From positions 310,443 through 374,442 of the forward strand of contig CM065690.1 in assembly GCA_017654935.2 (NCBI GenBank): a stretch of DNA of 64,000 nucleotides, given 5' to 3'. How positions within the stretch are numbered: position 1 is the first letter of the stretch; each line of letters starts with the position of its first letter. The notes beneath the pieces were generated by a model. The model had not been told where the DNA came from, did no database searches, and saw nothing but the letters and a program-made list of their open reading frames with translations. This DNA is from Phymorhynchus buccinoides (lineage: Eukaryota > Mollusca > Gastropoda > Neogastropoda > Raphitomidae). Shown one piece after another: positions 1 through 64,000 of the stretch. Made by a program: the position numbers and the translations under genes.

Positions 1-990
1 GATGTTTCCAAAGATGATGTATGAGGACAACATGTGCATGTCTGTGTGATCTGACTGATGTTTCCAAAGATGATGAATGAGGACAACATGTGCATGTCTG
101 TGTGATCTGACTGATGTTTCCAAAGATGATGAATGAGGACAACATGTGGATGTCTGTGTGATCTGACTGATGTTTCCAAAGATGATGTATGAGGACAACA
201 TGTGCATGTCTGTGTGATCTCACTGTTTCCAAAGATGATGAATGAGGACAACATGTGGATGTCTGTGTGATCTGACTGATGTTTCCAAAGATGATGTATG
301 AGGACAACATGTGCATGTCTGTGTGATCTCACTGTTTCCAAAGATGATGAATGAGGACAACATGTGGATGTCTGTGTGATCTGACTGATGTTTCCAAAGA
401 TGATGTATGAGGACAACATGTGGATGTCTGTGTGATCTGACTGATGTTTCCAAAGATGATGAATGAGGACAACATGTGGATGTCTGTGTGATCTGACTGA
501 TGTTTCCAAAGATGATGTATGAGGACAACATGTGCATGTCTGTGTGATCTGACTGATGTTTCCAAAGATGATGAATGAGGACAACATGTGGATGTCTGTG
601 TGATCTGACCCATGTTTCCAAAGATGATGAATGAGGACAACATGTGCATGTCTGTGTGATCTGACTGATGTTTCCAAAGATGATGTATGAGGACAACATG
701 TGCATGTCTGTGTGATCTGACTGATGTTTCCAAAGATGATGTATGAGGACAACATGTGCATGTCTGTGTGATCTGACTGATGTTTCCAAAGATGATGAAT
801 GAGGACAACATGTGCATGTCTGTGTGATCTGACTGATGTTTCCAAAGATGATGAATGAGGACAACATGTGCATGTCTGTGTGATCTCACTGTTTCCAAAG
901 ATGATGTATGAGGACAACATGTGCATGTCTGTGTGATCTCACTGTTTCCAAAGATGATGAATGAGGACAACATGTGGATGTCTGTGTGAT
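1..990 (-). repeat. 56-bp tandem array carrying COPB1 donor-edge copies
   Basis: About 17 copies of a 56-bp unit. Read on the minus strand, each unit contains the last 15-20 nt of the neighbouring COPB1 exon (coding IIFGNI) followed by about 36 nt that match the start of its downstream intron. The true exon ends ...AACATCG then GTGAGATC at 991-996. Array copies instead read AACATCAGTCAGATC, or the shortened AACAGTGAGATC, so the donor is altered in nearly all of them. Long open frames across the array are by-products of the repetition, not genes. Confidence 0.93.
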
Positions 991-995
991 CTCAC

Positions 996-1115
996 CGATG
1001 TTTCCAAAGATGATGCCGTTCTCTGTGGAAGCCACCTTGATGTTGGCCTTGATGTTGCAGAAATCATGTGGGGCCAACAACAATGGCTGAGGCTTCTCCA
1101 CCAGTTTCAGATCAC
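996..1115 (-). CDS. COPB1: COPB1 exon, Coatamer_beta_C region (GDLKLVEKP...GIIFGNI)
   Basis: This exon codes for 39 whole residues of coatomer subunit beta, beginning [18 protein letters not shown] and ending [12 protein letters not shown]. It matches the human beta-COP stretch [18 protein letters not shown]...GNI almost residue for residue. It starts after the acceptor ATCCACAG and ends at the donor GTGAGA, with both splice junctions in phase 1 (G|GT and G|TG), which fits the preceding exon at 6,282-6,426. Beta-COP is a core subunit of the COPI coat that drives Golgi-to-ER retrograde transport; this part lies in the C-terminal domain before the appendage. The next exon should begin with the VYD equivalent and lies beyond position 1. 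The frame is intact. Confidence 0.95.
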
Positions 1116-1158
1116 CTGTGGATAACACAGTGATATAATTCATAATGTACAGAACAAC

Positions 1159-1233
1159 CGTTCTCTGTGGAAGCCACCTTGATATCATGTGGGGCCAACA
1201 ACAATGGCTGAGGCTTCTTCACCAGCTTCAGAT
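1159..1233 (-). pseudogene. Partial, internally deleted second copy of the COPB1 exon
   Basis: Minus-strand translation gives [16 protein letters not shown] joined directly to IKVASTENG, so about eight codons around FCNIKAN are missing in frame compared with the exon at 996-1,115. The sequence before the copy reads ACTGGAA rather than a polypyrimidine-AG acceptor, and its 3' part runs into unrelated sequence. It is a dead duplicate placed just upstream (in gene direction) of the real exon. Confidence 0.85.
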
Positions 1234-1239
1234 TTCCAG

Positions 1240-1568
1240 TAATGAACAACAATATCATCAATATTGTGTACTAATATACTGCACCATAACAACACAATAA
1301 TAAACCACCTCAGCCAGTGTGGCCATAACAACCATCTCACCCAGTGTGGCCATAACAACCACCTCAGCCAGTGTGGCCATAACAACCACCTCAGCCAGTG
1401 TGGCCATAACAACCATCTCAGCCAGTGTGGCCATAACAACCACCTCAGCCAGTGTGGCCATAACAACCATCTCAGCCAGTGTGGCCATAACAACCATCTC
1501 ACCCAGTGTGGCCATAACAACCACCTCAGCCAGTGTGGCCATAACAACCATCTGAGCCAGTGTGGCCA
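1240..1568. repeat. 27-bp tandem array
   Basis: About ten near-identical 27-bp units built around gtggccataacaaccacctc, with T/C variants, starting near 1,306; 1,240-1,305 is a short AT-rich lead-in. It merges at 1,569 into the longer-period array and shares the CAACCATCTC and CAGTGTGGCCA words with it, so it looks like a shortened derivative. Open frames on both strands are repeat artefacts because the period is divisible by three. Confidence 0.9.
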
Positions 1569-2737
1569 ACTCGTCATGTACTATACCATAACAACAATAA
1601 CAACCATCTCACCCAGTGTGGCCAACTCCAGCACAATGTACTATGTACTATACCATAGCAACAATAACAACCATCTCACCCAGTGTGGCAAACTCCAGCA
1701 CAATGTACTATGTACTATACCATAGCAACAATAACAACCATCTCACCCAGTGTGGCCAACTCCAGTCATGTACTATACCATAACAACAATAACAACCATC
1801 TCACCCAGTGTGGCCAACTCCAGTCATGTACTATACCATAACAACAATAACAACCATCTCACCCAGTGTGGCCAACTCCAGTCATGTACTATACCATAGC
1901 AACAATAACAACCACCTCACCCAGTGTGGCCAGCTCCAGTCATGTACTATACCATAACAACAATAACAACCATCTCACCCAGTGTGTCCAACTCCAGTCA
2001 TGTACTATACCATAGCAACAATAACAACCATCTCACCCAGTGTGGCCAACTCCAGCACAATGTACTATGTACTATACCATAGCAACAATAACAACCATCT
2101 CACCCAGTGTGGCCAACTCCAGCACAATGTACTATGTACTATACCATAGCAACAATCTCACCCAGCGTGGCCAACTCCAGCACAATGTATTATGTACTAT
2201 ACCATAGCAACAATAACAACCATCTCACCCAGTGTGGCCAACTCCAGCACAATGTACTATACCATAGCAACAATAACAACCATCTCACCCAGTGTGGCCA
2301 ACTCCAGCACAATGTACTATGTACTATACCATAGCAACAATAACAACCATCTCACCCAGTGTGGCCAACTCCAGCACAATGTATTATGTACTATACCATA
2401 GCAACAATAACAACCATCTCACCCAGTGTGGCCAACTCCAGCACAATGTACTATGTACTATACCATAGCAACAATAACAACCATCTCACCCAGTGAGGCC
2501 AACTCCAGCACAATGTGCTGTGTACTATACTATAGCAACAATAACAACCATCTCACCCAGTGTGGCCAACTCCAGCACAATGTACTATGTACTATACCAT
2601 AGCAACAATAACAACCATCTCACCCAGTGTGGCCAACTCCAGTCATGTACTATACCATAACAACAATAACAACCATCTCACCCAGTGTGGCCAACTCCAG
2701 TCATGTACTATACCATAACAACAATAACAACCATCTC
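1569..2737 (-). repeat. 60-80-bp tandem array carrying COPB1 donor-edge copies (LELATLG)
   Basis: About 17 copies. On the minus strand each contains CTGGAGTTGGCCACACTGG followed by GTGAGATGG, which is the 3' end of the exon at 6,282-6,426 (residues LELATLG) together with its splice donor, then an AT/CAA-rich intron segment. In contrast to the array at 1-990 the donor GTGAGA is preserved in nearly all copies. The same array continues at 4,641-4,871 and 5,512-6,281, interrupted by two insertions. Confidence 0.93.
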
Positions 2738-4640
2738 CAGACCTGTTTACCCTTATAATGAAAAACCCGGAATTTGCCACAAAAAACCCCGGAATTTGAG
2801 AACAAAAAGCGGAATTCACATGATCTGTACACGACTCGCAATAAAGCGGTTTCTTGTTCTTCTCCTTTCCGCGAACATCGGCATCGATTTTCAATATTGT
2901 GATGATTTCTTGGCTCAATTTTGCCAGAAAAGTTTTATTAGTAAATTCAGTCACTAATTCTTAGTCAATTTTAGTACAGTCGACCCCCTCACGAACGGCC
3001 CTCTGAATTACGACCTCCCCTCTTTTACGACTGAAATATGAATGACGGATCGTTTTTTCTTCTAAACTTGCCTCCTCATTTACGAATCCCCCTCTAACGC
3101 GTCTTGCGACCGTAAATCTTGTTGATTTTACGACCGATGCAACACATTCTGACAATTATCAGTCGCAAAAACGATGATATCTATCCTTCTCGGCCTCAGT
3201 TCGAGCCGACGCACAGCTGGGGTACCACTGTTGTTAGGTCAATCTCGGTAAAAACGAACCGTTCTCATGCCGAAATTGAAGAATTTAATCAGCGATATCA
3301 CGATCTGACCACTAAATGTCACCACTTTTATGCACATGTGTCATCACTGAGCAGTTTATGATCAAAGTTTGAACTGAAACGGTCGCGATCGTGTCGATCT
3401 TTACGAACTCTGTGCACACGTAGGCCTAAATGCGAAGTCAACTCCCAAGTTGAAACTAGGTGATCGGTCACACTCCATAAGTTGGAACTCAGTGAATGGT
3501 CTCACTTTACAAAAAAATAAGTTGAAAAGCAGCTCCTTTCCGTTATCAAACTGATAAATCGGCGTTAGTGCGTGCACTGAAACACTCACTGAATGCAAAC
3601 AACACACAAAATCCGATAAATGAAAGCAGCTGGCGCATTAGCGTTTGCCGTGATTTCGTATTTGCGGTGTATGCGGCGCCATTTTGTCAGCCGAGTTGTA
3701 TGCGCGGTAAAAGTTCCGTGTGTGCAAACTGTGATTGAAAATGAACTGCCAGAGCGTAAAATGGCGAAAATTAGGTCTGTACTGTTGTTATGTGTAGTTT
3801 GTGTGTGAGTGCAACACGGACCGCGAGCACACTTTCTGTTTTAGCCCGTTTTCGTATATTAGCTAGACCGCGATGTTTCATTCAAGAATGACGGAGAAAG
3901 CATGTTTTAGTTCTAGTGTATGCATGTGGCTGATGTGCTGTGCGTCATATACGGTGTAGTGAGTCACTGAGTGCATTGTTTTGGTCGCCCCTGATTTAAG
4001 ACCCCCCTCTTTTACGACCGATTTTGCGCGATTTTTTGAAGGTCTTAAAAGAGGGGGTCGACTGTATAAAACAAGCTGGAAAAAGCAAAATACCTGGAAA
4101 TGTCCACGATGGGACAGAGAAAAATCACTCGGCCGCGGACCGGCGGATGCCAAATTGCAACTCGGCGCCATCGCGATGAATTTTGACTTCATTTTCCGTT
4201 GAAAACTTCAAAATTCTCACATCATCATATTTTCCAGTGATAATATAATCTAAATTGACTCATTTCAAGCCCTAATTACAATCTCTACCATTACAAAACT
4301 GCCTGGAAAGCTCTTTGAATCGACAGTAAAAGTCTGGCCGCCATTTGCTCAGTCCCGAAATAGATCGACCAAAATAAAAACATTATATCACCCCTTTAAC
4401 CAATGAAAATGCAGCATTTAATGCATGTGACGTCAATCACAACCCCTTTTCTGATGACGTAGCGTGTTAGGTACACGTTTCGGTCAACCCTTGCGTCTTT
4501 TCCTACGAACGGAAACAAATAATAGACGTTTTTTCGAAATCCCGGAATTTTCAGCGTTCACCCGGAATTTACTATTTTACCCAGAATTTTAGCAAATTTC
4601 CGGAATAATTCCGGCTAAACCGGAATGGTAAACAGGTCTG
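2738..4640. mobile_element. CAGACCTG-ended DNA transposon (1.9 kb, non-autonomous)
   Basis: Perfect 14-bp terminal inverted repeats CAGACCTGTTTACC are at 2,738 and, inverted, ending at 4,640. The flanks share CATCTC (2,732-2,737 and 4,641-4,646), which may be the target duplication, and the element splits the LELATLG array cleanly. Subterminal sequence is rich in CCGGAATTT repeats. No transposase frame longer than about 100 residues is visible, so it is probably a non-autonomous member of a TIR family. The superfamily is not certain: hAT is suggested by the CAG...CTG ends, but the duplication looks shorter than 8 bp. Confidence 0.85.
2975..4066. mobile_element. Nested pogo/Tc1-mariner-like MITE
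   Basis: A second pair of inverted ends lies inside the previous element: TACAGTCGACCCCCTC at 2,975 and its reverse complement ending GTCGACTGTA at 4,066. The CAGTCGA start and the flanking TA fit Tc1/mariner-pogo elements, which duplicate TA. Subterminal words such as CTCTTTTACGACC recur at both ends. It encodes no recognisable transposase. Confidence 0.75.
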
Positions 4641-4871
4641 CATCTCACCCAGTGTGGCCAACTCCAGTCATGTACTATACCATAGCAACAATAACAACCA
4701 TCTCAACCAGTGTGGCCAACTCCAGTCATGTACTATACCATAGCAATAATAACAATCATCTCACCCAGTGTGGCCAACTCCAGTCATGTACTATACCATA
4801 GCAACAATAACAACCATCTCACCTAGTGTGGCCAACTCCAGTCATGTACTATACCATAGCAACAATAACAA
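4641..4871 (-). repeat. Continuation of the LELATLG donor-edge array
   Basis: Four further copies of the unit seen at 1,569-2,737, resuming directly after the transposon that ends at 4,640. Minus-strand exon-edge sequence and donor are retained. Confidence 0.9.
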
Positions 4872-5511
4872 GGGCATCGCTGAGCAGCAGCAACGCATTG
4901 TAAGTGCATCACCGAGCAGCATCAAGGCATTGTGATAATGCAAAGCCGGCCAGAGTTATGTCCTCTCCCCCCCCCACCCCCCAATAAACAATATATATAT
5001 CTCTCTCTCCCCTCTCTCTTTATCTCTCTCTCTCTCTTTTTCATAGTTTACGACACGATTCATAAGTAGTAGGCCGGAAACATGTCTGCTGCTCGGCAAC
5101 ATTGTAGTTCCGGGGGATAATTTATATACGAATGTTTTATACTGTTAGTGTCACATCCTGACACAACATTTGAAGAGCTTATGTCTTTTAGTTCACGAGA
5201 TACAGCTTGGACAATAAACATATAGCGCAAACAAGGAAATTTCGGTTTTCAAGGTCACACTTCAAGGTCAAGATCATCATGGCGATAATTTATGCTCGGA
5301 TGTTTTCTACTCTAGGGTATACAGTACCACACACAATCTGAAGCGCTTCTGTTAAGTACAAATGTGGAAAATATGGCTGAAAACCCAATTTGTATACCCC
5401 TACTACTTTCAAAGCCTACCGATCTTCCAGACCGTGACCTTGACCTTGATCGGTATGCCACCATCAGAACGGGCATAAGCCAAAGTACCTACATGCCAAA
5501 TTTGAAGACTC
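4872..5511. mobile_element. 640-bp retro-insertion-like dispersed repeat
   Basis: Flanked by the same 15 bases, TAGCAACAATAACAA (4,857-4,871 and 5,512-5,526), as expected of a target-site duplication made by target-primed reverse transcription. The body contains C-rich and (CT)n tracts and GACCTTGACCTTG-type sequence, a motif also seen at 33,360-33,600. No coding domain was found. The flanks are tandem repeats, so part of the duplication could be coincidental. Confidence 0.6.
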
Positions 5512-6281
5512 TAGCAACAATAACAACCATCTCACCCAGTGTAGCCAACTCCAGCACAATGTGCTGTGTACTATACCATAGCAACAATAACAACCATCTC
5601 ACCCAGTGTGGCCAACTCCAGCACAATGTGCTGTGTACTATACTATAGCAACAATAACAACCATCTCACCCAGTGTGGCCAACTCCAGGGTCAGGTTCTG
5701 CAGGGTGTCGGCCATCTGGTTCACAATCAACACGTCCAGCACAATGGACTATGTACTATACCATAGCAACAATACCAACCATCTCACCCAGTGTGGCCAG
5801 CTCCAGGGTCTGGTTCACAATCAACACGTCCAGCACAATGGACTATGTACTATACCATAGCAACAATACCAACCATCTTACCCAGTGTGGCCAGCTCCAG
5901 GGTCTGGTTCACAATCAACACGTCCAGCACAATGGACTATGTACTATACCATAGCAACAATAACAACCATCTCACCCAGTGTGGCCAACTCCAGGGTCAG
6001 GTTCTGCAGGGTGTCGGCCATCTGGTTCACAATCAACACGTCCAGCACAATGGACTATGTACTATACCATAGCAACAATACCAACCATCTCACCCAGTGT
6101 GGCCAGCTCCAGGGTCTGGTTCACAATCAACACGTCCAGCACAATGGACTATGTACTATACCATAGCAACAATACCAACCATCTCACCCAGTGTGGCCAG
6201 CTCCAGGGTCTGGTTCACAATCAACACGTCCAGCACAATGGACTATGTACTATACCATAGCAACAATAACAACCATCTCAC
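5512..6281 (-). repeat. COPB1 donor-edge array next to its exon (94-212-bp units)
   Basis: About nine copies. The units nearest the exon hold more of it: on the minus strand several read [10 protein letters not shown] joined by in-frame deletion to TLELATLG, others include the segment coding [15 protein letters not shown]. All are followed by GTGAGATGG. Exon content falls with distance from the true exon. Confidence 0.93.
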
Positions 6282-6426
6282 CCAGTGTGGCCAACTCCAG
6301 GGTCAGGTTCTGCAGGGTGTCGGCCGTCTGGTTCACAATCAACACGTCCAGCACAATGTCGTACTGGTTCACATTCACGTAGGCCTCCGCATACACCGGG
6401 TCAGAGAAACCCGTCAACTGGGTCAC
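6282..6426 (-). CDS. COPB1: COPB1 exon ([17 protein letters not shown]...LELATLG)
   Basis: 145 nt coding for 48 residues plus one base: [20 protein letters not shown], then [17 protein letters not shown], then [11 protein letters not shown]. Human beta-COP has [19 protein letters not shown] and LELATLG at the same place, within the C-terminal Coatamer_beta_C domain. The acceptor is GGTTTCAG just above 6,426 and the donor is GTGAGA at 6,276-6,281. Phase 0 at the start follows the exon ending SKLSK at 14,045; phase 1 at the end leads into 996-1,115. It lies between a donor-edge array on one side and an acceptor-edge array on the other. Frame intact. Confidence 0.96.
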
Positions 6427-8300
6427 CTGAAACCAATGAAATGAGTCACCTGAAACCAGTGAAATGGGTCACCTGAAACCAGTGAAATGGGCCACTGAAA
6501 CCATCATACACCGGGTCAGAGAAACCCATCAGCTGGGTCACCTGAAACCAGTGAAATGGGTCACCTGAAACCAGTGAAATGGGTCACCTGAAACCAGTGA
6601 AATGGGTCACCTGAAACCAGTGAAATGGGCCACTGAAACCATCATACACCGGGTCAGAGAAACCCATCAGCTGGGTCACCTGAAACCAGTGAAATGGGTC
6701 ACCTGAAACCAGTGAAATGGGTCACCTGAAACCAGTGAAATGGGTCACCTGAAACCAGTGAAATGGGCCGCTGAAACCATCACACACCGGGTCAGAGAAA
6801 CACGTCAGCTGGGTCACCTGAAACCAGTGAAATGGGTCACCTGAAACCAGTGAAATGGGTCACCTGAAACCAGTGAAATGGGTCACCTGAAACCAGTGAA
6901 ATGGGCCGCTGAAACCATCACACACCGGGTCAGAGAAACACGTCAGCTGGGTCACCTGAAACCAGTGAAATGGGTCACCTGAAACCAGTAAAATGGGTCA
7001 CCTGAAACCAGTGAAATGGGTCACCTGAAACCAGTGAAATGGGTCACCTGAAACCAGTGAAATGGGCCATTGAAACCATCATACACCGGGTCAGAGAAAT
7101 CTGACAGCTGGGTCACCTGAAACCAGTGAAATGGAACAATGAAACCAGTGAAATGGGTAATTGAAACCATCATACACCGGGTCAGAGAAATCCGACAGAT
7201 GGGTCACCTGAAACCAGCGAAATGGGTCATTGAAACCAGTGAAATGGGTCATTGAAACCAGTGAAATGGGTCACCTGAAACCAGTGAAATGGGTCACCTG
7301 AAACCAGTGAAATGGGTCGTTGAAACCAGTGCAATGGGTCATCAGAAACCGGGTGAAATGGATCACCCGAAACCAGTGAAATGGGTCGTTGAAACCAGTG
7401 CAATCGGTCATCAGAAACCAGTGAAATGAATCATCCAAAACCAGTGAAATGGGTCATTGAACCAGCGAAATGGGTCACCTGAATCCAGTGAAATGGGTCG
7501 TTGAAACCAGTGAAATGGGTCACCGGAAACCAATGAAATTGGCAATTGAAATCAGTGAAATGGGTCACCTGAAACCAGTGAAATGGGTCACCTGAAACCA
7601 GTGAAATGGGTCACCTGAAACCAGTGAAATGGGCCATTGAAACCATCATACACCGGGTCAGAGAAATCTGACAGCTGGGTCACCTGAAACCAGTGAAATG
7701 GAACAATGAAACCAGTGAAATGGGTAATTGAAACCATCATACACCGGGTCAGAGAAATCCGACAGATGGGTCACCTGAAACCAGCGAAATGGGTCATTGA
7801 AACCAGTGAAATGGGTCATTGAAACCAGTGAAATGGGTCACCTGAAACCAGTGAAATGGGTCATTGAAACCAGTGAAATGGGTCACCTGAAACCAGTGAA
7901 ATGGGTCACCTGAAACCAGTGAAATGGGTCGTTGAAACCAGTGCAATGGGTCATCAGAAACCGGGTGAAATGGATCACCCGAAACCAGTGAAATGGGTCG
8001 TTGAAACCAGTGCAATCGGTCATCAGAAACCAGTGAAATGAATCATCCAAAACCAGTGAAATGGGTCATTGAACCAGCGAAATGGGTCACCTGAATCCAG
8101 TGAAATGGGTCGTTGAAACCAGTGAAATGGGTCACCGGAAACCAATGAAATTGGCAATTGAAATCAGTGAAATGGGTCACCTGAAACTAGTGGAATGGGT
8201 CACCTGAAACCAGTGAAATGGATCACCTGAAACCAGTGAAATGGGTCACCTGAAACTAGTGAAATGGGTCATTGAAACCATCATACACCGGGTCAGGATA
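6427..8300 (-). repeat. 23-bp array of COPB1 acceptor edges with longer exon-start copies
   Basis: About 70 units of a 23-bp word that on the minus strand reads CACTGGTTTCAG then GTGACCC, i.e. the polypyrimidine-AG acceptor and first 7 nt of the exon at 6,282-6,426. About nine interspersed longer units include the next 25-30 nt of exon (coding [11 protein letters not shown], or variants with changed residues). Some units have the acceptor changed to TTTCAAT. A block of about 570 bp is itself duplicated (around 7,100-7,560 and 7,668-8,170). Confidence 0.92.
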
Positions 8301-11300
8301 ATCCCTGATCCCATGAACTATAATCCCTGATCCAATGAACTATCAACCCTGATCCCATGAACTATAATCCCTGATCCAATGAACTATCATCCCTGATCCC
8401 ATGAACTATCATCCCTGATCCAATGAACTATCATCCCTGATCCAATGAACTCTAATCCCTGATCCAATGAACTATCATCCCTGATCCAATGAACTATCAT
8501 CCCTGATCCAATGAACTATCATCCCTGATCCAATGAACTATAATCCCTGATCCAATGAACTATCATCCCTGATCCCATGAACTATCATCCCTGATCCAAT
8601 GAACTATCATCCCTGATCCCATGAACTATAATCCCTGATCCAATGAACTATCATCCCTGATCCAATGAACTATCATCCCTGATCCAATGAACTATCATCC
8701 CTGATCCCATGAACTATCATCCCTGATCCAATGAACTATCATCCCTGATCCAATGAACTATCATCCCTGATCCAATGAACTCTAATCCCTGATCCCATGA
8801 ACTATCATCCCTGATCCCATGAACTATCATCCCTGATCCAATGAACTATCATCCCTGATCCAATGAACTATCATCCCTGATCCAATGAACTATAATCCCT
8901 GATCCCATGAACTATCATCCCTGATCCAATGAACTATCATCCCTGATCCAATGAACTATCATCCCTGATCCAATGAAGTATCATCCCTGATCCAATGAAC
9001 TCTAATCCCTGATCCCATGAACTATCATCCCTGATCCAATGAACTATCATCCCTGATCCAATGAACTATCATCCCTGATGCAATGAACTATCATCCCTGA
9101 TCCCATGAACTATCATCCCTGATCCAATGAACTATCATCCCTGATCCAATGAACTATCATCCCTGATGCAATGAACTATAATCCCTGATCCCATGAACTA
9201 TCATCCCTGATCCCATGAACTATCATCCCTGATCCCATGAACTATAATCCCTGATCCAATGAACTATCATCCCTGATCCAATGAACTATCATCCCTGATC
9301 CAATGAACTATCATCCCTGATCCCATGAACTATCATCCCTGATGCAATGAACTATCATCCCTGATCCCATGAACTATAATCCCTGATCCAATGAACTATC
9401 ATCCCTGATCCCATGAACTATCATCCCTGATCCAATGAACTATCATCCCTGATCCAATGAACTATCATCCCTGATCCAATGAACTATCATCCCTGATCCA
9501 ATGAACTATCATCCCTGATCCAATGAACTATCATCCCTGATCCAATGAACTATAATCCCTGATCCAATGAACTATCATCCCTGATCCAATGAACTATCAT
9601 CCCTGATCCCATGAACTATAATCCCTGATCCCATGAACTATCATCCCTGATCCAATGAACTATCATCCCTGATCCAATGAACTATCATCCCTGATGCAAT
9701 GAACTATCATCCCTGATCCCATGAACTATCATCCCTGATCCAATGAACTATCATCCCTGATCCAATGAACTATAATCCCTGATCCAATGAACTATCATCC
9801 CTGATCCCATGAACTATCATCCCTGATCCAATGAACTATCATCCCTGATCCAATGAACTATCATCCCTGATGCAATGAACTCTAATCCCTGATCCCATGA
9901 ACTATCATCCCTGATCCCATGAACTATCATCCCTGATCCAATGAACTATCATCCCTGATGCAATGAACTCTAATCCCTGATCCAATGAACTATCATCCCT
10001 GATCCAATGAACTATCATCCCTGATCCAATGAACTATCATCCCTGATCCCATGAACTATAATCCCTGATCCAATGAACTCTAATCCCTGATTCAATGAAC
10101 TATCATCCCTGATCCAATGAACTATCATCCCTGATCCAATGAACTATCATCCCTGATCCAATGAACTATAATCCCTGATCCAATGAACTATAATCCCTGA
10201 TGCAATGAACTATAATCCCTGATCCCATGAACTATCATCCCTGATGCAATGAACTCTAATCCCTGATCCAATGAACTATCATCCCTGATCCCATGAACTA
10301 TAATCCCTGATCCAATGAACTATCATCCCTGATCCAATGAACTCTAATCCCTGATCCAATGAACTATCATCCCTGATCCAATGAACTATAATCCCTGATC
10401 CAATGAACTCTAATCCCTGATGCAATGAACTATCATCCCTGATCCAATGAACTATCATCCCTGATCCAATGAACTCTAATCCCTGATCCCATGAACTATC
10501 ATCCCTGATGCAATGAACTCTAATCCCTGATCCAATGAACTCTAATCCCTGATCCAATGAACTATCATCCCTGATCCAATGAACTCTAATCCCTGATCCA
10601 ATGAACTCTAATCCCTGATCCAATGAACTCTAACCCCTGATCCCATGAACTCTAATCCCTGATCCAATGAACTCTAACCCCTGATCCAATGAACTCTAAT
10701 CCCTGATCCAATGAACTCTAATCCCTGATCCCATGAACTCTAATCCCTGATCCAATGAACTATCATCCCTGATGCAATGAACTCTAATCCCTGATCCCAT
10801 GAACTATCATCCCTGATCCAATGAACTAACCCCTTCACTCCCCTTGAACTGCTGGTCTCAGATTCTGCGACCTGAGCGTGCAGAGGTGTGGCTGCGAATT
10901 GAGAATCAGAATGAGCGGCGTAGGAGCAACGCCACTGTATGGCCCAGAAGATGGGACAGCAAAACCCCCCAAAACAAACAAACAAAACAACCCTCAAATC
11001 CCTGATCCAATGAACTATTATCCCTGATCCCATGAACTATCATCCCTGATCCAATGAACTATCATCCCTGATCCAATGAACTATTATCCCTGATCCCATG
11101 AACTATCATCCCTGATCCAATGAACTATAATCCCTGATCCAATGAACTATCATCCCTGATCCCATGAAGTATCATCCCTGATCCCATGAAGTATCATCCC
11201 TGATCCAATGAAGTATCATCCCTGATCCAATGAACTCTAATCCCTGATCCAATGAACTATCATCCCTGATCCAATGAACTATCATCCCTGATCCAATGAA

Positions 11301-12017
11301 GTATCATCCCTGATCCAATGAACTCTAATCCCTGATCCAATGAACTATCATCCCTGATCCAATGAACTATTATCCCTGATCCCATGAACTATCATCCCTG
11401 ATCCAATGAACTATAATCCCTGATCCAATGAACTATCATCCCTGATCCCATGAAGTATCATCCCTGATCCCATGAAGTATCATCCCTGATCCAATGAAGT
11501 ATCATCCCTGATCCAATGAACTCTAATCCCTGATCCAATGAACTATCATCCCTGATCCAATGAACTATCATCCCTGATCCAATGAAGTATCATCCCTGAT
11601 CCAATGAACTCTAATCCCTGATCCAATGAACTATCATCCCTGATCCAATGAACTATTATCCCTGATCCCATGAACTATCATCCCTGATCCAATGAACTAT
11701 AATCCCTGATCCAATGAACTATCATCCCTGATCCCATGAAGTATCATCCCTGATCCCATGAAGTATCATCCCTGATCCAATGAAGTATCATCCCTGATCC
11801 AATGAACTATCATCCCTGATCCAATGAAGTATCATCCCTGATCCAATGAACTATCATCCCTGATCCAATGAACTATCATCCCTGATCCCATGAAGTATCA
11901 TCCCTGATCCAATGAACTCTAACCCCTGATCCCATGAACTCTAACCCCTGATCCAATGAACCATAATCCCTGATCCCATGAACTGTCATCCCTGATCTAA
12001 TAAACTTTAATCCCTGA
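8296..12017. repeat. 22-bp satellite-like array, about 160 copies
   Basis: Monomer ccctgatccaatgaactatc plus two bases, with recurrent variants (cccatg, gcaatg, ctctaat, ctataat, gaagtat). It runs for 3.7 kb apart from a 165-bp interruption at 10,832-10,997. In 11,000-12,000 the variant pattern repeats exactly every 286 bp (13 monomers). No splice site or COPB1 coding is visible in the monomer. Confidence 0.95.
10832..10997. other. Non-repeat insert inside the 22-bp satellite
   Basis: About 165 bp of unrelated sequence with a (CAAA)-rich end (AAACAAACAAACAAAACAA) and a moderately GC-rich body. The A-rich tail at one end would fit a short retroposed fragment on the plus strand, but no tRNA-like promoter boxes are evident. 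Confidence 0.5.
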
Positions 12018-12094
12018 TCCCAAACCAACCAACACGCTGATCTTGTAACAAGGAAATAATCTCAGACTTGCCACATTTTAGAAATGAAAAAGAG
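12018..12094. other. Unique spacer
   Basis: About 75 bp between two arrays, with no feature visible. Confidence 0.5.
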
Positions 12095-12910
12095 AGGGTG
12101 GGGGTCTGGGGGGCCGGCGTAGGCCCCAGTGGGGTACAGGGGCAACACCCTGTTGGGGGTCTGGGGGCCGGCGTAGGCCCCCAGTGGGGTACAGGGGCAA
12201 CACCCTGTTGGGGGTCTGGGGCCGGCGTAGGCCCCCAGTGGGGGTCTGGGGGCCGGCGTAGGCCCCCAGTGGGGTACAGGGGCAACACCCCGTTGGGGGT
12301 CTGGGGGCCGGCGTAGGTCCCCAGTGGGGTACAGGGGCAACACCCCGTTGGGGGTCTGGGGCCGGCGTAGGCCCCATAGTGGGGTACAGGGGCAACACCC
12401 TGTTGGGGGTCTGGGGGCAACACCCTGTTGGGGGTCTGGGGGCCGGCGTAGGCCCCAGTGGGGTACAGGGGCAACACCCTGTTGGGGGTCATGGGGCCGG
12501 CGTAGGCCCCCAGTGGGGTACAGGGGCAACACCCTGTTGGGGGTCTGGGGGCCGGCGTAGGCCCCCAGTGGGGTACAGGGGCAACACCCTGTTGGGGGTC
12601 TGGGGCCGGCGTAGGCCCCCAGTGGGGTACAGGGGCAACACCCTGTTGGGGGTCTGGGGGCCGGCGTAGGCCCCCAGTGGGGTACAGGGGCAACGCCCTG
12701 TTGGGGTCTGGGGGGCAACGCCCTGTTTGGGGGTCTGGGGCCGGCGTAGGCCCCCAGTGGGGTACAGGGGCAACGCCCCTGTTGGGGGTCTGGGGGCAAC
12801 GCCCCTGTTGGGGGTCTGGGGGGCCGGCGTAGGCCCCAGTGGGGTACAGGGGCAACACCCCGTTGGGGGTCTGGGGGCCGGCGTAGGCCCCCAGTGGGGT
12901 ACAGGGGCAA
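12095..12910. repeat. 55-bp GC-rich minisatellite with G-runs
   Basis: About 15 copies of a 55-bp unit containing ggggtacaggggcaac, gggggtctggggg and ccggcgtaggccccc. Repeated runs of 4-6 G on the plus strand give G-quadruplex potential throughout. Units are homogenised, with one-base length changes in the G and C runs. Pro/Gly-rich open frames here follow from the composition. Confidence 0.93.
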
Positions 12911-14026
12911 GACTTTTTAATGATTAGTGAGCAGAAAAGTATCCCAGAAAGCATAGAAAAGTATATAGCATCCTATAAAGAAGTGTAAGGATTTGGCAGA
13001 ATGAACTAGAAATGGGTATGCTTATTCAAAACATTATATTGAAATTATTTGTGAATAAAAGTTAATGAAACTTTGTAGTAATCTTGCTATGATATTGTTT
13101 TCTGTGTTCAACTGTTGACAATGTTATTTTTGTCAATTTGACATTTTGTGTTTGTTTATTTTTTATTGATTATTACGAAAATCGAAATATACCAAAAAAG
13201 GTGTGTTCAACAAAGATGTTAAAAAAAAAGTGTGGTGTGTTTATTATTAAAACATTGCAGACACAAGTCACTTACATGATCAGAGAAACATTAAAAGCAC
13301 AAAATAAACTTAGTACTTGCCTTTCTGTAAGGGTTATTTTAGTAATGCAATCAACAGGTAAATGATGTTCGGATACGCACACCTGTCGGTCTCATTGCCG
13401 ATCATTCGCGATCGACGTTTTCGTGTGAAAAGTATCTCTATGCTTTGTATAAAGTGTTAAACCACTCTAAGTCCGATAAAAATCAATGAAACTATCCAAT
13501 TCACTGTCTAAAATAGTGTCGGAATCCTCGGCAGATGACCGATCGATCGCTAATCAAAGTTAACCATAGGCCTAGTAGGCACTGCACTAGCATGAGCCTC
13601 AACAGTCACTTCACTCTGGCCCCTATAACTAAGTCCCAAAAGCACGATTGGCACACAATTTATGGGTAAAAACATCGATAACATCATCGTCTATCGCTTG
13701 GAACGCCGCCATTTTGATGAAAAAAAAATGTTCCCCCAAAAATTCGAAGAAAATCGATCAAAATTAGGCTTCAATCGAGCTCCGTGCACAATGGCGGCCA
13801 TAGAAACAGGAAGTCGAATGCTTTCTGGCTGTCGTTAAAGCTTCCCTTCTGCATTAGAGAGCTCTCACTTCCTTAGCAATATGACTAAACAACGTTGCTT
13901 GACGGCTCTCAAAATATCGGAGTTTCGGCTATCGCGATCGGAGAAAGGGTGGCTGTTTGCGGAGAGCGGGTTGAAGCCAAAAAAATCGGAGTTTACCCGC
14001 CGAAATCGGGGTGAACGGCAGGTCTG
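12911..14026. mobile_element. Intronic region ending in a CAGACCTG-type transposon terminus
   Basis: AT-rich intron sequence from 12,911 to about 13,360 with nothing recognisable. From about 13,370 the sequence has the texture of the other CAGACCTG elements (repeated TCGGAGTTT and CGATC words, GGCGGCCAT) and ends with GGCAGGTCTG at 14,026, the inverted form of CAGACCTGCC. The opposite end was not found, so the element is truncated or its other terminus has diverged. It stops only about 19 bp from the COPB1 exon. Confidence 0.5.
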
Positions 14027-14044
14027 CAATCTGTGAGTACAGAC

Positions 14045-14131
14045 CTTGCTCAGCTTGGACGATCCAATGGGGTCAGAGTCTTTCTTGGATGACATCCCCA
14101 GAGCCTGGGACAGTGTCAGCTCAAACAGGTT
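14045..14131 (-). CDS. COPB1: COPB1 exon (NLFELTLSQALGMSSKKD...SKLSK)
   Basis: 87 nt coding for exactly 29 residues, NLFELTLSQALGMSS then KKDSDPIGSSKLSK. The human counterpart reads DQFQLSLLAAMGNTQRKEAAD and SKLNK. Acceptor GTGTTGCAG directly precedes AAC at 14,131; the donor is GTCTGT after AAG at 14,045. Both junctions are phase 0, consistent with the neighbouring exons (...GPGE before, VTQLTG after). The part of the exon next to the acceptor is copied eight times upstream in the 114-bp array. Confidence 0.95.
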
Positions 14132-14139
14132 CTGCAACA

Positions 14140-15085
14140 CGATAATAAACATGGCATAAAACGATACAATACAGTATAATAAAGTGTGTCTTTATCGGAC
14201 GACATCCCCACAGCCTGGGACAGTGTCAGCTCAAACACGTTGTGCAACACAACAATAACAATATTGATCATGGAAAATGATGCAATACAGTATAATAAAG
14301 TGTCTTTATCGGACGACATCCCCACAGCCTGGGACAGTGTCAGCTCAAACAGGTTGTATAACACAACAATAACAATATTGATCATGGAAAATGATGCAAT
14401 ACAGTATAATAAAGTGTCTTTATCGGACGACATCCCCACAGCCTGGGACAGTGTCAGCTCAAACAGGTTGTGCAACACAACAATAACAATATTGATCATG
14501 GAAAATGATGCAATACAGTATAATAAAGTGTCTTTATCGGACGACATCCCCACAGCCTGGGACAGTGTCAGCTCAAACAGGTTGTATAACACAACAATAA
14601 CAATATTGATCATGGAAAATGATGCAATACAGTATAATAAAGTGTCTTTATCGGACGACATCCCCACAGCCTGGGACAGTGTCAGCTCAAACAGGTTGTG
14701 CAACACAACAATAACAATATTGATCATGGAAAATGATGCAATACAGTATAATAAAGTGTCTTTATCGGACGACATCCCCACAGCCTGGGACAGTGTCAGC
14801 TCAAACAGGTTGTATAACACAACAATAACAATATTGATCATGGAAAATGATGCAATACAGTATAATAAAGTGTCTTTATCGGACGACATCCCCACAGCCT
14901 GGGACAGTGTCAGCTCAAACAGGTTGTATAACACAACAATAACAATATTGATCATGGAAAATGATGCAATACAGTATAATAAAGTGTCTTTATCGGACGA
15001 CATCCCCACAGCCTGGGACAGTGTCAGCTCAAACAGGTTGTATAACACAACAATAACAATATTGATCATGGAAAATGATGCAATA
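14140..15085 (-). repeat. 114-bp array of COPB1 acceptor-edge copies with destroyed AG
   Basis: Eight copies, nearly identical. On the minus strand each holds intron sequence followed by AACCTGTTTGAGCTGACA and on through about 20 codons (NLFELTLSQAVGMSSDKDT). At the junction every copy has ...TGCAC or ...TATAC in place of the functional TGCAG, so none can serve as a normal acceptor. TGCAC and TATAC types mostly alternate, a 228-bp dimer. The period is 38 codons, giving 319-368-residue open frames on both strands that are not genes. Confidence 0.93.
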
Positions 15086-17650
15086 CTTCTTCTTCTTCCG
15101 TGTTCCCAGGACAAACATATGGAACAGACATTGAACAGACATTGAACAGACATGGAACAGAAAGAAACGGTCAACACAACTCTATTGAACAGACATTGAA
15201 CAGAGGAAGAAAAGGTCAACACAACTCTATTGAACAGAGGAAGAAACGGTCAACACAACTCTATTGAACAGACATTGAACAGAGGAAGAAAAGGTCAACA
15301 CAACTCTATTGAACAGACATTGAACAGAGGAAGAAAAGGTCAACACAACTCTATTGAACAGACATTGAACAGAGGAAGAAACGGTCAACACAACTCTATT
15401 GAACAGACATTGAACAGAGGAAGAAAAGGTCAACACAACTCTATGGAACAGACATTGAACAGAGGAAGAAAAGGTCAACACAACTCTATTGAACAGACAT
15501 TGAACAGAGGAAGAAACGGTCAACACAACTCTATTGAACAGACATTGAACAGAGGAAGAAACGGTCAACACAACTCTATTGAACAGACATTGAACAGAGG
15601 AAGAAAAGGTCAACACAACTCTATTGAACAGACATTGAACAGAGGAAGAAAAGGTCAACACAACTCTATTGAACAGACATTGAACAGAGGAAGAAAAGGT
15701 CAACACAACTCTATTGAACAGACATTGAACAGAGGAAGAAACGGTCAACACAACTCTATGGAACAGACATTGAACAGAGGAAGAAACGGTCAACACAACT
15801 CTATTGAACAGACATTGAACAGAGGAAGAAAAGGTCAACACAACTCTATTGAACAGACATTGAACAGAGGAAGAAACGGTCAACACAACTCTATGGAACA
15901 GACATTGAACAGAGGAAGAAACGGTCAACACAACTCTATTGAACAGACATTGAACAGAGGAAGAAAAGGTCAACACAACTCTATTGAACAGACATTGAAC
16001 AGAGGAAGAAACGGTCAACACAACTCTATTGAACAGACATTGAACAGAGGAAGAAAAGGTCAACACAACTCTATTGAACAGACATTGAACAGAGGAAGAA
16101 AAGGTCAACACAACTCTATTGAACAGACATTGAACAGAGGAAGAAAAGGTCAACACAACTCTATGGAACAGACATTGAACAGAGGAAGAAAAGGTCAACA
16201 CAACTCTATTGAACAGAGGAAGAAAAGGTCAACACAACTCTATGGAACAGACATTGAACAGAGGAAGAAAAGGTCAACACAACTCTATTGAACAGACATT
16301 GAACAGAGGAAGAAAAGGTCAACACAACTCTATTGAACAGACATTGAACAGAGGAAGAAAAGGTCAACACAACTCTATTGAACAGACATTGAACAGAGGA
16401 AGAAACGGTCAACACAACTCTATGGAACAGACATTGAACAGAGGAAGAAAAGGTCAACACAACTCTATTGAACAGACATTGAACAGAGGAAGAAACGGTC
16501 AACACAACTCTATTGAACAGACATTGAACAGAGGAAGAAAAGGTCAACACAACTCTATTGAACAGACATTGAACAGAGGAAGAAACGGTCAACACAACTC
16601 TATGGAACAGACATTGAACAGAGGAAGAAAAGGTCAACACAACTCTATTGAACAGAGGAAGAAAAGGTCAACACAACTCTATTGAACAGACATTGAACAG
16701 AGGAAGAAAAGGTCAACACAACTCTATTGAACAGAGGAAGAAAAGGTCAACACAACTCTATTGAACAGAGGAAGAAAAGGTCAACACAACTCTATTGAAC
16801 AGAGGAAGAAAAGGTCAACACAACTCTATGGAACAGACATTGAACAGAGGAAGAAAAGGTCAACACAACTCTATTGAACAGACATTGAACAGAGGAAGAA
16901 ACGGTCAACACAACTCTATGGAACAGACATTGAACAGAGGAAGAAACGGTCAACACAACTCTATTGAACAGACATTGAACAGAGGAAGAAAAGGTCAACA
17001 CAACTCTATTGAACAGACATTGAACAGAGGAAGAAAAGGTCAACACAACTCTATGGAACAGACATTGAACAGAGGAAGAAAAGGTCAACACAACTCTATT
17101 GAACAGACATTGAACAGAGGAAGAAACGGTCAACACAACTCTATTGAACAGACATTGAACAGAGGAAGAAAAGGTCAACACAACTCTATTGAACAGACAT
17201 TGAACAGAGGAAGAAACGGTCAACACAACTCTATGGAACAGACATTGAACAGAGGAAGAAAAGGTCAACACAACTCTATTGAACAGACATTGAACAGAGG
17301 AAGAAAAGGTCAACACAACTCTATTGAACAGACATTGAACAGAGGAAGAAACGGTCAACACAACTCTATTGAACAGACATTGAACAGAGGAAGAAAAGGT
17401 CAACACAACTCTATTGAACAGACATTGAACAGAGGAAGAAAAGGTCAACACAACTCTATTGAACAGACATTGAACAGAGGAAGAAAAGGTCAACACAACT
17501 CTATTGAACAGAGGAAGAAAAGGTCAACACAACTCTATTGAACAGACATTGAACAGAGGAAGAAACGGTCAACACAACTCTATTGAACAGAGGAAGAAAA
17601 GGTCAACACAACTCTATTGAACAGACATTGAACAGAGGAAGAAAAGGTTA
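15086..17650. repeat. 45-bp tandem array, about 55 copies
   Basis: Unit: aacagaggaagaaaaggtca then acacaactctattg plus aacagacattg, with two frequent variant sites (aaaaggt/aaacggt and tattgaac/tatggaac) and several 29-bp short units that drop the acagacattg part. Because 45 is divisible by three the array is open for hundreds of codons on both strands (QTLNRGRKGQHNSIE on plus; VLTFSSSVQCLFNRV on minus). It lies inside a COPB1 intron and has no start context or domain, so it is read as a minisatellite. Confidence 0.93.
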
Positions 17651-17858
17651 ACACAACTCTAGTTACAAACATACATGCACACACACATACACACACACTG
17701 ACACACACACACACATTCACATAAATACACACACACACACAGACACAGGCACACACACACAACACACACACAGACAAGACATACACACATACACACATTG
17801 ACAGACACACATACATTCACACACACAAAGACACACAGGCACACACACATTCACACAG
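17651..17858. repeat. (AC)n-rich simple repeat
   Basis: About 200 bp of impure CA dinucleotides between the 45-bp array and the next COPB1 exon. Confidence 0.95.
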
Positions 17859-17864
17859 ACTGAC

Positions 17865-17954
17865 CTCTCCAGGCCCCATGTCCGCTCTGTTGAGCAGCTG
17901 ACTGAAGTTGATGGGGTCATCGGCATGGACCTTCACCACTTTCTTCTCTGCTGC
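17865..17954 (-). CDS. COPB1: COPB1 exon (AAEKKVVKVHADDPINFSQL...GPGE)
   Basis: 90 nt coding for 30 residues: AAEKKVVKVHADDPINFSQL, then LNRADMGPGE. Human beta-COP has PDDPISFMQL at the matching position, downstream of the lysine-rich linker that separates the N-terminal solenoid from the C-terminal domains. Acceptor TTGTCAACAG precedes 17,954; donor GTCAGT follows 17,865. Both junctions are phase 0. The 5' part of this exon and its acceptor are repeated five times in the adjoining array, which overlaps the exon at 17,925-17,954. Confidence 0.95.
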
Positions 17955-18395
17955 CTGTTGACAATGCACACATCATGTGAACAAACTGGCTGGGTCATCG
18001 GCATGGACCTTCACCATCTTCTTCTCTGCTGCCTGTTGACAATGCACACATCATGTGAACAAACTGGCTGGGTCATCGGCATGGACCTTCACCACTTTCT
18101 TCTCTGCTGCCTGTTGACAATGCACACATCATGTGAACAAACTGGCTGGGTCATCGGCATGGACCTTCACCATCTTCTTCTCTGCTGCCTGTTGACAATG
18201 CACACATCATGTGAACAAACTGGCTGGGTCATGGACCTTCACCATCTTCTTCTCTGCTGCCTGTTGACAATGCACACATCATGTGAACAAACTGGCTGGG
18301 TCATGGACCTTCACCATCTTCTTCTCTGCTGCCTGTTGACAATGCACACATCATGTGAACAGACTGGCTGGGTCATGGACAATGCACACATCATG
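17925..18395 (-). repeat. 73-78-bp array of COPB1 acceptor-edge copies
   Basis: Counting the true exon there are six units. Each contains on the minus strand the acceptor TTGTCAACAG, then GCAGCAGAGAAGAAAGTGG and more exon to about the ADDP codons, then intron. The acceptor is intact in all copies. Later copies lose five bases (78 to 73 bp). None carries a donor, so they could act only as alternative 3' splice sites. Confidence 0.93.
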
Positions 18396-19936
18396 TGAAA
18401 TAGTGTGACAAAAGTAACAAACTAAAGGGGTCATCGGCCTGCACATTCATTATTTTCTTTTTCATTATCATCATCATCATCATCACCATTATCCTGTATT
18501 ATCATCATCATCATCACCATTATCTGTATTATCATCATCATCATCACCACCATCATGTATTATCATCACCATCATCATCATCACCATTCATCATGTATTA
18601 TCATCACCATCATCATCATTATCTGTATTATCATCATTGATCTTATTATTATCACCATTATCTGTATTATCATCATTATCACCATTTATCACCATTATCT
18701 GTATTATCATCATCATCACCATTATCATCACCATCATTTGCATTATCATAATCACCATTATCTGTATTATCATCACCACCATTATCTGTATTATCATCAC
18801 CATTATCTGTATTATCATCATCATCACCATTATCTGTATTATCATCACCACCATTATCACCAGTATTATCATCATCATCACCATCATTTGTATTATCATC
18901 ATCATTACCATTATCTGTATTATCATCACACATCATTATCTGTATTATCATCACCACCATTATCTGTCATTCATCATCACCATTATCTGTATTATCATCA
19001 TCACCATTATCTGTATTATCATCACCATCACCATTATCAGTATTATCATCATCATCACCATTATCTGTATTATCATCACCATCACCATTATCTGTATTAT
19101 CATCATCATCACCATTATCTGTATTATCATCATCTTCACCATTATCATTATTATCATCATCATCACCATCATCTGTATTATCATCATCACCATTATCTGT
19201 ATTATCATCATCACCATTATCTGTATTATCATCATCACCATTATCTGTATTATCATCACCATCACCATCATCATCATTATCATCATCATCACAATATCTG
19301 TATTATCAATCATCTTCACCATTATCAGTATTATCATCATCATCACCATCATCTGTATTATCATCATCACCATTATCTGTATTATCATCACCATTATCAG
19401 TATTATCACCATTATCTGTATCTATCATCATCACCATTATCTGTATTATCATCACCACCATTATCTGTATTATCATCACCACCATTATCTGTATTATTCT
19501 CATTATCCTGTATAATCATCATCATCATCACCATTATCATCACCACCATTATCTGTATTATCATCACCATTATCTGTATTATCATCACCATTACCAGTAT
19601 TATCATCATCATCACCATTATCTGTATTATCATCACCATCACCATTATCATCTGTATTATCATCACCATCATCAGTTTCATCACCATTATCTGTATTATC
19701 ATCATCACCATTATCTGTATTATAATCATCACCATTATCTGTATTATCATCATCATCGATCTGTATTATCATCAATCACCATTATCATTATCATCATTAT
19801 CACCATTATCTGTATTATCACCATTATCTGTATTATCATCATTATTTGATTATCATCATCATCATCATCACCATTATCTGTATTATCACCATTATCTGTA
19901 TTATCACCATCATCACCATTATCTGCATTAACATCA
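18396..19936. repeat. (ATC)n/(ATT)n-based array with ATTATCTGTATTATC units
   Basis: About 1.5 kb of trinucleotide-rich sequence organised in 21-33-bp units around caccattatctgtattatca. It is the same family as 21,076-21,410, from which it is separated by an insertion and the 55-bp array. His/Ile-rich or Asp/Asn-rich open frames are low-complexity artefacts. Confidence 0.93.
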
Positions 19937-20170
19937 CAGACCTGCCAACCCCTAACAGACCAAAGAGGAATATTTGAAGCAGAAAAGAGGAATTTTAAGG
20001 AGTTAAGAGGAATTTTGGCGCGGAACTTTACCTTTCGCAAACAAACACGATTTGATGCAATTAATTCTTATCCTTGTTAACTTGTACTGTTCAAAACAGG
20101 CCTTGCCTGGAGGTGTCACAATACATCTTTGCAAGGCAGGAAAACTGAAGGTAGATAATGAACCAAACAC
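19937..20170. mobile_element. Left end of a CAGACCTG-type transposon, truncated
   Basis: Begins CAGACCTGCCAACCCC within the (ATC)n array and continues with GAGGAATTTT-type subterminal repeats, as in the element at 2,738-4,640. No matching right end is found; the sequence runs instead into the 55-bp array. Confidence 0.55.
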
Positions 20171-21075
20171 TTGTTGTACATTACACACCTCTCATCAAAA
20201 ACACTTGATTGCACATCAAAGTTGCTCTGAAAACAAACACGGTTTCCACCAAGCACTTGGTTACACATCAAAGTTGCTCTGAAAACAAACACAGTTTCCA
20301 CCAAGCACTTGGTTACACATCAAAGTTGCTCTGAAAACAGACACAGTTCCCACCAAGTACTTGGTTGCACATCAAAGTTGCTCTGAAAACAAACACAGTT
20401 TCCACCAAGCACTTGGTTGCACATCAAAGTTGCTCTGAAAACAGACATAGCTCCCACCAAGCACCTTATTACATACATACATACATACACCAAGCACTTG
20501 TTGATTGCACATCAAAGTTGCTCTGAAAACAGACACAGCTCCCACCAAGCACTTGTTGATTGCACATCAAATTTGCTCTGAAAACAGACAGTTCCCACCA
20601 AGTACTTGTTGATTGCACATCAAAGTTGCTCTGAAAACAACACAGTTCCCACCAAGCACTTGTTGATTGCACATCAAATTTGCTCTGAAAACAGACACAG
20701 TTCCCACCAAGCACTTGTTGATTGCACATCAAAGTTGCTCTGAAAACAGACACAGCTCCCACCAAGCACTTGTTGATTGCACATCAAAGTTGCTCTGAAA
20801 ACAGACACAGCTCCCACCAAGCACTTGTTGATTGCACATCAAAGTTGCTCTGAAAACAGACACAGTCCCCACCAAGCACTTGTTGATTGCACATCAAAGT
20901 TGCTCTGAAAACAAACACAGTTCCCACCAAGCACTTGTTGATTGCACATCAAAGTTGCTCTGAAAACAGACACAGCTCCCACCAAGCACTTGTTGATTGC
21001 ACATCAAATTTGCTCTGAAAACAGACAGTTCCCACCAAGCACTTGTTGATTGCACATCAAAGTTTGCTCTGAAAA
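20171..21075. repeat. 52-55-bp tandem array, about 16 copies
   Basis: Unit cacatcaaagttgctctgaa followed by aacagacacagctcccacca and agcacttgttgattg. The first copies (before about 20,470) are a 52-bp form. It sits inside what was one (ATC)n array, next to the truncated transposon end. Confidence 0.93.
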
Positions 21076-21411
21076 ACTTCATCATCATCATCACCATTAT
21101 CTGTATTATCATCACCATTATTTGTATTATCATCATCACACATTATCTGTATTAACATCATCATCACCATTATCTGTATTATCATCATCACCATCACCAT
21201 TATCTGTATTAACATCATCATCACACCATTATCTGTATTATCATCAACCCATTATCTGTATTATCATCAACACCATCACCATTATCTGTTATTAACATCA
21301 TCATCAGTATTATCATCACCATTATTCTGTATTATCATCATCACCATTATCTGTATTATCATCACCATCATCATCACCATTATCTGTATCATCATCATCA
21401 TTTATCTGTAT
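21076..21411. repeat. (ATC)n array, right part
   Basis: Same ATTATCTGTATTATC repeats as 18,396-19,936. Confidence 0.93.
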
Positions 21412-21690
21412 TATCTCACCTCCTGGGCAGATTTATTCTCATCTATCTTAGTGGCCAGCATCACAGAGAGGCTACAGGCCTCAGTGAAAATCATCATCAT
21501 TATCATCATCATTATCATCATCATTACCACCATTAATTGTATTATCTCACCTCCTGGGCAGATATATCCTCATCTATCTTAGCGGCCAGCATCACAGAGA
21601 GGCTCCACCTACAGGCCTCGGTGAAAATCACCATCATTATCATCATCATTACCACCATTATCATCATTACCACCATTATCTGTATTATCT
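21412..21690 (-). repeat. Two partial COPB1 donor-edge copies in (ATC)n sequence
   Basis: Copies at about 21,417-21,490 and 21,541-21,626 reproduce the 3' part of the exon at 21,703-21,858 on the minus strand. One reads FTEACSLSVMLATKIDEN then KSAQE, with a small in-frame deletion and substitutions; the other reads FTEACRWSLSVMLAAKID. Both are followed by the donor GTGAGAT. They lie downstream of the true exon in gene direction and are separated from it and from each other by (ATC)n runs. Confidence 0.93.
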
Positions 21691-21702
21691 GTATTATCTC
21701 AC

Positions 21703-21858
21703 CTCCTGGGCAGCTTTATCTTCGTCTATCTTGGCGGCCAGCATCACAGAGAGGCTCCCCCTACAGGCCTCGGTGAAGATCTCCTGCATGAGGTCGGAGC
21801 GCTCCGCCAGAACCCGCAGACAGGTGGCGATACGATCCACATCGTCGTCTGTGATTGG
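21703..21858 (-). CDS. COPB1: COPB1 exon (PITDDDVDRIATCLRV...DKAAQE)
   Basis: 156 nt coding for exactly 52 residues: PITDDDVDRIATCLRVLAE, then RSDLMQEIFTEACRGSLSVM, then LAAKIDEDKAAQE. Human beta-COP has PITDDDVDRISLCLKVLSE and LSHMLSAKLEEEK at this point, near the end of the helical-repeat trunk. Acceptor TTTATTTCAG precedes 21,858; donor GTGAGA follows 21,703. Phase 0 on both sides. Frame intact, good sequence quality here. Confidence 0.97.
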
Positions 21859-21924
21859 CTGAAATAAAACAGGATTTATGATTGGTGGAATATGGAAAAC
21901 AAACCCAACAGTTACCGAGTACAT

Positions 21925-22271
21925 AATAATAATAATAGTAGTGAATCATTTATATAGCACACTCCTCCACCAGATGTGGAGCTCTATGCGCTTAACAACA
22001 GCAAAAAGTGAAAAAAATTCAACAACAAAACAAATAATCGCTCACACACATGCTAAATAGGCATACACATACCCCCCCCCCCACACACACACACACACAT
22101 ACACGCACACATTACACACGCGCGTGCACACACACCACACGCATATGCACACACACAGACACACACACACACCATTAGCATCACTCACCCCACCCAAGAC
22201 ACAAATATATAATACAATCCTATCTCTCTCTCTCTCTTCTCTCTCTCATCTCTATCTCTCTCTCTCTCTCT
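21925..22271 (-). mobile_element. L2-like LINE 3' tail fragment with (CA)n and (CT)n
   Basis: Starts with (AAT)n and gives the 3' UTR-like sequence catttatatagcacactcc, tggagctctatgcgcttaac and aacaaaacaaataatcgctc, also present at 41,150-41,270. It continues into (CA)n and then a (CT)n block at 22,217-22,271. No reverse transcriptase coding remains. Confidence 0.6.
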
Positions 22272-22890
22272 CAATGTCAAGAAAGGAATTACAGAAAGGA
22301 ACAGAATCAATACAACAGTGTTACTGAGTACATAGATGTCAAGAAAGGAACAGAATCAACACAACAGTGTTACTGAGTACATAGATGTCAAGAAAGGAAC
22401 AGAATCAATACAACAGTGTTACTGAGCACATAGATGTCAAGAAAGGAACAGAATCAATACAACAGTGTTACTGAGTACATAGATGTCAAGAAAGGAACAG
22501 AATCAATACAACAGTGTTACTGAGTACATAGATGTCAAGAAAGGAACAGAATCAATACAACAGTGTTACTGAGTACACAGATGTCAAGAAAGGAACAGAA
22601 TCAATACAACAGTGTTACTGAGTACATAGATGTCAAGAAAGGAACAGAATCAACACAACAGTGTTACTGAGCACATAGATGTCAAGAAAGGAACAGAATC
22701 AACACAACAGTGTTACTGAGCACATAGATGTCAAGAAAGGAACAGAATCAACACAACAGTGTTACTGAGCACATAGATGTCAGGAAAGGAACTACAGATA
22801 TTACAGAATCAATACAACAGTGTTACTGAGCACATAGATGTCAAGAAAGGAACTACAGACATTACAGAATCAATACAACAGTGTTACTGA
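22272..22890. repeat. 49-bp tandem array, about 12 copies
   Basis: Unit atgtcaagaaaggaacagaa then tcaatacaacagtgttactg and agtacatag, with cac/tac and tac/cac variants; the last two units gain an actacagatatt insertion. No exon edge recognised. Confidence 0.93.
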
Positions 22891-23610
22891 TTTAATGAAA
22901 ATGATGGAAAACAACAACATTAATTTTGATTGGATGAACATTCTCTTAATTATGATTGGTTGAAACTTAGGAAATAATTTGATTCTGGTTATAAAACTTT
23001 ATAACTAACGTTTAGGTAGACCTGCTTCTTAAAATACTAACGAGTCTGGATGAATAGTTAAATACCGTGATGATAATGGTGAATGATGGTGATGATATGA
23101 TGATAACAACAATGACAATGATGATAATGATGATGACAATGATGATAAAGATGACGATGATGATGACGAAATGAGTGATGACGATGATGATGGTGATGAC
23201 AATGATGATGACGATGATGATGATGATGATGATGGTGATGACAATGATGATGATGATGATGATGATGATAATGATGACGACGATGATGATGATGATGATG
23301 GTGGTGATGACAATGATGATGATGATGATGATGGTGATGACAATGATGAGATGATGATGATGGTGATGATGATGGAAATGATGACAATGATGATGAATGA
23401 TGATGATGGTGATGACAATGATGATGACGATGATGATGGTGATACAATGATGATGAAGATGACAATGATGATGACAATGATGATGATGATGACAATGATG
23501 ATGATGACAATGATGATGGTGATGATAGATAAGATGATGATCATGGTGATGATGATGATGATGATGATGATGATAATGATGATGGTGATGATGAATGACA
23601 ATGATCATGG
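22891..23610. repeat. AT-rich spacer followed by a (GAT)n array
   Basis: 22,891-23,060 is unremarkable intron. From about 23,065 to 23,610 there is an impure GAT/GAC trinucleotide array. It is cut at 23,611 by a transposon and resumes at 25,236. Confidence 0.9.
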
Positions 23611-23754
23611 CAGGTATGCATCTAGAAATTTCTAAACTGGGGGGCATTTCCCCCCTTGGTGTGGAAATTTGGGGGGATCTGGAAATAGTTAAGGGGGCGG
23701 GGGTAACACACACACACGCATGCACACACACACATCACACACACACACACAATC

Positions 23755-23885
23755 AATTTGTATCAATACCTGAAATTCCTCAATGGTTGCTCGTGATTGA
23801 TATGATGCATTCTTACCAACAGACATGCTTTGAACATCAACTCCTTGAAAATCTAGAAAATCCAGCAAGGAACTGTAGTTTGCTG
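23755..23885 (-). pseudogene. Internal segment of hAT/ZNF862-like protein
   Basis: Minus-strand translation reads SLLDFLDFQGVDVQSMSVGK then NASYQSRATIEEFQVLIQID. Stretches of this kind follow the zinc finger and the YWMAK motif in ZNF862-like hAT proteins. It continues directly from the last 64-bp repeat unit, so the array is an expansion inside this reading frame. The frame is lost into (CA)n below 23,755. Confidence 0.6.
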
Positions 23886-24440
23886 TTGCAATGTTGTCTT
23901 TTGCCATCCAGTACACACTGTGAATCCAGCAAGGAACTGTAGTTTGCTGTTGCAATGTTGTCTTTTGCCATCCAGTACACACTGTGAATCCAGCAAGGAA
24001 CTGTAGTTTACTGTTGCAATGTTGTCTTTTGCCATCCAGTACACACTGTGAATCCAGCAAGGAACTGTAGTTTGCTGTTGCAATGTTTTCTTTTGCCATC
24101 CAGTACACACTGTGAATCCAGCAAGGAACTGTAGTTTACTGTTGCAATGTTGTCTTTTGCCATCCAGTACACACTGTGAATCCAGCAAGGAACTGTAGTT
24201 TGCTGTTGCAATGTTGTCTTTTGCCATCCAGTACACACTGTGAATCCAGCAAGGAACTGTAGTTTACTGTTGCAATGTTTGTCTTTTGCCATCCAGTACA
24301 CACTGTGAATCCATCAAGGAACTGTAGTTTGCTGTTGCAATGGTTTCTTTTGCCATCCAGTACACACTGTGAATCCAGCAAGGAACTGTAGTTTGCTGTT
24401 GCAATGTTGTCTTTTGCCATTCAGTACACACTGTGAATCG
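23868..24440 (-). repeat. 64-bp array: intragenic expansion within the hAT-like coding region
   Basis: Nine copies. On the minus strand a unit codes HSVYWMAKDNIATANYSSLLD, the segment that joins the upstream part (...SLTRAI, 24,440) to the downstream part (FLDFQGVDVQ, 23,868). The length is 64 bp, so each copy shifts the frame and three different peptide readings alternate. Copies differ by a few substitutions (GCT/ACT, ATGTTG/ATGTTT). Confidence 0.88.
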
Positions 24441-24880
24441 CTCTTGTTAGCGAATCAGACTTTTTTTCAAAAGCCAGTTTTCCGTGATGCCTCAAACTCT
24501 TTTCTGAGTGAAACGTCTTGCACTGCGTCTTTGCGACTAGGTAGAACAACGTGTCGATCAAGGGATGTAGTGCGGAATGTTTTTGACAACCTGTGGTGAA
24601 CGTATTGTTCTTTTTGCTTTGTAAGCACCAGTCACAAAACATTGCTTTTGATTCGCTGTCAAATTCTAGCCAAGGTCTGCTTTTTTCCAACTTTCCATGA
24701 ACTCATGCTTTCGCTTTTTGAAAGGTGGTGGAGCGACACTACTAGCAATGGGATCGTCGGTGACATCACAGTCCTGATCCGATGCTTCGTCATTCGATGA
24801 ACTTTCCCTGTTGTCATCACTAACTGCTGATGAGGAACAACAAGGTTGTTGATCAATGTTGCACTCCACAGTCGCACTGT
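24421..24880 (-). pseudogene. N-terminal zinc-finger exon of a hAT/ZNF862-like transposase
   Basis: Minus-strand reading starts with an acidic, Ser-rich N-terminus (from about 24,869), continues PPPFKKRKHEFMESWKKADL, then after a one-base frame change gives RPWLEFDSESKAMFCDWCLQ followed by SKKNNTFTTGCQKH. The W-L-x-F/Y-D...M-F-C-x-x-C...NxFTTGC pattern is the TTF/BED-like zinc finger of hAT transposases and the ZNF862 family, which binds DNA in those proteins. The downstream half is AFEKKSDSLTRAIHSVYW. It is broken by a frameshift and by the 64-bp expansion. Upstream of 24,880 there is only promoter-less AT-rich sequence up to the TIR. Confidence 0.75.
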
Positions 24881-25235
24881 TTTTCTTTCTTTTTATAAGT
24901 CACAGTAAAATAATCCAGAAGCGATGCCATTTTTTTTGAGCGGGCTCGCTTACACTGCGCCCGGAAATAGTAAATGAAAGAGAAAGCCGTTGATTGGCTA
25001 TGCTATTTTTAAGACCCAATCAAAATGCTCGTTCTTTACTGTCGAAAGGAAATGCAGACTCGGTACAGCCCACGCAGCCACGCAATCTAGGCCTAGTGCC
25101 GAACAAGTTATTTTCAAACGATTTTTTCGTTTGCGGGATTTCACAAAATTTGGGGGGATTTTCCCGCAGCATATTTTAATTTTTGCGGGAACATCAACAA
25201 TTTTGCGGCAATGCCGCGCTCTAGATGCATCCCTG

Positions 25236-25435
25236 TCATCGGTGATGATGATGATGACAATGATGATGATTAATGATGATGATGATGACAATGATGAAGA
25301 TGATGATGGATGATGGTGACAATGATGATGATAAAAATGATGACGATGCGATGACGACGACGACGAATGATGATGATGATGATGTGATGGTTGGGATGAT
25401 GAATGAGATGATATGATGACAATGATAGATAAGGA
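25236..25435. repeat. (GAT)n array, right part
   Basis: Resumption of the trinucleotide array interrupted by hAT-like transposon 1. Confidence 0.92.
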
Positions 25436-26980
25436 TGTAGATGCTTTACCTCAGATGAGCCCAAAGCGCTTTACAATCAATTAATTTCATCAACATACAG
25501 TCAAAAAAACAGCATTCAAGAATGACACCAACCACCAACAACGCATATATACAAAGCAACTCTCTCTCTCTAACACACACACAGTGCACGCACGCACACA
25601 CACACACATTTATCGACACCAACTCGTTCATACCCCATTCAGTAAGCCACAGCAACCGAGCCGCACGGACTGACCACATACACCAACACACATGCACACA
25701 ACACCCTCACACACAACGTACGCACGCACACAGACAGACACACGCAACCGTGCAACACACAACCCAACAAAACCAAAACACACACAAGCACACATGTTAT
25801 GCACACATGCATGCTCACACACAACACACCACACACACACACACACAACACACACACTCACACACGCACACAAAACACAGCACAAACCTCTTATTCAATC
25901 TTCCCTCATGTGCACACAATGATAGACAACTGATCAAATATTTAGGGTGCAGCAGGAAAAAGATGGGTTTTAAGAGAGGTTTTGAATGAGGAGACTGAGT
26001 TGGAGTGTCGGAGAGGAGAAGGCAGAGAATTCCAAAGAGATGGTGCTTGACAAGAAAAAGAACGTTGGCCAGCAGATTTGAGACGGATGGAGGGAATGGA
26101 AAGGAGACGAGAATCAGAAGACGAACGTAGTTGGCGAGCTGGGACATAGAGATGAAGAAGATCAGAGAGATACTGGGGAGCTTGATCATTCAGTGACTTG
26201 AAGACAAGGAGGAGAATTTTGTAGTCAATGCGTGATTGAACTGGGAGCCAATGTAGGGAACGAAGAACCGGAGTGATATGATCGTACCTAGGGGAGTGAG
26301 AAATGAGACGAGCAGCATTATTCTGGACCCGTTGGAGCTTAGAGATGAGAGTTGATGGACAGCCAGCAAGAAGTGAGTTCACAGTAGTCAAGGCGAGACA
26401 GGACAAAAGCACATACTAGAGTCTTCAGGGCATCTTGAGAGAGGAAACGGCGGATTGAACTAATTATTCGAAGTTCTAGATAGCAAGACTTGCAAACATT
26501 GGAAACGTTAAACATGCTGTTTGAAAGAAAGGGTTTGGTCCAAAGTAACACCTAGATTGCGGACGGATGCCGATAGCTTGATCTCAGTGCCATCAATGTC
26601 TCGACAGAACCTGGAAGAACCTGAGTTTTAATTGTGTGGTTAGAGGCTACAAGAATCATCTCTGTCTTTACAGCATTCAGTTGCTGTTTGTTGTAAAACA
26701 TCCATGTTTTAACAGCAGAGATGCACAACTTAGAAGAAAAAATCATTTGATCTAACTGACTCAGGTGGGCAGAAATGTACAGTTGATTGTCATCAGAAAC
26801 GCTATGATGAAGAATATATTGCTGGTTGATGATGGCGGAGAGAGGTTGGGTATAAAGAACAAAAAGGATAGGGCCTAAGACTGAACCTTGGGGCACACCG
26901 AACTGAAGACCTTTTGAAAGAGATGAAGAACCATTGACAACAACTGTCTGTGTGCGATCAGAGAGGTCGGAAGAAAACCA
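25436..26980 (-). mobile_element. L2/CR1-type LINE, 3' half (reverse transcriptase C-terminus)
   Basis: The minus strand encodes RT pieces in order: PQGSVLGPILFVLYTQPLS (26,840-26,896) with the degenerate catalytic box VSDDNQLY about 30 residues later, then SSIRRFLSQDALKTLVCAFV and LSRLDYCELTSCWLS, then LQRVQNNAARLI and LHWLPVQSRIDYKILLLVFK, ending SLWNSLPSPLRHS and SFKTSLKTHLF at about 25,950. The last two are signatures of L2/CR1 RT C-termini. Frameshifts at about 26,395 and 26,550 break the ORF. The 3' UTR (25,436-25,940) holds AGCGCTTTACAATC and (CA)n tracts. Its 5' part continues beyond an insertion at 27,936. Confidence 0.85.
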
Positions 26981-27935
26981 GGGGAGTAATTCATAGCGGC
27001 TACGTTGACTACGTCAGACGTTTGACGCGACGTCTGAACTATCCACGTCTGAACTATCTGAGCAGTGTAGTCGCGATTCACAGGTCAGACGTCAGCTTTA
27101 GACTTCATACATCGGAACTACTTCGGAATTCCCCGATAATGCTAACATGTGCGCATGCTCTATACTTTCTTCCCGCGCGACGCAGAGGAAAACAACCGTA
27201 CGCGAGGCAGAGATGCTAGGCCTAGCCTATGTGATAGAGCAGTGTGTGAGTGTGTGTGTGTTGGAAAGGAATGTAGGCCCTAGCTAGCTTTGCCTAGGCC
27301 TAGCAGTAGGCTTATAAGATATAGTTAGTATTGTTTCCACACTCTCTGTCTTGAGTTTCAGTTTCGTGTATCAAATTTAGGATGTGGCTAAAATAAATTA
27401 AATAACAAATTTGTGTAGGGTGTGTGAGTGATAATAGACTAGTAGTGGAACTGAATTATGTCGAGCCTAACAGAATAAAAAGTTCAAATGACCTCTCTCT
27501 CTCACACACATGCGGCGCATGCACACACACCCGACACACCACCACGCACACAGCCAACACCTCGAGGCATGCTCGTCCGCCATGAAGCATTCTCATTTTG
27601 GTGCACGCTTTCAACGTAGGCCTACTGACGGCTTGGTTTGCACGAGTTTTTTCTATCGCAGATATGTACTTTAATGCCAACATACACACCCATTTTAGCA
27701 ATAAACTGAATAAATCACCGCCTTTGCATCTCCCAATCTCGACCGTAGTTCAGACGTACAGCTCCTAGTCTGCCGAATTCGCTTGACTAAATTTCAGCCC
27801 TTTTAGTCGCTACCGTCACGCCGAAGGTTTTAGGTCATCCAGGCCCCATGAATTGCAACTTTCCTGGAAAGTGCAGACGTTTGCCGCATTACGTTGACTA
27901 CGCGGTAATGTAACGCCCCATGAATAGGACCCCAA
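26981..27935. mobile_element. Insertion within the L2 LINE
   Basis: About 955 bp of unrelated sequence separates two parts of the LINE. Near both edges occurs TACGTTGACTACG in direct orientation, and the outer ends share ATTCAT with a following GCG on opposite strands (attcatagcggc; reverse complement attcatggggcg), suggesting short, imperfect terminal inverted repeats. No transposase is visible. The element is probably a non-autonomous DNA transposon. Confidence 0.5.
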
Positions 27936-28615
27936 GGCAAGACAGCCCATATGACCAAAGGAGTTTGAAGTCTAGAAATGTGGGATGGAGTGGTCGATAA
28001 GTGGTCTTGGATAGAAAAGATCGTTTACCTGAAGATGGGTCAACAGCTGTTTAAGAACCCCTTTTCCGTGAGCTTAGAAAGGAATGAAAGATTTAGAGAC
28101 AGGCGATAATTCTTTTAGATTTTCAGGATCGAGACTAGGCTTCTTTAAGAAGGGTTTGACAACTTGCAGATTTGAAATGAGTTTGAGAAAGCGCCTGAAC
28201 ATAGAGATTCAGTGATATGGATGTAAAGTAAGGAATGAGATCATCGAGACACTGGGGAGAGAGAGATTCAAGTAGAGGGTCTAGTTCACAGGTTTGTCTG
28301 AGTTCGGGTCAAAATCTCTTACCTCATCATTGAAACAGAACGTAAACTCAGACCACATACTGCCAGAAAAGGAGGGATCAGGGACGAGTCAGTTGATGGT
28401 GGAGTACAGATTGAGAATCAATATTGTGGCGATGGTGGCTATCTTGCTGTAAGAAATCAGAGAAATGTTGAGGAGTTCAGACACAGGGATAGATAAGGTA
28501 TAGTTTGGTCTTGGTTTACCAAGGAGGGAGTTTGGCCAAAACTAAACAACTGACCGTGAAGTGTACCAGTGAGATTTGGGCATTCAAACAGAGCATTTGG
28601 CCCTTATCGATAATG
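27936..28615 (-). mobile_element. L2/CR1-type LINE, upstream RT part, degenerate
   Basis: Continues the antisense LINE texture (agaaatgtgggatggagtgg, ggagagagagattcaagt) after the insertion. Translation is interrupted by many frameshifts; the assignment rests mainly on continuity with 25,436-26,980. Confidence 0.55.
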
Positions 28616-28700
28616 TCAGACAATGATGATGATAGTGATGATGATAATGATGAGATGATGATGATGATGTGATGATGATGGTGATGATGATGATGTACAC
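28616..28700. repeat. Short (GAT)n tract
   Basis: About 80 bp of GAT/GTGAT repeats next to the COPB1 exon donor. Confidence 0.85.
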
Positions 28701-28790
28701 CTTATCAGACAGTCCTGACTTTCCCAGGTGCATGATGGTAGCCATACTCAGCAATGGCTTTTCTCTTCTGCCACAAACACTTGACAACGA
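28701..28790 (-). CDS. COPB1: COPB1 exon, frameshifted (FVAE...SMATIMHLGKSGLSDK)
   Basis: The minus strand codes PLLSMATIMHLGKSGLSDK up to the donor GTGTAC at 28,701; human beta-COP has LLMATILHLGKSSLPKK, immediately before PITDDDVDR, which here starts the next exon at 21,858. Just upstream the residues FVAE are found in another frame, where human has NSFVAEAML, so one or two indels at about 28,755-28,778 break the frame. The exon start could not be placed, because sequence above about 28,790 degrades into noisy repeats. The break is more likely a consensus error than a real mutation. Confidence 0.8.
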
Positions 28791-29420
28791 TTCCATCGAA
28801 AGATCCACCCCTCATTCATTAATACAGACTTTCATATATTATACAGACTTCTGCAACAATGCATGAGAGGACTGACAAGACAGAGTCATTAGTCCAACTT
28901 TGTCGCCTATCTAACAAGACAGATCATTAGTCACTTTGTACCCCTGTCTAAACAAGACAGATCATTTCAACACAAATGACTGGTCAACTTTTGTAACCTA
29001 TCTAACAAGACAGATCATTCAACAGAGAACACACATGAAGGTCAACTTTGTAGCCCTATCTAACCAGACAGATCATTCAACAGAAACACACAAATGACTG
29101 GTCAACTGTTTGTAACCCTATCTAACAATACAGAATCATTCAACAAACACACATGACTGGTCACTTTGTAAACCCTAATCTAACACGACAGATCATGCAA
29201 CAGAAACGACACATGAATGGTCAACCCTTTGTAACCTATCTACAGACAGATCATTCAACAGAAACACACATGACTGGTGCCTTTGTACCTCTCTAACAAG
29301 ACAGATCATCTCACCAAAACACACATGACTTGGTCCACTTTGTAACCCTATCCAGCAAAGCATTGCCTAAAAAAAAGCGCTGTTAATATATATAAATGTA
29401 CAAAATTACACATCACTACC
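28791..29420. repeat. Noisy 55-60-bp tandem array
   Basis: About eight copies of a unit containing acaagacagatcattcaaca and acacatgactggtcaacttt plus gtaaccctatcta. Copies differ by many single-base insertions and deletions. This is the start of the low-quality stretch that runs to the gap. 29,350-29,420 is AT-rich and unassigned. Confidence 0.85.
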
Positions 29421-30465
29421 TAGTTCACAACGATGTTAGGGACACTGTACTTCAGCGACCAATTGACAGAGAACATGTATGTTGACATCATATCAATACA
29501 CCTGTACTTCAGGCCCAACCAATTACAGAGAACCTGTATGGTTGACATCATATCAATACATCACTGTACTTCAGGACAACCAATGACAGGAACATGTATG
29601 TTTGACATCATATCAATACTCACTGTAGCTTCAGGCCACAATGACAGAGAACATGTATGTTGACATCATATCAAACATCACTGACTTCAGGCCAACCAAT
29701 GACATGAACCTGTTATCTTGATATCATATAAAACATCACTGTACTTCGCAACCAATACAGTGAACATGTATGTTTGATCTATAATATCAGTACATCACTG
29801 CTTCAGGCCAACCTAATGACAAACATGTATGTTGATATCATATCAATACATCACTTACTTCAGGCAAACAATGACAGTAACATGTATGTTTGACTGCATA
29901 TCATACATCCTGTACTTCGGCCAACCGTGACAGTGAACTGTTGTTTATATATCAAATACTCACTGTACTTCAGGCCAACCATGACAGAGAAACATGTATG
30001 TTGACATCATATCAATACATCACTGTATTCAGGCCACCAATGACAGAGAACATGTATGTTGAACATCTACATACCTCACTGTACTTCAGGCCAACCAATG
30101 ACAAGAGAACAGTATGTTGACATCATATCATACATCCTGTACTTCAGCCAACCCATGACATGAACATGTCTGTTTGATATCATATCAATACTCACTGTAC
30201 TTCAGGCAAACCATGACAAGTGAACATGTATGTTGACATCATCAATCATCACTGTACTTCAGGCAACCATGACAAGAGAACATGTTCTGTTGATATCGTA
30301 TCAAATACATCACTGTACTCAGGCCAAACATGACGGTGACATTATGTTGACATCATATCAATACATCACTGCTTCAGGGCCAACCATACAGAGACATGTA
30401 TGTTGACATCATATCCATACATCACTGTACTTCAGGCCAACCATGACAGAGAACATGTATGTCAG
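29421..30465. repeat. Noisy 60-bp tandem array
   Basis: About 17 degraded copies of a unit with acttcaggccaaccaatgac, agagaacatgtatgttgaca and tcatatcaatacatcactgt. The minus strand of the unit reads GGCCTGAAGTAC, which may echo a COPB1 exon edge (human IALRY), but this is not secure. Further copies follow at 31,190-31,390. Confidence 0.88.
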
Positions 30466-31188
30466 GGCTGTCCTACCTAAAATCAGACTTTCCTGAACAT
30501 TACTTCTGAATTTCTGTTCCGTTGATGACTTTGGGATGACGGAAAAAATCCAGATATGAGCCTGTGCTCATCACTTCTTTTTCTTTTTTTGCGATTTTCA
30601 GCATTTCCTTTGTGTCTATGGCCTTCAACGTGTGGTTTTTATGTCATCATCTTCCCCCCAGTTCCAATTCCAAAATTCGCGTCCACACAGTGCAAATCGA
30701 ACCCGGTGTTGATCTTTTCCAGGCCAATGAAAGGATATGCCTCTGTATATCGTTCCACATAACATTGTTATCGTCTTTTTTTCACGGTTAACAAGCTCCA
30801 AAATCACTGGCTTGTTTAGCCTCACTACCTGTCCTGTTTCGACATCTTGTATCCCGCTCTGATACATCAAATTTAACGAGTGCGCATGTCGCTGAAGCAC
30901 TAACATTGTACTTCGCAATGTTCGGTCGAGAACTTCGGTACTTTCCGTCTGTAACTCGGGAATATCCAACAAGGGAAGTAAATCTTAGTAGTGCTTTGTA
31001 GCCTAGTTCTCGAAGCGAAGATGGAAGCGTCTTGCCGTAAAAGCGTATTGTGTCGGCTGCTACGAGTTTTTTTAATTTTCCGGGCGCGAAACAAATGTCC
31101 TTATTTTTCCTGAACATTGTTTTTTTTTTTTTTTTATTTTCGGAAACACAATACGGAATTCCGGGACGTTAGCATCGTCTGGTGTTGC
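30466..31188. mobile_element. Insertion with a minus-strand ORF inside the 60-bp array
   Basis: About 720 bp of non-repeat sequence splits the array. Its left edge reads CAGGGCTGTCC, and its right edge, reverse-complemented, reads CAGACGATGCTAACGTCCC, so a hAT-like CAG start is possible but the two ends are not clearly matching inverted repeats. It contains an A/T homopolymer of 18 at about 31,118. Confidence 0.5.
30625..31117 (-). pseudogene. Unrecognised coding-like fragment, one frameshift
   Basis: Starting MFRKNKDICFAPGKLKKLVA at 31,117, the minus strand is open through YGKTLPSSLRELGYKALLRF; after a frame change at about 30,965 it continues LLDIPELQTESTEVLDRTL and MLVLQRHAHSLNLMYQSGIQ, to about 30,625. 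That is about 160 residues with ordinary amino-acid usage, unlike the repeats around it. No family was recognised. It may be the N-terminal part of a transposon protein; the position inside a TIR-like insert supports that only weakly. Confidence 0.4.
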
Positions 31189-31898
31189 ATCATATCATAC
31201 ATCCCTGTACTTCAGGCAACCAATGAAAGAAAACATGTATGTTGATATCATATAATACATCTATAATTCTATAACCTCACAAGTACAGTAGGATTGAGAG
31301 AGAACATGTATGTTGATATCATATAAATCATCATGTAATATCATATAAACCCATAAGGTAAAGTATAGATTGGAGAGAACAGAATGTTGGATATCATATA
31401 TCTATAATTAGGATCATCATATTTATATCATATAAACCTCCAGGCAAAGCAGAGATGGAGAGAACGGTAATTTGCTGACAGATAAGGCCAGCAAAGTTGT
31501 TTGGGTTGAAACTACAAACATCCATCCTGATTCCCACTCTATCCCATCTACAGTCTACAGTTTTTTGATTACACCAAGTACCTGCGCTTCCTTCACCTCT
31601 ATCCACCATCTCAGTTGTCTGATTCCACCAAGGACCTAGCTCCTCCTTCACTCTTCCACATCTACGTCTACAGTTGTCTGATTCCACAAGGACCTAGCTC
31701 CTTCCTTCCACTTCTATCCACCATCTAACAGTCTACGTTGTCTGCTTCCACCAGGTACCTAGCTCCTTCCTTTCACTCTATCCACCATCTACAGTCTACA
31801 GTTGTCTGATTCACCAAGACCCTAGCTCTTCCTTCACTCTATCCACCATCTACAGTCCTACCAGTTGTCTGATCCACAAGACCTAGCTCCTTCCTTCA
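31189..31898. repeat. Noisy arrays up to the contig end
   Basis: 31,190-31,440 is a degraded continuation of the 60-bp family with extra ATCATATAA words. 31,490-31,898 is another 60-bp array (ctacagttgtctgattccac, caaggacctagctccttcct, tcactctatccaccat), about seven copies full of single-base indels. The gap begins inside this array. Confidence 0.85.
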
Positions 31899-32398
31899 NN
31901 NNNNNNNNNNNNNNNNNNNNNNNNNNNNNNNNNNNNNNNNNNNNNNNNNNNNNNNNNNNNNNNNNNNNNNNNNNNNNNNNNNNNNNNNNNNNNNNNNNNN
32001 NNNNNNNNNNNNNNNNNNNNNNNNNNNNNNNNNNNNNNNNNNNNNNNNNNNNNNNNNNNNNNNNNNNNNNNNNNNNNNNNNNNNNNNNNNNNNNNNNNNN
32101 NNNNNNNNNNNNNNNNNNNNNNNNNNNNNNNNNNNNNNNNNNNNNNNNNNNNNNNNNNNNNNNNNNNNNNNNNNNNNNNNNNNNNNNNNNNNNNNNNNNN
32201 NNNNNNNNNNNNNNNNNNNNNNNNNNNNNNNNNNNNNNNNNNNNNNNNNNNNNNNNNNNNNNNNNNNNNNNNNNNNNNNNNNNNNNNNNNNNNNNNNNNN
32301 NNNNNNNNNNNNNNNNNNNNNNNNNNNNNNNNNNNNNNNNNNNNNNNNNNNNNNNNNNNNNNNNNNNNNNNNNNNNNNNNNNNNNNNNNNNNNNNNNN
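31899..32398. other. Assembly gap of exactly 500 N
   Basis: The round length indicates a placeholder inserted by a scaffolding program, not a measured distance. COPB1 halves on either side are in opposite orientation. Confidence 0.99.
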
Positions 32399-33355
32399 CA
32401 GTTCTAGGTTTTTGGAATAACAATATTTGTTAGTATATCTAATTGGTTGATTGGAAACTTTTTAATTAATGTTTGAGGTGCAAAACCATTGATTATTCAA
32501 AACATCATACAGCTTTGTTGTATAAAGTTTGGTCCTGTAGAGGTACGAATTGTATTGTGTATAGGAGGACTGCTTTAAGGGCTCGCTTATGAACAAGAGA
32601 GAGAGAGCGACTGTCAGGCTGATTAGCGGAGTTGTGCTAATCATTTTATGAGGCGGGAATGTTACGCTTGGGTTTTTCATGGCATCCAGAAGTTACTGCG
32701 GCACGGATCGAGATCAAAGGATTAGGCCGAGTGGTAATTAAGGCGAGAAAGTGTAAATTAGGCGAAGTGAAGGCGCACCCTCCAAATGGGGTGGCTATAC
32801 ACTAGAATGGGCTAATACTTTCGTATATTTACCGTACGTACCTTTAAGACTATCTTTTCTTTTAGACACTGATTTTACCGTACGTACTTAAGAGAGATCT
32901 TTTTCTTTTATTTAGAACTGAGTGTTTGAATAGAAAAATAGATCTTATTCCTGCATGGTTGCAAAAGATAATCCCTCAAGGAAAAAGGAATGAGTTGTGG
33001 ATCGAGTTCATTATTGCATCATAGCACAGAGTCACCACATGTGAAATAGAGTTTTCCTGATGTTGAAAAGAATCCCTCAAGGGAAGAGGAAATGAATTGT
33101 GGATGAGTTCAATTATTGCACATAGCACAGAGTCCACCAAGTGAATTAGATGTTCATTCTCTGAGGTTTGAAAAGGAATCCCTCAAGGAAAAGGAATGAA
33201 TTGTGGATGATTCAATATCAATGTCAAGCATTAATATATGAAAGGTTTAACATGAAATTAGGTATCAGTAATTCAATATCCTCTATGCACTTAGCTTAGA
33301 AAAAAAAACCACATAGCTTATTTTACGACAGCAGTGCAAAGTTGGAAAAAGTGTA
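32399..33355. other. Unassigned sequence with a short noisy tandem repeat
   Basis: No gene seen. 32,960-33,215 holds about three degraded copies of a 105-bp unit (aatccctcaagga, aatgaattgtggatgagttc, atagcacagagtc). The remainder is AT-rich with no recognised element. Confidence 0.6.
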
Positions 33356-33800
33356 GTTGATACAATAAAATCACGTACTCAGGTCAAAGGTCAAGGTCCA
33401 CAAGGGCATACTGAGGGGCACATCAGTGTCATTAAAATAGTACGCACACAAGTTTGAAGTGATCCTAATGACATGGTTCTTAAATCATTGGCCAGAAAAA
33501 GGACAACAGACTCACAAAGATCGTTAGATATCGCCTCTACCGCAGAGTGGCTGGGGCTAATAATACTAAAATAGATAAAGTTCACATAGTTTGAATCATT
33601 TCACGCAAATTATACTATTTTCCTTAGCAACAAAGCATTATATACCGAAAATAATTACTGGTAAGGTAAGTGCATGTTTTTACAGTTCTCAGAGTCCTTT
33701 GGCGGACATTTTGAATATTAAACCTTTTTTCATAACTCAAAATGCCAACATTTACAACTTGGCTCCAACGGATTTTTATTCAGCACCCTCAAATAATTTA
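33356..33800. mobile_element. Dispersed repeat with GGTCAAAGGTCAAGG motif
   Basis: Contains aggtcaaaggtcaaggtcc near its start and acaagtttgaagtgatcc later, wording shared with the insert at 4,872-5,511 (ccttgaccttg; atctgaagcgc). This looks like a diverged member of the same dispersed family. No coding domain. Confidence 0.4.
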
Positions 33801-34094
33801 TGATCGACATAAAAAACCTAATATATATCAAAACAAGTCAATCAAATTTAATTTCACCTGGACTATTAGCAAAGACTAATGGCTTTTTCATTTACTGAAA
33901 CTAATTCGTGATTATATTTGAAAAACTGAGTACAAAATTATTTGATGGCTTGAAATAAAGCCGTATTGAAAAAATTCTGAAGCAATTTGACTTAAATGAC
34001 CCAACAAATCGATTTTTTGCTTCTCTGTGAAGTGACTGTCTTTTTCGAATTACATCTGTATTGCATGCGGGCGTCGATATAATAATATTGCACT
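33801..34094. other. AT-rich sequence, nothing recognised
   Basis: About 290 bp of AT-rich DNA with no repeat or coding signal that could be identified. Confidence 0.5.
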
Positions 34095-34665
34095 ATAGCA
34101 TAAAGAATGGGAAATAAAATACCCAAACACCCAAAGAACGGTCAGACCAGACCAGATGACACATATTACGCTCTAAGAGCGCAGCACACACTCACGTACA
34201 TTCACATGCGTACAACAAACTCACACATATGTGCTCACCAAGCGCAGGACGTTAACTTCTCAGACATGCACACCCCAAGTCATGAAGGAATGGATTAGTA
34301 GTTATTTAGGAAACGGAATGAGTTTTGAGATGGGCGTTTGAATGTGGCAGAGAGGATGAGTATCTGAAGAGCGAGGCAAACTGATTCCAAGTAACAGAAG
34401 CTTATAGGAGAAAGAGCGTTGACCATAGTTTTAGTGCGGCAGTGGGGGATACAATAGAGACGGTGTCTATGAGGAACGCAGAGCTCGAGACGGTGTGTAG
34501 AGATGTAGCAGATGTGGTATTCAGCAGGAAGACTCGACAGATTTGTAGCAGAGAGAGGCATCGTTTAGGGATATTCTTTGGCTGAACAGGGAGCCATTGG
34601 AGAGAAAGAGCATGGAGTTATCTGGTCTATATTTAGAATAGCGCGGAAGATGAGACGGGCAGCAC
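34095..34665 (-). mobile_element. L2/CR1-type LINE 3' fragment
   Basis: Minus-strand frames between about 34,300 and 34,560 give ICYISTHRLELCVPHRHRL and, after frame changes, YGQRSFSY and SFKRPSQNSFRFL-like pieces, which fit the RT C-terminus pattern that ends in a LWNSLP...FK..LKTHLF block. The 3' side (34,100-34,250) has GCTCTAAGAGCGC and CA-rich sequence, as in the other L2 tails here. Heavily frameshifted. Confidence 0.55.
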
Positions 34666-35214
34666 GTATCTGTGCACACACACTCACCTCAAAACCTACC
34701 TACCTACCTTACCTGACCTACCTCCCTCACACACACGCGCACGGCAACGCACGAAACACACACACAACGAAGAGTATAAGTCGACTTATCTTCTGAAGGG
34801 TCCTGTGAAGTCGGATATCCGACTGACGATAAGTCGACATTTTTTTTCTGAAACGTCTATAAACTCGAGATACCGACTGACGGATAGTCGACATGTTACA
34901 AAAAAACGTCTAAAAGTCGGACATATCCACATATACCAGTCACATTTTTTCTAAAAAAAACGTCTGTGAAGTCGAGATCCGACTGACGGATAAGCGACTA
35001 GAACGCATACTATAACTCTACATAAAATCATTGCCGAGCTTGGCACGTCGACTTACATAAGCATATTCGACTGTATAAGATAGATTACACAGATCTGACT
35101 TGCAGAGTATATAATTTCTTTCTTCTTTGTGCACTTTTGTTGTCTTTCTCATCTCACCCAACCCTCTCTTTTTTCTTGAAAACATTCATCCTCATTCCTA
35201 ACCCACTTTCTCTC
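34666..35214. repeat. CA-rich spacer and 80-90-bp tandem repeat (GTCGACTTATC family)
   Basis: 34,666-34,765 is CA/CCTA-rich. From about 34,770 to 35,000 there are three or four noisy copies of a unit including gtgaagtcgagatccgactg and acggataagtcgacat. 35,100-35,214 is a pyrimidine-rich stretch leading into the first exon-like copy. Confidence 0.7.
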
Positions 35215-36065
35215 TTTCTTTCAGAGAAGGAAAAGCTCAAACAAAGATCAAACCCTGAAAGGGATACCAGATTTGGCTTGACATGAAGAAGACGGCATGT
35301 CCTGTCCTCTTTAATTCTCTCTATTTTCAGAGAACAACGGGGGACACATGCACAGAGATGGGCACTGAAGAAGTGATTTCAGACTGAGCTGCACCGGAGA
35401 AGATGGCATGTCTGTCTCTTTATTCTCTCTATTTTCAGATAACGGGGACACATTCACAGAGATTGGGGCACTGAAGAAGGTGATTCAGAGATGCTGAGAA
35501 CAGGAGAAGATGGCCTGTCTGTCTCTGTCTGTCTCTTTATTCTCTCTTATTTTCAGAGAACGGGACACATGCACAGAGATTGGGCACTGAAAAGGTTATT
35601 TCAGATTATGCTGATACGAAGATAGACGGCATGTCTGCTCTTTATTCTCTCTATTTTCAAGAACGGGGACACATGCCAGAGATTGGGGCACTGAAGAGGT
35701 GATTCAGATGATTGCTTGAGAAACAGGGAGAAGATGGCATTCTGCTCTCTGCTCTGTCTCCTCTTTATTCTCTCTAGTTTTTCAGAGAACTTGGGGACTC
35801 ATCATCAGGGATTTGGGGCACTGTGAAGAAGGTGTTCCGATGATATGCTGTGAGTAATTGGAGAAATTATTATGTCTGTCTCTGTCTGTCTCTTAATCTC
35901 TATTTTCAGAGATACGGGGACACATATCACAGGATTGGGGCCGAAGAAGGGATTCAGATGATGCTGAACTGAGAGAAGATGACATGTCTGTAACGTCCCG
36001 TTTCTCTCTGTCCTGTCTCTCCCTTCCTCTTTATGTCTCGCTGTCTCTTTCACCCACATCTCTAC
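35215..36065 (+). repeat. COPB1 acceptor-edge array, diverged sub-array A
   Basis: About seven copies at 110-120-bp spacing. Each has a polypyrimidine tract (tctctctattttcag), then exon-like sequence reading roughly RENGDTCTEIGALKKVIQMM followed by LNRRRWH-like divergence, then TGTCTGTCTCTTTATTC intron. It resembles the next array (EKGDTRTKIEALKKVIQMM) but forms its own homogeneous group. Many single-base indels. Confidence 0.8.
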
Positions 36066-37590
36066 TTTCAGAGAAGGGACATCAGCGACGAAGATTTGAA
36101 TGAAGAAAAAGGCGAAGCTCTGAGAAGGTGATCCAGATGATGTTTTTTGAAACAGAGAGAAGACATGACGTCTTTTATGCTGACACCTGATGCTAAATGC
36201 ACACTCTCTACTTTCAGAGAAGGAGACACGAACGAAGATCGAGCTCTAAAGAAGGTGTCAGATGATAGCTGAACAGAGAGAAGATTGGGGACGTCTTTAT
36301 GCCTGACACTGATTGTAAATGTCACAACTCTCTACTTTCAGAGAAAGGAGACACGAACGAAAATCGAAGCTCCTAAAGAAGGTGATCCGATATGCTGAAC
36401 GAGAGAAGATGACGTCTTTATGCTGATCACTGATGCTAAATGTCACCCTCTACTTTTAGAGAAAGGAGACACACGAACGAAGATCGAGCTCTGAGAAGGT
36501 GATCCAGATGATGCTGAACGGAGAGAAGATGACGTCTTTTTATGCCTGACAACTGATGCTAAATGTCACACTCTCTACTTTGGTCAGAGAAAGGAGAACA
36601 CACGAACGAAGATCGAAACTCTGAAGAAGGTGATGCCAGATGATGCTGAACGGAGAGAAGATGAACGTCTTTATGGCCTACACTGATGCTAATGTCACAC
36701 TCTCATACGTTCAGAGAAAGGAGACACAGCGAACGAAGTATCGAAGCTCCTGTCAGAAGGTGTCCAGATTGATGCTGATTCGAGATAAGATGACGTCTTT
36801 AGGCCTGACACTATGCTAAATGTCACACTCTCTACTTCAGAGAAAGGAGAACACGAACGCAGATATCGAAGCTCTGAAGAAGGTGATCCATATTGATGCT
36901 GACGGAAGAAGATGACGTCTTTATGCCGACACTGATGCTAAATGTCACACTCCTCTACTTTCAGAGAAGGGGGACACGAAACGAGATGAAGCTCTAAGAA
37001 GGTGATCCGATGCATGCTGAACCGAGAGAAGATGACGTCTTTATGCCTGGCACTGATGCTTAAATTGTCAACTCTCTACTGTTCAGAGAAGAAGACCAAC
37101 GAACGAAGATCGAAGCTCTGAAGAAGGTGATCCGATGATGCTGAACGGAGAGAAGATGACGTCTTTATGCCTGACACTGATGCTCAAATGTCAACACTCG
37201 TCTACTTTCAGAGAAAGGAGACATACACGAACGAAGATCGAAGCTCTAAAGAAGGTTTAATTCCAGATGATCTGAACGGAGAGAAGATGACTCTTTTATG
37301 CCTGACACTGATGCTAAATGTCACACATCCTCTACTTTCAGAGAAAGGAGACACGAACGAAGATCGAAGCTCTAAAGAAGGTGATCCAGATGATGCTGAA
37401 CGGAGAGAAGAATGAGTCTTTTATCCCTGAACTGATGCTAAATGTCACATCTCTCTTACTTTTCGAGAAAGGAGCACAGACGAAGATCGAAAGGCTCTCA
37501 GAAGGTGATCCAGATGATGCTCTGAACGGAGAGCAGATGTACGTCTTTATGCCTGACACTGATGCTAAATTTCACACTCTCTACTTTCAG
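36066..37590 (+). repeat. COPB1 acceptor-edge array, sub-array B (about 124-bp units)
   Basis: About 12 copies. Each has ctctctactttcag, then about 85 nt of exon coding EKGDTRTKIEALKKVIQMM and LNGEKMT, then tctttatgcctgacactgat and gctaaatgtcaca. The copied segment always ends at GAGAAGATGACG, where the real exon continues GCCTGCTGATG. No copy has a donor. Random one-base indels differ from copy to copy. Confidence 0.9.
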
Positions 37591-37816
37591 AGAAAGGAGA
37601 CACACGACAGAGATCGAAGCTCTGAAGAAGGTGATCCAGATGATGCTGAACGTAGAGAAGATGACGGCCTGCTGATGACGGTCATAGTCGCTTTCGTCAT
37701 GGCCGCCTGTCAGTAACGACACCACAAGAAGCTGCTGCTGGTCTTCTGTAGGTGTGCCTAAGGACTGACGCAAGACTGATGCGGAAAATGATCCGGTGTG
37801 TGATGCCTACAGGAAG
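37591..37816 (+). CDS. COPB1: COPB1 exon, N-terminal solenoid (EKGD...LNGEKMTGLLMTV...DAYRK)
   Basis: Following the acceptor CTACTTTCAG, the translation across several frame changes gives EKGDT.TEIEALKKVIQMML, NVEKMTGLLMTVI, KKLLLVF and VCDAYRK, ending at the donor AAG/GTGAG at 37,816. This corresponds to human beta-COP residues about 31-107 (LEKGDVKSKTEALKKVI... to DAYRK), the start of the adaptin-like helical solenoid. The exon is about 226 nt, close to the 231 nt expected; at least three indels interrupt the frame, in a stretch where repeats are also noisy. It is on the plus strand, opposite to the exons left of the gap. The exon with the initiator Met was not found between the gap and 35,215. 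Confidence 0.85.
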
Positions 37817-38225
37817 GTGAGACTATATGCTGGGATATGCTGGGATACTATGAAATAAGGGGTGCTAAGTACCACCCTGACGGCAAGCTGATGCAGGAAA
37901 TTGATCCTGTGTGTGATGCTACAGGAAGGTGAGATAATCTGGGATAATGCTGGGATAGATGAAATAAGGTGGTGCCTAATACCCCTGAACCAACTGATGC
38001 AAGGTAGATGATCCTGTGTGTGTGACGCCTACAGAAGGTGAGATATCTGGGATAATGATGAGATAATTCTGGGATAATGATGAAATAAGGTGGTGCCAAG
38101 TACCACACCTGACGGCAATGCTTGTGATGCAGCAATGACTCCTGGTGTGTGCCGTCCTACAGGAAGGTGAGATAATCATGGATAATCATTGGAGATAATC
38201 ATGGGATTCCATGGGATAATGACTG
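37817..38225 (+). repeat. COPB1 donor-edge array (KLMQEM...DAYRK)
   Basis: Three copies after the true exon, about 110 bp apart. Each codes approximately DGKLMQEMILVCDAYRK with indels, followed by the donor GTGAGAT and ggataatgatgaaataaggt. They repeat the 3' end of the exon at 37,591-37,816. Confidence 0.85.
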
Positions 38226-38700
38226 TATTTAAATGTGCTGATACTGATGCAATTATAATCTTAATTCTTGAACTTTCAAGCTCCCCAATGAGTTTATCCT
38301 TGACCTCTGTTGATATCTTGTGTAAACCTGAAGGAACCAGATCATCTGTGTGAGACTGTTATTATATTGTTATTACTGTATGCCCCAGGACTCAACATCC
38401 CAATGAGTTCATCCGGGCTCCACCCTGCTATTTTCTGTGTAAATCATCTGTGTGTGACTATGTTATTTATATTGTTATTAACATATTACTGGCTATGTCC
38501 AAGGAACCTTCACATCCCAATGCGTTCATCCGGGGCTCCACCCTGCAATTTCTGTGTAAATCATCTGTGTGTGACTATGTTATTTATATTGTTATTACTG
38601 TGCTATGTCCCAGGACCTTCCACAATCCAATGAGTTCATCCCTTGACTCTCAATGTGGTATTTCTGGTGTAAACTGAAGAACCAGATCATCTGTGTTTGA
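38226..38700 (+). repeat. COPB1 acceptor-edge copies ([13 protein letters not shown])
   Basis: Four noisy copies at about 38,275, 38,388, 38,503 and 38,612 reproduce the start of the exon at 43,023-43,192: TGTCCCAGGACCTTCAACAT, then a sequence coding [15 protein letters not shown]. In two copies (38,275 and 38,612) the exon part runs further to AAACTGAAG...CCAGA, i.e. KLKEPD; the other two break off after CTGTGTAAA into ATCATCTGTGTGTGACTATG. Confidence 0.85.
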
Positions 38701-39160
38701 CTGTATGTTTTTATTATTGTGTGACTGTATGTTATTTATATTGTTTGTGTGACTTATGTTATTTATATTGTGTGACTATGTTATTTATATTGTGTGACTA
38801 TTTATTTATTTGTGTGACTGTTATTTATATTGTGTGACTAGGTTCAATTTATATTGTGACTATGTTTAATTTATATGTGCGACAGTTATTTATATTGTGT
38901 GACTATGTTATTTATATTGTATGACTATGGTTTATCTATATCAGTGTGACTGTTATTTATATTGTGTGACTGTGGTATTTATATTGTGTGCTATGTATTT
39001 ATTTTGTGTGGACTATGTTTGTTAATCTGTATGACTATGTTATCTATATATTGTGACTGTTATTTATATTGTTGTGACTGTTATTTACTATTGTGTGACT
39101 GTATGTTATTTATATTGTGTGACTATGTTTTTTATATTGTGTGACGATGTTTTATTTATA
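38701..39160. repeat. 20-24-bp AT-rich array (TGTGTGACTATGTTATTTATAT)
   Basis: About 20 noisy units of the intron part of the previous array without any exon content. It is interrupted at about 39,160 by a 3.5-kb insertion and resumes at 42,703. Confidence 0.88.
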
Positions 39161-39239
39161 ATACATAGCGCTACGCCCGTACTGGTAATGTGCACTCATA
39201 CTGGTAAACCCCTAGTAACGTAACGGCAAGTACTGGTAC

Positions 39240-39765
39240 TCGCTGAGTACAGCAAATTTGAGGCGTTTCGGTTTACGAAACGGCAGTTATAGGCCCCGTT
39301 TCCCGTTGGCGCTGCTCTGAGAGTGACGCGTTTTCCTCTATTGTCTTCCAATTTGCTGCTAGTGCGTTGCCCCGGACGCTCTGCCATAGCAAGCCTGACA
39401 AGCAAATTTGAATCCATTTCGGTCTATTAAGAAAACGGCGAGTTATGCGGGAAAAGTTAGCGGCGTATAGCGCGCGCGGTTTCGCGCATTTGCCGAAGCC
39501 GCGCAAATGCACGGCCTTGCCCTCGTTCCTGCCCTTGTTGCCATCTGCCTGCGTTATGGGCTCGACAGCAATTTGAACGAATCGGTCGAAAAACGGCGGA
39601 GTTATAAGGCCCGTTTTCCGTGTTTAGACACACAACACACAATACACACACACACACCACACACACACACACACACAATCACTACCACGACATCACCACA
39701 CACACACACAGCACACACAGATAGAGAGAGTAGGGACATAGAGTTGGCTTTTTACTATATGACTA
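39240..39765 (+). mobile_element. Dispersed repeat R (CGGCGGAGTTATAAGG), copy 1
   Basis: Contains three diverged internal repeats of the type cgattcggtcgaaaaacggc plus ggagttataaggcccgtttt, then a CA-rich stretch and ends GTTGGCTTTTTACTATATGA. The same order is seen at 42,180-42,702. Followed at 39,772-39,900 by cccgattttttaataatcag and a C-rich tract, also repeated at 42,001-42,120. Confidence 0.75.
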
Positions 39766-40235
39766 ACCATTAAAGTCCCGATTTTTTTAATAATCAGATA
39801 CTGTAGTCCATCCCGGTGTAATCGCCCTGCCCCCACCCTCCCCCCCCAACCATCCCCCACGCCCCCCACCACCCTCCACCACCACCGTTTTGTCATAAAC
39901 AGGGATCGTCACCGTCCCCGTCATCTCCTTGCCATTCGAAGAAGAATTACTAAAAGCAGACAGACGGCACAGAAAGACGTACAAAGCTCAAAGAGGACAA
40001 CTGCTGTTCACTGTTGTGGATGAGTGAACATTTTGTTTAACGTTCCTCCGCCCGCGGAGGCAGAGACAGACACAGACAACAGACAGAGATAGAGATGTGA
40101 CAGCGATTTACCCGACGATAATGTAGGGGGTTGGCACATCTTGACCAGCCAGAAAGTGTTTCCATCATGATTTAAACTTTTACCGGCGCGCACCCCCCCC
40201 CCCCCCCCCCTCCTACCCCCTGCTAACAGCACTTT
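39766..40235. other. C-rich tracts, no gene
   Basis: Two C-rich blocks (39,826-39,895 and a run of about 20 C near 40,193-40,212) with intervening sequence that has no recognised feature. The first block has a counterpart at 42,001-42,120. Confidence 0.5.
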
Positions 40236-40930
40236 TTTTTCGACTCAGGCTTAGAGAGAGAGTTGTAGTTCTCTTCTTCTCTTCGTTATTCCTTTTCTTC
40301 GTCGTTCAGGCATGTTCCTGGTCATTATTGAACGTTAGATGCATCATGCTGCTGTTATGCGCTAAGTAAGCATCATTAGGCCCCAGCATGTCTGACTGGC
40401 AGTGAAAGATCTTTCTTTGACCTTCTTTGAGCCAGTCTCAAACACACGAAATGAAACTATTCGGTTTTACATTTCTAGAGAAAGAACTGCAGCATTTCAC
40501 CTTCCAAGAAATGGATCACAAACGTTAAGGTCTTCATTTCAGGGGGGTTTCACTTTGACCTCGCGCACTGCAGAGAGAGAGAGAAGACAGAAGAGAGAGT
40601 ACACTTTCTTCTCTTCTTTTCGTCTTCTAAGTTCTTGTTTCTTGATCGTTCAGGGCATGTTTCTTCCAATTACGAACGTAATGCATCATGCTGCTGTTAT
40701 GGCGCCTAAGTAAGATATTTATGCCGCAGTCATTCTGACTTCTGAAGGTAGGAGAAGGCCAAACAAGCTGGTCAGGCAGCAGAGTAAGAAATCTTTTTGA
40801 AAGTATTTCTTTGAAACAAGGCAGACAGAATTTCTGTCAATTACGAGCGTAGATGCAATCATGCGCTGTTAGGCATCCTAAGTAAGAATAATTAGGCCAG
40901 CTGTCTGACTTTGGCTAGAGGAAATCTTTT
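40236..40930. repeat. Threefold tandem block of about 300 bp
   Basis: GATGCATCATGCTGCTGTTA with a following CTAAGTAAG appears near 40,340, 40,680 and 40,850 (the last diverged), each preceded by CTTC-rich sequence or TCAATTACGA and followed by a CTGACTT segment. The copies are degraded by indels. Confidence 0.65.
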
Positions 40931-41147
40931 TGAAAGTATTTCCTTTTTCTTGAAAAACGGCAGGAGAATGGACCGAAAGGCAGAACATAGTATATAACAG
41001 CATGTCAAAGGGAAAGGCGAATCAAAGAGACTGACGATTAAGGTAGTTATAAGCACAGAACTTCCAGAAGGTGTGGAACTATTTGTACAAGACATCCCCC
41101 CCTACCTGTATCCATGGGGGGGGGGGGGGGGGTGTTTTACCTACCCC
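40931..41147 (+). mobile_element. Dispersed repeat S (GGCAGGAGAATGG), copy 1, then G-run
   Basis: About 140 bp at 40,960-41,100 matches 58,535-58,690 in order: ggcaggagaatgg, ggaaaggc, aagaga, gaacttc, cagaaggtg, gaactatttgta. A run of 18 G follows near 41,115. Confidence 0.6.
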
Positions 41148-41440
41148 TTATATTCACTTCTATGCGCTTAATAACAACAAACTTAAAAAGCAAGAATTCA
41201 CCAACAAAACAAATAATCGCTCACAAACACAATTATGCTAAATCTAGGTCATACACATACACACACCACCCCCCCACCCACGCATGGCACACACAGATTA
41301 TACATATACACACACACACACTCTCGCAACACACACGCACATACACACACCACCCACAACACACACTACACACATATCTCCTCCCTCACCTACCCCCTCC
41401 CCACAATTTACTTGCTCTGGGCTTATTTGCAAGATGGGCC
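41148..41440 (-). mobile_element. L2-like LINE 3' tail fragment
   Basis: TTCTATGCGCTTAATAACAA and AACAAAACAAATAATCGCTC match the tail at 21,925-22,060, followed by CA-rich sequence as there. No coding part. Confidence 0.6.
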
Positions 41441-41815
41441 CGCCCCCCTATCCTATCTCGGTTAATTCTATTTTTTCTGTTATTGCCTTTCCTACCATAC
41501 CTAAAGCTGTATTTTAGGAACATTTTTAGTTACTAACCTTTTTGGAATACTACCCTAGCCCTAGCCCTAAACCTAACCTACCCCCCAGCCCTATAAGAGA
41601 CCGGAAAAAAACGAAACGAACGCACAACTGTGACAAATCGCGGTGTACGCGCCAGTACATAGTGGGGGTAGGGGTTAGTTTAGGGCTAGGGTTAGTATTC
41701 CAAGAAGGTTATTAGCTAAAATGTTTCCTAAAATACAGCTTAATGTAGGTAAAGATAAAGGTGCACAAACAGAAAAATAGGCATTAACCGGAAATGCAGG
41801 GGGGGTGGGGGGTTG
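41441..41815. repeat. Foldback inverted repeat with telomere-like CCCTAG/TTAGGG words
   Basis: Arms of about 145 bp (41,445-41,590 and 41,655-41,812) are reverse complements with indels: taaagctgtattttagga on the left against tcctaaaatacagctta on the right; accctagccctagccctaaa against tttagggctagggttag. The 65-bp loop contains AAACGAAACGAACGCACAAC. It is probably a foldback or MITE-like element. Confidence 0.8.
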
Positions 41816-42179
41816 GCACTCCTCTACCTTACTGTTCTTTCTTTTCAGGGGGGGGGCACCAGCTTTTACCTATCACAGAAAGAGTGGTTTTCTAATCATA
41901 GTTGGCCTTTTTCGGCATGTCGGGGACATTTGTAATTTACAAAGATTGTGGGAACATTACTGGAGGCAATGCCCTGAGGCAATGCTAAACCGCAGTGAGG
42001 TCCCGATTTTTTAATAATACAGATATGTTGTATTGTCATCCCCTTGTAATCTCCATGCTCCCCCCCACCATCCTCCGCTCTATCAACCCACCCCCCTACC
42101 CCACCCATAACCCGCTGCGATCTACTGAATCACCCCAGCACTTGTGAACCACATGGTCTCCTGCCCCACCCCTTTAATA
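41816..42179. other. G/C-run sequence, second copy of the C-rich block
   Basis: Runs of G (about 41,799-41,815 and 41,849-41,858) and the repeat of cccgattttttaataata with a C-rich tract at 42,001-42,120. No gene seen. Confidence 0.5.
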
Positions 42180-42702
42180 ACAGCACGTTTGGACAGATGT
42201 CGTTTGGCCTATTGACAACAAAACTGGTAACTTGGTCGCTTTTCGCTGCGCATTTATGAACAGAATGCTGTTCAAATTTCCTGCCATGCTTTGCCCGGTC
42301 TAGCAAGCCTACAGCAAATTTTAGGGCGATTCGTTTAAGAAACGGCGGAGTTATTTGTGAAAGGTGAGCGTCATGTAGCGCGGGCGGTTCGTGAACCGTT
42401 CACTTCTGTTTTGCACACGATCGACCCAAGCCCGCGGTCATCTTCCTGCCAAATTGGAAGGCAATCGGCCCAGAAACGCCGGAGATACGGCGCCGAGAGG
42501 CCGGCGGATGCGCGTTTCGCCATTGATTGCGAAACCGCCAAGGGACCGGCCGCCTCGGTTGCCGTTGTCCATCGCCCCGTGAGGGCTCCCGCAATTTGAA
42601 AGCGATTCAGTCGAAAAAAAACGGCGGAGTTATAAGGCCCGTTTTCGTTTTTCAGACAGACAGACACACAGACCACACACGGACAGTTGGCTTTTTACTA
42701 TA
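42180..42702 (+). mobile_element. Dispersed repeat R, copy 2
   Basis: Same layout as 39,240-39,765: repeated cggcggagttat words at about 42,340, 42,475 and 42,620, the CAGACAGACAGACACACAG stretch, and the end GTTGGCTTTTTACTATATGA at 42,685-42,705. Clearly diverged from copy 1, so the pair is not a recent LTR set. Confidence 0.75.
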
Positions 42703-43020
42703 TGATTGTGTGACTATGTTATTTATATTGTGTGACTATGTTATTTATATTGTGTGACTATGTTATTTATATTGTTATTACTGTGCTATGTCCCAGGACC
42801 TTCAACATCCCAATGAGTTCATCCGGGGCTCCACCCTGCTTTTTCTGTGTAAATCATCTGTGTGTGACTATGTTATTTATATTGTTATTACAATATTACT
42901 GTGCTATGTCCCAGGACCTTCAACATCCCAATGAGTTTATCCGGGGCTCCACCCTGCGATTTCTGTGTAAATCATCTGTGTGTGACTATGTTATTTATAT
43001 TGTTATTACTGCTATGTCCC
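42703..43020 (+). repeat. COPB1 acceptor-edge copies next to their exon
   Basis: After three TGTGTGACTATGTTATTTAT units come two copies (42,797 and 42,912) of TATGTCCCAG, then GACCTTCAACATCCCAATGA and on to TTTCTGTGTAAA (coding [19 protein letters not shown]), ending in ATCATCTGTGTGTGAC. The acceptor CAG is intact in both. Unlike the copies at 38.3-38.7 kb these are clean. Confidence 0.92.
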
Positions 43021-43022
43021 AG

Positions 43023-43192
43023 GACCTTCAACATCCCAATGAGTTTATCCGGGGCTCCACCCTGCGATTTCTGTGTAAACTGAAGGAGCCAGAGCTATTG
43101 GAGCCTCTGATGCCTTCCATCAGACAGTGCTTAGAGCATCGTCACTCCTACGTCAGGAGAAATGCTGTCCTCGCTATCTACACCATCTTCAG
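43023..43192 (+). CDS. COPB1: COPB1 exon ([19 protein letters not shown]...LAIYTIF)
   Basis: 170 nt coding for 56 residues plus two bases: [40 protein letters not shown] and [16 protein letters not shown]. Human beta-COP residues 108-163 are almost the same ([36 protein letters not shown]), a highly conserved stretch of the helical trunk. Acceptor TATGTCCCAG at 43,013-43,022; donor AG/GTAGTG at 43,193. It joins DAYRK (37,816) in phase 0 and passes two bases of an Arg codon to the NF exon at 56,572. Frame intact. Confidence 0.97.
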
Positions 43193-43204
43193 GTAGTGTA
43201 CTGT

Positions 43205-43410
43205 ATTGTAAAGTAACATACAGACACAGACAGAGTGGACCCAAAGTAACATACAGACACAGACAGAGTGGACCCAAAGTAACATACAGACACAGACAGA
43301 GTGGACCCAAAGTAACATACAGACACAGACAGAGTGGACCCAAAGTAACATACAGACACAGACAGAGTGGACCAAAAGTAACATGCAGACACAGACAGAG
43401 TGGACCCAAA
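43205..43410. repeat. 33-bp tandem array, six copies
   Basis: Unit agtaacatacagacacagac plus agagtggacccaa, starting 15 bp after the exon donor. No exon sequence is included, so here the downstream side lacks a donor-edge array. Open in frame on both strands because of its period. Confidence 0.95.
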
Positions 43411-43800
43411 ACTCAACTCAACTCAAACTCAAACTCAAAACAACTTTATTATCTCTTAGAGAGAAATTTAGTGTGGTGATGTCTGCGATGGACACAGTTA
43501 AAACAAGACACATTATAATATACATTAAAAACAATATGTGCTTCTAAAACATAAATGACAATACCATTAAATCAAAACACACATCATGATAATTATCACT
43601 TGAAAGCAAAACAGCAGTGCTTTCACCGCCAGCCATATTTCAGCCACAAATGTCCATTAAATTTACCTGGTTAGAGAACAAAATCCATCTGCAGTATTGG
43701 GGGATTCTTCTGTGGCATATAATATACAATAAGGTCTATCCTTACTTCCCAAGACTAAGACAACAGGGTCTTTGGATAATAGACCCCAATTTTGATGCCT
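43411..43800 (-). mobile_element. LINE 3' end remnant with (ACTCAA)n tail
   Basis: Starts with an ACTCAACTCAACTCAAACTC simple repeat followed by AACTTTATTATCTCTTAGAG and AGAAATT. The element at 50,630 begins the same way (CAAATCAAATC, then ATCTTTATTATCTCATAACT and GAGAAATT). Orientation is minus, with only the 3' UTR left. Confidence 0.65.
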
Positions 43801-46800
43801 TTTAGTGACATAGGTGTCAAATCACTGTGGTGCTAAAATGCGACATTGGCGGTGAAAGGGTTTTAATGACATGGGTGTTAAATCACTGTGGTGCTAAAAT
43901 GCGACTGTTGGCGGTGAAAGGGTTAATGACATAGGTGTTAAATCACTGTGGTGCTAAAATGCGACATAGGCGGTGAAAGGGGTCATGACCATGGGTGTTA
44001 AATCACTGTGGTGCTGAAATGCGACTTTGGCGGTGAAAAACTGAAGCGTGGGTTAATGACATAGGTGTCAAAATCACTGTGGTGCTAAAATGCGGACTTT
44101 GGCGGTGAAAGGGTTAATGACATGGGTGTTAAATCACTGTGGTGCTAAAATGCGACTTTTTTTTTTTGGCGGTGAAAGGGTTTAATGACATAGGTGTTAA
44201 TCACTGTGGTGCTAAAATGCGACATTGGCGGTGAACGGGTTAAATCACTGTGGTGCATGAATGCGACATTGGCGGTGAAAGGGTTAAATCACTGTGGTGC
44301 TGAAATGCCACATTGGGGGTGAAAGGGTTAAATCACTGTGGTGCTGAAATGCCACATTGGGGGTGAAAGGGTTAAATCACTGTGGTGCTGAAATTAACAT
44401 TGGCGGTGAAAGGGTTAAATCACTGTGGTGCTGAAATGCGACATTGGCGGTGAACGGGTTAAATCACTGTGGTGCTAAAATGCCACATTGGCGGTGAAAG
44501 GGTTAAAATCACTGTGGTGCTGAAATGCGACATTTGGCGGTGAAAGGCGTTAAATCACTGTGGTGCTGAAATGCCACATTGGGGGTGAAAGGGTTAAATC
44601 ACTGTGGTGATAAAACGCCACATTGGTGGTGAAAGGGTTAAATCACTGTGGTGCTGAAATGCCACATTGGGGGTGAAAGGGTTAAATCACTGTGGTGCTG
44701 AAATGCCACATTGGGGGTGAAAGGGTTAAATCACTGTGGTGCTGAAATGCCACATTGGGGGTGAAAGGGTTAAAACACTGTGGTGCTGAAATGCCACATT
44801 GGGGGTGAAACGGGGGTAAAATCACTGTGGGTGCTGAAATGCCACATTGGGTTGAAGGGGTTAAATCACTGTGGTGCTGAAATGCCACTTTGGGGGTGAA
44901 AGGGTTAAATCACTGTGGTGCTGAAATGCCACATTGGGGGTGAAAGGGTTAAATCACTGTGGTGCTGAAATGCCACATTGGCGGTGAAAGGGTTTTAAAT
45001 CACTGTGGTGCTAAAATGCCACATTGGGGGTGAAAGGTGTTAAATCACTGTGGTGCTGAAATGCCACATTGGGGGTGAAAGGGTTAAATCACTGTGGTGC
45101 TGAAATGCCACTTTGGCGGTGAAAGGGTTAAATCACTGTGGTGCTGAAATGCCACATTGGGGGTGAAAGGGTTAAATCACTGTGGTGCTAAAATGCGACT
45201 TTGGCGGTGAAAGGGGTTAAATCACTGTGGTGCTGAAATGCGACATTGGCGGTGAAAGGGTTAAATCACTGTGGTGCTAAAATGCCACATTGGGGGTGAA
45301 AGGGTTAAATCACTGTGGTGCTGAAATGCCACATTGGGGGTGAAAGGGTTAAATCACTGTGGTGCTGAAAATGCCACATTGGGGAGTGAAAGGGTTAAAT
45401 CACTGTGGTGCTGAAATGCCACATTGGGGGTGAAAGGGTTAAATCACTGTGGTGCTGAAATGCCACTTTGGGGTGAAAGGGTTAAATCACTGTGGTGCTG
45501 AAATGCCACATTGGGGGTGAAAGGGTTAAATCACTGTGGTGCTGAAATGCCACATTGGGGGTGAAAGGGTTAAATCACTGTGGTGCTGAAATGCCACATT
45601 GGGGGTGAAAGGGTTAAATCACTGTGGTGCTAAAATGCCACATTGGCGGTGAAAGGGTTTAAATCACTGTGGTGCTGAAATGCCACATTGGGGGTGAAAG
45701 GGTTTAAATCACTGTGGTGCTGAAATGCCACATTGGGGGTGAAAGGGTTAAATCACTGTGGTGCTGAAATGCCACATTGGGGGTGAAAGGGGGAAATCAC
45801 TGTGGTGCTGAAATGCCACATTGGGGGTGAAAGGGTTAAATCACTGTGGTGCTGAAATGCCACATTGGGGGTGAAAGGGTTAAATCACTGTGGTGCTGAA
45901 ATGCCACATTGGCGGTGAAAGGGTTAAATCACTGTGGTTTTAAATCACATTGGGGGTGAAAGGGTTAAATCACTGTGGTGCTGAAATGCCACATTGGCGG
46001 TGAAAGTGTTAAACCAAGTGGTGCTAAATGCACTGTGGTGCTGAAAGGGTTAAATCACTGTGGGCTGAAATGCCACATTGGGGGTGAAAGGGTTAAATCA
46101 CTGTGGTGCTAAAATGCCACATTGGGGGTGAAAGGGTTAAAATCACTGTGGTGCTGAAATGCCACATGTGGGGGTGAAAGGGTTTAAATCACTGTGGTGC
46201 TGAAATGCCACATTGGGGGTGAAAGGGTTAAATCACTGTGGTGCTGAAATGCCACATTGGCGGTGAAAGGGTTAAATCACTGTGGTGCTGAAATGCCACA
46301 TTGGGGGTGAAAGGGTTAAATCACTGTGGTGCTGAAATGCCACATTGGGGGTGAAAGGGGTTAAATCACTGTGGTGCTGAAATGCCACATTGGGGGTGAA
46401 AGGGTTAAATCACTGTGGTGCTGAAATGCGAACTTTGGCGGTGAAAGGGTTAAACACTTGGTGCTGAAATGCCACATTGGGGGGAAAGGGTTAAATCACT
46501 GTGGTGCTGAAATGCCACATTGGGGGTGAAAGGGTTAAATCACTGTGGTGCTGAAATGCCACATTGGGGGTGAAAGGGTTAAATCACTGTGGTGCTGAAA
46601 TGCCACATTGGGGGTGAAAGGGTTAAATCACTGTGGTGCTGAAATGCCACATTGGGGGTGAAAGGGTTAAATCACTGTGGTGCTGAAATGCCACATTGGC
46701 GGTGAAAGGGTTAAATCACTGTGGTGCTGAAATGCCACATTGGGGGTGAAAGGGTTAAATCACTGTGGTGCATAAAATGCCACATTGGCGGTGAAAGGGT

Positions 46801-47115
46801 TAAATCACTGTGGTGCTAAAATGCGACTTTGGGGGTGAAAGGGTTAAATCACTGTGGTGCTGAAATGCCAATTGGGGTTGAAAGGGTTAAATCACTGTGG
46901 TGCTAAAATGCCACTTTGGGTGTGAAAGGGTTAAATCACTGTGGTGCTGAAATGCCACATTGGGGGTGAAAGGGTTAAATCACTGTGGTGCTGAAATGCG
47001 ACATTGGCGGTGAAAGGGTTAAATCACTGTGGTGCTGAAATGCCACATTGGGGGTGAAAGGGTTAAATCACTGTGGTGCTGAAAATGCGACATTGGGGGT
47101 GAAAGGGTTAAAACA
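43801..47115. repeat. 44-bp tandem array, about 75 copies
   Basis: Unit aaatcactgtggtgctgaaa then tgccacattgggggtgaaag plus ggtt, with ggcggt/gggggt, tgcgac/tgccac and ctaaaat/ctgaaat variants. The left end (43,801-44,220) has a longer form including aatgacataggtg. Moderate length noise. No exon edge recognised. Confidence 0.95.
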
Positions 47116-47495
47116 AAATGTTGCCAATATTATAAAAAAAAAAAATTAAAACAGTACAGAAAATATTACCGTTTAAGATAAATCACTTTAATTATATAAT
47201 TTTAAATGCACAACACACACAATGGACTTATTTATAACAAAACACGCATACTTTATGTTTAAACAAAGTCATATATTATCATATTTACAAGTTAACATAT
47301 CCACATAATTCATATAAATAAATAAAAATGGATACGTGTGCACCTACTCAAACATATCCACACGCAAACCAGCATAAATGATAGCAAATCCACAAAGAAC
47401 AAACACAACACATACACCCATGCCTACTACCTACGCGCATTGACCGCGCACACATACCCCCCACACACACACGTATACCGGTACACGCGCGGGAG
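47116..47495. other. AT-rich and CA-rich spacer
   Basis: AT-rich sequence with an A-run, then CA-rich sequence after about 47,400. It could be the 3' UTR of the adjoining LINE fragment. No gene seen. Confidence 0.5.
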
Positions 47496-47995
47496 CTAAG
47501 AAATTGTTGCTTGTTAAAATGTGTACCAATCTTAAAATGTATAGAAGCCTAATTAAGACAGATATTGCATTTATTTATTCAACAAAGAAATGGACACGGG
47601 TAAAAAAACTGTTTCTACTTCTAAGAGTCTTGAATTTCAGAGTTCGGAAGCGCTTGCCAGAAGGCAAGACCTCATCAATATCAATTTGCTGAGTCCGTGG
47701 CTGCAGTCACTCGATATCATTCATCCTTTGTCTTTCACTCGTCGTTCATACAACGCATTCATACTGCTCTGTTTCACTCCCACGATCATACCGCAAACGT
47801 TCACTATTTTACTCAATACATTCTTATTCTTGACACTCAAACTACCGAACCAGCACACACAAGAAAACGTTAAAATGGACTCAATGAAGCACCTGTAAAA
47901 ACCCTGTTGATGGTTGAGTGTCAGGCCTAAGGTGGTTATAAGAACAGTGCCTTCAAGATTCTTGCAAGATGCTGGTTGTTTGTGAACGCTTCTGG
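47496..47995 (-). mobile_element. Rex1/Jockey-like LINE, RT C-terminal fragment
   Basis: The minus strand codes YRCFIESILTFSCVCWFGSL and LSKIVNVCGMIVGVKQSSMN, followed by LYERRV, and in another frame LPSGKRFRTLKFKTLRSRNS. These are the closing segments of the reverse transcriptase ORF, parallel to the copies at 50,630-53,460 and 61,622-63,200. An internal deletion removes the region between LGTVL (near 47,960) and YRC. Confidence 0.8.
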
Positions 47996-48019
47996 GAGGT
48001 ACAGGATGCAATATTCCTG

Positions 48020-50366
48020 TATTATTCAAGTTTTCTCTCATATGAAGAAGACACAACAGAGATCCAGGACATAGTTGATGGTATTTTTGCTGCAAACAAT
48101 GTTTCTGGGGAGGCTACAACAGCTGTGGAAAGATCAGGGACATAGTTGATGGAAATTTTTGCTGCAAACAATGTTTCTGGGGAGGCTAGAACAGCTGTGG
48201 AAAGCATTCAGGGAGAACTCTACAGGTGCCAGAAACAGAAGACGAAGGAAGGAGCACACAGGAAGGATGTCCTGGTGTCTCAACTTGTGAGGCACAGGCA
48301 AAAGCTCCTTCTTCATATGGAGATGTATGCAGGAATTCTTCCTCTTTTCCAGACGTTTGCGAAAAGTATGCAGGCAGAGAAACCCATGTGTCATCTTCTT
48401 CATGAAAAGATGTTCAACCTGACAACCGATTTCATGGGATACTACATCAAGAATTCTGATTTAGAAAAAGTCCAGACCCCAAACAATCTCTCCTCGTTCA
48501 GATTTTCTGACCTTGAAAATCAAGTGGGCAACAAAAGGCTGACATTAGGAGCAAAGGCCACCACAAGAATGAAGACCCTGAGGAGGAAGAAGGAGGAGCA
48601 GCACTGGATCTCACAATTTTATTCAGACTTGAGAGAAGCATATCGGAAAGGCACAGAGTGTCTTGTGAAAAATCTTCCCACAAAGAATGTCACCATAGCA
48701 TCTTTCTCTGGGCTTGACCCAAAACACAGGACAGAAGAAACTACAGAAGCTGGGCTGACTCTTCTTGCTGAAAAGCTCCCCAATGTCTCGACTGAAGTAG
48801 AAGCTGGTGAGCTCTCTATGGAACTGAAGGTGTATGCCAAGGACAAAGACCTGGATGAACTGTAGAAGGCATACCAGCAGAAGAAGCTAGCTAGGATTGA
48901 CCGTAGCTGCTGTCATCACTGCGTTCACTGCCCCTCTTGTTGAAGGTACATTCAACATCATGGATGATGTTGTTCGTGCATCCACCTTGACAACAGATCG
49001 ATCCACCTTGACAACAGAGAACTATGAGGGCATTGTATATGTCCGATCCTACTTATCACGCAGAAAGCTAAAGAGCACTGAGCTGCCAATTACTCCACAA
49101 CTGAGAGAAGCCTGTTCCAATGCATAGAAAGAGTACAAAAAAGCTCATGGACTTGATGGAGAAAAGGTGTCACTTGAAGTCTCTACTTCTCAGTCCAGAA
49201 CTGCTACAGCCTGTGAAGCTTCTTCCTCCAAAACTGCATCAGCTTCCACCTCCTACAAGTCAACTGCACCAGCTTCCACCCCCTCTTCCTCCTCCAAGTC
49301 AACTGCACGCTTCACCCCTCTTCCTCCAAGTCAACTGCACCAGCTTCCACCCCCTCTTCCTCCTCCAAGTCCAAACCTGCCCCAGCTTCCAACCCTTCTT
49401 TCTACAAGGTCCAAAACTGCACCAGCTTCCACCCCAGCTTCCTACTAGTCAACTGTCAACTGCTTGTACCCTAGCTTCCACCCCTTCTTCCTACAAGTCC
49501 AAAACGGTACCAGCTTCCACCCCTTCTTCCTACAAGTCAACTGCACCAGCTTCCACCCCATCTTCCTCCTACAAGTCCAAAACGGTACCAGCTTCCAGCC
49601 CATCTTACTCTACAAGTCCAAAACGGTACAAGATTCCACACCCTCTTCCTCCTACCAAGTTCCAAAAACTGCACCAGCTTCCAGCCCTTCTTCTCCTCCA
49701 AAGTCCAAAACTGAACCAGCTTCCAGCCCTTCTTCCTCCAAGTCCAAAACTGCACCAGCTTCCAGCCCTTCTTCCTCCTCCAAGTCCAAAACTGCACCAG
49801 CTTCCAGCCCTTCTTCCTCCAAGTCCAAAACTGCACCAGCTTCCAGCCCTTCTTCCTCCAAGTCCAAAACTGCACCAGCTTCCACCCCTTCTTCCTCCTC
49901 CAAGTCCAAAACTGCACCAGCTTCCAGCCCTTCTTCCTCCAAGTCCAAAACTGCACCAGCTTCCAGCCCTTCTTCCTCCAAGTCCAAAACTGCACCAGCT
50001 TCCAGCCCTTCTTCCTCCAAGTCCAAAACTGCACCAGCTTCCAGCCCTTCTTCCTACAAGTCCAAAACTGCACCAGCTTCCAGCCCCTCTTCCTCCAAGT
50101 CCAAAACTGCACCAGCTTCCAGCCCTTCTTCCTCCAAACATGCACCAGCTTCCACCCCCTCTTCCTCCTCCCCCCTCTTCCTCCTCCAAGTCCAAAACTG
50201 CACCAGCTTCCACCCCTTCTTCCTCCAAGTCCAAAACACACAGCAGCTGCTCATACCAGGCCATCCAAAGCACCATCCAAAGCACCATCCAAAGCACCAT
50301 CCAGTTCTCCTAAAAAAAACAACTGCAAAGAAATTTTGCAAAACTGACATCAGGTCTTTGATATAA
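48020..50366 (+). pseudogene. hAT transposase-derived gene remnant with long Ser/Pro/Lys tail
   Basis: Plus-strand frames: 48,146-48,865 (239 residues: HMEMYAGILPLFQTFAKSM, MCHLLHEKMFNLTTDFMGYY, GLTLLAEKLPNVSTEVEAGE), then after a frameshift 48,897-49,127 with VEGTFNIMDDVV and RSTLTTENYEGIVYVRSYL, which fits the hAT C-terminal dimerisation region (V-E-x-x-F-x-x-M...R..L). A TAG at 49,125 interrupts the link to KEYKKAHGLDGEK. The rest, to 50,366, is a repetitive SKSKTAPASSPSSSKSKTAP tail ending in APSKAPSKAPSSSPKK. A 68-bp direct duplication lies at the start (about 48,070 and 48,140). The catalytic N-terminal part is missing. It is either a dead element or a frame-broken domesticated gene. 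Confidence 0.7.
49200..50240 (+). repeat. 33-39-bp coding-type array (SKTAPASSPSS)
   Basis: About 24 units of tccaaaactgcaccagcttc and cagcccttcttcctccaagt. Unit lengths of 33, 36 and 39 bp keep the frame for most of the array, as expected of selection on a coding repeat; one-base changes at about 49,340, 49,600 and 49,700 break it. The product is rich in Ser, Pro, Ala and Lys, reminiscent of linker-histone tails. Confidence 0.85.
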
Positions 50367-50625
50367 GCCCTCATCTGTAACCAGCATTGCTACTGTATAT
50401 AGTGTAGAAAGTGTGTTCTTAGTTGTGTTTTTTATGATATAAGCCCTCATCTGTAACCAGCATTGCTACTGTATATAGTGTAGAAAGTGTGTTCTGAGTT
50501 GTGTTTTTTATGATATAAGCCCTCATCTGTAACCAGCATTGCTACTGTATATAGTGTAGAAAGTGTGTTCTTAGTTGTGTTTTTTGGTAGTATATTTTAA
50601 CTTTGCCTGCTCAGTGTTGAGGATA
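50367..50625. repeat. 76-bp direct triplication
   Basis: Three nearly perfect copies of atataagccctcatctgtaa, ccagcattgctactgtatat, agtgtagaaagtgtgttctt with agttgtgtttttt. They directly follow the end of the tail ORF and may be its 3' untranslated region. Confidence 0.93.
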
Positions 50626-50629
50626 GTTC

Positions 50630-53460
50630 AAATCAAAAATCAAATCAAATCATCTTTATTATCTCATAACTGAGAAATTGCAGCCAGGTGCACATAAGAA
50701 AAACAGCAACAATAAACACATTTATCAACAATTAAAGAATATAAACTAATAACTAATAACACTGCAATATTGTAGTTAACAAACTGGACGAATACGAATA
50801 CAAATTCAATCCCAAGGAGATGGACAGGCTGCTCAGCAAAACAATCACTCAATGCAGTGCATTAAGAGTTCAACAGATGAATTGATCTTGGTAAGAAAGT
50901 TTTTCTGTGCTCTTATTTTCAGTTTTAGAGTTCTGTATCGACGGCCCGATGGTAATTACTTCATAGTATTTTGCCAGAACATGACTGTTATCATTAAGAA
51001 TTTTCCTGGCTTTCTTGACTACTTGTCTGTCATACAACTCTTGCATACCACTCTGCCTTGCACCCACAACTTTACTGCACACATTCACCATATCACTCAA
51101 CACACGCTTACTTTTTACACTCATACTCAAGCTTCCATACCAACAGATAAATGACACAGTAAGAACAGATTCAATGCAACATCGGTAGTAGGTTTGAAGA
51201 ATATCTGAACAGACACCAATATTCCTTAGCCTCTGTAAACAAAAGATCCTGGACTGACTCTTCTTATGTATATGCTCAATGTGTTTATCAAAAGTAAGTT
51301 TCTTGTCTAAAACTGTGCCTAGGTATTTGTACTCATCAATTCTTTCAACAGTTTCACCATCAATTTCCAAATGTGGCACTGGCACTGGGTTTCTACGAAA
51401 ATCTACAAGCAGTTCTTTTGTTTTAACAACATTTAAATCCAGATAATTATCTTTGCACCATGAACAAAACCTTTTGACTTCACTGAAGTACACAGAATCA
51501 GAGTTTGATAAATCTTCGATGGCAGAATCATCTGAGTATTTAATGACAGGTGTTTCTTCAGTGCCTCTGCAGTCGTTTGTGTACAATGTAAAAAGAACAT
51601 GGGGACAAAACTGTTCCTTTGGGGGCACCTGTAGAAGTCGGAACGTTCTGAGGAGATTGCAGATTGAAAGCGGACAGACTGAGTTCTATTGCGTAGAAAG
51701 TTGGTTATCCAGAGAATGAGCTTGGGGTTAACATTCAGGTCTAATAGTTTCTGGGCCAGTAAATGGGGCTGTATTGTATTGAAGGCAGAGGAGAAATCGA
51801 TGAATAAAATACGAACAAAAGAGTTGGGGGTATTTAAGTGAAGAAAGGCATTGTGAAGAAGGGTCAGTAAGGCATCGTATGTTCCTCTACACCGTTTGTA
51901 GGCAAACTGAAAGGGGTCAAGGAGTAGGTTAGTAAAAGAAAGAAGGCGGATGGATGATGAAGGACTGAGATTCTTTTCAAAACATATTTCATGGCATAGA
52001 TGTTAAGGCAACAGGGCGGTAATCGTTCAGTGTGGCAGGGGTTCTTTTTCTTAGGGACAGGGGTAACTGTAGAATTTTTCCAGATACATTGTACAACACA
52101 ATCACGTAAGACCAGTTAAATAGAGAGCAAAACACACCACACAATTGATAACAGCATGCTTTCAACAATCTTCCACACATATTATCTGGTCCCACAGCTT
52201 TCCTCACATTTATTTAGTTTCTGAAATATGGACTGAACATCTCTTTCTTGAACCTCAAATTCATTATCTTCACTTGCATTGATAATTTTTTCTCTTAACT
52301 GTGACGTTACCCCGTTTAGATCTCCCTCTAGATCATTTCTTTCAAACCGACAATAAAAGTCATTTAGCTCATTAGAAAAAATCCTTCTGTTCTTCTCTTG
52401 TCATTTGGCAATTTGCTGTTCGTTTCTTTGATTGGCCAGTTAGAGTTCGAAACCCATCCCATGCATCTAAGATTCTGCCTGTCTGAAACTGCTGTTCTAC
52501 TTTATCCTTATACTCCCTCTGCCCCTTCCTTAACTCCTCTCTAAGTTTAGATTGAACCACTTTTCTTTCTCTTTTATCTCCTGTTTGAAAGGCTACTTTC
52601 TTCTCATTTAAAACAGATTTAATAGACTTGGAAATCCACGGATTGTTGTTGGGAAAAATCTTTATAGTCTATATCTTCACAAAAATTAATGTAAGACGTA
52701 ACAACATCAGCAGCTTCATGCACAGTTTCACAGGAATCAGTCAGCACACTCCAGTCGGTACATTCAAAACAACCCCTCAATTCATCCACACTCTCGGTCG
52801 TCAACTCTTTCACGCTCTTTTTCACCACAGGTTAAGTTTGTATTTTGGGTCTGTAGGCAGGGATAAGTTGCACGGTGTCATGGTCGGAAGCACCCACTGG
52901 TGGTAGAGGTAGATATCTATATGCATTGGGAATATTGCCGTAACACAAGTCAATAGTCTTCTTCTGAAGAGTAAAACATGTCACATACTGTTTAAAATAG
53001 GGTAGAGTTTTACGCAAGTCACAGATTAAAGTCACCAACGATGAAGCAGAGGGCATCAGCAGAAATCAACTGTAGCTCTCTGACCACAGCAGCTATCTCC
53101 CTTCCAGCGCATACAGCAGAGGTCTTGTCAAACACAGGGGCATACACAACTGTCAAAAAGACACGACCAAACTCGCGAGGAAGATAACGCGACATGAGAG
53201 ACACAGAGAGCAGTTCAATGTCTTGTGTACACACATGCTTCTTTACGGTTACATTCGCACCATCACACCAGCTTTTATTCACATATAAGCAAACACCACC
53301 ACACATTTGCTTTCCCACTTTCTCACAGTCTCCATCAACTCTGTACGGCACACCAAAACCATCAATTGCTGCATCCTCATCACGAACTTTCTCAGTCAAC
53401 CAAATTTCCGTAAAACAGAGTACACATGAGTTTCTATATTCACTAAGAAATTGACAATAT
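50630..53460 (-). mobile_element. Rex1/Jockey-like LINE with endonuclease and reverse transcriptase
   Basis: Minus strand, from 53,460 downwards: an APE-type endonuclease (GVPYRVDGDCEKVGKQMCGG, VCLYVNKSWCD, FIVGDFNL at about 53,020, ASDHDTVQLIP at 52,870); a linker (LREELRKGQREYKDKVEQQF, WDGFRTLTGQ); and RT with AVGPDNMCGRLLKACCYQL, LNDYRPVALTSM, then in shifted frames FAYKRCRGTYDALLTLLHNA and VRILFIDFSSAFNTIQP, then VIKYSDDSAIEDL, LDLNVVKTKELLVDFRR, YKYLGTVLDKKLTFDKHI and CCIESVLTVSFICWYGSL. The catalytic box is YSDD. About 2.8 kb, near complete over EN and RT but with several frameshifts. The 3' end at 50,630 is a CAAATCAAAAATCAAATC simple repeat. Confidence 0.88.
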
Positions 53461-54390
53461 GCCTGGATTTCGTGCTACTTCTTCTCCCTAAGGTACAGTT
53501 CTTCCGTAGCGTAAGTTTGATAGATCTGACGTTTTATAGTGTTTGTATTGTATTCGTATAGAATCATGGTGGGTAGGGGCAGTTTTGATTCTGTTTCTTT
53601 CTCATTCTTCTTCTCATTCCTCCTCTCTGTCCTCTCTTTCGTTCCTTCTTCTTTCTAGCCGTACTCTCACTCTCACTTTCACCAATTCATTTCAGCAGGG
53701 AATAATTGTCCAGAAAAGGCAGAGATGTCATGGGCAGTTTGAAGACGAAGAAGAAATTCACGATCGTAGCGCAAAGCACCGGTAATAGATCTACCTTCCT
53801 GCTGCCCGCCATATATCTCACCAGGCGTCACAAGCACAGTCAAAACACACATGTCCGAAATACAACTATGACGATGATTAGAATCTTTACAAATGACACA
53901 GTCTCCATCTTTACAACTTATAATTCATCTGCATTCAACTAAAAGTTCAGGAAACAGATAAAGATAATAAAACAAGATGAAAAATACAGAGACTAGTGCA
54001 CCTGAGCGTCGCCCCTTGAGAAGCGCCACCAGTTGTGATTTTCTTTTACCAGTGGTGTATAAACTGAACAAGTAAGAATGGAGCAAGTGTATATGGTGTT
54101 AGCTATGCATGTCCAAATGATACCCCCCTTTAACAAAGTGAAAGAGACAATGCGAATGTTCTTTCTTTGACTCTTTTCCTAATAAGAAACCGGCAGTGCC
54201 ACTGTTGACTACCAGTATCATTGAGAACTCTGCCAAGAATATAACACCAGAAGCCTGTTGATACAGCAACGTGTTAGCTATAGCATTCCTATAGGAATGT
54301 GTATTCTGTGTGTAAGTGTTAAGTTCAGTGTGTATTGTGTAATACCTTTCCATTTGTTGACTCGCGAAATGAGGGTTCGGTACAGATATT
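53461..54390. other. Unassigned sequence after the LINE
   Basis: Contains a CT-rich tract (53,590-53,680) and otherwise ordinary sequence; short open frames show no domain. It may include the LINE 5' region. Confidence 0.5.
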
Positions 54391-54705
54391 CTATAGTTAG
54401 AAAACTGGTTCAGGCAGAGGTTTGGGCTCCACTGCACCCAGCTCATGGCGCATAGCGCAGTAGTCCGGCGTTTCCATAAGGGTTAGGGTTAAGTAGGATA
54501 ACCCCAGTTGGAAAACTGTTTGTCAAGGCAGAGGTTGAGGCTCCACTGGCACCCATGCTCAGTGGAGGCGCATGATGCGCATAGTCGGACGTTCTAGGGT
54601 TAGGTTAAGGGTTACTCCCAGTTCGAAAACTTGTTCAGGGTGCAGAGTTTGAGGCTCCACATGCACCCATGCTCAGTCGCAATGTGCATTAGTCAGCGTT
54701 CCTGC
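54391..54705. repeat. Noisy 110-120-bp triplication
   Basis: Three copies of gaaaactggttcaggcagag, gtttgggctccactgcaccc, catgctcagt and gggttagggttaagg-type sequence, with many single-base differences. Confidence 0.8.
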
Positions 54706-54769
54706 TTTTTCCTTTCTGTGTATTTCTGACGGGCGAGCGCTGTGTTTAGAACGGGTAGGCAAAATTTTT

Positions 54770-55095
54770 CAAGATGGCTAGCGGAGCCAAGCGTGTCCAT
54801 GAAACCGATTCCGATATGACGACTTACAGCAGACAAACCTGAAGAAGAGCTGTAGCCAAGTTTTTCAAACCGAGTTTCCTGCACATGTTAGCTTTTCCAT
54901 TCCTCACGGCATCTATCAAAGGGGGCCCACACTTCGCCTTCGCAAGGTTTGCAGAAAAGATTTGTCTGTGAGCCAGGTGGAAGCTGCTTCGACAATGGGT
55001 GGCGAAGCTGCGAAAAAGGCCGCATGCCACAAAGATAACGGGCTTCGGCGTGGTGTCTTCTTCAATACCAAGAAAAACCTTTTTTAGCGAGGTCA
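54770..55095 (+). pseudogene. Possible transposase N-terminal zinc-finger fragment
   Basis: Plus-strand reading MASGAKRVHETDSDMTTYSR, then across frameshifts GPTLRLRKVCRKDLSVSQVE and GGEAAKKAACHKDN. A C-x(n)-KDLSV...H-K/A pattern like this occurs in BED-like zinc fingers at the N-terminus of hAT transposases, but the match is weak and the frame is broken several times. Confidence 0.3.
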
Positions 55096-56135
55096 GACTG
55101 CCAAAGTTCGACGAAAACAGCAGTCTGCAGACCAGATCACAAGGGCAGAGGCGATGATTGTGTCAGTTCAATTCGCTAAAACACTCGTCACTTCGTCACA
55201 TGGCTACATTGGGACAAGGTTTTCTCAATTCAAAGCGATTATATTTGTGCAGCCCCAAGCTCTCAAGTGAACTGTTTTCTTTTCACCATGCAGTAACTTT
55301 ACAGTTGTCAGTCAACTTTTCTCATTGACTTTTGTCATAAAACATGCACAGGCCTCTAACTGGGGAAAGCTTCTGGGATCACTCAGTGGGACTTGTAGCA
55401 AAAATGAAGAATATCCTTTGTATACATGGTGGAAAATGTCTTCATTAAGGTAAATGGCATCCTATGTTCTAATTTTTTGTAAGATCTAAGTACTAATCAA
55501 TTTTTAAATTAGTGCTTTACATGACCTTAAAGCAGAAATTTCCCCATTCTTACAAGGTGTCTGCACTCTCTAAATTGGATGTAGTAGTTTTCAAAGTTAG
55601 TGCTTTAAAATGACCTTCGGCAGAAATTCCCCATTCTGACACGTGTCTGCACTCTCTAAAATGATGTAGTAGTTGAATAAAATATTGTGTCTGACGGTTT
55701 AACACTTTTTTCACTTCTGTACAACCCTTTTTTGGACCATTGGATTGTACACCAACAGTAAACTGGGGAAATCAGGTCTGAATTCGGGATGATAAACAAG
55801 AGTCTGTCTTGTTGGTTAGTCATAACAAAGGCGGTACACTCTCTTATGTGTAAAAAGCCACATTTTTCCTTTTGAGAACTGTTTTTCCTGCTGATAACTT
55901 TTCCCCTTTCGCATGAACCAGTTAAAATGCCAAATGAGAGTCGTGGAAAGAGAGAAGAACCAAATCCGCTAGCACTTCAGTGCTTAGAAAGTAGGGAGCT
56001 GTCCATGCATGCTGCACAAGTCACTTGCATTCCAAAGTCCAGCTTGCATTCACAAGTCAGCCTGCAGTGGAGCATCATGTGCGATTGCAACGCAATAACG
56101 GCAGGGAGGTGGTTTTTTTTTATAGATTTTTTTGT
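55096..56135. repeat. Intron sequence with a 100-110-bp duplication
   Basis: At about 55,505-55,685 two degraded copies of ttagtgctttacatgacctt, gcagaaatttccccattct and gtctgcactctctaaa occur. The rest has no recognised feature. Confidence 0.6.
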
Positions 56136-56571
56136 TGTAGTTGCCTGGATGGGATTTTTGATTCCTGACGCTCCAGAGCTGATCGCTAATTTCCGTGTCC
56201 CTCTGTTTTCAGGAACTTTGACTTCCGATTTCCTGACGCTTCCGAGCTGATTGCTAATTTCATTCAGTGTCCATGCCATTTCAGGAACTTTGATTTTCCG
56301 ATTCGCTGGCGCTACCAGAGCTGAATTGCTATTTCGTGTCCTATGCTTTTCAGAGAACGTTGACTTTCCGATTCCTGAACGCTTTCCGAGCTTGATTGCT
56401 AATTTTCATGGTGCTGTGTGTTTCAGGAACTTTTACTTTCTTATTCCTGACGCGCAGAAGAGCTAGATTGACTAATTTCAGTGTGCTGATGTGTTTTCAT
56501 GGAACTTGTTACTTTCTGATTCCTGAACGCTCCGAGCTGATTTGCTATTTCAGTGTGCTGTGTGTTTTCAG
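56136..56571 (+). repeat. COPB1 acceptor-edge array (NFDFLIPDAPELIANF), about 75-bp units
   Basis: Six noisy copies precede the true exon. Each contains TGTGTTTTCAG, then GAACTTTGACTTTCTGATTC and CTGACGCTCCGAGCTGATTG, CTAATTTC, then a short intron segment. Human beta-COP reads NFEHLIPDAPELIHDF here. Most acceptors keep AG. Confidence 0.88.
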
Positions 56572-56699
56572 GGAACTTTGACTTTTCTGATTCCTGACGC
56601 CCCCGAGCTGATTGCTAATTTCCTGGAGGGAGGAGCAGGACATGTCCGCAAGAGGAACCATTTATGATGCTCATTACAGCAGACCAAAGGTGGTGGTGT
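56572..56699 (+). CDS. COPB1: COPB1 exon, frameshifted ([17 protein letters not shown]...ADQ)
   Basis: After the acceptor TGTTTTCAG, the reading (with indels) is NFDF.[22 protein letters not shown] and FMMLITADQ, equal to human residues about 165-202 ([20 protein letters not shown]...SCKRNAFMMLIHADQ). The first two bases of the preceding Arg codon come from 43,191-43,192. The donor here is GTGGTG at 56,700, but later copies of the 3' edge up to 61,530 have the better GACCAG/GTGTGT, so which copy is spliced cannot be decided. At least four one-base indels break the frame. Confidence 0.75.
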
Positions 56700-56777
56700 G
56701 TGTGTGTGTGTGTGCATTATGGGTTGTTATGGTATAGACATGTCCTGCAAGACGAAAAACGCTTTATGATGCTCCAT
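56700..56777 (+). repeat. First COPB1 donor-edge copy, interrupted by a transposon
   Basis: A GT-rich stretch, then GACATGTCCTGCAAGACGAA and TTTATGATGCTCCAT, the segment coding DMSCKRNAFMML. The copy is cut at 56,778 and its remainder (ATACATGCAGACCAG) reappears at 60,934. Confidence 0.85.
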
Positions 56778-57119
56778 CAGAACTTAATCTAGAGTGCGGG
56801 ATTGGTAAAATCACCCCGAAAAAACAAATTGTGTTCCTATCCCGCGACTAAATTGGCACGGGGAGCGGGCCGAGTCCCGCACATTTGCAGAACCGGTCGC
56901 CGTAAGTTTTACCTATCGATGCGGGAAGGGACCTTCGTCGTATCGTCTGCTAAACGCCTTCAGTTTTGGACAACTGAAGTATTGAGCAGGAGTGAAGGAT
57001 TTCTCAGACATCGCCATTGGTTCTTGACAAAGTTTAGTGTTAATCAACCAATCGCATTTCTTCTCGTTCTACCGACAGAAGTTGCGATAGTTTCGGCTGC
57101 GCATCTTGAATGCTCTTCA

Positions 57120-57513
57120 AAATGAAGTGGGCAGGGACCACTGTTTGATTTTGATTTTCGCGGAGGCAAAGTGAAAAAAAACAAGTGCACGCCGCGCCAG
57201 AGCGTAGAGAGTGACCGACGTGGCTTGCTTGTCCTCAGTATCCCTAAGTGAGACCCTATAGTTTTCGATCCGGATGACCACCGCCCTGAACCAATATGAT
57301 CTCTTGTTCAGCTATACCTCGGGCGTATTGGGCGCTACTCTCCTCCTCCCTACTCTTCCCATGTGCGCCTCCTCCCCACTCGCAGAACCTCCTGGCAACC
57401 TCAATGTATATACATACGGGGTGGGTTGTGACGAGCAAATATGAAGGGACATGAGCGTGGAGATTAAGAGAAGAAGGGAAGACATCCCTTGGCAGTGATT
57501 CCATTGACGCGGA

Positions 57514-57553
<40 letters not shown>

Positions 57554-57555
57554 AA
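57120..57555 (+). mobile_element. Sequence ending in a long poly(A) tract
   Basis: About 400 bp without recognised coding, followed by a run of A of about 35 (57,516-57,551) and AGAAAAAAAGG. The poly(A) suggests a retroposed piece on the plus strand, but its source was not identified. Confidence 0.4.
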
Positions 57556-58265
57556 AAAAGGAACCCCCATGATTCAACATTAGAGGGATCCTGTCCTTCG
57601 CAGAAACGGACGCTGGTTCGAGCAAGAATGCGACCGAAAAGTTCAACTCCGTCCGATTTTCCGTTTCCAGTTTTCGAGGGGCCGCTGAATTTTTAACATC
57701 TACAATTCCACGAAGGAATCCCTCTCCCGCCACGAGACGAAGCCTTGAGAGGGTGGTACTATCGAAGAAGAAAGAGATCGCTCCGTTCGTGACTTGACCA
57801 AAAATCTGCCTCTCAATCGAACATCGGAGGCGAACCCTAGGCTTTTGTCACTCTGCAGGCCGCGAACAAGGGAGCGAGTCTTGGCCGGTGTGAACCCTGT
57901 GGCCCCAAATGCTTTGCGCCTGGTCGCTCCGTGCGGGATTCTCCACGCCTTCCCTTGGTGCACGTGATTCGGAACGCGGTGTCTCTGGGGAGGGCGCGTG
58001 AGCTTGGGGATTAACAGCGCGGACCGGTGATAGACGTACGCCGTCAAGAACTAGGGGAGAGTTTGTCCGTGAGTCCAAGACTATCGTTGCGTATTCATCC
58101 ACCTGGCCCGGTTGCTGGGCTCTTCCGTTCGAAGCGTGCCGCTTTGAGGTGGGTTTAGGGGGCAAGTGGATGTGCATGCCTCATGCTTCATAGAGGGACT
58201 GGACGACCCGCCCCCTCCACGCGTCTCGCCCCCGTGGGAGAATGGGGAAGTCTTTCGCTAAAAAA
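57556..58265. other. GC-richer block of unknown origin
   Basis: About 700 bp with clearly higher GC than its surroundings and few repeats. Minus-strand open frames of about 110 residues (57,700-58,047 and 57,848-58,177) overlap in different frames and show no domain. It could be part of the transposon, the end of a processed transcript or foreign DNA. Confidence 0.35.
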
Positions 58266-58840
58266 AACAAGGTTCCCCACCTTCTGTAATTTTTTGTGCT
58301 TGTAGCTTCCTCTAATCTGCCACTGCACTTTGACTCTCTGCTGTCCCTTTGCGTACTGTCATTTGGCTATCTTTCTGACTTATTGCCAGTCTCCTGCTTT
58401 AAAATAGCCATATGGGTAGATACGTATGTGTCCGTTATTTCAGTTTTCACTGGTCTCCGCCGCTAGCGTACAGCCGACCATTCTGTTTCGGAGGAGCTCA
58501 AAGTGAGAAATTTTATTTGAAGATTTATTTTAAGGCAGGAGAATGGGCCAAGAATTCAGAAGATTAGTAAGCTGACAGTAAGCAAAGGGGAAAGGCAGTG
58601 TCAAGAGAGTGGCATTTAGGGAAGTTACAGGCCCAGAACTTCTCAGAAGGGTGGGGGAACTATTTTTTACGAAAGCCCCTCACGGAGAGAGACAGCGATT
58701 GACGAGCAGGCACTAATCCACGTGAATTTTGGGAATCCGGAAAAGGTGCAAGAATTTATCCAGAATTGGGAAGAAAATTCAGTCAGATGTTCCCATAACA
58801 CACATCAATCATTAAATCCTTGTAGGAGAAGAGCGAGAGA
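58266..58840 (+). mobile_element. Dispersed repeat S, copy 2, and flanks
   Basis: 58,535-58,690 shares its order of words with 40,960-41,100 (ggcaggagaatgg, ggaaaggcagtg, cagaacttctcagaagg, gaactattttt). The surrounding sequence is unassigned. Confidence 0.55.
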
Positions 58841-60330
58841 GTGAGAGATTTAGAGAGAGATGAGAGAGAGAGAGAGAGAGAAGAGAGAGAGAGGAGAGAA
58901 AGCGGAATGTGCGAATGATTTATTCGATGGCCAGGCCCTTATTGAAGGGGTAGGTGAACAACAAAGATCAACCATCATAATAATTATTACTCCGTCAATC
59001 ATAATCAAATAAATACAATCATCATCAGTAAATCTCGTTATCCATGATACTAATGTCGCTACTATAACAATTGCTTCAGTCATATTGCAATTAACATCCG
59101 TAGCAACGAGCAGAAGAAGGACTATGATAGCAATGGTCTCTACTTTAAAGCTTTACTAAAAGGGCGAATTCCGAATATGTGACTTTCTTTTCTTTGAAGC
59201 TAACAACAATGTTAATTTAACGCACATGGATTATCGAATATATTTTGTGGATAAATTTGGTCGAATATCATTTAATTGCAGGTCAACGCAGAGTAAAATG
59301 CATTTCAGAGGAGAGAAGAGAGAGGATAGGAGAGAGAATAGAGCGAGAGAGAGAGAAGAGAGAGAGAGAAGAGAGACAGACGACAGACAGACAGACAGAC
59401 GTGAGAGAACTGAACAGCCAGAGACAACGAGAGAACAACAGACCAACAGAGAGGACAGAGGCTCACAGAGAGAGACGATACACTTGACAGACACACACAG
59501 AGATAGGAGAGACGGAGTGACACTGACAGAGACAGACCGACAGATAGAGACGAGAGAGGGATAGAATGGCTGACATGAATGTGTTAATAGAAGGAGATTA
59601 AAATAAGAGGACTTAACAGCGGACAAACAATTAATGATGCAGGCAGTATTCAAGTTCAAGTGCTCTCTCTCTCTCTTCTCCTCTTTCATCCTCTCTCTCT
59701 CTCTCATCTCTCTCGTCTCTCTCTGCTCTCTCTCACTCGCTTTCTCCTCTCTTCTCTCTCTCTCTTCTCTCCCCTCCGTCCGCCTCTCCGTCTCTCGAGC
59801 GTATCTTCCTAATCTCTCTCTCTCCCGTCAATTCCTCGGTACATGGTCGCGCACCGACAGACACCATTACATCGTACCACAACTCTCAAAAATCATGCAC
59901 ACACGTAAGACACACCAACGACGAAAGTACAATCCAAGCGCTCGGACAGTCAAACAGCGGACAAGCATCTGGTGCAAAGTGCACAGGGATAGGGGGGGGG
60001 AGACAACACACACACCCGCACACAAATTTGACGATCAGAATTGGTCATGAGGGTACCCACAGATAGTAGCAGCCCAAGGGCGTGGTTGGGGGGGGGGTGG
60101 TGTGGGAGGGTATAGTGAGGGTGGGGGGGGTCGCTACTAACGAGATAGACCAGGGGGGCGGGTGGGTATTGTGTGGGGGGTAACTGACGCGAAAGGAGAG
60201 GAACAGCAATTAGAGGAGGGTGGATGGGACAGAGGAGATGACAGTACCACGTGATTTGATCGCCGCCGCTCATGCTCACGACGCGTGCCCAGAACAATTC
60301 TGACAACTGTGTTATAGACCATTCAATCAA
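58841..60330. repeat. GA/CT-rich simple repeats, no gene
   Basis: (GA)n at 58,825-58,905 and 59,305-59,560, with (CT)n at 59,660-59,830, so roughly complementary tracts. G-runs occur between 60,085 and 60,180. Arg/Glu-rich and Ser/Leu-rich open frames are compositional. Confidence 0.75.
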
Positions 60331-60927
60331 GAAGATGTTGTGGAAAAAAATGCATTTACAATAGAATGTACAAACTTCGCGAGAATATTAGCGATTATTG
60401 TTTCGGGGGTTTGAAACCCCGTAACTGCTGCTACCTTGACCTAATGTAAAACTAAATACATCAGTGGATATCTTGCATCTTGCAAACTAGTGTAGACCTT
60501 AATTGTATGATGATAGACGGAATAGTTTTAATTTGAAGAAAAACGGCCAGAATAGATCCGGACGACGGAGGCCCACGCCGACTGACGGACCAGACAAAAA
60601 CGATAGCTTAGCTCTCCCGAACCTTCGGCTCGGGGACTAAAAATCCTGTTCCAAGCGAGTGTGGAAGACCTGTGAAAATGGCTTCTACTACATCTAAAAC
60701 GGGTCGGAAAAGACTACAACAGTGGCCAGTTCAAAGGAACATCGTTCCAAAAAATGACTGGTTGAAAAAGTGGGCCGTGGCGACGAGATTGAGACCCAGG
60801 GATGCAATGGTACTTGTGTTTTGAAGCACAATAAAAAGAATATGGTTGGATAGGGGGGAGTGCCCCCCTTTTTTTGACATGAGGGGGGGACTGCCCCCCT
60901 TTTTCAGAAATCCTAGATTAAGCTCTG
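60331..60927 (+). mobile_element. Right part of hAT-like transposon 2 with a hairpin repeat
   Basis: 60,548-60,645 holds acggaggcccacgccgactg and the hairpin CCCGAACCTTCGGCTCGGGG, a type of palindrome often found at the end of small dispersed repeats. At 60,678 an ATG opens MASTTSKTGRKRLQQW, about 47 codons, of unknown meaning. Then come the subterminal G/C hairpins and the TIR. Confidence 0.5.
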
Positions 60928-61621
60928 AGGCTTATACATGCAGACCAGTTGTTTGTGTGTATGTGTGTGTGCGTTATGGCTTGTTATGACATGTCCTGCA
61001 AGAGAAACGCATTTATGATGCTCCTGCACATGCAGACCATGTGTGTGTATGTGTGTTGTGGTGTGTGTCTGTGTGTGTGTGTATTGTCTCTGTGTGCGTG
61101 TATGGTGTGTGTGTGTGCGTGGATGTGTGTGGTATGTGTGTGTGTGTGTGTGTGTGTATGTGTGTGTCTGTGCGTACGTATGTGTGTGTGGTATGGCTTG
61201 TATGACATGTCACAAGGAAATGCATTTAATGATTCTCCTACATGCAGACCAGGTGTGTAATGTGTGTGGTGTCCTGTGCGTGCGTTCGTGCGTGTGTGTC
61301 TGTCGTGTGTGTGTAATGTGTGTGGTCTATGTGTGAATGTTTGTGTGTGTCACGTGCGTGTATGTGTGTGTGCGTTATGGCTTGTTATGACATGTCTCAA
61401 GAGAAACTTATTTATGATGCTCATACATGCAGACCAGGTGTGTATGTGTGTGCCGTGTGCGTTATGGCTGTGTTCTGACATATTGTCCTGCAAGAGAAAC
61501 GCATTTATGATGCTCATACATGCAGACCAGGTCTGTGTCTGTGTCTGTCTGTCTGTGCTGTGTGCGTGGTCTATTCTGTGTGTTGCGTGTTTCCTCACTC
61601 TTGTGTCTGTCTGTCGATTGT
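60928..61621 (+). repeat. COPB1 donor-edge array (DMSCKRNAFMML...ADQ) with (GT)n spacers
   Basis: Four copies at about 60,985, 61,203, 61,394 and 61,478, plus the remainder of the split copy at 60,930. The cleanest reads GACATGTCCTGCAAGAGAAA then CGCATTTATGATGCTC and ATGCAGACCAG, followed by GTGTGTATG. The exon part codes DMSCKRNAFMMLIHADQ apart from small indels. The spacers are GT dinucleotide stretches grown from the donor side. Confidence 0.9.
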
Positions 61622-62062
61622 GTCAAGTCAAAGTCAAAGTCAAAAGTCAAAAATAATTTGTTATAACGTTAGGTGAAATTACAGCGAGGTCTCGGACAAC
61701 TTTATCAAGCCAATTGACAATAATTTTTAAAAGCAGCACACATTTGCCTGCATGAAAAATGGAAACAAAAACTAAGGAAAAATGAATGACAAATCATGCT
61801 TTGCAAAAACATTGAGCATAGTTAGGGTCGATACAAGCGACTATCAATAACATTAAGAACTGCCCTCTTTCCCAACATTTCTATTATCGCATTCATTTGT
61901 TCACTCCCCCCCCACCCCGAAACCCCCACTCTCTCCAAGTCACCCCAAAGCTTTCACATATTTTGGGTCCCTTCCCCGTTCCCAACATGTTAATGACACC
62001 TCCCTCTCCTCTCTCATCATCATCATCTCTCTCTCGCTTCTCTCTCTCTCTCCTCTCTCTCA

Positions 62063-62138
<76 letters not shown>

Positions 62139-63200
62139 AGGCACACACACCACCACACAGCACACACACACACACACACACACTTACACACACACAAACA
62201 CACACACGACACATACACTACACAGCGCATAGAGACATACGGACACACATACACACACGTACGCACGTACGCACGCACGCACGCTCACACACATACGTAC
62301 ACACACATACAGACATGCACACAACTACTGTACAGATTGACCAAATATACCTCTAGGCCTAAGCTAATATATAATTCCTAATTATTTGGTCTTAGCAGAG
62401 ATCTTGTTGAGAAGTTCGACTGACTTAGGGACAAAACTCAGTGAATTTATAATCGTTCTACAACGAATAGCGCGGAACCGTCTATCAGATGGCAATAGTT
62501 CATAGCAATGCGACAGAACATGACTTGGAGCATTAGCGATCTCCCTGGCTTTTCGAACTACACGTTTTTCATACAACAAACACAAACTGTCTTGTTTTCT
62601 ACCCACGATCTTGCTACCAACATTCACAATCTTATTCAGAACACCCTTGGGTTTTACATTCAAGCCACCGTACCAACACATGAACGAAAATGTTATAATA
62701 TAGATTCAAGAAAACAACTATAAAAGCTTTGGAGAAGATCTGTGCTAACATCGAAAGATCTGAGCTTTCTCAGGCAGTACATCCTTGTCTGGCATTTCTT
62801 GGAAACATGATCAACATGAGAACTAAAAGTAAACTTATTGTCTATGATTGTTCCCAGATACTTGTATTCATCTACCCTTTCGACTGTCAAACCTTTGATT
62901 GTGAGATCTGGCATTGGTACCGGGGATTTCCTAAAGTCGACTACCATTTATTTTGTTTTTGTTACGTTGAGGTCAAGATAGTTTTCCTCACACCAGGACA
63001 CAAACTTTTCAACCTGCTCAAAGTAAGTACTGTCTGAATTACAAAGGTCAACTAAAGCTGTATCATCAGAGTATTTAATGACAGGGGCAGAATCTGTTCC
63101 TTTACAGTCATTTGTGTAAAGGGTGAAGAGAACAGGAGATAAGAGTAAGACAGTGCCTTGGGGACAGCCGGTGGATACAGACATTGTGGAGGACAGAGCA
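61622..63200 (-). mobile_element. Rex1/Jockey-like LINE, 5'-truncated
   Basis: 3' end at 61,622 with the simple repeat CAAGTCAAAGTCAAAGTC. RT pieces from 63,190 downwards on the minus strand: STGCPQGTVL, VLFTLYTNDCKGTDSAPVIK, YSDDTALVDL (catalytic YSDD box), FVSWCEENYLDLNVTKTK, VDFRKSPVPMPDLTIKGL, DEYKYLGTIIDNKFTF, FYSCFLESIL, CWYGGLNVKPKGVLNKIVNV and LLPSDRRFRAIRCRTI. Two frameshifts (about 62,945 and 62,690). 61,700-62,340 is 3' UTR or later insertion with long (CT)n and (CA)n tracts (62,030-62,330). Confidence 0.88.
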
Positions 63201-63470
63201 TTTTGAAATCTGTGATGTGACATGTGTTTTGGCATGAACAAGAAGTGTGTGTGCGTTCGTGTGTGTGCGTGTGTGTGTGTGCCTGTGTTGTGCATTCCAA
63301 TTACATTTGTAAACTTTTTCAACTGGGGTATTGCAAGTTTGTGAATTTTGTGTCCATTTTCCCCTACGAACCCTGTATATATAGTGACAAAGGAGTCAAT
63401 GGTGATGTGTCCAAGAACATCTTTAACGTTATTGGTATTCTGTGCCCAACATACTGCTTCAGAGTGGGTA
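63201..63470. other. Spacer with (GT)n
   Basis: Short GT tract at 63,245-63,290 and otherwise unassigned intron; the first half may be remaining LINE sequence. Confidence 0.5.
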
Positions 63471-64000
63471 CTGGTGTGCACAGAGGCACAGACCAAGCAC
63501 CGTTATTGATAGTGACAGAGGAGTCAGTGGTCATGGGTACTGGTGTGCACAGAGGCACAGACCAAGCACCGTTATTGATAGTGACAGAGGAGTCAATGGT
63601 CATGGGTACTGGTGTGCACAGAGGCACAGACCAAGCACCATTATTGATAGTGACAGAGGAGTCAATGGTCATGGGTACTGGTGTGCACAGAGGCACAGAC
63701 CAAGCACCGTTATTGATAGTGACAGAGGCACAGACCAAGCACCGATTATTGGATACTGGTGTGCACAGAGGCACAGACCAAGCACTGTTATTGATAGTGA
63801 CAGAGGAGTCAGTGGTCATGGGTACTGGTGTGCACAGAGGCACAGACCAAGCACCGTTATTGATAGTGACAGAGGAGTCAATGGTCATGGGTACTGGTGT
63901 GCACAGAGGCACAGACCAAGCACCGTTATTGATAGTGACAGAGGAGTCAATGGTCATGGGTACTGGTGTGCACAGAGGCACAGACCAAGCACCGTTATTG
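63471..64000. repeat. 69-bp tandem array, about 7.5 copies, to the window end
   Basis: Unit ggcacagaccaagcaccgtt, attgatagtgacagaggagt, caatggtcatgggtactggt and gtgcacaga; one deleted copy near 63,720-63,770. The period is 23 codons, so a 205-residue minus-strand frame is open by chance. Words of the unit occur once at 63,385-63,480, where the array probably started. Confidence 0.93.

Follow-up and report, generated by a model that had tools for sequence, protein, structure and literature searches.

Minisatellite-like arrays in the introns of a gastropod COPB1 gene: repeated exon edges as probable bystanders of intron growth

The 64,000-nucleotide stretch of Phymorhynchus buccinoides DNA analysed here (hereafter the window; contig CM065690.1, positions 310,443 to 374,442) raises the question of why the exons of COPB1 are bordered by tandem arrays made of their own exon-intron edges, and whether duplication is drawn to those edges. 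In the protein tree the window COPB1 sits in a five-row caenogastropod clade (support 98/95), it is 95% identical to Pomacea across 199 amino acids, and five of its exons, when joined, give one frame colinear with COPB1. The nine COPB1 exons within the window form two halves on opposite strands, either side of a scaffold gap of 500 N (31899-32398) between two contigs. In the surrounding scaffold, contigs of both orientations are jumbled together, and the inverted order of the two halves is best read as scaffolding. An Rfam scan gave no match reaching the gathering score.

Left of the gap, exons and arrays lie on the minus strand. Exon Ef (996-1115; human residues ~764-803), which has AG/GT borders, is accompanied by a donor-edge array (1-906) of a 56-bp unit, in which 16 copies hold 20 nt of exon and 13 of these read GTCAGA in place of the exon's GTGAGA; a single partial copy (exon nt ~3-100) upstream of the exon, at 1158-1233, was excluded from the edge-copy count. 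Exon Ee (6282-6426; residues ~715-763) has donor-edge arrays at 1274-2737 (27- and 58/67-bp units), 4641-4871 (58-bp unit) and 5512-6281 (67/94/118/306-bp units, with up to 77 nt of exon), and an acceptor-edge array at 6427-8280 (23-bp unit; 58 distinct-junction matches with 20-37 nt of exon). Its donor array is split by a putatively transposon-like insert (2738-4640) with 17-nt terminal inverted repeats (TIRs; 2738-2754 and 4624-4640, 94% complementary), which suggests that the array is older than the insert. Acceptor-edge arrays are found at exon Ed (14045-14131; residues ~686-714), where eight copies of a 114-bp unit occupy 14158-15086, and at exon Ec (17865-17954; residues ~656-685), with five copies of a 78-bp unit at 17992-18376. 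Exon Eb (21703-21858; residues ~603-655) has two donor-edge copies at 21366-21632, with 79-82 nt of exon each. Exon Ea (28701-28767; residues ~586-602) has no edge copies; a (CAT)n tract begins 6 nt beyond its donor, and a cleaner copy of the exon at C11:540860-540931 likewise lacks them.

The plus-strand half, to the right of the gap, begins with E1, exon 2 of the gene (37591-37816; residues ~30-103), which is preceded by an acceptor-edge array of 16 copies (35317-37539; ~124-bp unit) and followed by a donor-edge array of three (37877-38172; ~110-bp unit). Two acceptor-edge copies adjoin exon E2 (43023-43192; residues ~104-164) at 42751-42971, and three more lie 4.3 kb upstream of it, at 38341-38686. 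Exon E3 (56573-56689; residues ~165-203) has an acceptor-edge array of four copies (56155-56550; ~72-bp unit) and four donor-edge copies 4.2 kb downstream (60926-61558), which in another contig start 1.3 kb downstream of the exon. The frames of E1 and E3, the latter with its acceptor placed one base off, are broken in the window contig, but each has a single-frame match in a second contig from that scaffold (C11:427337-427566 and C11:448267-448381), so the consensus is poor in part of the right half.

When each of the nine exons, with 60 nt on either side, was searched for in the window by BLASTN (E<=0.01), 161 edge copies were found, at eight of the nine exons and 11 of the 18 edges: E1 acceptor 16 and donor 3, E2 acceptor 5, E3 acceptor 4 and donor 4, Eb donor 2, Ec acceptor 5, Ed acceptor 8, Ee acceptor 58 and donor 40, and Ef donor 16. 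The exonic part of these copies is 8-82 nt. All 161 are on the exon's own strand, acceptor copies upstream only and donor copies downstream only; this one-sidedness, which the first-pass annotation had pointed out, necessarily follows from tandem duplication across a single edge and is no separate finding. The 14 arrays listed in that annotation are all present with the edge assigned to them; to its eight well-placed exons a ninth, Ea, is added, which has no copies, and the partial Ef copy had been overlooked. Its view of a recurrent process that involves many different units, leaves one exon intact and fills the intron side with edge copies is borne out. Its proposal that selection preserves one complete exon is plausible, though weakly tested, since most units are shorter than their own exons.

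Over a 264-kb portion of this scaffold, edge copies occur at 16 of the 19 visible exons and at 20 of the 36 edges (9/18 acceptor, 11/18 donor), amounting to 279 distinct-junction copies, all on the expected strand and side and none with a whole exon. Median unit spacing per array is 23-206 bp, and a single edge has as many as 64 copies. Arrays make up 25-100% of the intron and flank stretches, including 98% of Ed-Ec and 84% of both Ee-Ed and Ec-Eb. At the nine exons checked, the arrays are shared by two or three contigs. Copy number agrees between contigs at Eb, Ec and Ed, and differs at the exon 2 acceptor (15/5/7), the exon 2 donor (3/10/10), the exon 5 donor (9/16) and the Ee donor (40/13/68, the contig that has 13 stopping 3 kb beyond the exon); the differing contigs could represent haplotypes, duplicates or errors, and some of them are cut short.

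Tandem duplications of exon/intron boundaries, termed 'mirages', were previously described in the lancelet genes Adh3, TnC, PGBD5 and the globins BflGb6 and BflGb9, and the available parts of these reports describe splicing as tested and normal (PMC3087553, PMC3902484). The earlier statement that no gene of this sort had been described was therefore wrong in kind. A lancelet source for the window, which this literature would lead one to expect, is rejected by the place of its COPB1 in the caenogastropod clade. With taxon treated as no part of the definition of the class, lancelet mirages and snail arrays share minisatellite-like tandem units across the exon/intron boundary at both 5' and 3' boundaries, a unit length that depends on the site (10-72, 60, 108 and 150-160 bp in lancelet; 23-206 bp median spacing in the snail), and AG/GT kept in many but not all copies (PMC3087553, PMC3902484). 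Array length varies between haplotypes in lancelet, and copy number differs at several edges between snail contigs that may be haplotypes, duplicates or errors. Lancelet mirages and snail arrays differ in host, cephalochordate against mollusc, and in extent: the accessible lancelet accounts mention a single boundary for each of two globins and a pair for PGBD5, as opposed to 16 of 19 visible exons in one snail gene, with as many as 64 copies of a single edge and one intron that is 98% array (PMC3087553, PMC3902484). Internal tandem repeats of human genes in segmental duplications also cross exon-intron boundaries and alter the intron, but half of them fall inside coding exons, and the ones at boundaries can give rise to new introns, whereas the snail arrays lengthen introns and leave the exon single (PMC2812944, as far as its available text goes). 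In another gastropod, the abalone TSSK1-like gene has a polymorphic intronic minisatellite with a 27-bp unit, and the available portion of that report mentions no exon edge in the unit (PMC6905558). No described gene with edge arrays on most exons was found in the literature searched, and the novelty here seems to lie in the phylum of the host and in a single gene having such arrays on most of its exons.

The reading preferred here, with a probability of roughly two in three, is that the arrays are minisatellites of the lancelet mirage kind, that exon edges were caught up as bystanders while the introns grew by local duplication, and that the inverted halves are a product of scaffolding. COPB1 introns would originally have been short, a few hundred bp, and would have lengthened through recurrent local tandem duplication. 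A segment that straddled an exon edge by chance would then have been duplicated and tolerated, because the whole exon stayed with its own closest AG...GT pair and exon definition presumably kept splicing correct, and the unit would have been amplified by repeated slippage or unequal exchange. Exon edges would not be the starting point of intron growth, and COPB1 is probably spliced correctly despite the copies.

Several observations argue for edges as bystanders. In the unweighted control, COPB1 edges are repeated no more often than random positions (20/36 versus 66.5% of 800 pseudo-edges on the same contigs), and a null with ancestral introns capped at 300 bp, a length that is assumed, yields the observed number of edges (P=0.25). 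Units end 19-85 nt into the exon (medians for each array, with a median of 57 among them), and the exonic share of the unit, with a median of 0.525 over 20 arrays, is compatible with a uniform distribution (KS P=0.21). These results do not support the earlier proposal that duplication starts at exon borders. The same argument is served by the common strand and expected side of all 161 window copies, by the array-rich introns, the TIR insert within an array and the copy-number differences between contigs, and by the lancelet precedent with its reportedly normal splicing.

That duplication is instead directed to exon borders, by breaks or template switching tied to transcription, R-loops or the GC step of exons, is unlikely, though it has the following evidence on its side. 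When the 57 array units were placed uniformly on the collapsed window they met a mean of 1.2 edges, and 2.9 when kept within their own introns, and 0 of 20000 runs under either null reached the observed 11; with present collapsed intron lengths, edges are matched above chance, which counts against edges as bystanders. So does the excess that appears once controls are weighted by 1/copy number, which is 2.5-fold for COPB1 (20/36 versus 22.3%, P=1.5e-5) and 2-fold for other adaptin-family genes. The latter have edge copies at 12 of 40 edges in this genome, with no raw excess (29.2%, P=0.52) and a weighted one (14.7%, P=0.010); without the C18 gene, which looked repeated before selection, the count is 11/36 (raw P=0.49, weighted P=0.012). 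This comparison takes 22 of 47 match rows (the rest being 6 of COPB1 itself, 2 partial C18 copies and 17 others), drops two of the 22 from the edge count (one cut by the locus end, one on L002), uses the ends of profile matches as edges, not exact splice sites, and includes exon C14:20382137, whose internal repeats may add one false edge. Against border-directed duplication stand the unweighted controls without excess, unit ends that do not fall at the junction, the disappearance of the excess if ancestral introns were ~300 bp, and the 41 of 57 merged window arrays that hold no exon edge (16 hold an edge copy). Present-day array coverage alone, at 49% of the window, gives P=0.22. A hot spot inferred from raw counts is regarded as unproven in view of the 300-bp, pseudo-edge and unit-end controls. 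The broader version, a genome-wide targeting of local tandem duplication to splice junctions, linked to transcription or splicing, by which introns grow outward at most exons of most genes, is more doubtful again.

It is improbable that the copies are under selection as spare, decoy or regulatory splice sites. Of the 279 copies, 239 have an intact splice dinucleotide, and 17 of the 20 arrays have it in all their copies; at exon 6 the true donor is followed by 64 copies, all with GT. Relative to other aligned dinucleotides, those of the splice sites rank slightly high (mean percentile 0.587, P=0.036; 0.576 within 20 nt, P=0.053), but such an excess is expected anyway, because the reference site of the real exon cannot change whereas its intron neighbours can. 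Speaking against selection, AG is intact in 0/8 Ed acceptor copies and AG/GT in only 35/58 Ee acceptor and 31/40 Ee donor copies, and in the 161 pooled window copies (a set in which the E3 acceptor is misplaced by one base) the splice dinucleotide is conserved less than the rest, 0.857 versus 0.896. Selection on copies was set aside, with weak signs both ways from conservation, intact dinucleotides and rank.

Slimmer still are the chances that the introns were born by tandem duplication of exon segments with proto-splice sites and that the arrays are the remains of this intron gain, a model proposed for the lancelet globins in the accessible part of PMC3087553, given that each window array matches one edge of one exon within the BLASTN edge search, in which no exon segment repeated at the two ends of an intron came to light. 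Assembly artefact is scarcely credible: the jumbled scaffold and the indels in window exons 2 and 4 (87% and 94% identical to their counterparts in the other contig) would suit it, and contigs of one assembly may share reads and so are not fully independent witnesses, but the arrays recur between contigs with equal copy number at three exons, exon 3, Eb, Ed and Ee are 100% identical between contigs, and this structure is also present in other genes, located on other chromosomes.

The present results extend lancelet mirages to a mollusc, in which they involve most visible exons of a housekeeping gene as well as other genes of the same genome, and mirages therefore look like a general outcome of intron growth by local duplication. 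The arrays also offer natural test cases for splice-site choice, such as the exon 6 donor with its 64 GT copies.

A TBLASTN search using PDB 9qpq_H (the COPB1 chain), together with inspection of the sequence surrounding its matches, placed nine COPB1 exons in the window: six C-terminal exons on the minus strand (Ea-Ef, 1.0-28.8 kb) and three N-terminal exons on the plus strand (E1-E3, 37.6-56.7 kb, E1 being exon 2 of the gene), separated by a 500-N gap. AG and GT are present at the placed borders in eight of the nine, the E3 acceptor in the window copy being one base off, and the joined 199-aa translation of Eb-Ef is colinear with human COPB1 (identity at 137/201 aligned positions). The best 120 of 3577 protein matches to this part include Pomacea canaliculata (95%), another protein (94%), Batillaria (92%), Littorina (91%) and Branchiostoma lanceolatum (69%), and a 20-row tree (19 of those 120 plus the window) groups the window with the first four (support 98/95). 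TRF returned 139 tandem-repeat rows in the window; merged arrays of period at least 10 (n=57) occupy 31,242 bp, 49% of non-N sequence. Microsatellites start no more than about 10 nt from the donor sites of Ea (28695, (CAT)n), Ec (17857, (CA/TG)n) and E3 (56690, (GT)n).

Edge copies, tandem copies of an exon's splice junction with some exon and some intron, were sought by comparing every exon, extended by 60 nt of flanking sequence, with the window by BLASTN (E≤0.01, with a minimum of 7 nt exonic and 5 nt intronic sequence). The 161 copies found fall at 11 of 18 edges and lie in 16 of the 57 arrays, comprising 11.1 of 31.4 kb of array sequence. The first-pass annotation had described such arrays at all of eight exons; eight exons do carry them, but a ninth, Ea, has no copy in the window at this threshold. 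Its description of upstream arrays as acceptor edges and downstream arrays as donor edges holds in 161/161 copies, all on the strand of their exon, a one-sidedness expected because tandem duplication over one edge gives it. The Ee donor copies are split among several blocks (1.3-2.7, 4.6-4.9 and 5.5-6.3 kb), and the intervening 2738-4640 is bounded by 17-nt inverted repeats, so an older array was probably interrupted by a transposon-like insert; by eye, its flanks resemble a short target duplication. Elsewhere on the minus strand are LINE-like remnants at 26555-27013 and 51436-52002 (RVT_1 matches) and 53022-53474 (Exo_endo_phos match below cut-off), and an ALKBH8_N profile match at 62696-62947, presumably a LINE fragment. 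C and G runs at 40191-40209 and 41116-41134 form a perfect 19-nt inverted repeat around a 906-bp stretch.

The window occupies C11:310443-374442 of the 2.12 Gb, 3962-contig assembly. The whole gene was examined over C11:290443-554442, where COPB1 is spread over several contigs in both orientations, split by 500-N gaps, with many parts present two or three times and others once. These repeated parts are unresolved haplotype or duplicate contigs, so their scaffolding is the best explanation for the inverted order of the COPB1 halves in the window. Sequence coding for aa ~487-578 and ~801-856 did not appear in this region. At 302.3-305.4 kb, beside a 5000-N run, are 41 matches to aa 857-880; they belong to an exon that is not visible and were left out of the counts. 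Using the cleanest copy per exon (19 testable exons, 36 edges), edge copies were present at 20 edges (9/18 acceptors, 11/18 donors) of 16 exons, with none at exons 8, Ea and 21. They total 279, each with a distinct junction, and none was on the opposite strand, lay on the wrong side or contained a whole exon.

Nine exons were looked up in every contig, and their arrays recur in two or three of these. Eb (2), Ec (5) and Ed (8) have equal copy numbers between contigs, whereas the counts vary at exon 2 (15/5/7 for the acceptor, 3/10/10 for the donor), exon 3 (5/2/2), exon 5 (9/16), exon 7 (8/10) and Ee (40/13/68 for the donor, 58/63/6 for the acceptor). At Ee the second contig stops after 3 kb on the donor side, and the third is cut acceptor-side by the end of the examined stretch. 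The right-hand window contig is poor in places: aligned to a cleaner copy, exon 2 shows 87% identity and 20 gaps and exon 4 shows 94% identity, against 100% for exon 3. Its copy numbers are not reliable.

A second sample comprised Adaptin_N matches elsewhere in the genome (22/47 rows used, 20 testable exons), and was partly non-blind in that the C18 gene already looked repeated in the match list. Same-strand partial copies cross an end in 11/20 exons and at 12/40 ends, or 11/36 with the C18 gene excluded; three exons of the C2 gene had no edge copies. Arrays include seven donor-side copies at C18:30708858-30709842 (82-98% identical) and 20 acceptor-side copies from C8:45861959 onward. An Adaptin_N match at C15:17949146-17950417, within one stop-free 560-aa open frame, is perhaps a retrocopy. 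Open frames uninterrupted by stops hold CCT exons at C27:30848853 (956 aa), C3552:19065 (1012 aa) and C1055:18354 (570 aa), as would be expected of in-frame arrays that lack stops.

Lancelet genes carry tandem duplications of exon/intron boundaries known as mirages (PMC3087553, PMC3902484); PMC3902484 extends the affected genes to PGBD5 and TnC, and the original Adh paper is doi 10.1093/nar/gkf386. Among the matches listed in searches of open-licence papers there was no mollusc case and no gene with edge arrays on most exons.

Evidence on whether the exon edge is a duplication target points both ways. The earlier proposal that duplication starts at exon borders is favoured by placement nulls, with 1.2 edges expected for units placed at random on the collapsed window and 2.9 for units kept within introns, against 11 observed. 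Against it, unweighted random positions carry copies as often (66.5% for COPB1, P=0.94; 29.2% for other genes, P=0.52), array coverage alone as null gives P=0.22 in the window, and P for the window edges rises to 0.03, 0.08 and 0.25 where introns are assumed to have once been at most 500, 400 or 300 bp. Units also end 19-85 nt into the exon by per-array medians, and across 20 arrays the exonic fraction of the unit is consistent with a uniform distribution. The window having been picked for showing the pattern, its statistics are post hoc. The control that we regard as the fairer, weighting pseudo-edges by 1/copy number, shows a modest excess at exon edges, both in COPB1 (56% vs 22.3%, P=1.5e-5) and in other genes (30% of exon ends vs 14.7%, P=0.010). 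Short ancestral introns could account for this excess without a hot spot.

AG or GT is intact in 239/279 COPB1 copies and throughout 17 of 20 arrays, losses being confined to Ed (0/8 intact) and Ee (35/58 and 31/40 intact). The rank of the splice dinucleotide against other positions in the copies is only slightly raised, a difference explicable by the true site being fixed, and in pooled window copies the splice site is less conserved than the remainder. Exon definition, in which the closest AG...GT pair is used, is an established idea, and we lean on it as the means by which the spliceosome would single out the true site among its copies.
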